Under the pieces are notes generated by a model. The model had not been told where the DNA came from and made no database searches. It saw only the letters and a list, made by a program, of their open reading frames with translations. A program made the translations under genes and the position numbers. From contig NZ_CP123961.1 of the NCBI RefSeq assembly GCF_036327415.1, positions 2,122,792 through 2,186,791 on the forward strand: 64,000 nt of DNA, read 5' to 3'. Origin of the DNA: Bartonella grahamii subsp. shimonis. Its GTDB lineage: Bacteria; Pseudomonadota; Alphaproteobacteria; Rhizobiales; Rhizobiaceae. Shown here piece by piece: positions 1-64,000 of the stretch (positions are counted from its first letter, which is position 1; every line of letters begins with the position of its first letter).

Positions 1-463
1 ATCTGATCTCTTCTAAAAGATTGTACAGCCCATACTCTTCTCTAAAAGCACGCTCTGTTCGATCACACGTCATTGGAAATGGATAGGACTCTTTTCGTTT
101 GACCGGTATAGATGATGCTTCAATTTTTGGATCATTCACTTTAAATTGATCAACGCTTTCTCCACTTTTAACAGGTATCGAATGCTCACCTCTAATAGTA
201 TCAAAAACTCTCTCCCCTTGCTCCTCACTAAAAGAAATGCCTTATTCAAGAAACATCTTTAATGGATTGGAATCATCCGGTGTTAACGACATATCCTGTA
301 TTAAAGACTCCAAAATTTTCTATTGAAGCTTATCATCACTTATTAACGAATCTTTCCTATCCTCATAGAAATCCTTTAAGCCTTCTGGAATATGCCAATT
401 GTAACTCTTAACGTCCTTTGCAAACCAGCTGTTAATTATTTCCTTGTTTGTGGCTAATTTCAT
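1..463 (-). pseudogene. decayed ORF of unknown function, cut by window edge
   Basis: Read on the minus strand from the ATG at 463-461, the frame begins MKLATNKEIINSWF and stays protein-like to the window edge. It is interrupted by two in-frame stops, one near 323 (after DDKLQ) and one near 245 (after MFLE). Past each stop the same frame continues with ordinary-looking residues (KILESLIQDMSL, then GISFSEEQGERVFDTIRG). That is the pattern of a recently broken gene rather than random DNA. I do not recognise the family. The C-terminal part lies outside the window. Confidence 0.5.
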
Positions 464-759
464 GAGATTATGCCCCCCATTTAAATTTCAAATGATCCTT
501 TTGATCAATAAACTCCAATACAGTTTTTATTAAAGTTCTTGAAAAAAGTTCATTATCTTTTTATTTTACTTAATATTTACCATATTATAGTTTATTAGCA
601 AATAAGTAAAGTAAGATATAGATGATATTTTTAATATACACCTTCACTTAAACTTGCTTTTATAACACGAATAGCGAAAATTTTAACAAAAAACAGGTTA
701 GAGGTCTTGTTTTTTAAGTCTTTATCTTGATTAAAAAACTGCAAAGTAGCAAACTTGAT

Positions 760-1310
760 TGTGCAGATAATCATGCTCCATCATCTATTAGCCACCGACA
801 AGAGTATGATCAATACAAACAGTTTAAAAAACTTTCAGCAAAATTTTAAAGCAGAAAAACGCACATCACCGAAAAAATGAGAGAGCAGTGCATTTTACGC
901 ATCCTCCACCTTTTGCTTAAACAGCGAAACTCCAATCCATCGTCAAAATATCTTCGTCTAAAATTCCCATGCCACAGATCAGCCCCCTCAAAGAGCAATG
1001 TTTTACGGCAGATAAACGGCATTTCTCTTTAACGCTTTTACGCACAAAGCAATAAAGCAATAAAGCAATCCCGCTTGTGACTTCACTTATAACATTGCAA
1101 GAAAATAGTTTTCACGACAAACAGAAGTAAAAGAATCCTACGTTATTCGGAACGCTCGTTTAACATGCAAAAACACCGACCACTCCCTTTGCTTTGCAAT
1201 AAAACACCGCTGTCTCATCGTGAATTTTTCTAAATCAGGCACGCCTCAAAGAGCGGTGTTTATCACATAATAGGGTTAACACCGCCCTTATAGCGTGAAT
1301 TTCTCAAAAC
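760..1310. repeat. intergenic stretch with dispersed intergenic repeat
   Basis: No gene is visible between 464 and 1310. About 770-1040 holds a degenerate intergenic repeat found again near 9880-9975 and 11264-11410. Its landmarks are a 'catcgtcaaaatat' segment, then 'tcccat', then 'caaagagcaatgtttta'. A second partial copy with the 'caaagagcggtgttta' core lies at 1249-1270. The function is unknown. Confidence 0.45.
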
Positions 1311-3890
1311 TTAATCTTCAGGCAAAAATTCCAACCGATCACCTTGTTTTGTAATGTTCACTGCCGTCTCGTCATGAATTTCTCCAAACAAGATTTTCTC
1401 TGCGAGAGGATCTTGAATTTCCTTTTGGATAATCCGTTTAAGTGGACGTGCCCCATACAGGGGATCATAGCCTTTATCAGCAAGGAATCGTCGTACTTCT
1501 GGTTCGATATGCAAAGTTATGTTGCGTTCATTGAGCAAATTTTGCAAATGTTCTATCTGAATATCGACGATAGCTTCCATATCCTTGCGTTGCAGCCGCT
1601 GAAAAAGAATAATCTCATCAATACGGTTTAAAAATTCAGGACGGAAAGCTGCTTTCACAACATTCATGACATCATTTTTTGCCTGATCGGTTGTTTGTCC
1701 TTCAGGCAGCGCGGTTAAAAACTCAGCACCGAGGTTTGAGGTCATAATCAGCAAGGTATTACGAAAATCGACGGTTCGTCCTTGACTATCGGTCAAACGT
1801 CCCTCATCCAGCACTTGCAACAAGAGATTAAAAATATCAGGATGTGCTTTTTCAATTTCGTCGAACAGAATAACTTGATAAGGTCTTCTTCGCACAGACT
1901 CTGTCAGCACGCCGCCTTCTTCATATCCGACATATCCAGGTGGCGCTCCAATCAGCCGCGCCCCAGCATGCTTTTCCATATATTCCGACATATCGATACG
2001 CAACATGGCATTGGGATCTTGGAAAAGAAACGCGGCGAGTGCTTTGGTTAATTCGGTTTTTCCAACACCGGTAGGTCCCAAGAACATGAAAGAGCCAAGC
2101 GGACGATTGGGATCTTGCAACCCCGCACGGGCGCGGCGTACAGCACGAGCAACAGCTTGAACAGCTTCTCCCTGCCCCACGACACGGGTTGCAATTTCAT
2201 CTTCCATCCGCAAGAGCGCCTCACGTTCTGCTTCAAGCATCCGATCAACAGGAATCCCAGTCCAGCGTGAAACGATACGCGCCACATGTTCAGCAGTGAC
2301 CGTTTCTTCGACGAGATGATTTTGTTGGTCATCATTTTCCGCCAAAGTCAATTGTTTTTCGAGTTCAGGGATAACGCTATAGGCGAGCTCTCCAGCTTTT
2401 TGGAATTGTCCATCACGCTGTGCAATAGCCAAAGCATTGCGTGCTTCTTCGAGTTGTTTTTTCAAATCAGCAGCATGCCCTAATTTTTGCTTTTCAGCCT
2501 GCCAAGCCGTTGTCATCTCAGCGGACTGTTGTTCTAAGGTATTCAGTTCCTCTTGCACATTTTTCAAACGTTCTTTTGCTGTTGGCTCCACATCTGTTTT
2601 CAAAGCTTCGCGTTCAATCTTCAACTGTAAAATACGCCGATCAACGGCATCGAGTTCTTCCGGTTTTGAATCGACCTGCATCCGCAAGCGTGCCGCCGCT
2701 TCATCGATAAGATCAATCGCTTTATCCGGCAAGAAGCGATCTGTAATATAACGGGAAGAGAGCCGTGCCGCCGCAATCAAAGCACTATCTGCCAAACGCA
2801 CTTTGTGGTGCTGTTCATATTTTTCCTTAATACCGCGCAAAATAGAGATGGTATCCTCTAAAGAGGGTTCAGGTACAAAGACAGGCTGGAAGCGCCGTGC
2901 AAGAGCAGCATCTTTTTCAACATATTTTCGATATTCATCCAAAGTAGTAGCCCCCACACAATGGAGTTCTCCGCGTGCAAGAGCTGGTTTTAGCAAGTTG
3001 GAAGCATCCATAGGACCATCGGATTTTCCAGCCCCAACGAGATTATGCAATTCATCGATAAAGAGGATAATCTGCCCATTTTCAGTTTGCACCTCTGCCA
3101 GCACTGCTTTGAGGCGCTCTTCGAATTCCCCACGATATTTTGCACCCGCAATAAGCGCTCCCATATCGAGAGCATGAAGCTGTTTATCGCGCAAAGTTTC
3201 AGGTACATCGCCATTAACAATGCGCAACGCCAATCCTTCCACGATAGCAGTTTTCCCCACCCCTGGTTCACCGATCAGCACAGGATTATTTTTTGTCCGC
3301 CGTGAAAGCACCTGAATGGTGCGTCGAATTTCTTCTTCTCGCCCAATGACAGGGTCGAGTTTTCCTTCGCGTGCATCTTTTGTCAAATCACGCGCATATT
3401 TTTGCAGAGCATCATATTGGCTTTCGGCATGGGGGCTTGTTGCTGTTTTTCCCTTCCGCAAATCATTAATAGCCTGATTAAGCGCTTGCGCTGTCAACCC
3501 TCCACTTGTGAGAACATCAGCAGTTTTTGCGGTCTTTTCCATGATCAGTGCTTGCAGCACACGCTCGACGGTAACAAACTGATCACCGGCTTTTTTCGCC
3601 AGATCTTCTGCCATATTAAAGACCTTTGCCAACGGCTGAGACAAATAGAGCTGCCCATTCCCCCCTTGTACTTTTGGCAAAGCATCAAGTGCTTCATTAA
3701 GCACCTTTCGAATAAGAGTAAGATCACCACCTGCTTTTTGAATCAGTGACGCTGCCAACCCTTGAGAATCGTCTAACAACACTTTCAACAGATGCTCCGG
3801 CATAAACTGCTGATGATCAGAAGCAAGAGCACTATTTTGTGCGGATTGTAAAAAACCTTGCAACCGTTCGCTATATTTTTCTAGGTTCAT
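1311..3890 (-). CDS. clpB: ATP-dependent disaggregase ClpB
   Basis: Hexameric AAA+ chaperone that works with DnaK to pull proteins out of aggregates in the cytoplasm. The 859-aa length is close to the family norm (857 in E. coli). Visible parts in order: an N-terminal Clp repeat domain (about 1-145); a first AAA+ module with Walker A GEPGVGKT at 207-214 and the sensor segment [21 protein letters not shown]; a long coiled-coil middle domain (about 400-525) typical of ClpB rather than ClpA; and a second AAA+ module with Walker A GPTGVGKT and Walker [14 protein letters not shown]. The start ATG follows an AAGGA Shine-Dalgarno. It stands alone, between a gene desert and a C-rich repeat. I saw no convincing sigma-32 promoter upstream, so heat induction is only an expectation. 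Confidence 0.98.
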
Positions 3891-4104
3891 TTTTTTTCCT
3901 TAAATCTCAAGCCACCACCGCACTTCAAACTCCCCAAACATTCCACAAAAGAGGCATCTTCAAAGGACCGGCTCCCCCCCACAAAACACCGCAAAATGAC
4001 GCCGCATGAAGAAGAACCGGAGTGCTAAAAAGAATATGGGTCCTCACAAGCCTCATAGCAAGAGGAAGAGAAAGGCACACTGTCATTTTTAAATAAAAAC
4101 TGCA

Positions 4105-4562
4105 ACTCCCCCAACCCCACCAGCACACCCCTCACCAACACAACCCCCGCCAGCACACCCCCCCACTATCACAGCCCCCACCATCACAACCCTCACCATC
4201 ACAGCCCCCGCCATCACAGCCCCCACTAGCACAACCCCCGCCAGCACAACCCCACCAGCACAACCCTCACCAGCACAACCCCCGCCAGCACAGCCCCCAC
4301 CAGCACAAACCCCCACCAGCACAAGCCCCACCAGCACAGCCCCCGCCATCACAACCCCCACCATCACACCCCCGCCATCACAGCCCGCGCCAGCACAAGC
4401 CCCACCAACACACCCCCGCCATCACAGCCCCGCCATCACAGCCCCGCCATCACAGCCCCCACCAGCACAGCCCGCACCATCACAACCCTCACCATCACAC
4501 CCCCGCCAGCACACCCCCCGCCAGCACAACCCCGCCAGCACAACCCCCCACCAGCACAATCT
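4105..4562. repeat. C-rich minisatellite, about 14-15 bp unit
   Basis: About 450 bp of tandem repeat upstream of clpB, built on units such as 'aacccccgccagcac' and 'cagcccccgccatcac'. Unit length wobbles between 14 and 15 bp (occasionally 12), so no reading frame is kept and it is not coding. The plus strand is almost free of G and T. The strand bias matches the other C-rich repeats of the window. The stretch from 3891 to 4104 holds no recognisable gene, and 4563-4810 is AT-rich with nothing identifiable. Confidence 0.85.
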
Positions 4563-4811
4563 TACAAGTAAAACCACAACATCAGTACGTCATTATTAAT
4601 GAATTTAATTTGAATAAAAGCAAATACACCTCTTTATTTTTAAAAAAGCGTATTTAAAGACATGTAATTAAGAGTAAAATAAAAAGTATTTATTATATTT
4701 TTTATTTAAAATACATAAAATATAATTATATTTACGGAATCATATTAAATTTATTAAATGAAATTAGGTTAAATATACAGTAAAGTAAAAAATATTCTTC
4801 TAATTCTTTTT

Positions 4812-5796
4812 TTCTCATAAGCAAGCCAAGCTACGCTGTTTTTGCTGGTAAAGTTGTCACGATGCAATATGAATGGCCTCACACATGTCATTTAATACAT
4901 TCTTTCTTTCACCCAACAAATAACTTATGATGGTGGACCCCATTCCATCTATTTCTGGGAAAACCACTTTCAATTTCAAAATGGAAAAAGTGATTATATT
5001 GGTTTATTCAATAGAGGCACCCGCACCATTCACTTTTCTATCCGGAATGCCACAGGATGGAAGAGTGATCAATGTAACCATTTTACCCATGAGGACTCAG
5101 GAGTACGCTGTGAGATTGAATTTCCGTGGAAAATTGGAAGCCGATATAAATTAGATGTTTCCAAGAATGTAAATCTGGTTCCAGGAACAATAACCGATCT
5201 TATATCGGGTAAAAAACAATAGTTGGTATCATAGAACGACCAAGTACATTTGGCATGCTTCACAAATCTTATAATTTTGTTGAGGACCATTCTCGTTGGA
5301 AGAGGCAGCTTTCCTCCTGTTATGTATTAAGTCCACAAAGTTCAAGCTTTTTAAATCCTAGATCCCTGAAAAACAACACTCTATACGCAGCGACTTTGAA
5401 AGACTCTGTTCCAGGAAAATGTAAAGATCCTTACGTCGTCCAAACATCATATACATTCAGTTTTTGTATGAATAGTATAAGCGACCTTAGAGGTTTAGCC
5501 TCACCCGCAGCTGAACTGGAAGTCCCCATTTCCAATGGGAAAGATCTATCAGCACAAACTGTCTTTGACACATTGAAAAAAGAAGAACTTGTCATTATTC
5601 GTTCAAAAGATCGTGCTTGGGCACCTAATATCTTTCCCCCCTAAGCCCATTTCAGTAGAAATCAATCTTTATAGATCATCAAGCAGCTTACAGTTCTACA
5701 CTTCATACCACTCACGGCACACAAAAGATAACCACAGGCCCCAAAATCATGTATATGTCTGATGAAAAAACTTGGAAAATTCTGAAACCAAACTAA
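4812..5796 (+). pseudogene. DUF3472-type protein, frameshifted
   Basis: Joining three frames recovers a coherent protein. Segment 1 (about 4914-5220) carries ITYDGGPHSIYFWENHF, then SDYIGLFNRG, TIHFSIRNATGWKSD and EDSGVRCEIEFPWKIGSRY, which resembles DUF3472 domains (Y-G-WE, G-YIG-Q-rG, G-C--YPW--G--Y). Segment 2 (about 5211-5644) continues with TIVGIIERPSTFGMLHKSYNFVEDH. Segment 3 (to the TAA at 5794-5796) ends MYMSDEKTWKILKPN. The breaks fall at homopolymers, an A6 run near 5211 and a C run near 5633; another shift lies near 4905. The N-terminus (SYAVFAGKV) could be what follows a signal peptide. The DUF3472 assignment is from motif memory. Slippage, or sequencing error at homopolymers, could explain the breaks. 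Confidence 0.6.
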
Positions 5797-5989
5797 GCTT
5801 TTTCTTCTTGATAAAACATAAATTCCTCACGCCCCTTTAAAAGCAAATGGGAGTGAAGTAGTTTTTTCATTTCCCCACCACTGTTTTTCTCCATTTCCAG
5901 TTACTTTTTCAAGCCCTGCTCTCATCCCATACCCTTGAACTTACCTCATCACCATGCTTTCCAGCGCATTTTTTCCACTCTCCCCCCTC

Positions 5990-7170
5990 TCAAAACCACA
6001 TCACCCTTTAATAGAATCCTCAACTTCCACTCTCACCCCCTCACACCATCCCTTCACGCATCCCTTCGCACCACCCCGCCTCTTATCCCCCCTTCCTTTA
6101 TCCCATACGCACTCTCTCCTCCTCCATTTCCTACACCCCTTCCCACACCCAAATACTTCCCCCGTTCCATCCCAACTTACCCTCCATTCACAAATGCATC
6201 CCCCTAGTTCTCTCACACCATTCCATTAATCTCCCTCGGCTTCATTCTGACACCCCACATCCTCTCACACCATTCCACACCATGATAAAAGCCCAACAAG
6301 CCCCAAGGGTACGCACAACACATAAATCCCCCACGTCCTTGAACTTCCACTCCACTTTTACAGATCCACATTTTCACGCCTTTACACATTTACAGAAAGA
6401 AGCCAACGAAACCTCCAAACCAACCACCGAACAATCCCTTATCTTAAAAAACATCCCCCTAAAAGACAAAACTTCCACCCCACATCCTCTCACCACCATT
6501 CCACACCATGCCAAAAGCCCAACATGACAAAAACACGCACAATACATAAATCCACAAATCCCCCACGTCCTTGAATTTCCCCTTCACTTTTACAGATCCA
6601 CATTTTTACGCTTTTACATCTTTATAGAACGCAGCCAACGAAACCTCCAAACCAACCACCGAACAATCCCAAAAAATCCCCCAAAAGACAAAACTTCCAC
6701 CCCACACCACTCTATAAACAATACCCCAACCTCTTACCCAACCAATATCTCCACCGTCAAATCCCCTCTCAAAGGACTGTACTTCAAAAGGCACTATAAA
6801 CCAGTCCTCCCCTAAGATATTCAACACACTCTCTCCTCCAGTCACACACCACCCCCTTTCCATCCCAACTCCCCACATCCCCTTCATAGACTCTTCATCC
6901 CCACATCCCTCTCACACCATTCCATCAATCTCCCTCGGCTTCATTCTGACACCCCAATCTTCTCACCACCATTCCACACCATAATAAAAGCCCAACAAGC
7001 CCCAAGGGTACGCACAACACATAAATCCACAAATCCCCCTACGTCCTTGAACTTCCACTTCACTTTTACAGATCCACATTTTTACGCCTTTACACATTTA
7101 CAGAAAGAAGCCAAATGAAACTTCCACCCAACCCCGCACTGCTCTGAAAACAATCCTCGACAACCCAGCT
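5990..7170. repeat. C-rich repeat block 1 (family 1)
   Basis: Non-coding C-rich, G-poor DNA built from shuffled modules that recur through 6-31 kb. Modules include 'ccccacgtccttgaacttcc', 'ttttacagatccacat', 'cttttacatctttacag', 'caaaccaaccaccgaacaat' and 'cccaacaagccccaagggta'. The 'ttttacagatccaca' core occurs here near 6356, 6590 and 7064. Apparent ORFs (P/T/S/H-rich) are not translated-looking and lack ribosome sites. The stretch 5797-5990 holds no gene. Confidence 0.8.
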
Positions 7171-7245
7171 TCTTACCCAAGCCCCCCACGCTCTTCAGAT
7201 CACTGCCTCTCCCAATCACGCCGTTTTATGACGTATTGATTTCTC

Positions 7246-7274
7246 TTGCCAATCTCCTGAAATTACTTTATCAC
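7246..7274 (+). promoter_or_regulatory. promoter of Brt-Trp cassette A
   Basis: TTGCCA (7246-7251), 17-bp spacer, TATCAC (7269-7274). The same hexamer positions and 17-bp spacing recur in all eight cassettes, with -10 variants TATCAC, TATGAG, TATTGA, TATTGG, TATGAA and TATACC. This supports a sigma-70 promoter with a start near 7281. Confidence 0.7.
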
Positions 7275-7280
7275 TTGAAG

Positions 7281-7495
7281 TGTAATTTTGATCGTCTACG
7301 CAGCGATCAATAGGGAAGACAAGCCCTAAGTCCGAGCGTAAAAACGAACCCGCTTTGCGGATATCCCGGGATTCCGGGAGATTTTGCTATGTCCAAGTGC
7401 GTTTCCGCACTAAAAGCAAAATGCTGACTCGGACTCAGTACTTGTTACTCCCGGAATACCAATGCGAGGGCGCTCGCAACCGGAGGGGGTGCAAA
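7281..7495 (+). ncRNA. Brt-type structured leader RNA, copy A
   Basis: Non-coding leader of about 215 nt immediately 5' of an XRE regulator gene, matching the Bartonella Brt RNA arrangement. Visible helices: a 5' hairpin TTGATCG/CGATCAA (7288-7310); inner long-range helix AGTCCGAG (7329-7336) with CTCGGACT (7428-7435); a weaker outer helix ACAAG/CTTGT; local hairpins CCGC-TTT-GCGG and AGTGCG/CGCACT; palindrome CCCGGGATTCCGGG followed by AGATTTTG; and GCGAG/CTCGC just before the Shine-Dalgarno GGAGGGGG. Positions of paired strands are conserved between copies while their sequence changes. Transcription start and 3' end are inferred. Confidence 0.8.
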
Positions 7496-7867
7496 GTGCC
7501 AACTAAAAATCCACATTTTATCGACTTTTCTATAGGCAAAAGAATCCGCCATAGACGCATTGCCATGGGGCTTTCCCAAAAAGAATTAGGAACCCATTTA
7601 GGCGTCAGTTTCCAACAAATCCAAAAATATGAAAAAGGTTTAAATCGTGTAAGCGCCAAATGTTTGCTGGAAATCGCCCAAAAACTGGAAGTCCCTATAA
7701 GCTTTTTTTATGCCGATATTACTACAAAAAAAGATCTTTCAACAAAAGAAACTCTCCTACACCACGATCAAGAAACATACAGCGAAAAAGAACACTCACT
7801 TTTAAAAAATTTTAGAGAACTCCAGCCGAAAAAACAAAAAGCAATTTTATGGTTGATCTCTGATTAG
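7496..7867 (+). CDS. XRE-family regulator (Trp type), copy A
   Basis: 123-aa DNA-binding protein, probably autoregulatory or acting with its leader RNA. The N-terminal HTH (about residues 12-66) contains IGKRIRHRRIAMGLSQKEL and SFQQIQKYEKG, the signature of the rhizobial PraR-like XRE group. The C-terminal half is short and charged, ending ELQPKKQKAILWLISD. I chose the GTG at 7496 rather than the upstream in-frame start at 7355. GGAGGGGG lies 6 nt upstream, conservation with the other copies starts here, and the upstream codons overlap the structured RNA. Nearly identical to copy D (HH for QH, LLK for LVK and few other changes). A regulator of surface adhesin expression has been described for this family in B. 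henselae; its target here is unknown. Confidence 0.85.
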   Translation: MPTKNPHFIDFSIGKRIRHRRIAMGLSQKELGTHLGVSFQQIQKYEKGLNRVSAKCLLEIAQKLEVPISFFYADITTKKDLSTKETLLHHDQETYSEKEHSLLKNFRELQPKKQKAILWLISD

Positions 7868-8394
7868 GAAAAAGCGCAACAACTCACATTATTTGCCAAT
7901 ATATCCACCCCCTATAAACTTCAGATCCCGCCCAAACGAGACTGTTTCATCAAAAGCGACAAATATGCCCTATTTTAAAATATTCTTGTCCCTTCACCAC
8001 CCTAAAGTAAGATCACTGAAAGCACCGGTCAATCCCACTTCAAAAACGAAACTTCCCTCCATCACTTCATAGCCCCCTTCCCCTCACACCTTCTTTCCTC
8101 TCTCGTCAACACACCACCCCTCTTCATCCCAACTTACCCTCCATTCACAAATGCATCCCCCTAGTTCTCTCACCACCATTTCACACCATAATAAAAGCCC
8201 AACAAGCCCCAAGGGTACGCACAACACATAAATCCCCCACGTCCTTGAACTTCCGCTCCACTTTTACAGATCCACATTTTTACGCTTTTACATCTTTATA
8301 GAACGCAGCCGAACGTAACCTCCAAACCAACCACCGGACAATCCCAAAATCCCCCAAAAGACAAAACTTCCACCCCGCACCGCTCTATAAACAA
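7868..8394. repeat. cassette A downstream segment plus C-rich block 2
   Basis: The first ~460 bp after the Trp A stop are almost identical to 28499-28930 after Trp D, including unique stretches such as 'gcccaaacgagactgtttca'. Cassettes A and D are therefore copies of one duplicated segment. The tail (8035-8394) is family-1 C-rich repeat with one 'ttttacagatccaca' core near 8262. No gene is seen. Confidence 0.75.
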
Positions 8395-8475
8395 TAGTCT
8401 GTCAATAATTTAAATAGCTGGCCTAGCCAGATTCCACCACTAACCACTCATGCAGTTCAGGTCACCACCCTTTAA
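8395..8475 (-). mobile_element. possible IS200/IS605-type 3' end relic
   Basis: On the minus strand the run 'gaactgcatgagtggttag' followed by 'tggtggaatctggct' resembles the 3' end of IS200/IS605 tnpB elements, where the omega-RNA scaffold lies. The short motif 'aactgcatga(a)gtggttag' is shared with the relic at 42382-42520. A CTGGC/GCCAG hairpin is present. No tnpA or tnpB reading frame remains. Weak evidence. Confidence 0.3.
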
Positions 8476-8556
8476 AGAACGGTGTTTTTACATCATGAAC
8501 AGAATAATTAACGAACCGTCTTAGAAAAAAGAAACAGCATGGAGATATCAAATATA

Positions 8557-9801
8557 TTAATGGTCGTCATCTACTGTCGTGTTAAGGGGTGTTAGCTCTT
8601 TATTTTTCTTACTTTTTATAACGCCAATCATACCAATAGAAATAATGAATGCAGACATCGCTAAAAAAGAGCTTAACAATCCCACGAGTGCAAAAAGTCC
8701 AGCAATAAAGCCAGACACTGCTTCCGCAGAGTTCGCTAAAGTTGAAAAAGTTCCAAAGCTCTTACCAAAATCTTCACGACGAGAATATAATTGAATAGCT
8801 GAGACTAAACTAATATCGACAAATGCACCAGTAAATCCTAAAATAAAAGCTAACACAAGAAGGAGTTTTAAATAAAGTTCTGCCGCTAAGGGTATAACAA
8901 ACAGAATAACCCCATAAAGAAACCAAAATACCATGAGTTTCAAAGATGTAACATTGAATATAATTTTACGATATAACAAACCACCAACAATAGTTCCAAC
9001 AGCCATGAGAGAAAAAATATAACTCACAAAGCTTTCCTCTCCCCCTATAGAGAGAACAAAAGCTGGAATTAAAAATCTTAAAATTGCCCCCGTAAAGAGA
9101 ATAGCAAATGATGAGCCAACGAGCGTAATAAATAAATGTTTATTTTCAGTAGAAATATATTGAAGATAGAAAGCCGTTTCTCGATAAATTTTGATAAAAT
9201 TGAATGATTTATTCTCACTTGTATTGAAATTCATGAGATTAAACAACAAGAGAATAGATATAAAATAGGTCAAAAAATCAAAAATGAGTACTGCCGATTT
9301 ATTGGCGAAAAAAAGCAGTAGAGAACATACCAAAGGACCCATGACGGATGCAGTTTCCTCTATAATTTGTGCAAGGCTATTTGCCTTTGTCAAATCCTTT
9401 TCTGAAAACATTCTGGGAATAGCAGCTTGAAAACTTGGTTGGAAAATACTTCTTCCTATAGTTGTACATATTGCTGCGAAAATAAGAACAATAATATGTG
9501 CAGTCCCTGTTATAGTGGTTATAAAAACGAATAATGAAGCGAATAATCTCACCAATTCACTGAAGATCATATTTTTCTTCAAAGAAAAATTATCCGCTAA
9601 CCAACCTCCTATAGGACCAAAAAAGAGAAAAGGGATAAATCGAAAAAAATACACAAGACCTATAAAAAAGGTGTTATCTGTTAATTCTAAGACCAGTAAA
9701 ACAAAAACAACTTCATAAGCATAATCACCAACTTTAGAAATAAAGAGAGAAGAAAAAAGAGTTAATGGACTCTTTTTAAAAACTAAATTCATATCACCCA
9801 T
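8557..9801 (-). CDS. MFS transporter (MFS_3 type)
   Basis: 414-aa integral membrane protein with about twelve hydrophobic segments. The first TM pair is followed by GPIGGWLADNFSLKKN, the classic MFS loop 2-3 motif (G-x-x-x-D-R/N). General layout and length fit the MFS_3 / EntS-like efflux group, so export of a small molecule across the inner membrane is likely. The substrate cannot be read from sequence. The ATG at 9801 and the ATG at 9792 (MNLVFKK) are both possible; GGGTGAT before the second makes it at least as good. The sequence is intact, not repeat-invaded, and clearly different from the second MFS gene at 12-13 kb. Confidence 0.85.
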   Translation of the reverse strand: MGDMNLVFKKSPLTLFSSLFISKVGDYAYEVVFVLLVLELTDNTFFIGLVYFFRFIPFLFFGPIGGWLADNFSLKKNMIFSELVRLFASLFVFITTITGTAHIIVLIFAAICTTIGRSIFQPSFQAAIPRMFSEKDLTKANSLAQIIEETASVMGPLVCSLLLFFANKSAVLIFDFLTYFISILLLFNLMNFNTSENKSFNFIKIYRETAFYLQYISTENKHLFITLVGSSFAILFTGAILRFLIPAFVLSIGGEESFVSYIFSLMAVGTIVGGLLYRKIIFNVTSLKLMVFWFLYGVILFVIPLAAELYLKLLLVLAFILGFTGAFVDISLVSAIQLYSRREDFGKSFGTFSTLANSAEAVSGFIAGLFALVGLLSSFLAMSAFIISIGMIGVIKSKKNKELTPLNTTVDDDH

Positions 9802-10372
9802 CCGATATTACACTTTTCTCCAGTTAAAGTTACACGCCTTTTAATACAATTGGTGATATGAACTTAAAAGGAACGCCCAATCAGTATTCAAAATATCCCC
9901 GCCTAATAAAGTATCCCATACCTGATATCGACCTAAAAGAGCAGTGTTTAGGGCATGATAGGATAAATTTATCATAGAACAGTGTCTTAACAAAAAAATC
10001 TTGAGATATTGTCTAGTATTGCGGACAATCAAATAACTGCCATTTAACAAAGAAGCCCTCAGATAAAGCAAAAAGCTTGAAATCCGAGGCTATTAAAACA
10101 TTGAATACCAACACAATGTCAAAAAGCATGGCTAAACTAAATTAAAAAACTTAAACAGCAAAGAAAATCAATTAAAAAACTTCAAAAATATAGGTCCTTT
10201 AAGAGAAAAATGCTATAAGGTTAAAAAAGCGAGACCAGTCATTTCCTATACCCCCAGCCATTTTCTACACCCCAGCCATTTTCTATACCCCAGCCATTTC
10301 CTACACCCCAGTCATTCCTATACCCCAGTCATTTCCTATATCAATGACAACATCACGATCTTAAATTACGTA
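9802..10372. repeat. intergenic repeat and short 18-19 bp tandem array
   Basis: 9880-9975 holds a copy of the dispersed intergenic repeat (landmarks 'aaaatatccccgcctaa', 'gatatcgacct', 'aaagagcagtgttta', 'catgataggataaa'). 10233-10341 is a tandem array of about six imperfect units such as 'ccccagccattttctata', period 18-19 bp. No gene is seen. Confidence 0.7.
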
Positions 10373-10771
10373 TTAGGAAAGGAGTCTTGCTGACTGCCCA
10401 TTTTTGGTTAACAAATCTATTGCTAATTTATCAAATGAAACAAAGGTTTTTCCGCCTAGCCAATGCCCCTCATAAAATATAATTCCATCAGCAAAATCTC
10501 CACCAGCCTCAAGCATAGCAAGTCCAGCTTCAACAGCTGGTCGATTCATGACGACATTACCCGTTTCCAGAAGATCGCGGACCATCAAAGCGACATCTTC
10601 TTTTGATAATTTCGCCCCACGGCAAAGTATCCAAACAAGTTCGCAAAGACAAGGCAAAGAAATAGCGATGAGAGAAGCTTCTCTCAAGATTTTACTTGCT
10701 ATTTCACCTTGCTTTTTATCATCTTGTAAAACAGCGCGGACTAGAACATTTGTATCTACAGAAATCTTCAT
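10373..10771 (-). CDS. PIN-domain ribonuclease toxin (VapC type)
   Basis: 132-aa PIN-fold protein expected to cleave RNA when not bound by its antitoxin. Candidate acidic active-site residues are in the usual places: D6 in SVDTNVLVRA, E44 in LCELVW, D95 in FADGIIF and D114 in SFDKLA. The start is the ATG at 10771, which overlaps the antitoxin stop as ATGA. This tight coupling is standard for toxin-antitoxin pairs. An in-frame upstream codon at 10786 would run into the antitoxin gene and is unlikely. All catalytic residues appear intact, so the toxin may be active. Confidence 0.88.
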   Translation of the reverse strand: MKISVDTNVLVRAVLQDDKKQGEIASKILREASLIAISLPCLCELVWILCRGAKLSKEDVALMVRDLLETGNVVMNRPAVEAGLAMLEAGGDFADGIIFYEGHWLGGKTFVSFDKLAIDLLTKNGQSARLLS

Positions 10772-11019
10772 TTTTCCCCCGCCCAACCAGAAGCAGCAAT
10801 TTCGTTCATTTCTTCAATGGTCAGTGTTTTTTTAACTTTTCCAGCAAATCGTCCAATAAAGCTATCAATTGTGCTTGTAGGCTGTGCTGCTTTTATACGA
10901 AGTTCACCACCTGGTAACTTGTCAAAACTGATCCGCTCACCTGGTTTAACACCAAGATGCTGGAGTAAATCCCGCTTCAGCGTCACTTGTCCTTTTGCTG
11001 TAACAGTTAATGAAGGCAT
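10768..11019 (-). CDS. AbrB/SpoVT-fold antitoxin (VapB type)
   Basis: 83-aa antitoxin. The N-terminal swapped-hairpin DNA-binding domain reads LTVTAKGQVTLKRDLLQHL, then GVKPGERISFDKLPGGELRI. This is the AbrB/MazE pattern (K-G-Q-V/I-T-[LI]-[PK]). The acidic C-terminal tail (about 55-83) is the likely toxin-binding part. It precedes the toxin with a 4-nt overlap, so the pair is co-transcribed and probably autorepressed by the complex. The upstream sequence near 11040-11065 is a run of AT dinucleotides that could hold promoter and operator. Confidence 0.88.
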   Translation of the reverse strand: MPSLTVTAKGQVTLKRDLLQHLGVKPGERISFDKLPGGELRIKAAQPTSTIDSFIGRFAGKVKKTLTIEEMNEIAASGWAGEK

Positions 11020-11204
11020 AGAAAAATCCTCTTCGTATAGATATCGCTATTGAATATATATATATAAAATAATGAAAAATTCAATTACTTTTTAAAAATT
11101 GCCAAAGAGCCATAGGCTGATCCTAAACGTGAGGAATTGTAAAATATATTCGTTTTCATACCGAAATATATACCTGATTATACCCGAAAAATACGAGAAC
11201 CTGA

Positions 11205-11410
11205 ATTCCTCCCTGCGTTAAACAACGGTATTTTATAGCATAAGAGAATGTATTAAATTGAAGAGGATCATGTTCCATTATCCACTAACACAAGTGCGAT
11301 CAATACGAAAAGCTTTAAAAGCAGCAAAGAAACTCTCATCCATCGTCAAAATATCCCCGCCTAAAGTTTCCCATATCTGATATCGCCCCCAAAAAACAAT
11401 GTTTTTAAAG
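11205..11410. repeat. dispersed intergenic repeat copy
   Basis: Copy of the intergenic repeat also seen near 760-1040 and 9880-9975: 'gttccattatccactaaca', then 'catcgtcaaaatatccccgc', then 'gatatcgcccccaaaaaaca'. The rest of 11020-11204 is AT-rich without a gene. Confidence 0.6.
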
Positions 11411-11976
11411 GCTTACCAAACCAGCCCGCCCCTAAGATATTCCCCACACACTCTCCTCCAGTCACACACCACCACCTCTTCATCCCAACTTACCCCCCAT
11501 TCACAAATGCGCCCCCCCTACTTCTCTCACCACATTCCACGCCATGCCAAAAGCCCAACAAGCCCCAAGGGTACGCACAACACATAAATCCCCCACGTCC
11601 TTGAATTTCCCCTTACCTTTTACAGATCCACATTTTTACGCTTTTACATCTTTACAGAACGCAGCCAACGTAACCTCCAAACCAACCACTGAACAATCCC
11701 TTATCTTAAAAAATCCCCTAAAAGACAAAACTTCCACCCCACACCACTCTATAAACAATACCCCAACTTCTTACCCAACCAATATCTCCACCGTCAAATC
11801 CCCTCTCAAAGGACCGTACTTCAAAAGGTGCTATAAACCAGTCCGCCCCTAAGATATTCAACACACGACGCGCACAAAAAATACCCTAGATGTGTAAATC
11901 TATTGCCCAATATCAACCTCAAAGAGCAGTGTTACAGCATGGATAGGATAAAACACTTGTTTCATTGAAGAGCCAA
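11411..11976. repeat. C-rich repeat block 3 (family 1) with intergenic repeat
   Basis: Family-1 modules, with one 'ttttacagatccaca' core near 11616. At 11877-11955 lies a segment running 'taccctagatgtgtaaatc' to 'aaagagcagtgttacagca', repeated nearly exactly at 17364-17440. No gene. Confidence 0.7.
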
Positions 11977-13185
11977 TCATTGAGAACGAACAATTGACAA
12001 AGAACGGTTCACCAATATCCTGATACCCAATAAACAGAATAATCCACTCAATCCAGAAAGAAGGAATAACTTACCCGAAGAAGTGTGATCTAAAACAAAC
12101 GCTCCAACAAACGGCGCTACCAACATAGCTAAATTTTGTACAGACTGTACCCATCCAGAAGCCAACCCAATCCATTCATTGAAATGGGTTACCAGATAAA
12201 CGTTAGAAGATATGGAAAAGTAAGCACTCACCATTCCAATGAGGAAAAAACAGAATAACAAAGCCTCAATATGGAGTAAATCCAAGTAAAAAAAGCACAC
12301 TGAGATCAGTACAAAACAAACCATCGTTGACATTGCGGGCATTAACAACTCCGACATCTTTCCCGTAAATGGTTTATGCTTTGATTTTTTCACACTCCAA
12401 AACCCATATAGAAAATTACCAATTGCCGAAGCGGATACCAACATCCCAAGAGCCTGTTTATTCATTTTCAGTGCATTAAGGATGACAGGCAACTGATTAT
12501 TCACCATAAAGATCATTGCAAAATAAATGAATATCACAGCCACATAGGCATACCAAGTTGTTCCATAAAGTCTCTGCTGTAATTTCATGGTATTCGCTTT
12601 TTTTATTCTTAGCGACGAAACAGGTTGTGCACCAATACAACAAAACACCATAAAGCCTAGAAATGTCAAAAATCCAGAAAACAATAAAGTATAGGTATCT
12701 GACAAAAATGCAGAGAGAGCACTCCCCAAAGCAGGTCCTATCATCTTCGCCATGCTATTGATCATATTAAGCACAGAATAGTAACGGCTCCGTTCGTTTT
12801 CAGGTACAGAATTTGCACTGAGAACAGAAATTGCTGGCATGGCTACACTATTGAATGTCGCTCGAATGACTGCCAATACAATAAATCCTTGCAGACTCGT
12901 TGCCAGCAATAAACCGACAGTACATAGCGCCCGTAACAGCAGTGACGCCCGCAACCAATGGATCATATAATGATGACTTACTAACATTCCAATTGGCTTA
13001 GAAAGAACAATACCAGGTAATAACGTTGCCGCTCCAATAAAAGCGACATCATATTGATCAGCTTTCAAAGTGAACACAGATACGGTCAAAATCACGATAT
13101 AATCAATCCATCCCCCAAATGAAACCACGCCATTCCCCAGCAAAAGCACCAACAAGCGATTTTTTATTGCCCCGTCTATTTGCAT
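11977..13185 (-). CDS. MFS transporter with duplicated 5' end
   Basis: 402-aa integral membrane protein with about 10-12 hydrophobic segments; length and layout fit MFS drug/metabolite efflux proteins. The substrate is unknown. Start chosen at the ATG 13185 (MQIDGAIKNRLLVLLLGNG), preceded by a G-rich Shine-Dalgarno tract. The first 14 codons plus the upstream leader form a ~130-bp unit repeated tandemly upstream (13150-13812). Several start codons with the same leader therefore precede the gene, but only this copy leads into the transporter frame. The body is intact. Confidence 0.85.
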   Translation of the reverse strand: MQIDGAIKNRLLVLLLGNGVVSFGGWIDYIVILTVSVFTLKADQYDVAFIGAATLLPGIVLSKPIGMLVSHHYMIHWLRASLLLRALCTVGLLLATSLQGFIVLAVIRATFNSVAMPAISVLSANSVPENERSRYYSVLNMINSMAKMIGPALGSALSAFLSDTYTLLFSGFLTFLGFMVFCCIGAQPVSSLRIKKANTMKLQQRLYGTTWYAYVAVIFIYFAMIFMVNNQLPVILNALKMNKQALGMLVSASAIGNFLYGFWSVKKSKHKPFTGKMSELLMPAMSTMVCFVLISVCFFYLDLLHIEALLFCFFLIGMVSAYFSISSNVYLVTHFNEWIGLASGWVQSVQNLAMLVAPFVGAFVLDHTSSGKLFLLSGLSGLFCLLGIRILVNRSLSIVRSQ

Positions 13186-13812
13186 CAACCCCCCCCTTCT
13201 TTTTCCTTAGCAATACTGATTAGACGATCAATTCTTGCCAGCACCCTAAAGGCATCAACAATTCTCATGGAACAAAGCACCAACAAGCGATTTTTACAAG
13301 CGATTTCTTATTGCCCCGTCTATTTGCATCAACCCCCCCTTCTTTTTCCTTAGCAATACTGATTAGACTATCAATTCTTGCCAGCACCTTAAAGGCATCA
13401 ACAACCTTCATGCAACAAAGCACCAACAAGCGATTTTTTATTGCCCTGTCTATTTGCACCAACCCCCCCTTCTTTTTCCGTAGCAATACTGATTAGACTA
13501 TCAATTCTTGCCAGCACCCTAAAGACATCAACAACCTTCATGCAACAATGCACCAACAAGCGATTTCTTATTGCCCTGTCTATTTGCACCAACCCCCCCT
13601 TCTTTTTCCGTAGCAATACTGATTAGACGATCAATTCTTGCCAGCACCCTAAAGGCATCAACAACCTTCATGCAACAAAGCACCAACAAGCGATTTTTTA
13701 TTGCCCCGTCTATTTGCACCACCCCTTCTTTTTCCGTAGCAATATGATTAGACGATCAATTCTTGCCAGCACCCTAAAGGCATCAACAATCCTCATGGAA
13801 CAAAGCAATTTA
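13150..13812. repeat. ~130-bp tandem repeat of the MFS gene 5' end, about 5 units
   Basis: Units begin near 13155, 13302, 13431, 13560 and 13690. Each carries the complement of the first ~14 codons (MQIDGAIKNRLLVL or close variants) and the G-rich ribosome site. Each then has a spacer coding on the minus strand CCMKVVDAFRVLARIDRLIS. Unit 1 has an extra 13 bp ('atttttacaagcg' duplicated). In each upstream unit translation from the start codon ends within ~75 codons, so these are decoy starts. Confidence 0.88.
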
Positions 13813-14003
13813 TAATCGTTGTAAGTCTTAGATATGTATTAAAACGACTATCATTGATTGATATTAATCTGCGTCTCTGCGAATGACGACAATAACCAAG
13901 CCATTAATCCAGCTTTTGAATCCATTTATGATAATCCCGCGCGCCTCCCCTTCAACTCTAACACAAAAAAACGCTCTGAGCATTCTCTCCTCAAGAGGAC
14001 TCT

Positions 14004-14222
14004 TTATTCTTCTTCATCACTTTTCTGCGGTGGGGGTGGTAAAATATAAGCGCCTGAAAGCCAACGATTAAGATCAATAGCTCGGCATCGTGTGGAACAA
14101 AAAGGATAAGAAGATTTTTGTGACATCTGACCACAAATAGGACAAGGATGCGGTGGACGCGTCTCTTTTTGCAAATTTAGCTCTTTTTTTTCTTGACGCA
14201 CCTTTGTCATCTGCTCTTTCAT
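14004..14222 (-). CDS. yacG: YacG zinc-finger gyrase inhibitor
   Basis: 72-aa zinc-binding protein; in E. coli YacG binds GyrB and blocks DNA binding by gyrase. The family signature is clear: CPICG at about residues 28-32, then PFCSTRCRAIDLNRWLSG. The four cysteines bind one zinc ion. The N-terminal extension rich in K/E/Q is longer than in short homologues. It sits 88 bp downstream of maf on the same strand, the usual infA-maf-yacG order of Rhizobiales. The 190 bp between it and the MFS leader repeats show no gene. Confidence 0.93.
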   Translation of the reverse strand: MKEQMTKVRQEKKELNLQKETRPPHPCPICGQMSQKSSYPFCSTRCRAIDLNRWLSGAYILPPPPQKSDEEE

Positions 14223-14309
14223 TAATTTTTCTTCTGTTTCTTTTTTTTCATTTCTGCTTTTCTCTTTTTATTGCTTTTCACCCTGCATTGATCTTGCCTT
14301 AAAGTTTTT

Positions 14310-15029
14310 CTAATGCGTTTCTTCAGCCCAGAGAGTAAAAAGTGGATAGTGAAAAGCGGTCAAGAGATCAACTGTTTCAGCCAAAGGCAAACCAACCACA
14401 TTGGAATAAGAACCAACCATATGGACGACGAAAGCACCAGCTTTTCCCTGAATAGCGTAGCCTCCAGCTTTCCCTTGCCATTCACCAGAATCAAGGTAAG
14501 CCTTCATCATGGCAGAGGTTAAGCGTCTAAAACGGACACGACTTTCAACCAATTTTACGGTTATTTTTCCTCGTTCATTGAGCGCACAAATAGCACCATA
14601 GACCTTATGCGCCCGTCCTGAAAGGTATCGTAAACATTCATAAGCCTCATCTTCACCCTCTGGTTTGGGGAGAATGGTGCGCCCAACAGCCACCACCGTA
14701 TCAGCAGCCAAGATAATCATTTTCTGTGCAGATAATTCTTCTTGACCATTCTGCAATTCTTCTTGACCATTCTGATTATACCAGCGCAAAATTTCTTGGG
14801 CTTTCAGCGCTTTTTCTTTTGCCAAACGTTTGGCCAGGTTTGCAGGATGTTCTTTTAATTTTGGCGTTTCATCAATATCGCTTGCACAAACCTGCTGCGG
14901 ATCAATCCCTATTTGTGCTAAGAGCGCTAAACGCCTTGGCGAAGCGGAGGCAAGCACCAAATGCATTTCTTCTGTAAGAGTATCTGCCAAACGTTTTTTC
15001 CCCCACTCTCTTATATTTTTCATTTCCAC
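14310..15029 (-). CDS. maf: Maf-type nucleoside triphosphate pyrophosphatase
   Basis: House-cleaning enzyme that hydrolyses non-canonical or modified nucleoside triphosphates to monophosphates. Signature LVLASASPRRLALLAQIG near the N-terminus, catalytic segment ILAADTVVAVG and the late RFRRL/GYAIQGKAGAFV stretch are all present. I kept the ATG at 15029 (239 aa) because 'aaggggtggaa' precedes it. The internal ATG at 14966 would give the more usual ~218 aa and is a real alternative. A short duplicated stretch, (Q)NGQEELQNGQEEL, is visible about one third of the way in. It comes from a 15-18 bp direct repeat and is harmless-looking. It lies between infA and yacG. Confidence 0.92.
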   Translation of the reverse strand: MEMKNIREWGKKRLADTLTEEMHLVLASASPRRLALLAQIGIDPQQVCASDIDETPKLKEHPANLAKRLAKEKALKAQEILRWYNQNGQEELQNGQEELSAQKMIILAADTVVAVGRTILPKPEGEDEAYECLRYLSGRAHKVYGAICALNERGKITVKLVESRVRFRRLTSAMMKAYLDSGEWQGKAGGYAIQGKAGAFVVHMVGSYSNVVGLPLAETVDLLTAFHYPLFTLWAEETH

Positions 15030-15244
15030 CCCTTCACAATCGACATCCCTCTCACCCCATTTTAAGCACCCGTTTTAAGCTCCCCCCTTTACGCACCATT
15101 AATCTCCTTATCTTTTTTCTGCATTGATTTTACAGTTTTTCAAGGTCATTCAAACACTCACTTTTTCTCACTCATGAAAAGCAAGCTAAAGAACTATTAA
15201 ATAATATGGTAGCTTTTAGAAAAAAGCGCAAGCCACCCATTAGG

Positions 15245-15463
15245 CTACTTATAGCGATATGTAATGCGCCCTTTTGTCAAATCATAAGGTGTCATTTCCA
15301 CCATGATTTTATCACCTGCCAACACCCTAATACGATTTTTTCGCATTCTTCCAGCGGTATGCGCAATAATTTCATGATCATTTTCCAGTTTCACACGAAA
15401 CATCGCGTTGGGTAAGAGTTCAGTAACGATACCAGAAAATTCTAAAACTTCTTCTTTTGACAT
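15245..15463 (-). CDS. infA: translation initiation factor IF-1
   Basis: 72-aa OB-fold protein that occupies the ribosomal A site during initiation. The sequence runs [20 protein letters not shown], then [37 protein letters not shown], then [15 protein letters not shown], standard for IF-1. The ATG at 15463 gives exactly the family length; the TTG at 15469 two codons upstream is not needed. It heads the infA-maf-yacG group. 281 bp separate it from maf, so co-transcription is likely but not certain. Confidence 0.97.
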
Positions 15464-17345
15464 AAACAAACATTTCCTTTACAGTGCACATATTTTGTTA
15501 AGCTGCGCGTTATTTCCAGCGTTCATACCCTATTTTCTTAAGTTTGTGAATAAAAATTCAACAAAAAGAGAAAGGTTTTTCAAGTTTACTCTCTCATGCT
15601 CTCAAAAAACGTCACCCCACACATTGAGGCTGAAAACTTTTTTCCACCAATTTTACCACCCATTTCCTCCAATTTTTATGATAATCTTGGTTTCAGAATG
15701 ACAAGAAGTTATGTTAAATTTTCTCCCCCTCAAGCGTTTTCCCAACGCCTCTGACTATCTCCTTCCACGACTTACAAACAATCATCATTCTTCCAACTTT
15801 TCCTCGCCTTCCACACCCTAAACACACGCCATTCAGATAAATGCAAACATCTCTCACCCCATACCAAAAGGCCCCTCCTTTTTTCAAAAACATCCTCCAT
15901 TCTTTACGCATCCATCCACAACATACTTCACCACCCCACTCCACTCTCTAGGCATTTCTTCCAACCTGCCCCTTTTTCCTCTTCCCAACCCACTTCATCT
16001 AAGCTACCTTCCATTTATGTTTCTCTCTACCTTGAAAACATGATCCCTATACATTCTGTCTCATTAACCACAACGCCCCCCCCTAAACACACAAATCCTC
16101 CACTCCTTTATCCCATACGCACTCTCTCCTCCTCCATTTCCATCCCAACTTACCCCCCCATTCACAAATGCGTCCCCCCTAGTTCTCTCACCACCTTCCA
16201 CGCCATGATAAAAGCCCAACAAGCCCCAAGGGTACGCACAACACATAAATCCCCCACGTCCTTGAACTTCCGCTTACATTTTACAGATCCACATTTTTAC
16301 GTTTTTACATCTTTACAGAACGCAGCCGAACGTAACCTCCAAACCAACCACCGAACAATCCCAAAAATCCCCCAAAAGACAAAACTTCCACCCCACACCA
16401 CTTCTATAAACAATACCCCGCCTTCTTACCCAACCAATATCTCCACCGTCAAATCCCCCTCTTCCCTTTAACCCATACACACTCTCTCCTCCAGTCACAC
16501 ACCACCCCCTTTCCATCCCAACTTCCCCCCCCATTCACATGCCCCCCTAGTTCTCTCACCACCTTCCCAACCATGATAAAAGCCCAACATGACAAAAACA
16601 CACACAATACATAAATCCCCCACGTCCTTGAACTTCCGCTCCACTTTTACAGATCCACATTTTTACGCTTTTACATCTTTACAGAACGCAGCCGAACGTA
16701 ACCTCCAAACCAACCAACGAATAATCCCAAAAATCCCCCCAAAAGACAAAACTTCCACCCCGCACTGCTCTGAAAACAATACTCGACAACCCAGCTTTTT
16801 ATCCAAGCCCTACACACATCTCACCCCCCAAAACAAAGCCTCACCCAACACCGAGAGACCATCCACGTGGCTCAACAAGCGCCCCACCCCTTCAACCCTC
16901 CACCTCCTGACAGGGCTTCACACCCTCCTTTTCTCAAAAACACCACTCCCTCATCCAACATCACCCCCCACATCCTCTCACACCATTCCATCAATCTCCC
17001 TCGGCTTCATTCTGACACCCCACATCCTCTCACACCATTCCATGCCAGACAAAAGCCCAACATGACAAAAATACGCACAACACATAAATCCCCCATGTCC
17101 TTGAATTTCCCCTTACCTTTTACAGATCCACATTTTTACGCTTTTACATCTTTACAGAACGCATCCAACGAAACCTCCAAACCAACCACCGAACAATCCC
17201 AAAAATCCCCCCAAAAGACAAAACCTCCACCCCACACCACTTCTATAAACAATACCCCAACTTCTTACCCAACCAATATCTCCACCGTCAAATCCCCTCT
17301 CAAAGGACTGTACTTCAAAAGGCGCTATAAACCAGTCCGCCCCTA
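15464..17345. repeat. gene-free stretch with C-rich repeat block 4 (family 1)
   Basis: 15464-15710 is AT-rich without a gene. From about 15720 the plus strand becomes C-rich. Family-1 modules run from 16060 to 17345, with 'ttttacagatccaca' cores near 16271, 16643 and 17117 and the 'ccaaccaatatctccaccgt' module repeated. P/T/S-rich frames here have no ribosome sites and shift frame between modules. Confidence 0.75.
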
Positions 17346-17487
17346 AGATATTCCCCACACACAAAAAATACCCTAGATGTGTAAATCTATTACCCAATAT
17401 CAACCTCAAAGAGCATTTTTTCACAGCATAAGAGGATAATTATTGAAATCAAAAAATGCTCTCATTTTCCAAATATTTTCATTTCTC

Positions 17488-17516
17488 TTGCCAATCTTCT
17501 GAAATTGCCTTATGAG
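17488..17516 (+). promoter_or_regulatory. promoter of Brt-Trp cassette B
   Basis: TTGCCA (17488-17493), 17-bp spacer, TATGAG (17511-17516). The start is predicted near 17523. Confidence 0.7.
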
Positions 17517-17522
17517 TAAATA

Positions 17523-17742
17523 CTGTAAGTTTGGTCGTATACGCAGCGATCAATAGGGAACTAAAAGCCCGAAGACTTGACACATAAATTTATCCCACTT
17601 TTGTGGGTATCCCGGAATTCCGGGAGATTTTGCTATGTCCAGGTGCTCTCTAGCACTAAAAGCAAAAAGCTGAGTCAAGTCAGTACTTTTAGACTCCCGG
17701 AATACCAATGCGAGGGCGCTCGCAACCGGAGGGGAGTTTGAA
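17523..17742 (+). ncRNA. Brt-type structured leader RNA, copy B
   Basis: The clearest example of the fold. 5' hairpin TTGGTCG/CGATCAA. Outer barcode CTAAAAG (17561-17567) with CTTTTAG (17686-17692). Inner barcode GACTTGAC (17574-17581) with GTCAAGTC (17674-17681). Enclosed are hairpin CCCAC-TTTT-GTGGG, palindrome CCCGGAATTCCGGG (17611-17624) followed by AGATTTT, and GTGCT/AGCAC flanked by ttttgct/agcaaaa. After the barcode, CTCCCGGAATACC (17694-17706) can pair with the 3' part of the palindrome. GCGAG/CTCGC (17710-17723) precedes GGAGGGG. RNA ends are inferred. Confidence 0.85.
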
Positions 17743-18129
17743 GTGCCAACCAAAAATCCACATTTTATCGACATTTCTATAGGCAAAAGAATCCGCCATA
17801 GACGCATTGCCATGGGGCTTTCCCAAAAAGAATTAGGAACCCATTTAGGCGTCAGTTTTCAACAAATCCAAAAATATGAAAAAGGCTTAAATCGTGTAAG
17901 CGCCAAATGTTTGCTGGAAATCGCCCAAAAACTGGAAGTTCCTCTTACCTTTTTCTACACGGATCTTTTAACAGCAGACATTACTACAAAAGAAGATCTT
18001 TCAACAAAAGAAATTCTCTTACAGCACGATCAAGAAACATACAGCGAAAAAGAACACTCACTTGTGAAAAATTTTAGAGAACTCCAGCCGAAAAAACAAA
18101 AAGCAATTTTATGGTTGATCTCTGATTAG
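17743..18129 (+). CDS. XRE-family regulator (Trp type), copy B
   Basis: 128 aa, GTG start with GGAGGGG 8 nt upstream. The HTH is identical to copies A and D. Copies B and C differ in the middle: EVPLTFFYTDLLTADITTKE replaces EVPISFFYADITTKK, five residues longer. Protein B is identical to protein C although their leader RNAs have different barcodes. Same role as argued for copy A. Confidence 0.85.
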   Translation: MPTKNPHFIDISIGKRIRHRRIAMGLSQKELGTHLGVSFQQIQKYEKGLNRVSAKCLLEIAQKLEVPLTFFYTDLLTADITTKEDLSTKEILLQHDQETYSEKEHSLVKNFRELQPKKQKAILWLISD

Positions 18130-18431
18130 GAAAAAGCGCAACAACTCACATTATTTGCCAATATATCCACCCCTGCTCAAAATTTTCCCTGCCGATATCA
18201 CCAGACCTCAAACAATATTATTGGACAGCATAGTAGAACATAACAATACCCCAAACGACAATGTTTTACGATCTCATAGAGTAATCAAGATCAAAGTCTA
18301 GAGAAGATACTTCACCACTCTCACCAGAATTTTATCTGATTTAACGGATCTACAGCTTCACTTCTTAAGCCGATTTTTCTTCCAACATTTCCTCATTATC
18401 CACTTCCTTTAGACAAACCGGCAAAGAGATT
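18130..18431. other. intergenic, no gene seen
   Basis: The first 50 bp match the downstream flank of the other plus-strand Trp genes. 18240-18295 has a weak copy of the dispersed intergenic core ('acgacaatgttttacgatct'). Nothing else is recognised. Confidence 0.5.
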
Positions 18432-18821
18432 TCATCTCTTATAGGTACGCACATAATAACGTGTTACTCCAGCCACATCATAATAGACAGTAGACAATAG
18501 ACCTATATCTATTGGCATTATTTGATAATTCAAAATGATACCATTTTGCTGTTTTTGGGGTTTATCTGTATAAATCACGCGATATCCATTGCGTTGCAAT
18601 AGATCGATAAATAAAGGTGTAAAATTATCTTCTATTTTACTTTTTTTCACAATAAACGTTGTTTGAGCTGGCGGTAAAGATTGTTTCAGATTGTGAACAA
18701 AATCATGAGCAATCAACTTTATATCAGCCTTCATAACATTTCGATCGACATAACTTGAATTATTCACAGATGCGCAACCAGCCACCAACACAAGCGGTAA
18801 CGGGAATAAATATCTTGACAT
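18432..18821 (-). CDS. small lipoprotein, TrbH-like
   Basis: 129 aa. The N-terminus MSRYLFPLPLVLVAGCASVN is a lipoprotein signal peptide with lipobox VAGC, so the mature protein would be anchored by C15 to a membrane on the periplasmic side. The rest (VHNLKQSLPPAQTTFIV, FIDLLQRNGYRVIYTD, then a Y/L-rich end) resembles conjugal transfer protein TrbH in spacing and pattern; this is a low-level resemblance from memory. I chose the ATG at 18821, with GAGAGGGCG upstream, because the longer frame from 18908 has no signal. No other conjugation gene is nearby, so the function is uncertain. Confidence 0.7.
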   Translation of the reverse strand: MSRYLFPLPLVLVAGCASVNNSSYVDRNVMKADIKLIAHDFVHNLKQSLPPAQTTFIVKKSKIEDNFTPLFIDLLQRNGYRVIYTDKPQKQQNGIILNYQIMPIDIGLLSTVYYDVAGVTRYYVRTYKR

Positions 18822-19166
18822 CTTAAACGCCCTCTCAATTATATCCTCTCCTGAAAAGCTCCTACACCAAAAAGTAAGAGCACCCCTGCTAAGAAGCAGG
18901 ATTAACACTGCATTGGTTTGTAATCAAGTAGTCGTAAATCAATTTTTCCCGCGTTAAAAAAACGACCACCATTTCTGATAGCATTCAAAGCTTATGCTTA
19001 ATATATCCTATAGGCACTTATTTTCATGATATTCTGTATGAATATAGAATTGAAGACGGACTTATCCGTCAAAAAATCGTCTATTGAATGATTTCCCAAG
19101 CAGATAAAATGATATCTTTTATCCCCATAAATTGAAATTATCATTGGGGGAAAAAGTCATTTTCGT
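18822..19166. other. intergenic, no gene seen
   Basis: AT-rich spacer between two divergently placed ORFs. No repeat module, RNA gene or clear terminator was recognised. Confidence 0.4.
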
Positions 19167-19370
19167 TTGAATATTTATTTTACAAGCTATTTTGATCCCG
19201 TTTTCCCCCACTATCGACAATTTCTACTTCTACTGCTAGCATTTCTTTTCTGGTTGCTCATTTACGCTCATCATAAACAATCCTATGTGTTTTTTAAGGC
19301 AATTGTGAAGCTCCTGAAAGAACAGCAAATAGAAGCTCCAAACCAACCACTGAACAATCCCTTATCTTAA
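19167..19370 (+). CDS. short membrane ORF ending inside C-rich repeat
   Basis: 67-aa frame with TTG start and a G-rich site about 17 nt upstream. Residues 16-34 (YRQFLLLLLAFLFWLLIYA) form one strong transmembrane helix, followed by a basic stretch HHKQSYVFFKAIVKLLKEQQ. The last twelve residues, EAPNQPLNNPLS, are encoded by the family-1 repeat module 'caaaccaaccactgaacaat'. The original 3' end has probably been replaced by repeat DNA. No family is recognised. It may be a truncated gene. Confidence 0.4.
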   Translation: MNIYFTSYFDPVFPHYRQFLLLLLAFLFWLLIYAHHKQSYVFFKAIVKLLKEQQIEAPNQPLNNPLS

Positions 19371-19800
19371 AAAATCCCTCCCAAAAGACAAAACTTCCAC
19401 CCCATACCACTCTATAAACAATACCCCAACTTCTTACCCAACCAAATATCTCCACCGTCAAATCCCCCCAAAGGAGACCATACTCCAAAAGGCGCTATAA
19501 ACCAGTCCTCCCCTAAGATATTCCCCACACTCTCTCCTCCAGTCACACACCACCCCCGTTCCATCCCAACTTACCCCCCATTCACAAATGCATCCCCCAC
19601 ATCCTCTCACACCATTCCATCAATCTCCCTCGGCTTCATTCTGACACCCCAATCTTCTCACCACCATTTCACACCATGCCAAAAGCCCAACATGACAAAA
19701 GCATACACAGCACAAATCCACAAATCCCCACGTCCTTGAATTTCCACTTCACTTTTACAGATCCACATTTTTACGCTTTTACATCTTTACAGAAAGCAAA
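19320..19800. repeat. C-rich repeat block 5 (family 1)
   Basis: Family-1 modules with one 'ttttacagatccaca' core near 19753. It begins inside the 3' end of the preceding short ORF and ends abruptly at 'ttacagaaagc'. Confidence 0.75.
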
Positions 19801-19814
19801 AAATCTGTAAAAAG

Positions 19815-20565
19815 TGCATTATACAATACCGTTTTCAACAACTGTCTTTAAAATCTCACCCCCATTTTCATTTAAATCATAAATATAAACCGCCCTATTA
19901 TTGTATTGACCAGCATAAAATTTTTCGACAAATTCTAACTATCGAAAGGGTTCATACGAAGCGTTTTACAACTTTTAAAAGAATTTTGCCCCACATCCAG
20001 TGCTTTTTTGTAACGGACAAGAATACATTTAATTGATTGACTATAAGAAAATTTGAAATGAGAAAACCTTTTCGTTTTTCTCATTCAATATCCGCAACGA
20101 TAACTTATCCTTATCAGTCAATATTTTTTCGTAATACAAAACGCGCCAAAAGGAATGCACTTACGTTGCATATTCACGCGCTTGTTTTAAAGACAGATCT
20201 CTCAACGCTCGTCACACCCATTTCGCAAACGCTATCCCCCCGTGCAAGGCACAATGGTAAAGCCCCCCATGAAGTATATAAAATCCATTCAGCCCCCATC
20301 TTCACGCTTATGGAGGAACAAGACCGACACCACCATCACAAAAACTCTGCCAGCTCGTGGGTGTTGCAGACAGCCCTTAGTCCTTGAAACGATCCATTAA
20401 AGGCATGCGCCTTTCTTGTACAGTTTTTCCCCACATGCATGGCCCACCCGCTCACGATGTACAAGCAAGTAATTTTAATTGATTCCATATGAGAGAACTG
20501 TGATGAAAAATTTTTATTATACTCAGCGTTGTGATTCACATTAAAAAGATTATTTATCATTATAA
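19815..20565 (-). pseudogene. decayed coding remnants, unrecognised
   Basis: On the minus strand, 19821-20040 reads as broken protein-like pieces: NPFDS, a stop, then EFVEKFYAGQYNNRAVYIYD and LNENGGEILKTVVENGIV before a TAA. 20336-20560 gives a 74-residue frame (MINNLFNVNHNAEYN...). Its middle part, around MESIKITCLYIV, is weakly similar in DNA to the start of the first piece ('caattaaa', then 'gtgggg'). That suggests an old duplication. No family is recognised. Confidence 0.3.
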
Positions 20566-20661
20566 ATCAATATGTTATAACACAAGAGTGTCATCATCAA
20601 GCCGCTTGCCTTTTTCTAAAAGAAAAGCTTTATACTGAAAGAAAACATCTAAAAATTAGAT

Positions 20662-20696
20662 AAAAAAAAAGGTTTGCCTCTAATAAACAAACCTTT
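20662..20696 (-). terminator. intrinsic terminator, minus strand
   Basis: Perfect 9-bp stem AAAGGTTTG/CAAACCTTT (20668-20676 and 20688-20696), followed on the minus strand by a T9 run. No intact minus-strand gene ends here, so it may be left from a lost gene. The region 20697-21060 shows no recognisable gene on either strand. Confidence 0.65.
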
Positions 20697-21061
20697 GCAG
20701 AAAATTATTCACATAATTTTCAAACTTAAATTAATCGCTCTAGAAGTAATAAAGATACTTCAGAAGCACCAAAATGAATACAAAGATCTACTTAATACAA
20801 AATTAAGAAAAATCAAGAACAAAAAAATTTTATCGTTAATGCGCTCTTTAAAAATGCAGTTTCTTAACCCACGCCGCTCGACAATCTGGGCTGCTCAACA
20901 GTGCCTCCGACCAATCCTTTCATCTCCCTCAAAAGACAGTATAAAAGGTTCACAGAGTAAGCCTTCGCTAAAAAGTATCAACCGCAAGCGCTCATAAAAG
21001 CCAGCATTGGCATAAAAGATCAGATTATTGAAAGTCTTGCTGAAATATCTTCCTAATAAAT

Positions 21062-21100
21062 AAAAAGAAGCGGATTTTTAAATATTTCCGCCTCTTTAAC
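21062..21100 (-). terminator. intrinsic terminator after dsbB
   Basis: On the minus strand a GAGGCGGA / TCCGCTTC stem with one mismatch, extended by A-T pairs, is followed by T5A. It lies about 35 bp past the dsbB stop. Confidence 0.7.
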
Positions 21101-21134
21101 AATAAAAATTATGATGAGGGATTATTAAAAAATT

Positions 21135-21716
21135 TCAAGACTGTGAAGGGAACCAATTTGATAACAATTCATACCTTACAGGATCATCGGCACATTGTCC
21201 CCCACCACATTCCAGTATGGTAGAAAGCAAATTTGCCGCAATCAAAAAAACAAATAAAAAACTTGCCGTTTTACTCAAGATTGGAAAAGGAGAAAATTCT
21301 TTGAACTTGTGTGCCAATTCGCCTAAAATCATGACAAATGAGACAGCAAAGATACAAAGAACAGAGATAATGAAAGCCCAAGTATAAAAATGCAATCCAA
21401 AGAACGTTGAACCATATCCCAAATCATCAGGTGTGATATGCAAAAAAACTTGCCGTGCTGCAACAACACTGGTTACCATACAACCGAGAATAACCATACC
21501 ATAATGGGTATTTTTCACCTTATAGTGAATATTGAGCAAGAACCCACAGCCTGCCAGCATCAATCCAACGCGCTGCAGCAAACAAAGGGGACAAGGTAAT
21601 TCAAACTTTACCAGTTGATAATAAAAAGCCACCACCAAGACAATAGATAACCCCATGAGTCCTAGCGTATTCATAAATATGACAAAGTGAGGATTTTTCT
21701 GTTCAACATGTTCCAT
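21135..21716 (-). CDS. dsbB: disulfide bond formation protein DsbB
   Basis: 193-aa inner-membrane quinone oxidoreductase that re-oxidises DsbA. Four main hydrophobic segments are present. The first cysteine pair, PCPLC (about residues 42-46), sits at the start of TM2. The second, ECGGGQCADDP, is in the C-terminal periplasmic segment; spacing ECG-x2-QC fits the DsbB family. A fifth hydrophobic stretch (FLFVFLIAANLL) precedes the second pair, so topology differs a little from E. coli DsbB. It starts 10 bp after the small DUF5993 gene and overlaps its downstream region, forming a two-gene operon that ends at the terminator near 21080. Confidence 0.93.
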   Translation of the reverse strand: MEHVEQKNPHFVIFMNTLGLMGLSIVLVVAFYYQLVKFELPCPLCLLQRVGLMLAGCGFLLNIHYKVKNTHYGMVILGCMVTSVVAARQVFLHITPDDLGYGSTFFGLHFYTWAFIISVLCIFAVSFVMILGELAHKFKEFSPFPILSKTASFLFVFLIAANLLSTILECGGGQCADDPVRYELLSNWFPSQS

Positions 21717-21726
21717 GGTTATTCTC

Positions 21727-21879
21727 TCAAAAAGATAAATTTAAAGTAGAAGTTGCGTGATGATTAAAAGTAAGAAGAATGACAACGAATAAAATTGCCC
21801 ACAAAGCATAACTTATATTTTTTTTGCCATATATAGTCGTTATTGCAGTACCTAAAGCGATTAAAAATGGAAAAAACAT
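21727..21879 (-). CDS. DUF5993-family small membrane protein
   Basis: 50-aa protein, MFFPFLIALGTAITTIYGKK then NISYALWAILFVVILLTFNH and HATSTLNLSF, with two hydrophobic helices. It matches my memory of the DUF5993 family, usually encoded directly upstream of a dsbB-like gene, as here (10-bp gap). The role is unproven; a partner or stabiliser of the DsbB-like protein is plausible. Confidence 0.8.
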   Translation of the reverse strand: MFFPFLIALGTAITTIYGKKNISYALWAILFVVILLTFNHHATSTLNLSF

Positions 21880-22671
21880 AGCTTCTAAATCTCCTTTACA
21901 TCCGGTGTTTAACTTTCAATTCACTTCAGCGTTCACCATATTACAAAATTGGGCCAAAAAGAGACCATGGATTTAATATTCACAATTCATCATTCACTTT
22001 TCTTGTCATTATATTTAAGTGAAAAAATAAAGAACTTTATAATTGCTAAGAAACACATCTTAACAAAAGCACAAAAGCGTTGATTATTCGCTTCCCTTTA
22101 TATCAGCTATTATTAAAGATATACCAATAATTATAAAGAGTATATTCCCCCCACTTATAAAAGAATCACTTGAACAGCAAAATTAAATAGCCTTTGAAAT
22201 TGAGAGAGCGTCCTCTCTTTTTTCTCAAAAGAATATCCTCACTTTGCAACGCATTTTTTCTATAAAAATCTCTTTTTCCCATAAGCAATGTTTCAAATTG
22301 CAGTAGATTTCATAGTATATGGTGATCGTGTTTACTTTAGCAAATAAAAAATGAGAGATTTTAAAAAAACTTACAATCAATGGCTTTCCCCCAATGTATT
22401 GTTTCCTCTTATCGTAAATAAACGACAACCCCGCAGCTCAACAGCCTCATGGGTCCCACACCACCCCTTAACATTTTCACCCCCCCTCAAAAAAGTACTT
22501 CATGACCCTCAATACTCTGATTTTTCATCTCTCGAAATCCCCTTTAAATTTTTAGCTTTCCATCTTATTTGAAAAATAACTGTTTTTCTGTCATCAATTG
22601 GCTTTGCAAAGAGAATATAAAACTTTAAAAAAATAATGATAAAGGATCGCATTGAATCAAAAGGATGGTGA
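21880..22671. other. AT-rich intergenic region, no gene seen
   Basis: No supported gene. Short frames have no ribosome sites. The last ~60 bp (22610-22671) form the purE leader with 'aggatggtga' as ribosome site. Confidence 0.5.
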
Positions 22672-22674
22672 ATG

Positions 22675-23169
22675 ATGAAAAAATCATGTGATGTCGCGAT
22701 TTTAATGGGGAGCCAATCGGATTGGCAAACGATGTGCCATAGTGCAGATATTTTGACGAATCTTGGTATTTCTCATAGTTCGCATATTGTCTCAGCACAC
22801 CGAACCCCTGAACGCCTTTATCAATTTGCAAAAGAAGCAAAAGAAGCAGGGTTTAAAGTTTTAATTGCCGGTGCGGGGGGTGCAGCACATCTTCCTGGTA
22901 TGCTAGCAGCCCTTACTCCTCTTCCTGTGTTTGGTGTTCCAGTGCATTCTCATTCTCTTTCTGGTCAAGATTCTTTGCTTTCAATCGTGCAAATGCCCGC
23001 AGGGATACCCGTTGGCACATTAGCAATTGGCAAAGCAGGCGCAATTAATGCAGCACTTTTAGCGGCGGCTGTTATGGCGGTTTATGATCATGATCTTGCC
23101 CAACGATTACAAGATTGGCGTCAACAACAAACAGCCAATGTCGCCCAAACGCCTGTAACGGAGGTTTAA
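22675..23169 (+). CDS. purE: N5-carboxyaminoimidazole ribonucleotide mutase
   Basis: Class I PurE of 164-165 aa that converts N5-CAIR to CAIR in purine synthesis, acting directly after PurK. Signature features: [10 protein letters not shown] near the N-terminus (the nucleotide-binding and catalytic serine region), [12 protein letters not shown], and [16 protein letters not shown] followed by [32 protein letters not shown]. The start is one of two adjacent ATG codons (22672 or 22675) after 'aggatggtga'. The purK start lies one base past the stop, so the two are translated from one mRNA. Confidence 0.97.
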
Positions 23170-23170
23170 A

Positions 23171-24394
23171 ATGGCACCGTTTTCCAATACGCCCGCGTCC
23201 AACATCACCGCCTCGTCCAACATCACCGCCTCGTCCCACACCACCGCCTCGTCCCACACCACCGCCTCGTCCCACACCACCGCTTCATCCCCCTCGTCCC
23301 TCTCGTCCCACATGTTACCTCCAGGCAGCGTTATTGGTTTAATCGGCGGCGGACAATTAGCACGGATGCTCGCCATAGCGGCCGCAGAATTAGGATTTCG
23401 AACGGTTATTTTTTGCCCTGAGGCCGATTGCCCAGCCGCTCAAACAGCAAACAGCCATATTGTTTCCTCCTATGATGATACATCAGCTTTAGATCATTTT
23501 ATTTCTCAGTGTGATGTTGTCAGCTATGAATTTGAAAATCTTTCGCTTCAAACAGTTCAATATATAGAGAAGAGTAAGCCTGTTTATCCTTCTTCCAAAG
23601 CATTAGAGATCACGCAAGATCGGCTTTTTGAGAAGCAATTTTTGCGTGATCAAGGGATTGGCACCGCCTCATGGTATGGTGTTGACAATTCTTCTTCTCT
23701 TCTTTCCGCTCTCGATGCCTTAGGTAGACGTGGTCTTTTAAAGACGCGTCGTTTTGGTTATGACGGAAAAAACCAGATCAAACTTGACCACCCCACGGAA
23801 CAAACCCTTGACGAAGCCTTAAGGACCATTCAGGAACAGCCTTGTATTTTGGAAGAAATCGTTCCTTTTTTATCGGAAATTTCGGTTCTTTCGGCTCGCA
23901 CAAAACAAGGGGAACATATTTTTTATGATTGCCCTGAAAACCAACACAAAAACGGGATTCTTCATAAATCCTTTGTTCCATCCCATATTCCCCTTGACGT
24001 GCAAAAAGCAGCCCAAGAAATCAGCGTAACAGTCATGAATGCCCTCGATTATGTTGGTGTTCTTTGTATTGAGTTTTTTGTCTTAACAGATGGTCATCTT
24101 TTAGTGAATGAATTAGCGCCGCGTGTACATAATTCTGGTCATTGGACACAAAAAGCATGCATAACTTCACAATTTGAACAGCATATCCGTGCTATTTGCG
24201 GACTTCCCTTAGGCAGTCCCTATCGCCATAGCGATTGCCAAATGACAAATCTTCTTGGTAACAATTTAAGCATGTTAAAATATTTTCTCACGCAAGAGCG
24301 TACCTCGATCCATTTATATGGCAAAAGCACTGTTCACCCCCACCGCAAAATGGGGCATGTCATCCAATTAATGGGACCAGCTAGCAAATCTTAA
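23171..24394 (+). CDS. purK: N5-CAIR synthetase with repeat-bearing N-terminus
   Basis: ATP-grasp enzyme that carboxylates AIR with bicarbonate and ATP. The core from residue 48 (MLPPGSVIGLIGGGQLARML) is full length and normal: glycine-rich start, EFENLS, KTRRFGYDGKNQ, ILEEIVPF, and NELAPRVHNSGHWT near the end. The first 47 residues are extra and consist mainly of hexapeptide repeats (NITASS x2, HTTASS x3, then PSSLSS). The ATG at 23171 keeps the purE Shine-Dalgarno (GGAGG) and the 1-bp gap, so it is probably the original start, with repeat DNA expanded between it and the core. Internal initiation at 23312 would give the normal protein, but no strong site precedes it. Confidence 0.95.
   Translation: MAPFSNTPASNITASSNITASSHTTASSHTTASSHTTASSPSSLSSHMLPPGSVIGLIGGGQLARMLAIAAAELGFRTVIFCPEADCPAAQTANSHIVSSYDDTSALDHFISQCDVVSYEFENLSLQTVQYIEKSKPVYPSSKALEITQDRLFEKQFLRDQGIGTASWYGVDNSSSLLSALDALGRRGLLKTRRFGYDGKNQIKLDHPTEQTLDEALRTIQEQPCILEEIVPFLSEISVLSARTKQGEHIFYDCPENQHKNGILHKSFVPSHIPLDVQKAAQEISVTVMNALDYVGVLCIEFFVLTDGHLLVNELAPRVHNSGHWTQKACITSQFEQHIRAICGLPLGSPYRHSDCQMTNLLGNNLSMLKYFLTQERTSIHLYGKSTVHPHRKMGHVIQLMGPASKS
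23197..23305 (+). repeat. 18-bp in-frame tandem repeat in purK
   Basis: About six units of 18 bp, 'aacatcaccgcctcgtcc' or 'cacaccaccgcctcgtcc', the last one degenerate. The unit length is a multiple of three, so copy-number change would keep the frame. Confidence 0.9.
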
Positions 24395-24419
24395 GCCCAC
24401 CTATAAAGACGCTTTTCTC

Positions 24420-25375
24420 CTACAAAGACAGAAAAAACAACCTCCCCCCCCCCACACACACCGAGAAACCATCCACGCGGCTCAATAAGCGCGCGCCCCC
24501 TTCAACCCTCCACCTCCTGACAGGGCTTCACACCCTCCTACAAGCCCTGTTTAAAATATCACCTCTTCTCGCCCCAAACCGCTTCACATCTCAGCCCCCC
24601 AAAACAAAGCCTCCCCCAATACCGAGAAACCATCCACGCAGGTTCACAACAAGCGCGCCCCACCTCTTCAACTCTCCACTCCCGTCAACGCACCACCTCT
24701 TCCCCACATCCTCTCACACCATTCCACACCATGCCAAAAGCCCAACATGACAAAAACACGCACAATACATAAATCCACAAATCCCCCACGTCCTTGAATT
24801 TCCCCTTCACTTTTACAGATCCACATTTTTACGCTTTTACATCTTTATAGAACGCAGCCAACGAAACCTCCAAACCAACCACCGAACAATCCCAAAAATC
24901 CCCCCAAAAGACAAAACTTCCACCCCACACCACTCTATAAACAATACCCAAACTTCTTACCCAACCAAATATCTCCACCGTCAAATCCCCCCTCCCTTTT
25001 CTATCCCATACGCTCTCTCTCCTCCTCCATTTCCTACCCCCCTTCCCATCAACACACCCAAACACTTCCCCCTTTCCATCCCAACTTACCCCCCCCCATT
25101 CACAAATGCGTTCCCCAATCCTCTCACCACCTTCCACGCCATGATAAAAGCCCAACAAGCCCCAAGGGTACGCACAACACATAAATCCCCCACGTCCTTG
25201 AACTTCCACTCAACTTTTACAGATCCACATTTTCACGCCTTTACACATTTACAGAAAGAAGCCAAATGAAACTTCCCACCATCCCGCACTGCTCTGAAAA
25301 CAATCCTCGACAACCCAGCTTCTTACCCCAGCCCCCCCCCACGCTCTTCAGATCACTGCCCCTCCCAATCACGCC
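24420..25375. repeat. C-rich repeat block 6 (family 1)
   Basis: Begins right after the purK 3' flank. 'ttttacagatccaca' cores lie near 24812 and 25215; several 'gagaaaccatccacgc' modules are present. The last part ('cacgctcttcagatcactgc') is the flank shared with cassettes A and D. No gene. Confidence 0.75.
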
Positions 25376-25398
25376 GTTTTATGACGTATTGATTTTTC

Positions 25399-25427
25399 TT
25401 GCCAATCTCCTGAAATTACTTTATTGA
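25399..25427 (+). promoter_or_regulatory. promoter of Brt-Trp cassette C
   Basis: TTGCCA (25399-25404), 17-bp spacer, TATTGA (25422-25427). Confidence 0.7.
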
Positions 25428-25433
25428 TAGCCC

Positions 25434-25651
25434 TGTGACTTTGATCGTCTACGCAACGGTCAAATAGGGAGTTGAAGACCCGAAACCTAAACATAAATTT
25501 ATCCCGCTTTGCGGGTATCCCGGGATTCCGGGAGTTTTTGCTATGTCCAAGTGCGTTTTCGCACTAAAAGCAAAAAGCTGATTTAGGTTCAGTATTTTCA
25601 ACCTCCCGGAATACCAATGCGAGGGCGCTCGCAACCGGAGGGGAGTTTGAA
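25434..25651 (+). ncRNA. Brt-type structured leader RNA, copy C
   Basis: Same architecture as copy B. 5' hairpin TTGATCG with CGGTCAA (one G-U). Outer barcode GTTGAA (25481-25486) with TTCAAC (25597-25602). Inner barcode AACCTAAA (25494-25501) with TTTAGGTT (25582-25589). Local hairpin CCCGC-TTT-GCGGG; palindrome CCCGGGATTCCGGG followed by AGTTTTTG; GTGCG/CGCAC; GCGAG/CTCGC. The barcode strands share no sequence with copies A, B or D but pair perfectly. Confidence 0.85.
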
Positions 25652-26038
25652 GTGCCAACCAAAAATCCACATTTTATCGACATTTCTATAGGCAAAAGAA
25701 TCCGCCATAGACGCATTGCCATGGGGCTTTCCCAAAAAGAATTAGGAACCCATTTAGGCGTCAGTTTCCAACAAATCCAAAAATATGAAAAAGGCTTAAA
25801 TCGTGTAAGCGCCAAATGTTTGCTGGAAATCGCCCAAAAACTGGAAGTTCCTCTTACCTTTTTCTACACGGATCTTTTAACAGCAGACATTACTACAAAA
25901 GAAGATCTTTCAACAAAAGAAATTCTCTTACAGCACGATCAAGAAACATACAGCGAAAAAGAACACTCACTTGTGAAAAATTTTAGAGAACTCCAGCCGA
26001 AAAAACAAAAAGCAATTTTATGGTTGATCTCTGATTAG
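25652..26038 (+). CDS. XRE-family regulator (Trp type), copy C
   Basis: 128 aa, GTG start, GGAGGGG upstream. The protein sequence is identical to copy B over its whole length, so B and C encode the same regulator under different leader RNAs. Confidence 0.85.
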   Translation: MPTKNPHFIDISIGKRIRHRRIAMGLSQKELGTHLGVSFQQIQKYEKGLNRVSAKCLLEIAQKLEVPLTFFYTDLLTADITTKEDLSTKEILLQHDQETYSEKEHSLVKNFRELQPKKQKAILWLISD

Positions 26039-26079
26039 GAAAAAGCGCACCATTCAATATTCTTCGCTCATATATCCCC

Positions 26080-27835
26080 CCCTATAAACTTCAGATCCCC
26101 CCCAAACGAGACTGTTTCATCAAGTACCATAAGCCAAGCGCTATCCCCTCACACCCCCCCTTCACGCATCCCTTCGCACCACCGCCTCTTATCCCCCCTC
26201 TTCCCTTTATCCCATACGCACTCTCTCCTCCTCCATTTCCTACACCCCTTCCCATCAACACACCCAAACACTTCCCCCGTTCCATCCCAACTTACCCCCC
26301 ATTCACAAATGCGTCCCCCTAGTTCTCTCACCACCATTTCACACCAGACAAAAGCCCAACAAGCCCCAAGGGTACGCACAACACATAAATCCCCCACGTC
26401 CTTGAACTTCCACTCCACTTTTACAGATCCACATTTTTACGCTTTTACATCTTTACAGCAATTAACCAAATGAAACTTCCCACCATCCCGCGCTGCTCTG
26501 AAAACAATCCTCAACAACCCAGCTTTTTATCCAAGCCCTACACACATCTCACCCCCCAAAACAAAGCCTCACCCAATACCGAGAAACCATCCACGCGGCT
26601 CAATAAGCGCGCGCCCCACCCCTTCAACTCCCCCCCCGGGACAGGGCCCTTCACACCCTCCTACAAGCCCTGCTCTTTTAAAATATCCCCCCCTAGTTCT
26701 CTGAACACATTCCACACCAGACAAAAACATACACAGCACAAATCCCCACGTCCTTGAATTTCCACTTCACTTTTACAGATCCACATTTTTACGCTTTTAC
26801 ATCTTTACAGCAATTAACCAAATGAAACTTCCCCCCAACCCGCACTGCTCTGTAAACAATACTCGACAACCCAGCTTCTTACCCAAACCGCTTCACACAA
26901 TTCACCCCCCCCCACACACAGACCATCCACGCAGGTTCACAACAAGCGCGCGCCCCACCCCTTCAACCCTCCACCTCCGGACAGGGCTTCACACCCTCCT
27001 ACAAGCCCTGCTCTTTTAAAATATCCCCCCCCTAGTTCTCTGAACACATTCCACACCAGACAAAAACATACACAGCACAAATCCCCACGTCCTTGAACTT
27101 CCACTTCACTTTTACAGATCCACATTTTTACGCTTTCACATCTTTACAGCAATTAACCAAATGAAAAGTTCACCAACCCCGCACTGCTCTGTAAACAATA
27201 CTCGACAACCCAGCTTCTTACCCAAGCCCCACACACAATTCACCACCCCCAAACAAAGTCTCACCCAACACCGAGAGACCATCCACGCAGGTTCACAACA
27301 AGCGCGCGCCCCCCTTCAACCCTCCACCTCCGGACAGGGCTTCACACCCTCCTACAAGCCCTGCTCTTTTAAAATATCACCTCTTCCCCACATCCTCTCA
27401 CACCATTCCATCAATCTCCCTCGGCTTCATTCTGACACCCCACATCCTCTCACACCATTCCACACCATGATAAAAGCCCAACAAGCCCCAAGGCACGCAC
27501 AATACACAAATCCACAAATCCCCACGTCCTTGAATTTCCCCTTACCTTTTACAGATCCACATTTTTACGCTTTTACATCTTTACAGCAATTAACCAAATG
27601 AAACTTCCCACCATCCCGCGCTGCTCTGAAAACAATCCTCAACAACCCAGCTTTTTATCCAAGCCCCCCCCCACGTCCTTGAACTTCCACTTCACTTTTA
27701 CAGATCCACATTTTTACGCTTTTACATCTTTACAGCAATTAACCAAATGAAAAGTTCACCAACCCCGCACTGCTCTGTAAACAATACTCGACAACCCAGC
27801 TTCTTACCCCAGCCCCCCACGCTCTTCAGATCACT
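26080..27835. repeat. C-rich repeat block 7 (family 1)
   Basis: Modules are reiterated in an approximate ~350-440 bp higher-order order: 'ttttacagatccaca' cores near 26418, 26773, 27109, 27547 and 27704. Each is followed by 'cagcaattaaccaaatgaaa' and 'cactgctctgtaaacaatac'. Frames encode variants of K(L/S)(P/S)PNPHCSVNNTRQPSFL, but frame and starts are not kept and I do not call them genes. Confidence 0.8.
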
Positions 27836-27876
27836 GCCCCTCCCAATCACGCCGTTTTATGACGTATTGATTTCTC

Positions 27877-27905
27877 TTGCCAATCTCCTGAAATTACTTT
27901 ATCAC
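27877..27905 (+). promoter_or_regulatory. promoter of Brt-Trp cassette D
   Basis: TTGCCA (27877-27882), 17-bp spacer, TATCAC (27900-27905). Confidence 0.7.
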
Positions 27906-27911
27906 TTAAAG

Positions 27912-28126
27912 AGATATTTTGGTCGTATACGCAACGACCAAGAGGGAAAACAAGCCCTAAACCCTAGCGTACAATTGAGCCCACTTTTGTGGGTTTCCCG
28001 GAATTCCGGGAGATTTTGCTATGTCCAGGTGCCACCAGCACTAAAAGCAAAAAGCTGACTAGGGTTCAGTACTTGTTACTCCCGGAATACCAATGCGAGG
28101 GCGCTCGCAACCGGAGGGGGTGCAAA
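27912..28126 (+). ncRNA. Brt-type structured leader RNA, copy D
   Basis: 5' hairpin TTGGTCG/CGACCAA: both strands differ from copy A (TTGATCG/CGATCAA), a double compensatory change. Outer barcode AACAAG/CTTGTT. Inner barcode AACCCTAG (27960-27967) with CTAGGGTT (28059-28066). Hairpin CCCAC-TTTT-GTGGG, palindrome CCCGGAATTCCGGG then AGATTTTG, GTGC/GCAC, GCGAG/CTCGC. Confidence 0.85.
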
Positions 28127-28498
28127 GTGCCAACCAAAAATCCACATTTTATCGACATTTCTATAGGCAAAAGAATCCGCCATAGACGCATTGCCATGGG
28201 GCTTTCCCAAAAAGAATTAGGAACCCATTTAGGCGTCAGTTTCCAACAAATCCAAAAATATGAAAAAGGTTTAAATCGTGTAAGCGCCAAATGTTTGCTG
28301 GAAATCGCCCAAAAACTGGAAGTCCCTATAAGCTTTTTTTATGCCGATATTACTACAAAAAAAGATCTTTCAACAAAAGAAACTCTCTTACAGCACGATC
28401 AAGAAACATACAGCGAAAAAGAACACTCACTTGTGAAAAATTTTAGAGAACTCCAGCCGAAAAAACAAAAAGCAATTTTATGGTTGATCTCTGATTAG
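28127..28498 (+). CDS. XRE-family regulator (Trp type), copy D
   Basis: 123 aa, GTG start six nt after GGAGGGGG. It differs from copy A by only a few residues (for example IDIS for IDFS, LLQHDQ for LLHHDQ, LVKNF for LLKNF). Its downstream 450 bp are almost identical to those of copy A. Confidence 0.85.
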   Translation: MPTKNPHFIDISIGKRIRHRRIAMGLSQKELGTHLGVSFQQIQKYEKGLNRVSAKCLLEIAQKLEVPISFFYADITTKKDLSTKETLLQHDQETYSEKEHSLVKNFRELQPKKQKAILWLISD

Positions 28499-29052
28499 GA
28501 AAAAGCGCAACAACTCACATTATTTGCCAATATATCCACCCCCTATAAACTTCAGATCCCGCCCAAACGAGACTGTTTCATCAAAAGCGACAAATATGCC
28601 CTATTTTAAAATATTCTTGTCCCTTCACCACCCTAAAGTAAGATCACTGAAAGCACCGGTCAATCCCACTTCAAAAACGAAACTTCCCTCCATCACTTCA
28701 TAGCCCCCTTCCCCTCACACCTTCTTTCCTCTCTCGTCAACACACCACCCCTCTTCATCCCAACTTACCCTCCATTCACAAATGCATCCCCCTAGTTCTC
28801 TCACCACCATTTCACACCAGACAAAAGCCCAACAAGCCCCAAGGGTACGCACAACACATAAATCCCCCACGTCCTTGAACTTCCGCTCCACTTTTACAGA
28901 TCCACATTTTTACGCTTTTACATCTTTACAGCAATTAACCAAATGAAACTTCCCCCCAACCCGCACTGCTCTGTAAACAATACTCGACAACCCAGCTTCT
29001 TACCCAAACCGCTTCACATCTCAGCCCCCCAAAACAAAGCCTCCCCCCTCAC

Positions 29053-29309
29053 TTTGCGGACTTCCCTTAGGCAGTCCCTATCGCCATAGCGATTGCCAAA
29101 TGACAAATCTTCTTGGTAACAATTTAAGCATGTTAAAATATTTTCTCACGCAAGAGCGTACCTCGATCCATTTATATGGCAAAAGCACTGTTCACCCCCA
29201 CCGCAAAATGGGGCATGTCATCCAATTAATGGGACCAGCTAGCAAATCTTAAGCCCACCTATAAAGACGCTTTTCTCCTACAAAGACGGAAAAAACAACC
29301 TCCCCCCCC
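29053..29309 (+). pseudogene. purK 3'-end copy 1
   Basis: From 'tttgcggacttcccttaggc' onward it matches the last ~66 codons of purK, the TAA (29250-29252) and ~55 bp of 3' flank almost base for base. There is no start codon or promoter of its own, and it is joined upstream to C-rich repeat. A dead tail of purK. Confidence 0.92.
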
Positions 29310-30043
29310 CCCACACACAGAGACCATCCACGCAGCTCAACAAGCGCGCGCCCCCCACCCCTTCAACTCCACCTCCTGACAGGGCTTCACACCCTCCTTT
29401 TCTCAAAAACACCACTCCCTCATCCAACATCACCCCCCACATCCTCTCACACCATTCCACGCCATGCCAAAAGCCCAACATGACAAAAATACGCACAATA
29501 CACAAATCCCCCACGTCCTTGAATTTCCACTTCACTTTTACAGATCCACATTTTTACGCTTTTACATCTTTACAGCAATCAACCAAATGAAACTTCCCAC
29601 CATCCCGCGCTGCTCTGTAAACAATACTCGACAACCCAGCTTCTTACCCAAACCGCTTCACATCTCAGCCCCCCAAAACAACCTCCCCCAATACCGAGAA
29701 ACCATCCACGCAGGTTCACAACAAGCGCGCCCCACCCCTTCAACTCTCCACTCCCGTCAACGCACCACCTCTTCCCCACATCCTCTCACACCATTCCACA
29801 CCATGCCAAAAGCCCAACATGACAAAAACACGCACAATACATAAATCCACAAATCCCCCACGTCCTTGAATTTCCACTTCACTTTTACAGATCCACATTT
29901 TTACGCTTTTACATCTTTACAGCAATCAACCAAATGAAACTTCCCACCATCCCGCGCTGCTCTGTAAACAATACTCGACAACCCAGCTTCTTACCCAAAC
30001 CGCTTCACATCTCAGCCCCCCAAAACAAAGCCTCACCCCTCAC

Positions 30044-30297
30044 TTTGCGGACTTCCCTTAGGCAGTCCCTATCGCCATAGCGATTGCCAAATGACAAATC
30101 TTCTTGGTAACAATTTAAGCATGTTAAAATATTTTCTCACGCAAGAGCGTACCTCGATCCATTTATATGGCAAAAGCACTGTTCACCCCCACCGCAAAAT
30201 GGGGCATGTCATCCAATTAATGGGACCAGCTAGCAAATCTTAAGCCCACCTATAAAGACGCTTTTCTCCTACAAAGACGGAAAAAACAACCTCCCCC
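30044..30297 (+). pseudogene. purK 3'-end copy 2
   Basis: Same breakpoint and content as copy 1: 'tttgcggacttccc', TAA at 30241-30243, then the 3' flank and C-rich DNA. The shared junction with repeat ('cacccctcactttgcgg') shows that copies 1 and 2 arose from each other. Confidence 0.92.
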
Positions 30298-31308
30298 CAC
30301 ACACACAGAGAGACCATCCACGTGGCTCAACAAGCGCCCCACCCCTTCAACTCTCCACTCCCGTCAACGCACCACCTCTTCCCCACATCCTCTCACACCA
30401 TTCCACGCCATGCCAAAAGCCCAACATGACAAAAGCACGTACAATACATAAATCCACAAATCCCCACGTCCTTGAACTTCCGCTCCACTTTTACAGAATC
30501 GCGTTTTTACGCTTTTACATCTTTACAGCAATTAACCAAATGAAACTTCCACCCAACCCCGCACTGCTCTGTAAACAATACTCGACACCCCAGCTTCTTA
30601 CCCAAACCGCTTCACATCTCAGCCCCCCAAAACAACCTCCCCCAATACCGAGAAACCATCCACGCAGGTTCACAACAAGCGCGCCCCACCCCTTCAACTC
30701 TCCACTCCCGTCAACGCACCACCTCTTCCCCACATCCTCTCACACCATTCCACACCATGCCAAAAGCCCAACATGACAAAAACACACACAATACATAAAT
30801 CCCCACGTCCTTGAATTTCCCCTTCACTTTTACAGATCCACATTTTTACGCTTTTACATCTTTACAGCAATTAACCAAATGAAAAGTTCACCCACCCCGC
30901 ACTGCTCTGTAAACAATACTCGACAACCCAGCTTCTTACCCAAGCCCCACACACAATTCACCACCCCCAAACAAAGTCTCACCCAACACCGAGAGACCAT
31001 CCACGCAGGTTCACAACAAGCGCGCGCCCCCCTTCAACCCTCCACCTCCGGACAGGGCTTCACACCCTCCTACAAGCCCTGCTCTTTTAAAATATCACCC
31101 CCCTCGCCCCAAACCGCTTCACATCTCACCACCCCAAAACAAAGCCTCACCCAACACCGAGAGACCATCCACGTGGCTCAACAAGCGCCCCACCCCTTCA
31201 ACTCTCCACCTCCGGACAGGGCTTCACACCCTCCTACAAGCCCTGCTCTTTTAAAATATCACCTCTTCTCGCCCCAAACCGCTTCACACATCTTCCCCCC
31301 TCATCCAA

Positions 31309-31334
31309 CATGTTACCTCCAGGCAGTGTTATTT
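31309..31334 (+). pseudogene. purK core 5' fragment
   Basis: 'catgttacctccaggcag' plus 'tgttatt' matches purK 23311-23336 (start of the core, MLPPGSVI) with one change, then diverges. It marks the end of the duplicated purK/C-rich region. Confidence 0.65.
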
Positions 31335-32300
31335 TCCCATGATAGAGGCAGCTCCTTCATTTTCCTTTTAATCCAAATCTTTAGGAAATAGACTAATCTA
31401 TTGCGCCCCTAGATACCAATCCACAATGCGCTTTTATTGTCTCTAGCCTCTCTTCTTATATTCATTTTTTCACAAAAGCATTTTCACAAAAGCATCGTTT
31501 TATTTTTTCATAAAACCGCTGCAAAGAGATAAAACATATTACTCTGCCCAAACAACTCTCGCAAACGCAGCCCAATATTGGCAAGATAGCCCCTCCAGCA
31601 TAGCAGCTTCCCTCTCTCTTTTTTTCTTAACGGATAGAAGACTTTGTTCCTTTCATTCATCCGCTCAACATCTTTCTCGAAAAAGTTTCCTCAACGTCCT
31701 CGAACGGCTTAAATTGCCTCTTTACAGATCAATTTTTCTTCTCTCACGCGCCCCTCTTTTCAGCGCATCAGTTGTCCCACCTTTTCTTTAAGCTTGTTAA
31801 GACAAGGAATTATAAGGCGCATCACAAGCATAGAATGCTCATTGATTTTATGGCATATTTTTATTGCATCACGCACAGTTCTTTATGAACTCCCTTAGTA
31901 AACATACTTTGTTTACGCATACTCTATAATCACCCAATAAGAGACTGTTTGTAACTCTTTATTCTACTCAGCAATGACATCCGTCAAAACCAACAGACCC
32001 GCACTTCACAAAGTTCCAAATTTTTTCTCGATGCAAGCTTCTTTGAAGAGCACCTAATAGCACCCTTAATTGACAAAGTATAAATGTTTATTTTATTACC
32101 CTGATAAAGCTAAATTATACTTTTTAATACTATCAGTTTAATAATATAATTGCCTTTAAAACGCTTATTTAGCAAAAAAAATACTTCATTTATAATAATA
32201 ACAAAATAATTTCGCTTGTATCTTATTTTAATATGTGATTAATGTTCAGCACAAACTTAGATCTTTTTATAGCAAAAATACCATACAAAAGGGGAAAGTA
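31335..32300. other. gene desert, nothing recognised
   Basis: AT-rich, with no C-rich module, no RNA gene and no convincing ORF. A 'tttttcacaaaagca' duplication near 31467-31490 is the only local repeat noted. Confidence 0.45.
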
Positions 32301-32681
32301 ATGGAGGGTATCTCTTCAAACAAACTCAAAAATGAAAACAATGAAAGTAAAGAAGCAACTTTAAATGAGGCACAGCCTGTTCCTCCCAAAAAACGTAAAG
32401 GGGGTCCATTTAGACACATGTTGTTCCTCTTTCTTTTAACCTTTCGTAAACCCATTGTTCTCGTAACGAAAATCCTGTCGATAGGCTTTTTATTAATGAC
32501 AGGATTTCTTTGTATAGCGTACCTCGTAGGAGGAAGAGAGGCACTGCCCCTATCGGTTGGGATACCAATGATCATTATGTCAGCCCTCTTTGGCATTGGC
32601 AACATGTATATAAATTGGTATTATGACATACTTTTGTTACGTTTATCGCCAGATAATGTGAACCTTTCACTCTTTCAATAA
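32301..32681 (+). CDS. hypothetical membrane protein
   Basis: 126 aa; the ATG at 32301 is preceded by 'aggggaaagta'. The N-terminal ~45 residues are hydrophilic and charged (NNESKEATLNEAQPVPPKKR). Then follow a basic segment and two hydrophobic helices, about 50-75 (VLVTKILSIGFLLMTGFLCI) and 85-110 (VGIPMIIMSALFGIGNMYIN). An N-in, two-pass inner-membrane protein is likely. No family is recognised. An open frame of 59 codons without a start follows directly (32681-32857, NIIVDRPWEGQIFSAIWIL...), which may be remains of a neighbour. Confidence 0.6.
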   Translation: MEGISSNKLKNENNESKEATLNEAQPVPPKKRKGGPFRHMLFLFLLTFRKPIVLVTKILSIGFLLMTGFLCIAYLVGGREALPLSVGIPMIIMSALFGIGNMYINWYYDILLLRLSPDNVNLSLFQ

Positions 32682-34222
32682 ACATCATCGTAGACCGCCC
32701 TTGGGAAGGTCAAATTTTTTCTGCAATATGGATATTAAAAGGAATTCAAACCACCCACATTCAAGAGCCAAGGCCTATTTTCAATATACTGGCTCCCTCA
32801 CTGGATGATTTGAATTCCCCATCTGCTCGACAATATCCAGCAATCCACCCCACTTAGAAATAATTGGGTTGCCACGTAGAGGTAATTGGACACGTAGAGG
32901 TTAATTGGGGTTGCAAAGAATCATAAACTATTGCCCTAAAAGAGAAATTTATGCATAATCTTTCACTCTAACAGCACACTAACAGCACAGATTTAATCCC
33001 TCATTAAAAGTGCCAAGCGCTCCGCTCCGTTTCTGATCTCCACATCAAAGATATAATTACAGAATGCGATTACAGCACTAAGCTTATCCATTCCCAAACC
33101 AAACATCCTCTCAGCCCTCAGGTGAAATAAAAAGCCTCAAACAGAAGACACTTGTGTTACCAATTTACGCACTTATTTTAACACGCGCTTATTTTAAAGA
33201 AACACTTGGCCAATGCACATTGCCACCACTTCACAACAGCCCCCCCATCATAGAGCATAAAAGCTCTCGATAATAGCATAACATTCATAGTGCACCACCC
33301 TCTTCAGGCTTATAAAGCATAAACACCATTCTCATCACACTGCTTTGCCAGTCCCCAATGTTGCAACACTCTCTTGCACTTGAAAGCATTTATAAAAGAC
33401 CGTTTTATTCCTTATCTTCAAGTGTTTTCACCCATACACCAACCCCGCTTGTGATATGCAAGAAGCAAATGCTATGGTTAAAGATGCACAGATTGGCAAT
33501 AAAAAACCTTAACACTATGCGAGACTCTTAAGTTTACTATGTTTACTATGAACAATAGAAATTTATCCTTATCAATTCATCACATTTATCTTCATCATGC
33601 GGTTTATTTTCTAGTTTTTAAGAATAAGCCTTAAGAATATCATCACAGACTAACAAAAAACACCTCATGATATAAATTTTACATGAACCTTACTAAACGA
33701 TGATATTTTACTGAGCAACAGGATTATTTTCTCACAAATAAGAAGCTCTTAGCTTGTTTTCATTCTTTATCCTTTTTTTATACTTTTTGCGAGAATATTT
33801 TTACCTTCAAGGCAACCATTAACATAGCATAGGAAATGTATAATACACCCTTGACAAGAATAAGACTTCTTGTTAAATCTCCCTTGCTTTTTTTGCAATT
33901 TTCACTTATTCGTTGTGCTAATGAAGTGTGTTAATGCGTACCTTAAGGGTGCGTTTTTCTTTTTGTGATCACAGTGAAAAAGTGTATCGTGTAATGTTAT
34001 GCTGCAAATACAATACCGCAATGTAATGTTCACCACAATGTAATGTTCACCGCAATGTAATGTTCATTGAGTGAGCAGTGTATTGGGGTTGTAATATTAT
34101 ATTGGGGTTGTAATATTGTATTTGGGTTGTAATATTATATTTTTGTGTTTTAATGCTGTATTATAGTTTTTAATGCTATATTATAGTATTGTGTTACGTA
34201 AACTGTTTAAACGGTGAATATT
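32682..34222. other. gene-poor region with short repeats before rpmJ
   Basis: 32865-32925 has a small direct repeat ('cacgtagaggtaattgg'). 34018-34072 has three 'aatgtaatgttcacc' units. 34084-34200 has four imperfect 'ggggttgtaatattatatt' units. No gene is recognised. These AT repeats lie directly upstream of rpmJ and may affect its transcription. Confidence 0.5.
33937..33960 (+). terminator. intrinsic terminator-like hairpin, plus strand
   Basis: CGTACC (33937-33942), loop TTAAG, GGTGCG (33948-33953), then T5CT5. No intact gene lies directly upstream, so it may end an unrecognised short transcript. Confidence 0.5.
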
Positions 34223-34348
34223 ATGAAAATTAAAAATTCGCTTAAAGCACTAAAGGAGCGCCACCGTAACAATCGTTTGGTGCGTCGTAAAGGTCGTATT
34301 TATATTCTTAATAAAACGAACCCGCGTTTTAGAGCGCGTCAGGGCTAA
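34223..34348 (+). CDS. rpmJ: 50S ribosomal protein L36
   Basis: 41 aa: [20 protein letters not shown], then [21 protein letters not shown]. This is the zinc-free L36 form usual in Alphaproteobacteria, lacking the CxxC...C...H ligands of the other form. It is followed closely by a terminator, so it is a single-gene transcript. Confidence 0.96.
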
Positions 34349-34372
34349 TTCTTTTAGGATTAATGTTTTTAT

Positions 34373-34404
34373 GCCTACTTTATTGTAGGCTTAAAAATTT
34401 TTTC
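34373..34404 (+). terminator. intrinsic terminator after rpmJ
   Basis: GCCTAC (34373-34378), six-base loop, GTAGGC (34385-34390), then a T-rich run with a T6. Confidence 0.85.
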
Positions 34405-34490
34405 TTAAGATTTTTTTGGTTATAAGTCCGTTGGTTACGAGTCCATTGTTTGATAAAATTTGGTGATTTATCTTTTGGGGGCTTGTTTTT

Positions 34491-35276
34491 ATGGGTTCTT
34501 CTATTTTTTTAAAAGCTTTTCGATTTTCTCAGCTGCGTTTTTTCTGTATTTTCCAGCGCATTTTTTTTCTTTCTTTTGTTGGCGTTTTTTGTTTTGTTTC
34601 TTCTGGATATGGGCAAAATCCTCCTTCACTTCCTGAAGATCGTCCTTCTCCACAATCGCTTTTACCGTTAGATGATCTTATCCCCAATTCTCCTACCCCT
34701 TCCTCAACGCTCTCCGATTCTAATTCATCTGCGATTATTCTTGAAGATTTTGACTCAGAGCAGCTTTCTCATGTTGACAGAATTAAGCAACGCAAAGAAG
34801 CAGAAATTTTACGTTTACTAAAAGAGTTGAAATATTGTGCTGATGTTTCTCAAGCGAAAAAGATCAGTCAACAACTTCAACATTTATGGTCCCAATCGGG
34901 GAGTGAAACGATTGATCTTTTAATGTCATGGGCTGAAAATGCGATCAGTAGCGACGATTATGGGCTTGCGCTTGATTATATTGATAATGCTCTTGCACTT
35001 TTACCTACTCACGCTGAAGCTTGGGTAAGACGCGCTTGGATTCACATTCAACTGAGCGATTTCAAGCTTGCCATGCTTGATCTCAACCATGCTCTTGAAC
35101 TTGAGCCGCGCAACTATATAGCTTTTTTTGAACTTGGCATTACCATGGAAGCAACAGAGCATCCAGAACTTGCTCTTAAAGCTTATGAAACAGCATTAAA
35201 CTATTACCCACAAATGCGCAGGATTCAAAAGCGCGTGCAAGCCCTGTTGGACGAACAAGCACCGCAAGCTCTGTGA
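34491..35276 (+). CDS. exported TPR-repeat protein
   Basis: 261 aa. The first ~42 residues form an unusually long hydrophobic N-terminus ending SSGYGQNP, compatible with a signal peptide. A P/S-rich linker (about 43-85) follows, then a short helical region. The C-terminal half holds at least two to three TPR motifs: YGLALDYIDNALALLPTHAE, then AWVRRAWIHIQLSDFKLAML, then FELGITMEATEHPELALKAY. Protein-protein interaction in the periplasm is likely. It resembles alphaproteobacterial periplasmic TPR proteins of unknown role. The 3' end is duplicated downstream (35400-35513). Confidence 0.85.
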   Translation: MGSSIFLKAFRFSQLRFFCIFQRIFFLSFVGVFCFVSSGYGQNPPSLPEDRPSPQSLLPLDDLIPNSPTPSSTLSDSNSSAIILEDFDSEQLSHVDRIKQRKEAEILRLLKELKYCADVSQAKKISQQLQHLWSQSGSETIDLLMSWAENAISSDDYGLALDYIDNALALLPTHAEAWVRRAWIHIQLSDFKLAMLDLNHALELEPRNYIAFFELGITMEATEHPELALKAYETALNYYPQMRRIQKRVQALLDEQAPQAL

Positions 35277-35399
35277 ACACATTCAAGAACAAGACGCCAT
35301 CCTTTCAAACTTGGATAAGACACAAAGCCGGCTCTACATCCCACTCAATAAACTAAAAACCCCAGCTTATAACCACACCATGAAACATCCCCTATATCT

Positions 35400-35513
35400 C
35401 ACGCAACTATAGAGCTTTTTTTTAAAACTTGGCATTACCATGGAAGCAACAGAGCATCCAGAACTTGCTCTTAAAGCTTATGAAACAGCATTAAACTATT
35501 ACCCACAAATGCG
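35400..35513 (+). pseudogene. 3' fragment copy of the TPR gene
   Basis: About 114 bp repeating 35107-35220 ('cttggcattaccatggaagc' to 'cccacaaatgcg'), with an indel in the T-run near 35415. It encodes one TPR unit only and ends in unrelated sequence. Confidence 0.85.
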
Positions 35514-36255
35514 TTTGAACCTGTTTTGTATTGAAGGCAGCGTCCAAACACTTCCAATACACCGCACCTACAGCATTTCTTCTCATAGCAAGCAAACGCT
35601 TCATGCCTGCGTCCTCTTCACACCACCTCTTTTTTTCACATCCCTCCATCATGGATAAAAAATTTGTAAAACACGAACCTCAAAAAATATTTTTTGAAAA
35701 AGTTTAAAACATTACTTAGCATCTCTGATAAACTATTATCATTTGTTTTTTATTTTTATGAGCTTCAACCTAGAGCAGCACATACCATATAGGCTCTTCT
35801 CCACCCCTCAAAATTGATAAAACAACAATAAAATATGGCTTCACGAGGCAAAAGTTTCAAAAACGCAATATCAGTTAAACCAATATTCTTGAATAAGAAA
35901 TATCCCCCATCAAAACTCCTCCAAGCATTCCCCCGAAATATAAAAATCAAGCGATTACCAATGAATATCCTCACCTCAAAGCACGAAGTTTCTTAACCCG
36001 CCCCGGTCTGTAAATAATCTGAATTCTAGCAGGCTTCACTTGGTTTCCCACGTATGGGATTTCCTTAAACTTAAAGCTCGACAAACAACCTTAAGGACAT
36101 TCACCACACACATTAAAAACACTTAAACCTATCAAGGAGGCAATCTTATATTGCCAGTAAATAACAGTATGTTACGCCAGAACAAGATAAAATTTGATAC
36201 TCTCACGCCTTTCTATGCACGTTTTCATCTCCCAGTATACTCACTTTTCCTATTT
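35514..36255. repeat. gene-free region with one copy of a ~160-bp duplicated segment
   Basis: 35807-35965 is repeated at 38170-38330 with ~85-90% identity by eye (shared run 'ttcttgaataagaaatatcc', then 'ccatcaaaactcctccaagc'). Neither copy keeps a convincing frame. They may be remnants of a gene read on the minus strand (FLFKNIGLTDIAFLK). Nothing else is recognised. Confidence 0.6.
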
Positions 36256-36259
36256 TCCT

Positions 36260-37969
36260 TTAAATTGGAACAAATCTTTCTATTGGGTATAGACCACCAA
36301 CACCCATTTCAAAACCTGTCATTTTAACTCTTTTACCAAGTTGAAAATCATCCAATGACTTGATGTGAGGCGTTAATTTGTCAGAAGGTATATATGGGCA
36401 AACTGCTTGAAAAGTATTATCTTCAAATTGCAAACAATATCGACGACGAGCTAAATATTTAGCTGCTATAATTTTCTTTTTATTTTCTAATTTCCAAGCC
36501 CCTATTTTAGAGGGATGAATATCTAATTTTTTAGCATTTTCAGTTTTGAAACAACGGATACTATCAGTGTCACAATAGATGAAGTTTTCAAGTCCAATTT
36601 TGTAAATAGACTCAATTAAAAACATACGAGCATAGCTTGCAGCAAATAAAGCAATTGGTAAATAATCACATTTTTGGAATATTGTTTCACCCCCAATAAA
36701 TCTAAGGACATCATTTTCAAATTCGATATATCTTTTAATTCTATGAGGACGTTCAGCCATTTTTCCACATAATGAATTAAGAAACATTTTTCCTATTCTG
36801 CTGATTTTTTATCTGAAGAATTTTTCAATTCAAAAAATTCATCAATATAATCAGTGAAACGGTCATCTCTTGCTTTAAATAGATAACCATCTAATAATTC
36901 CAAATTTTGGTAGTGATAAGATTGTTTAAACAATTCAAATTCTTGTAATGTTAACATGAATATTTTTTTATGTTCACATTCATATTCAGATAAAATTTGT
37001 AAATATTCAACACCCCCAGATGATGATTGTGTTATTATTTAAAATAGGTATTTTATTTTCTCTTAATTCTGCTGAATTTATATAAAATCTTTGAAGACCT
37101 AGAGGATGTAAGTCATTAGTTTTAATTTTACCTTTTTTATAAAGAGGTGCCCCTACAGGTAATTGTTTTAACATCATAGCAGGGCCCATACTATTGACAT
37201 CATAAATTTCAATTTCTTTATTTATGAATTTACCCATATATCTATTAAAAAACAAAAACCACCGTCATTTGCTTTTCTTAAAATCTTCTCCTCATCTTCT
37301 TCTAAAGATGGGAATAAATATGTTTCTGCTTTAATTTTTGTAAATTTTTTAAACATTTTTTCTGACCATACAGCTTTAGCATCGGCCGCGAAAGTCATTT
37401 TATTTCTTCCCCATTGGAGTCTTTTTTTGAGAGCAATAGCTAATCCCTTGCTTTCATTCACACAACAGTCGATATCATTTTGTTGAATAATAACATCATC
37501 AATATACTCAAAGGGAGAAGCTTCACTTTGTTTTAAATCGGTAAAAGCTGTTATTATGTCTTGCAAAGGAACTAAAAATAACTCTAATGAATCGAATAGA
37601 TAAACTCTTTTTGATTTATTTGATTGAAATGCAAGTTCCGATTTAAGAACTCTATCATTTTGCGAGATAAAATCATAAAATTTAGGTGTTATAAGATCAT
37701 TTTGATTAAAATGACACCATGATCGAATAATAGCATAATCATAGTTTAGGTTATAAGCATAAAATCTTGTACTGTTTTCTATTTTTTTCACAAATTCTAA
37801 AAAAGTCTAACAGGATCACCATCGTTTATTGTAAAAACAGTGATATCTGTTAGATCTTCAACATTAACAATTGCAACCATATAGGGCTTAACAGGTTCTT
37901 TACTTAACAGGTTCTTTAATTGTCATCTTGAAAGTAAAAGTATATAATTTTCTAAAGTTAATAGGTTTC
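36260..37969 (-). pseudogene. phi29-type protein-primed DNA polymerase B, frameshifted
   Basis: The minus strand from the ATG at 37969 (MKPINFRKLYTFTFKMTIKE) to the stop at 36260 can be laid along phi29 DNA polymerase from end to end once frameshifts are bridged. Exonuclease part: YAYNLNYDYAII (Exo II, compare HNLKFDGAFI); DSLELFLVPLQ; TKIKAETYLFPSLEEDEE then GGFCFLID. Polymerase motif A: IYDVNSMGPAMM (usual DxxSLYP, here SMGP). Motif B: FLNSLCGKMAERP. Motif C: NFIYCDTDSIRCF, intact. Thumb/TPR2 end: VKMTGFEMGVGGLYPIE. Breaks: a 17-bp duplication at 37895-37925, a shift near 37800, one near 37255, one near 37010 and a stop near 36795. At the Exo I position the catalytic D and E appear replaced (FTFKMT for DFET). 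No terminal-protein gene is seen nearby. Confidence 0.85.
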
Positions 37970-38510
37970 ATGTTTCCTCCCTCTTTAGATTTTTCACCTC
38001 TTTATTGTGTTACTTCATTCTAAAGACAAAAAATATTTATCTTTTACTATATTTCGCTCTTCACGAGTACTCTCATAGTCTTCTCCCCGTGATTGGTGAT
38101 GCCTTTTTAGACTTAGAAAATCATAGAAACGAAAAGAAAAATCATAGAAACGAAAAGCGTTCACAATTTTCCCTCAAAATTGATAAAACAGCCCTGAAAT
38201 ATTCCCTACAAGGCAAAAACTTCAAAGACGCAACGTCAGTTAAACCAATATTCTTGAATAAGAAATATCCCCCATCAAAACTCCTCCAAGCATTCCCCCT
38301 AAAACATAAAAATCAAGCGATTGCCATAAAAATTCTGCTTCACTTTACCTGCCCCCACTTATGTTTTTTTTACTTTGAATAAGCCGTCCCTCCATCATAC
38401 AGCCAGTTCCAGCAGCCACCCGCAATATCATCCCCCCCTCTTGAAAAACTTTATGAAAAATAAGAGCTTTAAGTTATTTTATCTCTAGCAGAAACTCTAA
38501 AATTGTTTTA
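37970..38510. repeat. intergenic, second copy of ~160-bp duplicated segment
   Basis: 38170-38330 repeats 35807-35965. A 'catagaaacgaaaag' direct duplication lies at 38128-38158. No gene. Confidence 0.55.
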
Positions 38511-38514
38511 TATT

Positions 38515-38688
38515 AAGGAGGGTGTTCTGCGCTTCTCGACAGGAAATAACGTATTCCTGAGACCTTAGTGATCTCCAAGGGAGCTGTCCCTGATCAAGCC
38601 CGTGGGCTTTTTCATATGGCGCCCACCTATTTGTATAGGTTCCCGGGATCAGCTTTTTCCATCGGCTGTTGTGGATCACCCTTTTTAC
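38515..38688 (+). ncRNA. ssrS: 6S RNA (candidate)
   Basis: About 170-nt structured region directly upstream of the 5-FCL locus, the usual neighbour of 6S RNA in many proteobacteria. The ends close with AGGGTG (38519-38524) and CACCCT (38677-38682), followed by T5. Inside are further complementary arms and a G/C-rich apical part ('caagcccgtgggctt'). The hyphenated long-hairpin shape fits a 6S RNA, which mimics an open promoter and binds sigma-70 RNA polymerase. The call rests on synteny and the closing stem, not on a covariance search. Confidence 0.65.
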
Positions 38689-38830
38689 ATCAGTAAAACT
38701 TTTTTTACCCATAAATTTCCCCCCAAAAATTGATCATGCCCTTTTGCACAAGCCCCTCTTTGTCTATTTTGTCTATGAAGCTCTCTTTTCTATGAGCCAA
38801 AGAGCAATATGCTCTTTTCAAGAAATCAAA

Positions 38831-39366
38831 ATGACGATGGGTTTTATTTTACAAAACAGACAGCACTTACAAAAAAATCCTCTCTGTGAAGCTGCTTTAT
38901 CCCTTCGCACGACAAACAGCGCAAAAGCGGTTTATCACGTCGTGATGCTCTTTTAATAGAAGAGCGCGCACTTTTTTCGCAGCGTGCTTGTTGCCATTTT
39001 ATGGAGTACCTTGAAAAAAAGGGAACAGATTTTTCACGCCTCATTTTAGCAGGCTATTGGCCCATTAGATCGGAAATTGACCCGCGTCCTTTACTGGATG
39101 CTGTAGCGTTACACGGTGGGCGTTTAGCCTTACCAGCAGTGCTTGATTCCACTACCATGATTTTCCGTGCATTTTCGTCCAACACGATTTTAGAGCCGAT
39201 GCGCTTTGGCACCTTTGGTCCAGGTGCAGACAATAGCGTTGTTGTTCCCAATAATATTATTGTCCCGCTTTCTGCTTTTGATCGTCAATGCCACCATCTT
39301 GGCTATGGAGGAGAGGATATTATGACCGTGCGGTTGAAGCCCTTGAAAAACAAGGACATCAAATAA
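38831..39366 (+). pseudogene. broken upstream copy of 5-FCL
   Basis: Matches the intact gene at 40760-41250. It carries the same +2 frameshift as the repeats near the 5' end ('cgcacgacaaacagcgc') and a 2-bp insertion in the catalytic GYGGGYYDR region ('ggaggagaggatat' for 'ggaggaggatat'). It is cut off at 'gacatcaaataaca', where the first 199-bp repeat starts. It cannot make active enzyme. Confidence 0.9.
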
Positions 39367-39368
39367 CA

Positions 39369-40759
39369 CAAAATCCTCTCTGTGAAGCTGCTTTATCCCT
39401 TCGCACAACAAACAGCGCAAAAGCGGTTTATCACGTCGTGATGCTCTTTTAATAGAAGAGCGCGCACTTTTTTCACGCGCACAGCGCTTATCCATAAAGC
39501 GATTTACAAAACGCCAATAATGAATAAAATGCCAGCATCTTATAAAACAATTGACGAAATAATGACACAAAATCCTCTGTGAAGCTGCTTTATCCCTTCG
39601 CACGACAAACAGCGCAAAAGCGGTTTATCACGTCGTGATGCTCTTTTAATAGAAGAGCGCGCACTTTTTTCACGCGCACAGCGCTTATCCATAAAGCGAT
39701 TTACAAAACGCCAATAATGAATAAAATGCCAGCATCTTATAAAACAATTGACGAAATAATGACACAAAATCCTCTCTGTGAAGCTGCTTTATCCCTTCGC
39801 ACGACAAACAGCGCAAAAGCGGTTTATCACGTCGTGATGCTCTTTTAATAGAAGAGCGCGCACTTTTTTCACGCGCACAGCGCTTATCCATAAAGCGATT
39901 TACAAAACGCCAATAATGAATAAAATGCCAGTATCTTATAAAACAATTGACGAAATAATGACACAAAATCCTCTCTGTGAAGCTGCTTTATCCCTTCGCA
40001 CGACAAACAGCGCAAAAGCGGTTTATCACGTCGTGATGCTCTTTTAATAGAAGAGCGCGCACTTTTTTCACGCGCACAGCGCTTATCCATAAAGCGATTT
40101 ACAAAACGCCAATAATGAATAAAATGCCAGTATCTTATAAAACAATTGACGAAATAATGACACAAAATCCTCTCTGTGAAGCTGCTTTATCCCTTCGCAC
40201 GACAAACAGCGCAAAAGCAGTTTATCACGTCGTGATGCTCTTTTAATAGAAGAGCGCGCACTTTTTTCACGCGCACAGCTCTTATCCATAAAGCGATTTA
40301 CAAAACGCCAATAATGAATAAAATGCCAGCATCTTATAAAACAATTGACGAAATAATGACACAAAATCCTCTCTGTGAAGCTGCTTTATCCCTTCGCACG
40401 ACAAACAGCGCAAAAGCAGTTTATCACGTCGTGATGCTCTTTTAATAGAAGAGCGCGCACTTTTTTCACGCGCACAGCGCTTATCCATAAAGCGATTTAC
40501 AAAACGCCAATAATGAATAAAATGCCAGTATCTTATAAAACAATTGACGAAATAATGACACAAAATCCTCTCTGTGAAGCTGCTTTATCCCTTCGCACGA
40601 CAAACAGCGCAAAAGCAGTTTATCACGTCGTGATGCTCTTTTAATAGAAGAGCGCGCACTTTTTTCACGCGCACAGCGCTTATCCATAAAGCGATTTACA
40701 AAACGCCAATAATGAATAAAATGCCAGTATCTTATAAAACAATTGACGAAATAATAACA
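39369..40759. repeat. 199-bp tandem repeat of the 5-FCL 5' end, 7 units
   Basis: Units start at 39369 (197 bp, 2-bp deletion at its end), 39566, 39765, 39964, 40163, 40362 and 40561. The eighth occurrence at 40760 is the functional gene. Each unit holds the start region (MNKMPxSYKTIDEIMTQNPL) and ~50 codons with a +2 shift, so translation stops early. It then has 'cacgcgcacagcgcttatcc' before the next start. Units differ by only a few bases. Repeated 93-codon minus-strand frames are a by-product. Confidence 0.95.
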
Positions 40760-41359
40760 CAAAATCCTCTCTGTGAAGCTGCTTTATCCCTTCGCACACA
40801 GCAGCGCAAAAGCGGTTTATCACGTCGTGATGCTCTTTTAATAGAAGAGCGCGCACTTTTTTCGCAGCGTGCTTGTTGCCATTTTATGGAGTACCTTGAA
40901 AAAAAGGGAACAGATTTTTCACGCCTCATTTTAGCAGGCTATTGGCCCATTAGATCGGAAATTGACCCGCGTCCTTTACTGGATGCTGTAGCGTTACACG
41001 GTGGGCGTTTAGCCTTACCAGCAGTGCTTGATTCCACTACCATGATTTTCCGTGCATTTTCGTCCAACACGATTTTAGAGCCGATGCGCTTTGGCACCTT
41101 TGGTCCAGGTGCAGACAATAGCGTTGTTGTTCCCAATAATATTATTGTCCCGCTTTCTGCTTTTGATCGTCAATGCCACCGTCTTGGCTATGGAGGAGGA
41201 TATTATGACCGTGCGGTTGAAGCCCTTGAAAAACAAGGACATCAAATAACATTATGGGGCATGGGCTTTTCATGTCAGGAGGTTTCCTCTATTCCCGCAG
41301 CAGAACATGATCTACAGGTACAGGGCATTTTTACAGAAAAAGGTTTCTTAAAATGTTAA
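40712..41359 (+). CDS. 5-formyltetrahydrofolate cyclo-ligase
   Basis: 215-aa enzyme (5-FCL, YgfA/FthC family) that converts 5-formyl-THF to 5,10-methenyl-THF with ATP. Seen: LRTQQRKSGLSRRDAL (the R/K-rich N-terminal motif), AGYWPIRSEIDPRPLLDAL-type segment, PMRFGTFGPGAD, VVPNNIIVPLSAFDRQCHRLGYGGGYYDR (ATP/phosphate-binding signature) and GMGFSCQEV. Start ATG at 40712 or 40721; both lie in the last repeat unit and neither has a strong ribosome site. This is the only copy with an intact frame. A YmdB-type gene follows after 18 bp. Confidence 0.93.
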   Translation: MNKMPVSYKTIDEIITQNPLCEAALSLRTQQRKSGLSRRDALLIEERALFSQRACCHFMEYLEKKGTDFSRLILAGYWPIRSEIDPRPLLDAVALHGGRLALPAVLDSTTMIFRAFSSNTILEPMRFGTFGPGADNSVVVPNNIIVPLSAFDRQCHRLGYGGGYYDRAVEALEKQGHQITLWGMGFSCQEVSSIPAAEHDLQVQGIFTEKGFLKC

Positions 41360-41377
41360 AATGTGATTAAAGCACCT

Positions 41378-42199
41378 ATGCGTTTTTTATTTTTAGGTGA
41401 CATTGTTGGTAACACAGGCTGTAAAGCCGTTTTTGAACATCTACCTCAACTGATTGAGCAATGGCGACTTGATTTTGTTGTGGTGAATGGTGAAAATGCT
41501 TCCAGTGGTTTTGGTCTCACACAAGAGACGTATCAAGATCTTTTGATGATCGGTATTGATGTTGTTACCTCGGGCAATCATGCTTTTTCTCACAAAGAAG
41601 CATTGCAGTATGCCCATGAGAATGATCGTTTTTTACGCCCTGCCAATTTTTCGAAAGAAACTCCTGGAAGAGGTGCTTGTGTTTTTACAGCCAAAAATGG
41701 AGCCCGTGTTCTTGTCGCCAATGTGTTGGGCTCCATTTTTATGCCGTGCAAAGTAGAAGATCCATTTGCAACAGCGGAAAATATTCTGCTCGCCTGTTCA
41801 TTGATAGAACAAGCCGATGCGATTATTTTTGACTTTCACGCAGAAACGACAAGCGAGAAGCAATGTTTTGGCCATTTTCTTGATGGCCGTGTGAGTGTTA
41901 TCGTTGGCACACATACGCATATTCCCACGGCTGACGCGCAAATCTTAGAAGGTGGGAGCGCCTATTTAACGGATGCAGGCATGTGTGGAGATTACAACTC
42001 ATCTCTTGGAATGGATAAAGAAGAACCCTTACACCGTTTTCTTTATAAAACGAGGCAAAATCGTTTTGAACCAGCATGTGGTCCCGCCACCCTTTGTGGT
42101 TTAGCGGTTGAGATTTCAGATCGAACAGGTTTAGCAGAAAAGGTCTCGGCAGTACGAATTGGTCCTCATTTAAAGCCTGAAGTTCCAGATTTTTGGTAG
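41378..42199 (+). CDS. YmdB-family metallophosphoesterase
   Basis: 273 aa. A calcineurin-like phosphoesterase of the YmdB/TIGR00282 family, whose characterised members hydrolyse 2',3'-cyclic nucleotides. Motifs with metal ligands: FLGDIVGNTG at the N-terminus, VVNGENASSGFG, TSGNHAFSHKE, DFHAETTSEK and GTHTHIPTADAQIL, plus DAGMCGDYNSSLGM. The start ATG at 41378 matches family N-termini; the upstream GTG at 41363 is not needed. Directly downstream of 5-FCL, the conserved order in Rhizobiales. Confidence 0.94.
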   Translation: MRFLFLGDIVGNTGCKAVFEHLPQLIEQWRLDFVVVNGENASSGFGLTQETYQDLLMIGIDVVTSGNHAFSHKEALQYAHENDRFLRPANFSKETPGRGACVFTAKNGARVLVANVLGSIFMPCKVEDPFATAENILLACSLIEQADAIIFDFHAETTSEKQCFGHFLDGRVSVIVGTHTHIPTADAQILEGGSAYLTDAGMCGDYNSSLGMDKEEPLHRFLYKTRQNRFEPACGPATLCGLAVEISDRTGLAEKVSAVRIGPHLKPEVPDFW

Positions 42200-42381
42200 C
42201 TTTTTTCAGCCGTCCCTTTGATGATCACTCTCCACTGTGCGCCCCTTTGGATGATTGTTCTCCAATGTTTCCTTTTGAGAATTCTTTTTGGCAAGATAAT
42301 TTTTCAAGCCCTTCCCAAAATTTTTCTCCCCTAAAACGCCACACCCCTGAATTTGCCTAATACACAACTTTTCTAGTACAA
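42200..42381. other. short intergenic region
   Basis: No gene; sequence leading to the right end of the IS relic. Confidence 0.5.
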
Positions 42382-42520
42382 TTGACCTCCTCCCCACATC
42401 TCAAAGGATGGAGATTCCTACCGGTCACCGACCTATCAACAGTCCAGCCTCTCGCGGCAGGTTCCTCCTGCTAACCACTTCATGCAGTTCACTTCATAGG
42501 TGCGACAAACAAGCCCGGCC
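42382..42520 (-). mobile_element. IS200/IS605-type right-end relic with omega-RNA-like scaffold
   Basis: On the minus strand: 'gaactgcatgaagtggttag', a hairpin 'caggagga / acctgccgcgagagg', then 'ggtaggaatctccatccttt' and 'gatgtggggaggaggtcaa'. This is the typical 3' terminus of IS605/IS1341 elements, where tnpB ends and the omega-RNA scaffold and right end overlap. The predicted cleavage end is near 42382 and the adjacent 'ttgtactagaaaagttg' would be the guide position. No tnpA or tnpB frame remains upstream (42521-42820). Confidence 0.55.
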
Positions 42521-42540
42521 CTGAATACTGATCACGATAT

Positions 42541-42824
42541 CTAAAAAACACTCAATATGTAAAGATTTTCATGCCTTATATCACCGCTCGAAACAACGGT
42601 GTTTTACGGCATAACATAATAGGATAAGTCACTCTTTAAAAAAGAGGTTAAGTCACTCTTAAAAAAAAGGGTAAAGAGTAAAATCTTTCATGATTTTTAA
42701 AATGAAGAGAAGGAGGCCCCATTGGGACATTTCTGCGGGGGGGGGGAAATGTTAACCCCCTTCTCTAAAAAAGGGTTTATATAATAATTTATTATTTAGC
42801 AAGAGATTCTTTTATTTTTTTACT
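42541..42824. repeat. dispersed intergenic repeat copy and spacer
   Basis: 42541-42627 carries the intergenic core ('caatatgtaaagattttcat', then 'gaaacaacggtgttttacgg', 'ataggataagt'). A 'aagtcactctttaaaaaa' duplication and a G9 run (42737-42746) follow. No gene. Confidence 0.55.
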
Positions 42825-43193
42825 CTAATGAGAAATTAACCATAAGACTGCTTTCTGCTTTTTAGATTTGAGCTCTCTAAAACTTTTCAAAAGCAAATAT
42901 TCTTGTTCGCTATAGGTGCATTGATCATGATGTGAGTGATTTTCTTTTACGGAAATATCGGCTGTTAAAAAATCCGCATAAAAAAAGCTCATAGGAACTT
43001 GCAATTTTTTAGCAATTTCCAGTAAACACCCGGCACCAATACGATTGGAACCTTTTTCATATTTTTGGATTTGTTGGAAACTAACGCCTAAAAATCTCCC
43101 CAATTCTTTTTGAGAAAGCCCCATGGCAATGCGTCTATGACGAATTTTTCGACCGATCGAAATATCGTTAAAGTGTGGATTTTTAGCTTTCAC
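42825..43193 (-). CDS. XRE-family regulator (Trp type), copy E
   Basis: 122 aa, GTG start at 43193 after 'caggggagcttgaa'. HTH: IGRKIRHRRIAMGLSQKELG, then RFLGVSFQQIQKYEKGSNRI. This is a second subtype (GAGCLLEIAKKLQVP), shared with copy F. The C-terminus, ELKSKKQKAVLWLISH, is close to the plus-strand group. It is the last gene of the four-cassette minus-strand array. Confidence 0.85.
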   Translation of the reverse strand: MKAKNPHFNDISIGRKIRHRRIAMGLSQKELGRFLGVSFQQIQKYEKGSNRIGAGCLLEIAKKLQVPMSFFYADFLTADISVKENHSHHDQCTYSEQEYLLLKSFRELKSKKQKAVLWLISH

Positions 43194-43411
43194 TTCAAGC
43201 TCCCCTGCCGGTTGCGAGCGCCCTCGCATAAGTATTCCGGGAGTCAAAAACACTGAGTTCAGTCAGCTTTTTTGCTTTTAGTGCTAGAGCGCACCTGGAC
43301 ATGGCAAAAACTCCCGGAATTCCGGGATACCCACAAGAGTAGGTCATTTTTACGCTCGGATTTTAGGGCTTTCAGACCCTACTGATCGCTGCGTAGACGA
43401 CCAAAGTCACA
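43194..43411 (-). ncRNA. Brt-type structured leader RNA, copy E (barcode mispaired)
   Basis: The backbone is present: the CGATC-type 5' hairpin, CCTAC/GTGGG, palindrome CCCGGAATTCCGGG, GTGC/GCAC and GCGAG/CTCGC. The barcode strands do not match. The 5' strand AATCCGAG (complement at 43355-43362) faces GACTGAACTC instead of CTCGGATT. The outer strand CTGAAAG faces GTTTTTGA, the outer 3' strand of copy G. The copy looks like a recombinant of two others and may not fold like them. Confidence 0.75.
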
Positions 43412-43417
43412 ATGTTA

Positions 43418-43446
43418 TTCATAAAGCAATTTCAGGAAATTGGCAA
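43418..43446 (-). promoter_or_regulatory. promoter of Brt-Trp cassette E
   Basis: Minus strand: TTGCCA (43446-43441), 17-bp spacer, TATGAA (43423-43418). Confidence 0.7.
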
Positions 43447-43472
43447 TAAAATTTAAAACAGTCTTTTTTATC

Positions 43473-43844
43473 TCATGAGACAATCAAACACAAAATAGCT
43501 TTCCTTTTCTTAGGTTTGAGCTCTCTAAAACTTTTCAAAAGAATGTGCTCTTCTTGGCTTGAGATCCTTTCATCGCAGGAGCACAAGACATTTTCTTTTA
43601 CGGAAATATCGGCTGTTAAAAAATCCGCATAAAAAAAGCTCATAGGAACTTGCAATTTTTTAGCAATTTCCAGTAAACACCCGGCACCAATACGATTGGC
43701 GCCTTTTTCATATTTTTGGATTTGTTGGAAACTAACGCCTAAAAATCTCCCCAATTCTTTTTGAGAAAGCCCCATGGCAATGCGTCTATGACGAATTTTT
43801 CGACCAATCGAAATATCGTTAAAGTGTAGATTTTTAGCTTTCAC
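43473..43844 (-). CDS. XRE-family regulator (Trp type), copy F
   Basis: 123 aa from the GTG at 43844. HTH as in copy E (one change, KGANRIG for KGSNRIG). The C-terminus switches to the type found in G and H (EEHILLKSFRELKPKKRKAI, then LCLIVS), so F is a mosaic between subtypes. Confidence 0.85.
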   Translation of the reverse strand: MKAKNLHFNDISIGRKIRHRRIAMGLSQKELGRFLGVSFQQIQKYEKGANRIGAGCLLEIAKKLQVPMSFFYADFLTADISVKENVLCSCDERISSQEEHILLKSFRELKPKKRKAILCLIVS

Positions 43845-44064
43845 TTCAAGCTCCCCTGCCGGTTGCGAGCGCCCTCGCATAAGTATTCCGGGAGCCTGAA
43901 AGCACTGACCTCGAATCAGCTTTTTGCTTTTAGTGCTAGAGCGCACCTGGACATAGCAAAAACTCCCGGAATTCCGGGACACCCACAAAAGTAGGTTAAT
44001 TTTATGTATCGAGGTTTCGGGCTTTCAGTTCCCTATTGATCGTCGCGTATACGACCAAACTCAC
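43845..44064 (-). ncRNA. Brt-type structured leader RNA, copy F
   Basis: Inner barcode ACCTCGA/TCGAGGT (plus-strand positions 44009-44015 and 43908-43914). Outer barcode CTGAAAG/CTTTCAG (44022-44028 and 43896-43902). Other helices are as in copy B; palindrome CCCGGAATTCCGGG followed by AGTTTTTG. The barcode differs from all other copies and pairs perfectly. Confidence 0.85.
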
Positions 44065-44070
44065 CTTTAA

Positions 44071-44099
44071 GGTATAAAGCAATTTCAGGAGATTTACAA
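44071..44099 (-). promoter_or_regulatory. promoter of Brt-Trp cassette F
   Basis: Minus strand: TTGTAA (44099-44094), 17-bp spacer, TATACC (44076-44071). Confidence 0.7.
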
Positions 44100-44125
44100 T
44101 AAAAATTAAAACAGTGTTTTTTATC

Positions 44126-44482
44126 TCATGAGACAATCAAACACAAAATAGCTTTCCTTTTCTTAGGTTTGAGCTCTCTAAAACTTTTCAAAAGGATGTG
44201 CTCTTCTTTACTTACGATCCCTTCATCACAAGGATCCAAGGCGTTTTCTTTTGTTGAGAGATCCGCATAAAAAAAGGAAATGGGAACATTGAGAATATCA
44301 GCAATTTCTTGTAAACGCCCCGCTCCTATACGATTAGAGCCTTTTTCATATTTTTGGATTTGTTGAAAAGTCACACCTAACTGGCTGCCTAATTGCTTTT
44401 GCGACATTCCGATCATTGTTCTTTTAAAGCGAATTTTTCGACCGATCGAAATATCGTTAAAGTGTAGATTTTTAGCTTTCAC
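44126..44482 (-). CDS. XRE-family regulator (Trp type), copy G
   Basis: 118 aa from the GTG at 44482. The HTH is the third subtype: IGRKIRFKRTMIGMSQKQLG, then SQLGVTFQQIQKYEKGSNRI, GAGRLQEIADILNVP. The recognition region differs from E and F in the first helices but keeps QQIQKYEKG. The protein is almost identical to copy H (LHFNDIS versus PHFNDIS). Confidence 0.85.
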   Translation of the reverse strand: MKAKNLHFNDISIGRKIRFKRTMIGMSQKQLGSQLGVTFQQIQKYEKGSNRIGAGRLQEIADILNVPISFFYADLSTKENALDPCDEGIVSKEEHILLKSFRELKPKKRKAILCLIVS

Positions 44483-44703
44483 TTCAAGCTCCCCTGCCGG
44501 TTGCGAGCGCCCTCGCATTGGTATTCCGGGAGTCAAAAACACTGAATCCGAGTCAGCTTTTTTGCTTTTAGTGCTAGAGCGCACCTGGACATAGCAAAAA
44601 CTCCCGGAATTCCGGGACACCCACAAAAGTAGGTTCATTTTTACGCTCGGATTTTAGGGGTTTTTGAATCCCTCTTGGTCGCTGCGTATACGACCAAACT
44701 CAC
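44483..44703 (-). ncRNA. Brt-type structured leader RNA, copy G
   Basis: 5' hairpin TTGGTCG/CGACCAA. Inner barcode AATCCGAG/CTCGGATT (44646-44653 and 44545-44552). Outer barcode TCAAAAAC/GTTTTTGA (44660-44667 and 44533-44540). Backbone helices as in the other copies. Confidence 0.85.
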
Positions 44704-44709
44704 CTTTAA

Positions 44710-44738
44710 GGTATAAAGCAATTTCAGGAGATTTACAA
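44710..44738 (-). promoter_or_regulatory. promoter of Brt-Trp cassette G
   Basis: Minus strand: TTGTAA (44738-44733), 17-bp spacer, TATACC (44715-44710). Confidence 0.7.
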
Positions 44739-44764
44739 TAAAAATTAAAACAGTGTTTTTTATC

Positions 44765-45121
44765 TCATGAGACAATCAAACACAAAATAGCTTTCCTTTT
44801 CTTAGGTTTGAGCTCTCTAAAACTTTTCAAAAGAATGTGCTCTTCTTTACTTACGATCCCTTCATCACAAGGATCCAAGGCGTTTTCTTTTGTTGAGAGA
44901 TCAGCGTAAAAAAAGGAAATGGGAACATTGAGAATATCAGCAATTTCTTGTAAACGCCCCGCTCCTATACGATTAGAGCCTTTTTCATATTTTTGGATTT
45001 GTTGAAAAGTCACACCTAACTGGCTGCCTAATTGCTTTTGCGACATTCCGATCATTGTTCTTTTAAAGCGAATTTTTCGACCGATCGAAATATCGTTAAA
45101 GTGTGGATTTTTAGCTTTCAC
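44765..45121 (-). CDS. XRE-family regulator (Trp type), copy H
   Basis: 118 aa from the GTG at 45121, preceded by 'caggggagcttgaa'. A longer frame back to 45349 would read through the whole leader RNA and is rejected. Near-identical to copy G, so again the same regulator has a different leader barcode. Confidence 0.85.
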   Translation of the reverse strand: MKAKNPHFNDISIGRKIRFKRTMIGMSQKQLGSQLGVTFQQIQKYEKGSNRIGAGRLQEIADILNVPISFFYADLSTKENALDPCDEGIVSKEEHILLKSFRELKPKKRKAILCLIVS

Positions 45122-45339
45122 TTCAAGCTCCCCTGCCAGTTGCGAGCGCCCTCGCATTGGTATTCCGGGAGTTGAAAGAGCTGAAACTTGACTCAGCCTT
45201 TTGCTTTTAGTGCTAAAGAGCACCTGGACATAACAAAAGCTCCCGGAAATCCGGGATATCCATAAAGCTGGATAAATACGTGTCTCAAGTTTCGGGTCTT
45301 TCATTCCCTGTTGATCGCTGCGTAGACGACCAAAACATT
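45122..45339 (-). ncRNA. Brt-type structured leader RNA, copy H
   Basis: Inner barcode AAACTTGA/TCAAGTTT (45285-45292 and 45184-45191). Outer barcode TGAAAG/CTTTCA (45298-45303 and 45173-45178). The local hairpin has changed to ATCCA/TGGAT, keeping the pairing where other copies have CCCAC/GTGGG or CCCGC/GCGGG. Confidence 0.85.
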
Positions 45340-45345
45340 CTCTTA

Positions 45346-45374
45346 CCAATAAAGCAATTTCAGGAAATTGGCAA
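45346..45374 (-). promoter_or_regulatory. promoter of Brt-Trp cassette H
   Basis: Minus strand: TTGCCA (45374-45369), 17-bp spacer, TATTGG (45351-45346). Confidence 0.7.
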
Positions 45375-45637
45375 TAAAATTTAAAACAGTGTTTGTTTTA
45401 TGAACCCCACCCGCCTCTCAAACGCTTATGCTCGCTTTCCAAAACCATGCAATAAGACCTGCGGTTTATTGAGAAGGTTAACAAACCTTGATTCTTGAGA
45501 TCAAGCCCCCCAAAGCCCCCCCCCAAAAAGCATTGTGCTAAAACACCCCCCAAAGCACACCTGAAAGCACGCCGCCAACAACATCCACCCCAAGCAACCT
45601 CTCCAAAGCCATTCTTTGGGGCATATCTTTGAAAGAT

Positions 45638-46197
45638 TTACACGGTAATGCGTTGGATTTTTGCACCACAACGGATTAATTTTTCTTCTAATCTTTCAAA
45701 GCCACGATCAAGATGATAGACACGATTGACGATTGTTTCCCCCTTTGCCGCCCCCCCTTTTACCGTCATGTAAAAAGATAAGAGGGCCGCAATAACAAGA
45801 GAAACAACAAGCGCGTAAATCCGTCGCCATGACGGGAGCCCCTTGCAAACCCTCTGTTCCATAAACGGTTGCCCTCTGCCCATCAAGCTTTATTTGCGCC
45901 CTCAAACGATTGAGTTCTTGAACATGCATAAACCGATTTTCAAAAATCGTCTCTGTAATATGCGCAATGCCTTCAGCCCGTGTCATGAGCGCCATAAACT
46001 GCGCCTGGAGATCCGTTGGAAAAGCAGGATAAGGTCCAGTTTTAATATCAACGGGCATAATTTTTGTTTTCTTTGGATTTCGCTTAACGTGAATTCCTTG
46101 AGGTTCTATTTGTATTTCGAGTCCTGTTTTTTGGAGAACCTTAAGCACTTTTGTGAGATGGTTAGGATTTGCATTTTGAAGAAAAACATCTCCCCCT
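45638..46197 (-). pseudogene. murA 3'-end copy, distal
   Basis: Matches the last ~175 codons of murA ([20 protein letters not shown] to [10 protein letters not shown]). It carries a 1-bp insertion at the LRASVS position ('gaaacaacaagcgcg' for 'gaaacagaagcgcg') and an extra ~30-bp insertion near 45750-45785. It has no start region. The break with non-murA DNA at 'catctccccctc' is shared with the middle copy. Confidence 0.93.
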
Positions 46198-46466
46198 CAA
46201 AAAACAACCATAAAAATCATACCTTTGAAAGATGAAAGGGGGCTCTTTAGAAAATCATCAAAACCACCCCAAATTCAAGCACAAAAGCCCAAATTCAAGC
46301 ACAAAAGAAAACAAACCATTAAAAAAACACGCATCGTCCTATCCCCCTCCCAAATGCCCTTCAAGTACACCCCAAAACATGGCCCTTACCCACCTTAAGG
46401 CATGCCGCCCACACAACAAGCCAAAGTATTCAGTACATCTTTGAAAGATTTACAAGTTTGAAAGAT
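46198..46466. repeat. spacer of the murA tail duplication (repeated at 46998-47259)
   Basis: About 265 bp including 'ccccaaattcaagcacaaaa', duplicated within itself, and 'tcctatccccctcccaaatg'. The same spacer follows the middle tail copy, so the duplicated unit is ~0.8 kb. No gene. Confidence 0.85.
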
Positions 46467-46997
<531 letters not shown>

Positions 46998-47259
46998 AAA
47001 AAACAACCATAAAAATCATACCTTTGAAAGATGAAAGGGGGCTCTTTAGAAAATCATCAAAACCACCCCAAATTCAAGCACAAAAGCCCAAATTCAAGCA
47101 CAAAAGAAAACAAACCATTAAAAAAACACGCATCGTCCTATCCCCCTCCCAAATGCCCTTCAAGCACACCCCAAAACATGGCCCTTACCCACCTTAAGGC
47201 ATGCCGCCCACACAAACAGTATTCAGTACATCTTTGAAAGATTTACAAGTTTGAAAGAT

Positions 47260-48555
47260 TTACACTGTAATGCGTTGGATTTTTGCACCACAACGGATTA
47301 ATTTTTCTTCTAATCTTTCAAAGCCACGATCAAGATGATAGACACGATTGACGATTGTTTCCCCCTTTGCCGCCAATGCCGCAATAACAAGAGAAACAGA
47401 AGCGCGTAAATCCGTCGCCATGACGGGAGCCCCTTGCAAACCCTCTGTTCCATAAACGGTTGCCCTCTGCCCATCAAGCTTTATTTGCGCCCCTAAACGA
47501 TTGAGTTCTTGAACATGCATAAACCGATTTTCAAAAATCGTCTCTGTAATATGCGCAATGCCTTCAGCCCGTGTCATGAGCGCCATAAACTGCGCCTGGA
47601 GATCCGTTGGAAAAGCAGGATAAGGTCCAGTTTTAATATCAACGGGCATAATTTTTGTTTTCTTTGGATTTCGCTTAACGTGAATTCCTTGAGGTTCTAT
47701 TTGTATTTCGAGTCCTGTTTTTTGGAGAACCTTAAGCACTTTTGTGAGATGGTTAGGATTTGCATTTTGAAGAAAAACATCTCCCCCTGTCATAGCCACA
47801 GCCATTGCATATGTCCCCGCTTCGATTCGATCAGCAATAACACGTATTTTTGTCCCTTTAAGTTTTTTAACTCCTTCAATTATAAGCGTTGTTGTTCCTT
47901 CACCGGTTATTTGAGCTCCCATAGCATTCAGGGTTCGAATAAGGTTTGCCACTTCTGGTTCACAAGCCGCATTCTCAAGAACGGTTGTTCCCTTTGCCAG
48001 TGTCGCCGCCATCAGTAATACATGTGTTCCACCAACAGTGACTTTAGGGAACCGGTAGTGGGCACCTTTTAATCCCTTTGGTGCTTTTGCATGAACATAT
48101 CCATTTTCGATAGTAATCTGTGCGCCTAAACTTTTAAGTCCTTCAAGGATAAAATCAACGGGTCTTGTTCCAATAGCGCATCCTCCAGGAAGCGAAACAT
48201 AAGCCTCTAAGCACCGTGCAAGCAGAGGTCCGATAACCCAAAAGCTTGCGCGCATTTTTTTCACCAGTTCGTAGGGTGCCCGTGTTGTCGCTATTTTTTG
48301 CGCAGTAAAATGAATTGTTCTTGAATTGACACACTCATCGTTAAACTCTTGTCCATCAACGGCATATCCAACACCATGATTATTGAGAATACGAATAAGC
48401 AGTTCGACATCGGCCAGATGTGGAATATTTTCTAAAGTAAGCGTTTCTTCTGTCAAAAGCGCTGCAATCATAAGAGGCAATGCAGCATTTTTTGCCCCTG
48501 AGATAGGAATTCTTCCTTTAAGTTGTTCTCCTCCAACAATTTGAATAGCATCCAT
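47260..48555 (-). CDS. murA: UDP-N-acetylglucosamine 1-carboxyvinyltransferase
   Basis: 431 aa, full length. First committed step of peptidoglycan synthesis: transfers enolpyruvate from PEP to UDP-GlcNAc in the cytoplasm. K22 in [10 protein letters not shown]-containing [16 protein letters not shown], catalytic cysteine C126 in [15 protein letters not shown] (the fosfomycin target) and [16 protein letters not shown] are all present. The start ATG at 48555 matches family N-termini. Two inactive tail copies lie downstream. A 48-aa gene lies 175 bp upstream on the same strand. Confidence 0.97.
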
Positions 48556-48730
48556 CGTGTTTTCCCTCTTTTCCTTTGTGCCTACCCTTCCAAAGGTTTT
48601 CCCCCTTCGGGAAGTTATGCTTTATTAATCGTTTTTAAAACGCATTCTAAATATGAGAACAAACTATTGAGAAGTTTGGTTGCAAAGCTTCACTAAAAAA
48701 CATTTTTTGCATTTTAGAGCTTTTTGCATT

Positions 48731-48877
48731 TTAGAGCTCTGATTGCGCTCTTTTTCTGCTTTGCTCTTTTCGACGTTTCAGGTTTTGACGCAATTGTTGC
48801 GCCAATCTTTCTTGCCGTCGTTTTTCTTTTTCATCTTGATGATTACTTTCATCTTGTTTTTGATGCATTTGTGCCAT
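48731..48877 (-). CDS. small charged conserved protein
   Basis: 48 aa: MAQMHQKQDESNHQDEKEKR, then RQERLAQQLRQNLKRRKEQS and RKRAQSEL. Extremely rich in K, R, Q and E and predicted helical. It resembles short Rhizobiales proteins with an L-R-x-N-L-x-R-R-K-x-Q core encoded near murA. Function unknown. 'aaggttgcgc' before the ATG is a modest ribosome site. Confidence 0.6.
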   Translation of the reverse strand: MAQMHQKQDESNHQDEKEKRRQERLAQQLRQNLKRRKEQSRKRAQSEL

Positions 48878-49053
48878 TGCGCAACCTTATGAACAGTGCT
48901 GAGCTTCTATCCAAGCAACTCATAGCCTTAAATATTTAAGCGTATAAGAGACATATGTCATGACATAAGATAGGTTTTCTTGCAAGAATATACAAATGTT
49001 CTCTTGCCTATTTTCTGACAATATGGCACAAGACAGCGCAAAGATTGAAAAGG

Positions 49054-49128
<75 letters not shown>

Positions 49129-49139
49129 TTTTGTTTATT

Positions 49140-50387
49140 CTTCTCTTACCCCCCTTCTCTTGTCCCACAAACATCAATCACCTCTATCGAATCCTCCATC
49201 AACGAAAATATCATACGCAGCATTCGCTCCCCAGTGAAAAAAGCTCTTGCTTTATTTATTGCTGCCCCCCCTAACCCAGCTGACCGACACCTTTCCCCAA
49301 CACGCCCCCCACAATTTCTCCTATATAAGGCTCTTTTCTTCATGTCCCCCTGTCCCCATACCGACGAAAACTCCCCCAAGCTCCCCCTCCCCAAAAACGA
49401 AAGCATAACGCACACCACTATCACCGCCATAAAAAAGCACCTGCCCTTTCATAAGGGCCCCCCCCTAATACTCAACATAAAAGCTCCCAAAACCCGCACC
49501 CCAATAGGTCTAAACAAGCTTTAACGCTCTCACTTCCCTCTTTACATTTTCCTCCATTTCCCAGCATGTTTTCACTTATCACGCCAAGCTCCCTCCTTGC
49601 ATGCCCCGAAAACACCCCTCTTGCTTTTCCCCCTTTGTTTTCCTCTTTATAGAACTTGTTTATAGAACTTGCCCCGCATCAACGCTGTACAGATCCCTTT
49701 CTTCCCCGCCTCATTTTCATTTTTCAGCATGTTTTCGTGTCACTCCAAGCCCACTGATAGTTACTTCCCCCCCATTTCCTCAATCCCCCCACACACACAA
49801 TGAACCCAGCAGAGCGAGACCTTTCCCCCTGGCAAAGCGCCCACAATTCCTCATCCATAGGCTCTTCCCCCCTCCTTATCTCATATCGGCTAAAATGCCC
49901 ACCCACGCAATACAAAAGCTCCCAAAACCCGCCCCCCAATAGGTCTAAACAAGCTTTAACGCTCTCACTTCCCCAACCCCCCATTTCCTCAATCCCCCCC
50001 TAACCCAGCTGAGCGACACCTTTCCCCAACACACCCCCCACAATTTCTCCTATATAAGGCTCTTTTCTTCATGTCCCCATACCGACGAAAACTCCCCCAA
50101 GCTCCCCCCTCCCAAAAAACGAAAGCATAACGCACATCACTATCACCGCCATAAAAAAGCACCTGCCCTTTCATAAGTCCCCCCCCAATACTCAACATAA
50201 AAGCTCTCAAAACCCGCCCCCCAATAGGTCTAAACAAGCTTTAACGCTCTCACTTCCCTCTTTACATTTTCCTCCATTTCCCTGCATGTTTTCACTTATC
50301 ACGCCAAGCTCCCTCCTTGCATGCCCCGAAAACACCCCCTCTTGCTTTTCCCCCTTGAACTTACCTTTTTATAGAACTTGCCCCGCA
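49140..50387. repeat. C-rich repeat family 2, part 1
   Basis: A different C-rich repeat from family 1. Higher-order unit ~420-510 bp with landmarks 'cgcatcaacgctgtacagat', 'cagcatgttttcgtgtcact', 'ccactgatagttac', 'ctcctatataaggctctttt' and 'aataggtctaaacaagcttt'. The 'cgcatcaacgctgtac' landmark is at about 49675 here. No gene. Confidence 0.8.
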
Positions 50388-51131
50388 TCAACGCTGTACA
50401 GATCCCTTTCTTCCCCGCCTCATTCTTGTTTTTCCCACCAGCAAACGCTTTGCATTCGCTCCCCGTTCTCTGTTTTTCCTCTCCTTCAAAACAATCTCTG
50501 TCCTTATACTAAAGCCTGTCTCAATACGCTTAATTTGCTGGACCATCTTCTCCAAAGCCTCATTAAAACGGCTAATTTCATTTTCAAGCTTGCAAATATA
50601 CGCTTCATCACGATAAGCACGTTTAATCAAAGGTGGCATATCAGGCCAATAGAGCATTAAATCCACCCATTCGCGTTGAGAAATCCATAATCCTCCTTGA
50701 CATTGTGCTTTATGTTCTGCCGGAAAACTCTTTTGCATGAAATGAGGAATTAAAATTTCAGGTTTTTTTGTTTTAATTTCTAATAAGCCATTTTTTCCCA
50801 CAAAAGCATCAGGAGAAAATCCTTGTCTGCGGTCATCTGCCAAAACAAAGCCAATACACTCAGGTTCTGTATGTGTAAGTTTTCCATAAAGCTGTCGTGC
50901 GGTTGGTTCTAATTCTGTCCCGCGTCGCTGAGAAAGCGTTGTTCCTTCCTCAACGGTTTTTCCCGTAATTCTTTCTCCCGCCAATTTCATCATCACACTA
51001 TGATATCGTGACGTTTTTTGCCCCTGTTTTTTTTGTGCCATAACCATCTCAAACAAAGAAGCCGTAATCAAACCATTACGCACTTTCTGCCATTCTTCCG
51101 TTCCCTGAATACAATCGATAATGATTGGCAT
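50388..51131 (-). CDS. YqaJ / lambda-type exonuclease (prophage recombinase)
   Basis: About 247 aa from the ATG at 51131 (site 'ggggaggaagact'). It degrades DNA ends for phage-type single-strand annealing recombination. YqaJ-domain motifs: GTEEWQKVRNGLITAS, RRGTELEPTARQLY, GFSPDAFVG with GLLEIKTKKP (the D...ExK nuclease core) and QCQGGLWISQREWVDLMLYW. The end is abnormal: the last ~25 residues (GANAKRLLVGKTRMRRGRKG...) are encoded by family-2 C-rich repeat read on its complement. The natural C-terminus has therefore been replaced or extended. The frame from 51188 would add 19 residues without support. Confidence 0.88.
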   Translation of the reverse strand: MPIIIDCIQGTEEWQKVRNGLITASLFEMVMAQKKQGQKTSRYHSVMMKLAGERITGKTVEEGTTLSQRRGTELEPTARQLYGKLTHTEPECIGFVLADDRRQGFSPDAFVGKNGLLEIKTKKPEILIPHFMQKSFPAEHKAQCQGGLWISQREWVDLMLYWPDMPPLIKRAYRDEAYICKLENEISRFNEALEKMVQQIKRIETGFSIRTEIVLKERKNRERGANAKRLLVGKTRMRRGRKGSVQR

Positions 51132-53766
51132 AGTCTTCCTCCCCTTCATCTTTAAAGTGTTTTTTGCAATATATCTTCTTTGAAACATTCACATTTTTTA
51201 AGCTGTGTCCCTCACACGGATTAAAGACGACAGTATCCTTAAATGCATTCTTAAATATTGTGCCATTAGAAAACACAAAAACTGCTGATCTCCTCCCCCC
51301 CCCCCCCACACACAACATATCCCTGCAAATTTCTCGCTGCCCCTATCTCATATCGGCTAAAATCCCCCACGCTCCCCCCCCCCAATACAAAAGCTCCAAA
51401 AACCCGCCCCCAATAGGTCTAAACAAGCTTTAACGCTCTCACTTCCCTCTTTACATTTTCCTCCATTTCCCAGCATGTTTTCGTGTCACGCCAAGCTCTC
51501 TACTTACATGCCCTGAAAACACCCCCCTTTGTTTTTCCCCCTTATAGAACTTGCCCCGCATCAACGCTGTACAGATCCCTTTCTTCCCCGCCTCATTTTC
51601 ATTTTTCAGCATGTTTTCGTGTCACTCCAAATCCACTGATAGTTACCTTCCCCTCCATTTCCTCAATCCCCCCCACAATGAACCCAGCCAACCGACACCT
51701 TTTCCCCTGGCAAAGCGCCCACAATTCCTCATCCATAGGCTTCCCCCCCCCATCTCATATCGGCTAAATGCCCCCCACGCTCCCCCACGCAATACAAAAG
51801 CTCCCAAAACCCGCCCCCCAATAGGTCTAAACAAGCTTTAACGCTCTCACTTCCCTCTTTACATTTTCCTCCATTTCCCTGCATGTTTTCACTTAATCAC
51901 GCCAAGCTCCCGCATGCCCTGAAAACACCCCTTTGCTTTCCCCCCTTTGCTCTTTCCCCCTTATAGAACTTGCCCCGCATCAACGCTGTACAGATCCCTT
52001 TCTTCCCCGCCTCATTTTCATTTTTCAGCATGTTTTCGTGTCACTCCAAGCCCACTGATAGTTACTTCCCCCATTTCCTCAATCCCCCCCACACACAATG
52101 AACCTAGCAGAGCGAGACCTTTCCCCAACACACCCCCCACAATTTCTCCTATATAAGGCTCTTTTCTTCATGTCCCCCTGTCCCCATACCGACGAAAACT
52201 CCCCCAAGCTCCCCCCTCCCCAGAAACGAAAGCATAACGCACATCATTATCACCGCCATAAAAAAGCACCTGCCCTTTCATAAGTACCCCCCCACGCAAT
52301 ACAAAAGCTCCCAAAACCCGCCCCCCAATAGGTCTAAACAAGCTTTAACGCTCTCACTTCCCTCTTTACATTTTCCTCCATTTCCCTGCATGTTTTCACT
52401 TATCACGCCAAGCTCCCTCCTTGCATGCCCCGAAAACATCCCTCTTGCTTTTCCCCCTTGAACTTACCTTTTTATAGAACTTGCCCCGCATCAACGCTGT
52501 ACAGATCCCTTTCTTCCCCGCCTCATTCTTGTTTTTCAGCATGTTTTCGTGTCACTCCAAGCCCACTGATAGTTACTTCCCCCATTTCCTCAATCCCCCC
52601 CCCCACACAATGAACCCAGCAGAGCGACACCTTTTCCCCTGGCAAAGCGCCCACAATTTCTCCTATATAAGGCTCTTTTCTTCATGTCCCCCTGTCCCCA
52701 TACCGACTAAAACTCCCCCAAGCTCCCCCTCCCAAAAAACGAAAGCATAACGCACATCATTATCACCGCCATAAAAAAGCACCTGCCCTTTCATAAGTAC
52801 CCCCACGCAATACAAAAGCTCCCAAAACCCGCCCCCCCAATAGGTCTAAACAAGCTTTAACGCTCTCACTTCCCTCTTTACATTTTCCTCCATTTCCCTG
52901 CATGTTTTCACTTAATCACGCCAAGCTCCCGCATGCCCTGAAAACACCCCTTTGCTTTCCCCCCTTTGCTCTTTCCCCCTTATAGAACTTGCCCCGCATC
53001 AACGCTGTACTGATCCCTTTCTCCCCCCGCCTCATTTTCATTTTTCAGCATGTTTTCGTGTCACTCCAAATCCACTGATAGTTACCTTCCCCTCCATTTC
53101 ATCAATCCCCCCATACAATGAACCCAGCCAACCAACACCTTTTCCCCTGGCAAAGCGCCCACAATTCCTCATCCATAGGCTCTTCCCCCCCCTATCTCAT
53201 ATCGGCTAAAATCCCCCACGCTCCCCCCACGCAATACAAAAGCTCCCAAAACCCGCCCCCCAATAGGTCTAAACAAGCTTTAACGCTCTCACTTCCCTCT
53301 TTACATTTTCCTCCATTTCCCTGCATGTTTTCACTTATCACGCCAAGCTCCCTCCTTGCATGCCCCGAAAACACCCCCTCTTGCTTTTCCCCCTTTGTTT
53401 TCCTCTTTATAGAACTTGTTTATAGAACTTGCCCCGCATCAACGCTGTACTGATCCCTTTCTCCCACGCCTCATTTTCATTTCCCAGCATGTTTTCGTGT
53501 CACTCCAAATCCACTGATAGTTACCTTCCCCTCCATTTCCTCAATCCCCCCCCCCACAATGAACCCAGCCAACCGACACCTTTCCCCAACACGCCCCCCA
53601 CAATTTCTCCTATATAAGGCTCTTTTCTTCATGCCCCCCTGTCCCCATACCGACGAAAACTCCCCCACGCTCCCCCTCCCCAAAAACGAAAGCATAACGC
53701 ACACCACTATCACCGCCATAAAAAAGCACCTGCCCTTTCATAAGTACCCCCCCCTTTTCAATCCTG
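51132..53766. repeat. C-rich repeat family 2, part 2
   Basis: Five further landmark copies of 'cgcatcaacgctgtac' near 51557, 51977, 52486, 52996 and 53436 (spacings about 420, 509, 510 and 440); one more lies inside the YqaJ 3' end (50385). Units differ by presence or absence of the 'ctcctatataaggctctttt' module. The first ~160 bp after the YqaJ start are its leader. No gene. Confidence 0.82.
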
Positions 53767-53955
53767 CTATTGCACGACGAAAAAATCATGGCAGCAATAA
53801 TCTTCCTCCAATTTTTTTGCCATAGACTGAGCTACCTCTTGCGATATGAAAAGAATAGCCTTGTGTTTTTGTGGTTCGAGTCTGATTAAATTTCGCATAT
53901 TTCCAGCATAATAAAGTGGAATCCCTCGATAAAATGTCTTGAGATAACTTGGCAT
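53767..53955 (-). CDS. small prophage protein, unknown
   Basis: 62 aa, MPSYLKTFYRGIPLYYAGNM, then RNLIRLEPQKHKAILFISQE and VAQSMAKKLEEDYCCHDFFV. The ATG at 53955 lies 2 bp after the stop of the preceding gene, so the two are translationally coupled. No family is recognised; small unknown proteins are usual beside phage recombination genes. Confidence 0.6.
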   Translation of the reverse strand: MPSYLKTFYRGIPLYYAGNMRNLIRLEPQKHKAILFISQEVAQSMAKKLEEDYCCHDFFVVQ

Positions 53956-53957
53956 GT

Positions 53958-54347
53958 TTACCACCAATAATCTGTCAAAACATCACATGGGCGTAAACGA
54001 TGCTGTTTTTCATAAGAGCCATAGAGATTATCTTCATAATCACAAGCCGCTCTTTCATTTAAACAAGCATGATAAGCCTCACTATTCAAAACGAATGGCT
54101 GCAATGGCGTATTTTCTTCATTCATTTCATGATTATCGACATAAAAATCAGCGATTTGTTCCGTAACATCCTCAGCATGAGATGTCGTAAGATCGAGTCG
54201 TAAAACTTTATAAACAGTTTCAGATTCTTCAATCAGTTCGAGCACTTCTTCAATTTCGTCGATTGGTCCTTCATAGGTATCAGGTTTTTCGTCTTCGCAC
54301 AGAATGATAATGATTTCATCCTCTTTAACGAATGGAATATTTTTCAT
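53958..54347 (-). CDS. acidic prophage protein, unknown
   Basis: 129 aa, strongly acidic (EEVLELIEESETVYKVLRLD, then DVTEQIADFYVDNHEMNEEN). Start ATG at 54347 with a purine-rich site ('aaaggggggaaatc'). Acidic small proteins in this position can be DNA mimics or recombination accessories, but no motif supports either. Coupled to the 62-aa gene downstream; with the YqaJ gene it forms a minus-strand leftward phage-like operon. Confidence 0.65.
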   Translation of the reverse strand: MKNIPFVKEDEIIIILCEDEKPDTYEGPIDEIEEVLELIEESETVYKVLRLDLTTSHAEDVTEQIADFYVDNHEMNEENTPLQPFVLNSEAYHACLNERAACDYEDNLYGSYEKQHRLRPCDVLTDYWW

Positions 54348-54599
54348 GATTTCCCCCCTTTAGATAGTTGATAAAGCATAGCTTTGTCTTGACAAGGCTA
54401 AATATAGCGTTAGTCTTATATCCTCTATAGGAGAGATGTCAACCATTTTATCCTTCATAAAAGATATATTTTAAATCTTTGCGGGGCTCAAATGACATAT
54501 GTAAATAAAAATTTATTGTTCTTTATTCCCCTCATGTCCCTTTGTTGTTCTCTATTTGTTCTTACTCGATTGCAATTATAAACACACAGGAGAGATAAA
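54348..54599. other. intergenic, prophage control region
   Basis: AT-rich spacer with 'ttgtcttgaca' and 'tatagcgttagtcttat' on the plus strand as possible promoter or operator pieces. No gene. Confidence 0.35.
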
Positions 54600-54740
54600 A
54601 TGAGTGATATAATATTAATAGAATACTGGAGTCGTCTTGATTCAAAAGCACGGAAGGAACTTATTTTGAAGCTTCGCCAACGGGTCGCCGCAAAAGAGTC
54701 AAAATTGCCTGTCTCTCTTGCGGAGAGAGCTTTGAAATAA
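54600..54740 (+). CDS. 46-aa ORF overlapping the repressor gene antisense
   Basis: MSDIILIEYWSRLDSKARKE, then LILKLRQRVAAKESKLPVSL and AERALK. An excellent ribosome site (AGGAGAG, 6 nt) precedes the ATG. The last 80 bp overlap the 3' end of the repressor gene on the other strand. Composition is protein-like and the site is strong, but overlap makes it uncertain. Confidence 0.45.
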   Translation: MSDIILIEYWSRLDSKARKELILKLRQRVAAKESKLPVSLAERALK

Positions 54741-54978
54741 GCTCTATAAATTCTTTATCTTCAGGGCTAGCCCCCTTACCGTAAAGAATATAATTCATAC
54801 TGATATTAATTTCGTGACAAATTCGCGAGAGAGATTCGATTGTTGGTTCTTTTCCTTCAGAAAGAATAGAATGAAGGTACCCCGCTCCTTTACCGGCAGC
54901 GAGGGAAACAGATCTTTTTGACCGCCCACTTTTTTCCAAAGCAATCCTTAATCTTTGACGCCAACCATCGATATTCAT
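54661..54978 (-). CDS. XRE-family prophage repressor
   Basis: 105 aa from the ATG at 54978. N-terminal HTH: WRQRLRIALEKSGRSKRSVS, then LAAGKGAGYLHSILSEGKEP and TIESLSRICHEINISMNYIL, the pattern of small CI-like phage repressors. There is a short C-terminal part without a peptidase domain. It is not related to the Trp regulators. Placed divergently from the DUF1376 replication gene, as expected for a lysogeny control gene. A longer frame from 55041 lacks support. Confidence 0.82.
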   Translation of the reverse strand: MNIDGWRQRLRIALEKSGRSKRSVSLAAGKGAGYLHSILSEGKEPTIESLSRICHEINISMNYILYGKGASPEDKEFIELISKLSPQERQAILTLLRRPVGEASK

Positions 54979-55394
54979 AATTTCACCATATAGCGCGTCT
55001 TTTAAAAAAAACACGTCCTTTTTTATAAAACGGGCTTGCATTATCCTCTAAAAAGGATAAAATTAAGGAAACAAATTTTACTTTTTAGGGGGGGAATTTT
55101 TTCATTTTGGATCATAAAAACACTTTCACCACCCCACAGAATATAAAAGACCGCCTCCAAAAGCTGCTGCCACAAAGCAAATACCGTGAGAATGTGTCGT
55201 ACTCTTTATTTTTTCCATCACCGCAATCTTAAATCGTAAGTTTGCATGCGCTTCAAGCACACCCAATCATTTATAAGCATCATCAAGAAGCCTCTCGTCA
55301 TCATCAAACAGAGCCAACGCAACACAAGCTAAATTCCTATTTGCGCTTTTATCATCAATGAAAATGTATAAAAAAGAAGAAAGTAGATTGCAGT
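54979..55394. promoter_or_regulatory. divergent control region between repressor and replication genes
   Basis: About 400 bp between divergent phage genes, the usual place for operators. A G8 run at 55088-55096 and a minus-strand 30-codon frame at 55132-55221 (MEKIKSTTHSHGICFVAAAF...) are present; neither is strong. No cro-like gene is seen. Confidence 0.4.
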
Positions 55395-56465
55395 ATGAAA
55401 CACGCTAATCAACAAGAAACTCCTCATTATGAATCGTCTAGGCTTCCATATGTTTGTTGGTATCAAAATGACTTTCTAGGAGGCGTTCGTGGGATGCGCG
55501 CACACGAAATTGGAATCTATACGATTCTCCTCAATGAAATGTATGCACGCGGTAGACCTTTAGAAATATCGGAAGAACGTTTAGCGCGTCTTTGCGGTTG
55601 TGACAAGCGAACTTTTGTTAATGTTTTAGAAATGCTCATCCAAGAGGGAAAGATTTTAAATTTAGCCAATGGATTATGGAACAAGCGTTGCGAAAATGTT
55701 TTTCAAGAGCGTGAAAAATTGCTTGAACAAAAATCCTTTGCGGGTCGTTCTTCGGCAAAAAAGCGCAAGAAAATCAATGCTGAGATTCAACAACTGCTTA
55801 ACGAAAGTACAAAAGATGCTGTACAAAGCTCAGAAGCTCAAAAGACAGAAGAAAATGAAACACCTTACGGTGTTTTAGAAAAGAAAATTTTGTCTGATGA
55901 GACAGAACCTTGTTTTTCCTGCAAAGAAAGCTTTGAACAAAGCGATCACCCGTCTTTCTCCTTAGCTCTTGATTCTGCTTTCCCTTCCTCTCCACAAGAA
56001 GAAACGGAGCAAAAAAACGCCTCCCCCTCAAATGCTCCCCAAGCTGATTTTACTCCCGCCCCTATTGCGCAAATTGTCACGGGGGAAAAAACAAAATCCG
56101 CCACCACACTCCCACCCAGCCTCTCTGTATCCATCCCACCTTCTTCCAACAAAAAGACCACTGTCTCAATGATTGCCAAAGGGCACCGTCTTCCTGAAGC
56201 TTGGCAAGCAGACATCAACGCAGCCGTTTCAGAAGGTTTGAGTGAAAGCCAAGCCCATTGGCAAGCCAAGAAGTTTCGCGACTATTGGCAAGCCAAGAGT
56301 GGCAAAGAGGCCCTCAAAGTAGATTGGCAAGCCACATGGCGCAACTGGTTTCGCCGTGAGATTGAACGGCTAGAACAGCAAAAACAGGGGAGCTCTTCAC
56401 CACGCCCCTCTGAGAACAACGACACGCTTTACCGCAGTTTGATCAACTATAGCGATAATTTTTGA
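55395..56465 (+). CDS. DUF1376-domain phage replication protein
   Basis: 356 aa. Residues about 17-105 form a DUF1376 domain: LPYVCWYQNDFLGGVRGMRA, then HEIGIYTILLNEMYARGRPL and ISEERLARLCGCDKRTF, a winged-helix-like module of phage replication initiators. A long low-complexity middle (about 130-255, rich in S, E, P, T) follows. The C-terminal part, LPEAWQADINAAVSEGLSES to VDWQATWRNWFRREIERLEQ, is the usual end of such proteins. It lies upstream of the primase-helicase, so it probably loads replication factors. The C-terminal coding segment is copied many times downstream. Confidence 0.85.
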   Translation: MKHANQQETPHYESSRLPYVCWYQNDFLGGVRGMRAHEIGIYTILLNEMYARGRPLEISEERLARLCGCDKRTFVNVLEMLIQEGKILNLANGLWNKRCENVFQEREKLLEQKSFAGRSSAKKRKKINAEIQQLLNESTKDAVQSSEAQKTEENETPYGVLEKKILSDETEPCFSCKESFEQSDHPSFSLALDSAFPSSPQEETEQKNASPSNAPQADFTPAPIAQIVTGEKTKSATTLPPSLSVSIPPSSNKKTTVSMIAKGHRLPEAWQADINAAVSEGLSESQAHWQAKKFRDYWQAKSGKEALKVDWQATWRNWFRREIERLEQQKQGSSSPRPSENNDTLYRSLINYSDNF

Positions 56466-58900
56466 CATCACACGAACAACGTATTTTTCAAGCACACGCG
56501 GGGACAAAAAATGTTTCAAAACCACCACAGAAACAACACTGAAATAAGCCATTCACACAGCAAAACGGATCACCATCACCCAACACTGCCCTCATCACAA
56601 AAGCACTCGCCCTACACGCCTCATCTCTTGCACGCAAAGGAACACAAACGCTCTCCAGCCCCGCTGTATCCATCCACCTTTTTCCACCCCCATTGCCTCA
56701 GTGATTACCCAAGGACACCGTTTTTCATGCCCTTTGCAAGTAGTTCTCAATGCAGCCGTTTCAGAAACTTACAGCAAAGATCATACCCTTCAAACAACGC
56801 TCTCCAGCCTTTCAGCATCCCCCTTCCTCTTTCTCGAGCATATCCCTCCCCTCCAATACCGCCCTTGCCAAAAGAGGAGCACCGCTTTCCTGAAGCTTGG
56901 CAAGCAGACATCCAACGCAGCAGTTTCAAAAACCTCAATGAAAAGCAAACTCTTTGGCAACACACACCCCCGCATTCATGCACCCCAACAGGCTCCCAGC
57001 ATGCACAAAACCTCAGGCATATCCACCCCGCTCTTCTTACCCTCCTTTTTCTCGAGCATATCCCTCCCTCCAATACCGCCCTTGCCAAAAGAGGGGCACC
57101 GCCTTCCTGAAGCTTGGCAAGCAGACATCAACGCAGCCGTTTCAAAAACCTCAATGAAAAGCAAACTCTTTGGCAACACACCCCCCCCCGCATTCATGCA
57201 CCCCAACAGGCTCCCAGCATGCACAAAACCTCAGGCATATCCACCCTGCTCTTCTTACCCTCCTTTTTCTCGAGCATATCCCTCCCCTCCAATATCGCCC
57301 TTGCCAAAAGAGGAGCACCGCTTTCCTGAACATTGGCAAGCAGACATCAACGCAGCCGTTTCAAAAACCTCAATGAAAAGCAAACTCTTTGGCAACACAC
57401 ACCCCCGCATTCATGCACCCCAACAGGCTCCCAGCATGCACAAAACCTCAGGCATATCCACCCCGCTCTTCTTACCCTCCTTTTTCTCGAGCATATCCCT
57501 CCCTCCAATACCGCCCTTGCCAAAAGAGGGGCACCGCTTTCCTGAACATTGGCAAGCAGACATCCAACGCAGCCGTTTCAGAAGGTTTGAGTGAAAGCCA
57601 AGCCCATTTGGCAAGCCAAGAAGTTTCGCGACTATTGGCAAGCCAAGAGTGGCAAAGAGGCCCTCAAAGTAGATTGGCAAGCCACATGGCGCAACTGGTT
57701 TCGCCGTGAGATTGAACGGCTAGAACAGCAAAAACAGGGGAGCTCTTCACCACGCCCCTCTGAGAACAACGACACGCTTTACCGCAGTCTGATCAACTAT
57801 AGTGATAATTTTTGACATCACACGAACAACGTATTTTTCAAGCACACGCGGGGACAAAAAATGTTTCAAAACCACCACCACAACAACAGAAACAACACTG
57901 AAATAAGCCATTCACACAGCAAAACGGATCACCATCACCCAACACTGCCCTCATCACAAAAGCACTCGCCCTACACGCCTCATCTCTTGCACGCAAAGGA
58001 ACACAAACGCTCTCCAGCCCCTCTGTATCCATCCACCTTTTCCACCCCCATTGCCTCAGTGATTGCCCAAGGACACCGTTTTTCATGCCCTTTGCAAGTA
58101 GTTCTCAATGCAGCCGTTTCAGAAACTTTCAGCAAAGATCATACCCTTCAAACAACGCTCTCCAGCCTTTCAGCATCCCCCCTCCTCTTTCTCGAGCATA
58201 TCCCTCCTTCCAATACCACCCTTGCCAAAAGAGGGGCACCGCCTTCCTGAAGCTTGGCAAGCAGACATCAACGCAGCCGTTTCAAAAACCTCAATGAAAA
58301 GCAAACTCTTTGGCAACACACATCCCAACACACGCACCCAACAGGCTCCCAGCATGCACAAAACCTCAGGCATATCCACCCCGCTCTTCTTACCCCCCTC
58401 TTTCTCGAGCATATCCCTCCTTCCAATACCGCCCTTACCAAAAGAGGAGCACCGCTTTCCTGAACATTGGCAAGCAGACATCAACGCAGCCGTTTCAAAA
58501 ACCTCAATGAAAAGCAAACTCTTTGGCAACACACCCCCCCGCACTCATGCACACCAACAGGCTCCCAGCATGCACAAAACCTCAGGCATATCCACCCCGC
58601 TCTTCTTACCCTCCTCTTTCTCGAGCATATCCCTCCTTCCAATACCGCCCTTGCCAAAAGAGGGGCACCGCCTTCCTGAAGCTTGGCAAGCAGACATCAA
58701 CGCAGCCGTTTCAGAAGGTTTGAGTGAGAGCCAAGCCCATTTGGCAAGCCAAGAAGTTTAGCGACTATTGGCAAGCCAAGAGTGGCAAAGAAGCCCTCAA
58801 AGTAGACTGGCAAGCCATATCGCCCCCCCCAATGCTCCATAGCCCCATAAGCCCCCCCAATAGCCCTATAGCACCACGGAATTTCACTATCAGATCGAAC
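56466..58900. repeat. nested tandem repeats derived from the DUF1376 gene 3' end
   Basis: Two super-units start at 56466 and 57816 with the same 50-bp leader ('catcacacgaacaacgtatt', then 'cacgcggggacaaaaaatg'). Within them ~211-219 bp units repeat: landmarks 'ctcgagcatatccctcc' near 56833, 57050, 57268, 57485, 58190, 58404 and 58620. Each ends with the codons for HR(L/F)PE(A/H)WQADI(N). Frame is lost by small indels, and the C-rich 'caggctcccagcatgcac' module is inserted between. Frames up to ~297 codons here are fortuitous. Confidence 0.88.
57565..57815 (+). pseudogene. 3'-end copy of the DUF1376 gene
   Basis: Repeats 56212-56465 from 'aacgcagccgtttcagaagg' to the stop of the parent (IERLEQQKQGSSSPRPSENN, then DTLYRSLINYSDNF) with a 1-bp insertion ('cccatttggcaag' for 'cccattggcaag'). 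A second, truncated copy is at 58698-58820, where an unrelated C-rich 'atagccc' stretch replaces the end. Confidence 0.9.
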
Positions 58901-58960
58901 GGCTAGAACAGCAAAAATAGAGCCCTCCACATCTGGAGAAAAACAGCAGTAATATAACGA

Positions 58961-61900
58961 ATGACCATGAGCACAATTTTTGAAATCAAACAAAAACTTA
59001 TCTTACAAGCAGATAGAATAGCAGAAATGCTTCTTCCTCAAGGGCACAAACGAGGCAACAATTGGATTGTAGGCAACACACGTGGAGAGGCTGGTCAAAG
59101 TTTATCAATTTGCTTGAGTGGTAGTAAAGCAGGCCTTTGGTATGATTTTGCCGAAGGCACGGGAGGAGATCTTTTAGACCTTTGGTGTGAAGTCAAAGGC
59201 ATTAGCCTCTCTCAAGCATTAGAAGAAGCACGCGCGGCTCTCAATCTGACACGCCCCAAACCCTTTATGGTCCCTCGTCGTTCCTATCGCCGTCCACCAG
59301 TTCCTAAAGGACAGACCCCGCAAAATCTCGTAAAAAACTATCTCCACAAAGAACGCCACATTCCTCTAGAGGTTATAAAGCGTTACCGCATAGGAGAAGA
59401 TGGTGAAAAAATTATTTTCCCCTTTTATAAACCCGACGGCACCCTTGCTTTAGTCAAAGAACGGCTCGCGCAAGCAGGAGCAAAAACCAAACCAACAGCC
59501 TCCCAATGTGAACCGATTTTGTTTGGTTGGCAAGCCCTTTACCCCACCCAACATGCCGCCACACACACGCCCCAGCAGGCATCCCAACACACCGCCTCAA
59601 CAAACCCCACCGCCACACACACGCCCCAGCAGGCATCCCAACACACCGCCTCAACTAATCTCGCCTCCACGCACACGCCCCAGCAGGCATCTCAAAACAC
59701 CGCCTCAACCAACCCCGCCTCCACACACACACACCAGCAGGTCTCCCAACACACCACCTCAACCAACCCCACCTCCACACACACACACCAGCAGGCATCC
59801 CAAAACACCGCCTCAACAAACCACGCCTCCACGCACACGCCCCAGCAGGCATCTCAAAACACCACCTCAACAAACCACGCCTCCACACACACGCCCCAGC
59901 AGGCATCTCAAAACGCCGCCTCAACCAACCCCACCACCACGCACACACACCAGCAGGCATCCCAAAACACCGCCTCAACAAACCACGCCTCCACGCACAC
60001 GCCCCAGCAGGCATCTCAAAACACCGCCTCAACAAACCACGCCTCCACGCACACGCCCCAGCAGGCATCTCAAAACACCACCTCAACAAACCCCACCACC
60101 ACGCACACGCCCCAGCAGGCATCCCAAAACACCACCTCAACAAACCACACCGCCACGCACACGCCCCAGCAGGCATCTCAAAACGCCGCCTCAACAAACC
60201 CCACCGCCACGCACACACACCAGCAGGCATTTCAACACACCGCCTCAACCAACCCCACCTCCACACACATACCCCAACAGGCATCTCAACACACCGCCTC
60301 AACCAACCCCACCGCCACGCACACACACCAGCAGGTCTCCCAACACACCACCTCAACAAACCACACCGCCACACACACGCCCCAGCAGGCATCCCAACAC
60401 ACCACCTCAACCAACCCCACCTCCACACACATACCCCAACAGGCATCTCAAAACACCACCTCAACAAACCCCACCACCACGCACACGCCCCAGCAGGCAT
60501 CCCAAAACACCACCTCAACAAACCACACCGCCACGCACACGCCCCAGCAGGCATCTCAAAACGCCGCCTCAACCAACCCCACCACCACGCACACACACCA
60601 GCAGGCATCCCAAAACACCGCCTCAACAAACCACGCCTCCACACACACACACCAGCAGGCATCCCAAAACGCCCCCTCAACAAACCCCACCGCCACGCAC
60701 ACGCCCCAGCAGGCATCCCAAAACACCGCCTCAACAAATCACGCCTCCACGCACACACACCAGCAGGCATCTCAAAACGCCGCCTCAACCAACCCCACCG
60801 CCACACACACGCCCCAGCAGGCATCTCAAAACACCGCCTCAACAAACCCCACCGCCACGCACACACACCAGCAGGCATTTCAAAACACCGCCTCAACAAA
60901 CCCCACCGCCACGCACACACACCAGCAGGTCTCCCAACACACCACCTCAACAAACCACACCGCCACACACACGCCCCAGCAGGCATCCCAACACACCACC
61001 TCAACAAACCACACCGCCACACACACGCCCCAGCAGGCATCCCAACACACCACCTCAACAAACCACACCGCCACACACACGCCCCAGCAGGCATCCCAAC
61101 ACACCACCTCAACCAACCCCACCTCCACACACATACCCCAACAGGCATCCCAGCATGTGTCCTTAATGGAGTGCGCGCCATTCCCCATGTTTTCTTCAAC
61201 AAATCGTACAATTGTTATCACTGAAGGAGAAATTGATGCGCTATCCTTAGCCGCCTATGGATATCCGGCAGTTTCTGTTCCCTTTGGAGGAGGCAGTGGA
61301 GGCAAACACAACTGGATTGAAAATGAATTTGATCATTTAGAATCTTTTGAAACGATTTTTTTAGCCACCGATATGGACCAGCCCGGAGAAGAAGCAGCCC
61401 GTGAAATTGCCAGCAGGCTTGGACGCCACCGTTGCTACCGTGTACGTTTACCCCGTAAAGATGCCAATGACTGTTTAACCGCAGGGATTGATAGAGCCAC
61501 CATAAAAGCCGCCTTTTCCTCAGCACAAAGCTTTGCACCAGAAGGTTTACGGCGCGCCTCAGACTATAAAGATAAAGTGATTGGGCTTTTTTGGCCAGAG
61601 CCTGAAAAACATCTTGGTTATACGGTTCCCTATCCTAAACTGAAGGACAAATTACATTTCCGCCCAGCAGAATTAACGCTTTGGAGCGGAGCCAGTGGCG
61701 CAGGCAAAAGCCAATTGTTATCAGACTGTATTCCCCATTGGATTGCGCAAAACAGTCGCCTTTGCTTAGCATCTCTAGAAATGAAAGGAGAACAATCGCT
61801 CCGGCGTTTAACCAAACAAACAGGCGGCTTAGAAAAACCTACAAAAGAGACGATTGAACGGATTCTTCATTTTTTAGACGATGGGCTTATTCTTTATGAA

Positions 61901-62404
61901 CATGTTGGCAAATCAAACGTTGATACCTTACTTGATGTGTTTGACTATTGCCGCGCGCGCTATGGCTGCGATCAATTTATCATCGACAGTTTGATGCGGC
62001 TTGGCATTGCCTCAGATGATTATGCAAAACAAGAACAAGCGGTTTATAAAATGGTTGATTGGGCTGTTTTAAACAATGTACATATTCACCTTGTAGCCCA
62101 TGCCCGCAAAGGCGGTCTGGATAAAGATATCCCCAGCACAGAAGACATTAAAGGCGCCTCAGAGATTGGTGCCAATGCCTTTAACATCATCACCATTTGG
62201 CGCAATCGACCGTTAGAAGATAAAATCTTTGCCGCCTCGCTAGCACAAGAAAAAGCAGATTTAGCCAAACGCCCCGGTGTGATTATGAATATAGCCAAAC
62301 AACGTTCTGGTGATTTTGAAGGCAAAGTAGGTCTTTGGTTTGATCCCCAAACCTACCGCTATCGCTGTTCTTTTGAACAATCATTCCCTCGACGTTATCT
62401 TTAA
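58961..62404 (+). CDS. phage primase-helicase with giant repeat insert
   Basis: 1147 aa. Residues 1-197: primase-type N-terminal region with LSGSKAGLWYDFAEGTGGDL (common just after the zinc domain in phage primases). Residues ~199-733: about 30 copies of an 18-residue repeat (typical unit THTPQQASQNTASTNPTA). Residues ~745-830: TOPRIM domain, ITEGEIDALSLA and FLATDMDQPGEEAARE with the acidic metal ligands. Residues ~865-1147: DnaB/Twinkle-type RecA helicase, Walker A SGASGAGKSQ (~907), CLASLEMKGEQSLRRL, FIIDSLMRLG (Walker B) and HLVAHARKG. The insert sits exactly in the linker between primase and TOPRIM, so both ends may still work. Likely the replicative helicase-primase of the element that also encodes the DUF1376 protein. 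Confidence 0.93.
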   Translation: MTMSTIFEIKQKLILQADRIAEMLLPQGHKRGNNWIVGNTRGEAGQSLSICLSGSKAGLWYDFAEGTGGDLLDLWCEVKGISLSQALEEARAALNLTRPKPFMVPRRSYRRPPVPKGQTPQNLVKNYLHKERHIPLEVIKRYRIGEDGEKIIFPFYKPDGTLALVKERLAQAGAKTKPTASQCEPILFGWQALYPTQHAATHTPQQASQHTASTNPTATHTPQQASQHTASTNLASTHTPQQASQNTASTNPASTHTHQQVSQHTTSTNPTSTHTHQQASQNTASTNHASTHTPQQASQNTTSTNHASTHTPQQASQNAASTNPTTTHTHQQASQNTASTNHASTHTPQQASQNTASTNHASTHTPQQASQNTTSTNPTTTHTPQQASQNTTSTNHTATHTPQQASQNAASTNPTATHTHQQAFQHTASTNPTSTHIPQQASQHTASTNPTATHTHQQVSQHTTSTNHTATHTPQQASQHTTSTNPTSTHIPQQASQNTTSTNPTTTHTPQQASQNTTSTNHTATHTPQQASQNAASTNPTTTHTHQQASQNTASTNHASTHTHQQASQNAPSTNPTATHTPQQASQNTASTNHASTHTHQQASQNAASTNPTATHTPQQASQNTASTNPTATHTHQQAFQNTASTNPTATHTHQQVSQHTTSTNHTATHTPQQASQHTTSTNHTATHTPQQASQHTTSTNHTATHTPQQASQHTTSTNPTSTHIPQQASQHVSLMECAPFPMFSSTNRTIVITEGEIDALSLAAYGYPAVSVPFGGGSGGKHNWIENEFDHLESFETIFLATDMDQPGEEAAREIASRLGRHRCYRVRLPRKDANDCLTAGIDRATIKAAFSSAQSFAPEGLRRASDYKDKVIGLFWPEPEKHLGYTVPYPKLKDKLHFRPAELTLWSGASGAGKSQLLSDCIPHWIAQNSRLCLASLEMKGEQSLRRLTKQTGGLEKPTKETIERILHFLDDGLILYEHVGKSNVDTLLDVFDYCRARYGCDQFIIDSLMRLGIASDDYAKQEQAVYKMVDWAVLNNVHIHLVAHARKGGLDKDIPSTEDIKGASEIGANAFNIITIWRNRPLEDKIFAASLAQEKADLAKRPGVIMNIAKQRSGDFEGKVGLWFDPQTYRYRCSFEQSFPRRYL
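59553..61165 (+). repeat. 54-bp in-frame minisatellite, about 30 units
   Basis: Unit of 54 bp, for example 'cacacgccccagcaggcatc' followed by 'ccaacaccgcctcaac' and 'aaaccccaccgccac'. Unit length is very regular, with single-base variants at fixed positions (acg/aca, gcc/cac, cgc/tcc) shuffled between units. Because of its composition it has no stop codon in two plus frames and one minus frame. Confidence 0.95.
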
Positions 62405-62958
62405 TGCTCCATAAACCCCACTCTCTTAAAAAACGTCTCCGCCTTCACACGCGCACGCCTTGCTCCCACATAAACGACAGGAAGGATAAATCCACAAATG
62501 ATAAAAAACACCCAATCCTTCGACAACCAAAGCCAGCCCAACCCCATATGCTCTGCTCCCAAACGCAAACAAAAAAAGATCGCTCCAACAACAGCGCAAA
62601 ACACCAACCCCTTCAATAGCCACAAACAACGCGTTACCACCCCATCTTGCCGCCGCCTCATATGCAAAATCAAGAACCACTCCAACAGTGCAGCAAAAAC
62701 AATCCCTATCAAGGACAAGAGTCCCCACGGTATGTCCATACTCTCCATTCCCTCAAGAGCCAAAAAAAGGACGACTCCTAAAATGCAGTAAAACAGCACT
62801 TCCTTCAAAAAGAGGGAAATACCAAAAATACAATAAAACGCCACCCGCCACCAAGGAATATCGAAGCGATTGGAAAGCCTATAAGTACAAATAACGACAA
62901 CAATAAAAAGGTAGGAAAACACCAACAACAGCAAAAAAAACAAATCGTTCGACATCAA
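62401..62958 (-). CDS. multi-pass membrane protein, first of a tandem family
   Basis: 185 aa, five or six hydrophobic helices (FFLLLLVFSYLFIVVVICTY, LFLKEVLFYCILGVVLFLAL, WGLLSLIGIVFAALLEWFLI, LKGLVFCAVVGAIFFCLRLG, WVFFIICGFILPVVYVGARR). No enzyme motif. Convergent with the primase-helicase, with which it overlaps by 4 bp. Related copies follow at 63.0-64.0 kb. Function unknown; a phage superinfection or toxin-like membrane protein is only a guess. Confidence 0.65.
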   Translation of the reverse strand: MMSNDLFFLLLLVFSYLFIVVVICTYRLSNRFDIPWWRVAFYCIFGISLFLKEVLFYCILGVVLFLALEGMESMDIPWGLLSLIGIVFAALLEWFLILHMRRRQDGVVTRCLWLLKGLVFCAVVGAIFFCLRLGAEHMGLGWLWLSKDWVFFIICGFILPVVYVGARRARVKAETFFKRVGFMEH

Positions 62959-63013
62959 ATACCCCTCACAGCAAGCACATTAAAGATCATACCCATAAGG
63001 CAAAAAACACTAC

Positions 63014-63533
63014 CTACCTCAAGAACCAAGCCCATAGAACACGCGCAGACCTTACCCCCTGATAAATCAAAGGAGAAAGAAATCCGATAATGCAGGGAAA
63101 CACCCTCTCATTCGAGAACCAAAGCCAGCTCAACCCTAGTTTCTCTGCTCCCAGACGGGTAAAAAAAAGGATCGCTCTAAGCCAATGGCGCAAAACACCA
63201 ACCCCTTCAATAGCCACAAACAACGCGTTACCACCCCATCTTGCCACCCCCCCATATGCAAAATCAAAAACCACTCCAACAGGGCAGCAAAAACAATCCC
63301 TATCAAGGACAAAAGCCCCCACGGTATGTCCATACTCTCCATCCCCTAAAAGAGCCCAAAAAAAGGACGACTCCTAAAATGCCGTAAAACAGCACTTCCT
63401 TCAATAAAGCAGCACTTCCTTCAAAAAGAGGGAAATACACAATAAAACGCCACCCGCCACCATGGAATATCGAAGCGCTTGAAAAGCCTATAAGTACAAA
63501 TAACAACAACAATAAAAAGGCAAGAAAACACTA
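63014..63533 (-). pseudogene. broken copy of the membrane protein family
   Basis: Pieces in different frames match the first gene: ICTYRLFKRFDIPWWRVAFY at the start, then SMDIPWGLLSLIGIVFAALL and LEWFLILHMGGWQDGVVTRC, and finally ENLGLSWLWFSNERVFP-type sequence. There is an 18-bp 'cagcacttccttcaa' duplication near 63390-63425, and several indels. The 3' part (63014-63160) is almost identical to 63535-63680. Confidence 0.75.
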
Positions 63534-63534
63534 C

Positions 63535-64000
63535 CTACCTCAAGAACCAAGCCCATAGAACACGCGCAGACCTTACCCCCTGATAAATCAAAGGAGAAAG
63601 AAATCCAATAATGCAGGGAAACACCCTCTCATTCGAGAACCAAAGCCAGCTCAACCCTAGATTCTCTGCTCCCAGACGGGTAAAAAAAAGGATTAGTGCC
63701 AAAATGCAGCAAAACAGCACAAAATTCAAAGCACGCAACAACCTCTGTAAAACCGTATCACCTTGCTCGCGTATAAAGAACCCCAAGAGCACTTTCAACA
63801 ATACAGACAAGAGCAATCCCTTTAAGAATACCGCCCTTATGCTATCCATATCTCTGACGCCCACAGCAGCAAGCCACAGGATAAAGCCCACCATGCAACA
63901 AAACATGACCGCCTTTAAGAACACTTGCCCCGCCACAGGCATACTCTTGACACCCAGATGCACCAAACCCCAATGCACCAAACCAAAGACAGTTGCAAAA
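63535..64000 (-). CDS. membrane protein family member, 5' end outside window
   Basis: Open frame running to the window edge (..FATVFGLVHWGLVHLGVKSM), at least 154 residues. Helices: QVFLKAVMFCCMVGFILWLA, AVFLKGLLLSVLLKVLLGFF and ALNFVLFCCILALILFFTRL. The C-terminus (LGLSWLWFSNERVFPCIIGF, then LSPLIYQGVRSARVLWAWFL) is shared with the broken neighbour. The true start is not in the window. Confidence 0.6.
   Translation of the reverse strand, partial: FATVFGLVHWGLVHLGVKSMPVAGQVFLKAVMFCCMVGFILWLAAVGVRDMDSIRAVFLKGLLLSVLLKVLLGFFIREQGDTVLQRLLRALNFVLFCCILALILFFTRLGAENLGLSWLWFSNERVFPCIIGFLSPLIYQGVRSARVLWAWFLR

Follow-up and report, generated by a model that had tools for sequence, protein, structure and literature searches.

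The window analysed here, a 64-kb stretch of the genome of Bartonella grahamii subsp. shimonis, contains eight leader RNAs of comparable layout, each followed by a small XRE regulator gene (Table 1). This raises the question of why paired strands inside such similar RNAs should differ in sequence from copy to copy while the fold is kept.

Brt leaders of the window and their paired strands

The units are members of the Brt/Trp family known in Bartonella, as the preliminary description had recognised. According to the part of the original report consulted (Tu et al. 2016, PMC5387305), the family comprises clustered leaders of about 200 nt (~194-203 nt) located 10-18 nt before small XRE genes; the RNAs are reported to be genus-specific, with a conserved 3' end, identity of 74-100% and single-sequence folds. 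The window units fit this layout in leader length, gene spacing, clustering and conserved 3' end; the spacing in unit A, where the 3' hairpin ends at 7477 and trp starts at 7496, has a comparable counterpart in 8/8 units. The same part of the report states that Brt is highly transcribed and trp poorly in B. henselae, and that the abundant Brt1 keeps trp1 down through its 3' region, which amounts to attenuation (see also PMC8070961). A heme riboswitch role has been suggested for Brt, with a reporter result cited in a review (PMC8070961). Copy-specific covarying helices, U-turn loops and two exclusive folds are not described in the consulted part of PMC5387305, and "covari" and "kissing" have no occurrence in its main text. 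The family is already known; for the code we found no earlier account in the literature examined.

Table 1. Brt leaders and trp genes, in coordinates of the 64-kb window (5' to 3' along each strand for the leader parts)
Unit	Strand	Leader	Outer 5' loop	Inner 5' strand	Mid hairpin	Inner 3' loop	Outer 3' strand	trp gene	Remarks
A	+	7289..7477	7316-7323	7329-7336 AGTCCGAG	7364-7380	7428-7435 CTCGGACT	7439-7447	7496..7867 (123 aa)	H1 hairpin 7289-7310; closing strand 7448-7457; 3' hairpin 7464-7477; trp is an XRE/HTH regulator with GTG start, 434 Cro/CI relatives
B	+	17532..17723	17559-17567	17574-17581 GACTTGAC	17610-17626	17674-17680	17684-17693	17743..18129 (128 aa)	
C	+	25442..25632	25470-25478	25484-25491 AACCTAAA	25518-25534	25582-25589	25593-25602	25652..26038 (128 aa)	
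D	+	27920..28108	27947-27954	27960-27967 AACCCTAG	27996-28012	28059-28066	28070-28078	28127..28498 (123 aa)	outer 3' strand as in A
E	-	43214..43403	43376-43369 TCTGAAAG	AATCCGAG		43262-43256 CTGAACT	43252-43244 TGTTTTTGA	42825..43193 (122 aa)	exception; H1 at 43403 to 3' hairpin at 43214; inner strands mismatched; trp frame open
F	-	43865..44057	44030-44022	44015-44009 ACCTCGA	43979-43963	43915-43908	43904-43895	43473..43844 (123 aa)	
G	-	44503..44696	44669-44661	44653-44646 AATCCGAG	44617-44601	44552-44545	44541-44533	44126..44482 (118 aa)	trp has HTH_3 match when scanned as longer frame 44126-44638
H	-	45142..45332	45305-45297	45292-45285 AAACTTGA	45256-45240	45192-45184	45180-45172	44765..45121 (118 aa)	

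The preliminary description had claimed a copy-specific inner helix in all eight leaders, and the observation of paired codes is real, though confirmed in part. Its seven quoted inner strand pairs all lie at the expected places, and when the longest contiguous helix is scored with G-U pairs allowed, in 7/8 leaders the 5' strand pairs with the 3' strand of the same leader over 7 bp or more, as against 5/56 non-cognate combinations. In these five, G supplies the 3' strand for the 5' strands of A and E, C and H do so for the 5' strand of B, and C for that of H, so the inner codes are partly cross-compatible. The pair missing from the list of seven is that of leader E, whose inner helix is broken because its 5' strand faces CTGAACT. 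The outer strands of E match poorly by eye, with a 7-bp run scored if G-U is allowed; its predicted fold is the closed 3' domain, and its trp is open for 122 codons despite the broken inner helix. The four quoted outer pairs were likewise found in place, but outer codes can recur between copies, A and D having the identical 3' strand TACTTGTTA.

Two further statements fared less well. The flanks, described as nearly invariant, have a mean column identity of 80% genus-wide. A common promoter geometry is borne out as far as the upstream block is conserved; when two stretches covering leaders A and E to H were scanned with a sigma-70 consensus, no promoter was found before these leaders, so the statement on geometry refers to the conserved upstream block alone.

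Covariation, trp integrity and predicted folds across the genus

A Brt core, allowing up to 3 mismatches, occurs in 43/71 Bartonella genomes, its 3' terminus is conserved across species, and Bartonella was the source of all 80 stretches among the matches listed (of at least 120). Our leader sample comprised 404 core copies from 42 genomes, most of the places located. Of these copies 51 could not be parsed (47 had no 5' half, 4 no 3' half), and several of these have an open trp and are absent from the pairing counts below. For the covariation test we aligned 124 leaders from 33 genomes, picked regardless of pairing but filtered for an open trp, a 5' segment of 57-61 nt, a 3' segment of 23-26 nt and at most 4 leaders per genome except the own genome.

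The genus-wide check supported a fold that is conserved even as the helix sequences change. Paired cells made up 92.0% as compared with 74.6% in shuffles, cells changed on both sides numbered 408 against 146.5, and the covariation score was 0.599 against 0.271; in each case 0/500 shuffles reached the observed value. The number of column pairs with two-sided change (12/14) is a weak measure, reached by 20/500 shuffles. Pairing falls to 24-57% when the strands are slid by 1-3 columns, a comparison that favours the model because its structure was taken from leader D, itself in the alignment. Among 335 distinct leaders, 253 have a helix of at least 7 bp in the right place (259 if it may lie anywhere), whereas 17% of 3350 swapped combinations reach that length. 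Within one genome, non-cognate inner strands form 7 bp or more in 254/1566 combinations, near this swap level, the two figures being not strictly comparable as a different 5' stretch was searched.

The 253 paired leaders contain 40 inner types, 45 outer types and 128 combinations. Identical code types recur across species, and the inner code AATCCGAG is present in 24 genomes; the codes are a genus-wide repertoire, not private to one copy. Two other properties were considered and dropped. Watson-Crick purity of the code helices, with a first count of 1.7% G-U against 11-19% in two local hairpins, disappeared with fixed columns (4.3-4.4% in codes, 0.2-6.9% in other helices). An invertible segment was rejected, the part between the codes having one orientation in all aligned leaders.

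Two folds are predicted for these leaders. In state II the 3' domain would close on itself, ATTCCGGGAG pairing with CTCCCGGAAT; a conserved CTGA/TCAG stem would display the inner 3' strand in its loop of 6-8 nt, which usually has a U-turn motif, and a GGG/CCC hairpin would expose the outer 5' strand in its loop. In state I both displayed elements would pair with partners about 100-130 nt away, the CTCCC strand being taken over by the outer helix and the 3' domain opening. The two helices would thus form a two-part code to be matched between both strands of one leader. Single-sequence folding predicts state I, by the codes, in 233/253 paired leaders and state II in 51/60 unpaired ones. The RNAalifold consensus of the 124 leaders is state II, with a compensatory A-U to G-C change at columns 103-181 in 5/124.

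Loss of pairing goes with loss of trp. A trp of 95 codons or more follows 215/267 paired leaders but 19/59 unpaired ones, window copy E among the latter (Fisher odds ratio 8.7, P 1.7e-12; also 8.7 when stratified by genome). How a switch would reach trp is left unexplained by folding, as Shine-Dalgarno accessibility hardly differs between the enforced states (0.32 vs 0.24), and a switch of Shine-Dalgarno access is accordingly not predicted. A three-way covariation linking the outer 3' strand to the ribosome-binding site of trp was also rejected, cognate combinations reaching at least 7 bp in 25% and swapped ones in 29%.

The loops follow a rule of their own. YUNRR is found in 32/40 inner types versus 5.9% in letter shuffles, RR in 347/347 leaders counted, YUNR at the inner recognition loop in 194/215 intact paired leaders (likewise 32/40 inner types), and YUNR in 41/50 outer-loop types versus 21% when shuffled. 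Both loops usually carry this putative U-turn motif. Anatomy, covariation, joint loss of pairing and trp, loop rule and predicted bistability are all properties read from the sequences.

Code sharing, trans partners and plasmid units

The helix differences had been proposed to prevent cross-pairing between sister transcripts, and part of this proposal stands. At matched flank divergence the full code was common to 7 same-genome pairs versus 33.5 expected, and ratios of same- to between-genome sharing were 0.46 for the inner code (bootstrap range 0.36-0.57), 0.41 for the outer (0.28-0.58) and 0.21 for both (0.10-0.32). Eight single control segments gave 0.59-13.3; the control adjoining the inner 5' strand stood at 0.59 in the main version, and for some controls, namely hp (0.52-1.20) and H1+link (0.38-1.12), the bootstrap ranges run into those of the inner or outer code alone. 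With leader-core distances only, the ratios are weaker (inner 0.59, outer 0.61, both 0.37). Selection against one-sided gene conversion could yield part of the matched signal. Against the proposal, codes are not private to a copy, and unmatched same-genome sharing equals random genus-wide draws (inner 41 vs 49.9, both 7 vs 7.0) in the permutation relied upon, which used leaders without de-duplication; a de-duplicated version gave lower same-code counts.

Among 67 pairs of neighbouring copies, 8 share the inner code, 11 the outer and 3 both, which is 1.9, 4.7 and 5.1 fold the between-genome rate; control segments reach 5.5-94 fold, i.e. codes are common to neighbours less often than controls. 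Non-neighbouring pairs within a genome share codes at 0.63-0.72 times the rate seen between genomes, and seven control segments stand at 1.2-9.2. Where both members of a same-genome pair have the same 27-nt spacer (47 pairs), the inner code is common to 12 and the outer to 11, about like two other leader segments (16 and 10). Closely related leaders across genomes that differ in inner code do so by 2-3 letters in 69% of 110 pairs. Recombinant leaders occur in the window (E) and elsewhere in the own genome (2117224, 2119002 and also 2119381, the last of which still reaches the 7-bp threshold, three of its pairs being G-U).

The suggestion that each RNA has its own trans target was not borne out in an own-genome search with the commonest loop form: its 17 matches, about chance level by our own estimate, fell in 15 Brt cores, 1 further Brt-like copy and 1 place elsewhere. 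Stand-alone 5' halves were not found in the own genome (of 22 matches, 21 precede a 3' core and 1 lies in a further Brt-like copy). Trans rescue of broken leaders was likewise rejected, 9/19 having a partner with 12.1 expected. Rfam at gathering matched only tRNA and 6S in the whole window.

Each of six Bartonella plasmids carries a coded Brt unit, with a ParA-type gene nearby in four. Their inner codes all fall outside the ten commonest chromosomal codes. In the four host genomes checked, the plasmid code in both parts is common to 0/49 parsed chromosomal units; the inner strand is common to a chromosomal unit in two of the four.

Possible roles of the code

It seems somewhat probable that the Brt leader is a two-state RNA before trp, in which code pairing sets the state and code diversity provides insulation. 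We infer that pairing of the codes would set the leader state and hence trp output, and that diversity would be maintained because it lets each leader pair internally instead of with its numerous similar, abundant sister transcripts. Insulation is the likeliest role of the codes, although unproven. As a more tentative possibility, the family may form a natural, combinatorial collection of RNA attenuators insulated from one another, each RNA bearing two partly independent loop-strand codes from the genus-wide repertoire that are kept different within one cell. Plasmid units, with codes other than the commonest chromosomal ones, would then resemble incompatibility or recognition tags.

Random same-genome sharing over all pairs would also be expected if the helices were needed in cis only, any matched pair working and the codes carrying no information. 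Compensatory change and recombination would then let codes drift, single-strand conversion would be purged and flanks homogenised. This explanation, which we find rather doubtful, agrees with above-random sharing between neighbours, as plain duplication predicts, with the mostly 2-3 letter differences of close relatives, as in stepwise change, with the recombinant leaders, and with broken leaders not being enriched for trans partners. It does not readily account for the recurrence of the same code types across species, for a loop rule beyond pairing needs, for low matched sharing of both code parts, or for non-neighbouring sharing below the between-genome rate where seven controls lie above it.

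An antisense or incompatibility tag acting between Brt transcripts, the 5' half of one pairing with the 3' half of others of the same code, appears unlikely; it would work like the c4-type or plasmid antisense RNAs that determine immunity or incompatibility groups. Because one RNA contains both strands, closure in cis should prevail; stand-alone 5' halves and an excess of trans partners were not found in the searches above, and the inner strand of plasmid units recurs on some host chromosomes. Such an action would nevertheless fit the U-turn loops, the plasmid units with their nearby ParA-type genes and distinct two-part codes, and the order of an antisense-like 5' half and a target-like 3' half on one transcript. 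The c4 antisense RNA of phages P1 and P7 likewise combines antisense-like and target-like parts in one transcript before the regulated gene, with specificity set by matched strands. Brt differs in its long-range cis helices; leader A had no Rfam match at E up to 5, c4 antisense RNA included, and a search of the phage collection with unit A gave no match. It is highly improbable that the inverted code strands are DNA half-sites for the cognate Trp instead of RNA helices. Trp is a 434 Cro/CI-like DNA-binding protein, but QQ[IV]QKYE, which we take to be its recognition helix, is kept in 205/215 Trps while codes differ, the link between code and Trp type is weak (excess 0.10-0.14 of label entropy with a crude three-residue label), and the strands lie about 100 bp apart with loop stems conserved as RNA. 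An unpublished pull-down of Brt1 with Trp7 mRNA, mentioned in PMC8070961, would favour action in trans.

YUNR recognition loops are shared with plasmid and type I toxin-antitoxin antisense RNAs, in which, according to the part of PMC6562991 consulted, 5' YUNR loops favour rapid pairing; there sense and antisense RNAs are separate, whereas Brt has both strands on a single molecule and the gene product binds DNA. In the consulted part of PMC3753616, families of pT181-derived attenuators were made independent by altered pairing sequences. Those are engineered; the Brt set, with its dozens of codes, would be natural.

Avoidance of mispairing among near-identical sister RNAs in one cell is rarely visible, and with one scaffold bearing natural code pairs by the dozen the question can be tested directly in a laboratory strain. 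The codes could help explain how some Bartonella genomes come to hold about thirty Brt copies. If they set specificity, the Brt family would offer a natural catalogue of parts for orthogonal RNA switches.

Paired codes in Brt leaders of the window and across Bartonella

The window is the final 64 kb of a single-contig Bartonella genome (2,186,791 bases) and contains eight Brt-trp units, in which a Brt leader RNA lies upstream of trp, the gene of a small XRE regulator; the plus strand carries A-D, the minus strand E-H. The conserved 3' core of the leader has 23 matches in this genome. Each unit runs from an H1 hairpin through a GGG-loop-CCC hairpin, a single-stranded 8-mer, a local hairpin and a TCCCGGAATTCCGGGA-type hairpin to a TTTTGC stem, a CTGA-loop-TCAG hairpin, a short single strand, CTCCCGGAAT and a GCGAG hairpin, and trp starts about 18-20 nt beyond the latter. 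Four of these elements carry the strands of two long-range helices, the inner and outer codes, which differ between copies. A mid hairpin with a T run gave a terminator-like score in all five leaders scanned (A and E-H, in two stretches), and published Brt RNAs extend beyond this hairpin.

Features of the Brt leaders, the window and its genome
Feature	Position	Remarks
Outer 5' code		GGG/CCC loop
Inner 5' code		8-mer
Inner 3' code		CTGA/TCAG loop
Outer 3' code		Strand behind CTGA/TCAG loop
Mid hairpin and T run, A	window 7364-7380	Terminator-like
Palindrome, A	window 7272-7282	CACTTGAAGTG, just behind -10-like block
Palindrome, F		ACCTTAAAGGT, at the matching stretch
85-nt repeat	window 6314-30870	21 dispersed copies among plus-strand Brt-trp units
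6S RNA match	window 38521-38681	
Tandem array	window 39378-40869	Seven copies, spacing about 199 nt, between 6S RNA match and 5-FTHF cyclo-ligase gene; last copy overlaps the cyclo-ligase frame
5-FTHF cyclo-ligase gene	window 40712	
Open frame	window 58961-62404	1147 aa
Direct repeats	window 59448-61259	54-nt period, 29 overlapping copies, inside the 1147-aa frame
Additional Brt-like copy	genome near 1,754.5 kb, minus strand	Detected by 5' hairpin and loop motif; missed by 3' core search
Tandem array of Brt units	genome 2117221-2119410	Recombinant leaders, halves with different codes; several broken trp

The preliminary description had assigned copy-specific paired codes to all eight leaders. 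Seven are matched as claimed; E is not, and this leader is predicted to adopt a different structure from the others; nor is the outer code distinct in every copy, as A and D have the same one. Inner codes alone do not fully separate the copies, because 5 of 56 non-cognate combinations in the window also reach 7 bp.

From 42 Bartonella genomes we gathered 404 copies of this core (most, not all, of the listed places), of which 353 could be parsed as leaders, 335 of them distinct. In 253 of the 335 the expected place holds an inner helix of 7 bp or more, against 17% of 3350 swaps; of these 253, 216 also have an outer helix that long, compared with 27% of 2530 swaps. We aligned 124 distinct open-trp leaders from 33 genomes with MAFFT, and on this alignment the named structure gave 92.0% paired cells (74.6% in shuffles) and 408 cells changed on both sides (146.5 in shuffles), and sliding it by 1-3 columns lowered the paired share to 24-57%. 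Both-sided change occurred in 12 of 14 pairs, a figure that 20 of 500 shuffles reached, and most other helices of the leader vary little.

The sections consulted of Tu et al. 2016 (PMC5387305) and a 2021 review (PMC8070961) cover the Brt family, trp1 attenuation and an effect of heme; on attenuation and heme the review refers to a primary study. Covarying codes are described neither in those sections nor in the literature listings searched. The first observation is confirmed and much enlarged: leaders of a known RNA family, which have two predicted folds, carry a covarying two-part loop-strand code.

Predicted folds, the trp gene and the code repertoire

Without a code constraint, RNAalifold predicts a closed 3' domain displaying both loops. 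Single-sequence folding returned the code-paired fold for 233 of the 253 paired leaders (19 closed domain, 1 other), for 17 of 22 weakly paired leaders (2 closed, 3 other) and for 3 of 60 unpaired leaders (51 closed, 6 other). When the inner or the closing helix was enforced in the first 90 distinct intact paired leaders (4 excluded, motif missing), the code-paired ensemble was lower by a mean of 5.5 kcal/mol, and lower in 72 of 86. Shine-Dalgarno access in this comparison did not track the state, so it does not explain how the predicted fold would reach trp output; the published work places this step at transcription (PMC5387305, PMC8070961).

Among 326 leaders that had enough downstream DNA and were clearly paired or unpaired, trp was open (at least 95 codons) in 215 of 267 paired leaders versus 19 of 59 unpaired ones (Fisher odds ratio 8.7; genome-stratified 8.7), which indicates that pairing is retained mainly where the gene is retained. 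In 21 further, weakly paired leaders trp was open in 16 and not in 5. At least one chimeric leader of the window's genome (2119381) was scored as paired because the criterion admits G-U pairs.

The 253 paired leaders comprise 40 inner types, 45 outer types and 128 combinations, with AATCCGAG present in 24 genomes. Inner and outer types are partially linked (excess mutual information 0.18 of the smaller entropy), and the codes are weakly linked to a crude Trp label. Since the stretch QQ[IV]QKYE, which we take to be the DNA-reading part of Trp, is conserved in 205 of 215 Trps, diversity sits in the RNA more than in this presumed DNA-reading part. The short palindromes behind the -10-like block vary among copies and could be Trp operators.

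Code diversity within genomes

The tests of code diversity vary in strength. Across 783 same-genome pairs, taken without matching, codes are shared about as often as genus-wide random draws would give (observed versus random: inner 41 vs 49.9, outer 27 vs 27.1, both 7 vs 7.0), whereas in the same leaders the sharing of eight control segments exceeds random 1.5 to 10 fold. The 67 neighbouring pairs (<2.5 kb) shared 8 inner codes, 11 outer codes and 3 of both, 1.9, 4.7 and 5.1 fold above the between-genome rate; seven control segments reached 5.5-94 fold, above the codes, with H1 close at 5.5. In the other 716 pairs code sharing fell below the between-genome rate (0.72, 0.64 and 0.63 for inner, outer and both), against 1.2-9.2 for the seven controls.

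Comparing each same-genome pair with between-genome pairs of equal flank divergence, we found code sharing at 0.46 (inner), 0.41 (outer) and 0.21 (both) of expectation; eight single control segments spanned 0.59 to 13.3, and two combined ones 0.72-0.93. When distances were taken only from the leader core, the ratios were 0.59, 0.61 and 0.37 for the codes and 0.87 to 22.7 for the eight single controls. Gene conversion of the flanks, which the pairing requirement would keep off the codes, can bias this matched test. Evidence against selected diversity comes from same-genome pairs in which the 27-nt spacer is identical: of 47 such pairs, 12 share the inner and 11 the outer code, close to the 16 and 10 that share two other segments of the leader. 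Taken together, the evidence makes it likely that differing codes are selected.

Plasmid-borne units and the proposed role of the codes

A Brt unit occurs at one place each in five Bartonella plasmid records (pTT0105, pBHa, pBGR3, pOE11-1 and pTLV-1), and a sixth is on a contig of strain WD12.1 in a record titled plasmid pVbh_WD121. The outer helix is 6-9 bp in all six and the inner helix 8 bp in five, that of pBHa being 6 bp, under the criterion. In 4 of 5 annotated plasmid records a ParA-family gene lies on one side, past one small gene; the opposite side has a gene about 222 codons long, beta-solenoid-like (Pfam) in 3 of 3 scanned. The other 40 of the 45 matching plasmid records are from Pseudosulfitobacter, where, among the 20 of 45 listed, the HTH-coding part alone matched; unit A had no match in phage records.

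Plasmid inner codes are absent from the ten commonest chromosomal inner codes (147 of 214 leaders). Both code parts of a plasmid together were found in none of 49 parsed chromosomal units of four host genomes (in three of the four the plasmid-host match is our own, based on contig positions), and the inner strand also occurs in a chromosomal unit in two of the four; this contrast is suggestive only, because there is some relatedness among the plasmids. The coded Brt-trp unit is possibly a plasmid maintenance part.

Of 215 intact paired leaders, 194 have YUNR at the start of the inner 3' loop, as do 32 of 40 types. The longer YUNRR fits 32 of 40 inner types versus 5.9% of letter shuffles, its two purines being kept in 347 of 347 leaders counted; among 50 outer-loop types, 41 contain YUNR, versus 21% of shuffles. 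In known antisense systems YUNR U-turns promote fast pairing (PMC6562991). Such a loop rule is unnecessary for a purely cis helix. The role of the codes is best, if tentatively, read as insulation, which would keep each leader from pairing with its sister Brt RNAs, or as tagging.
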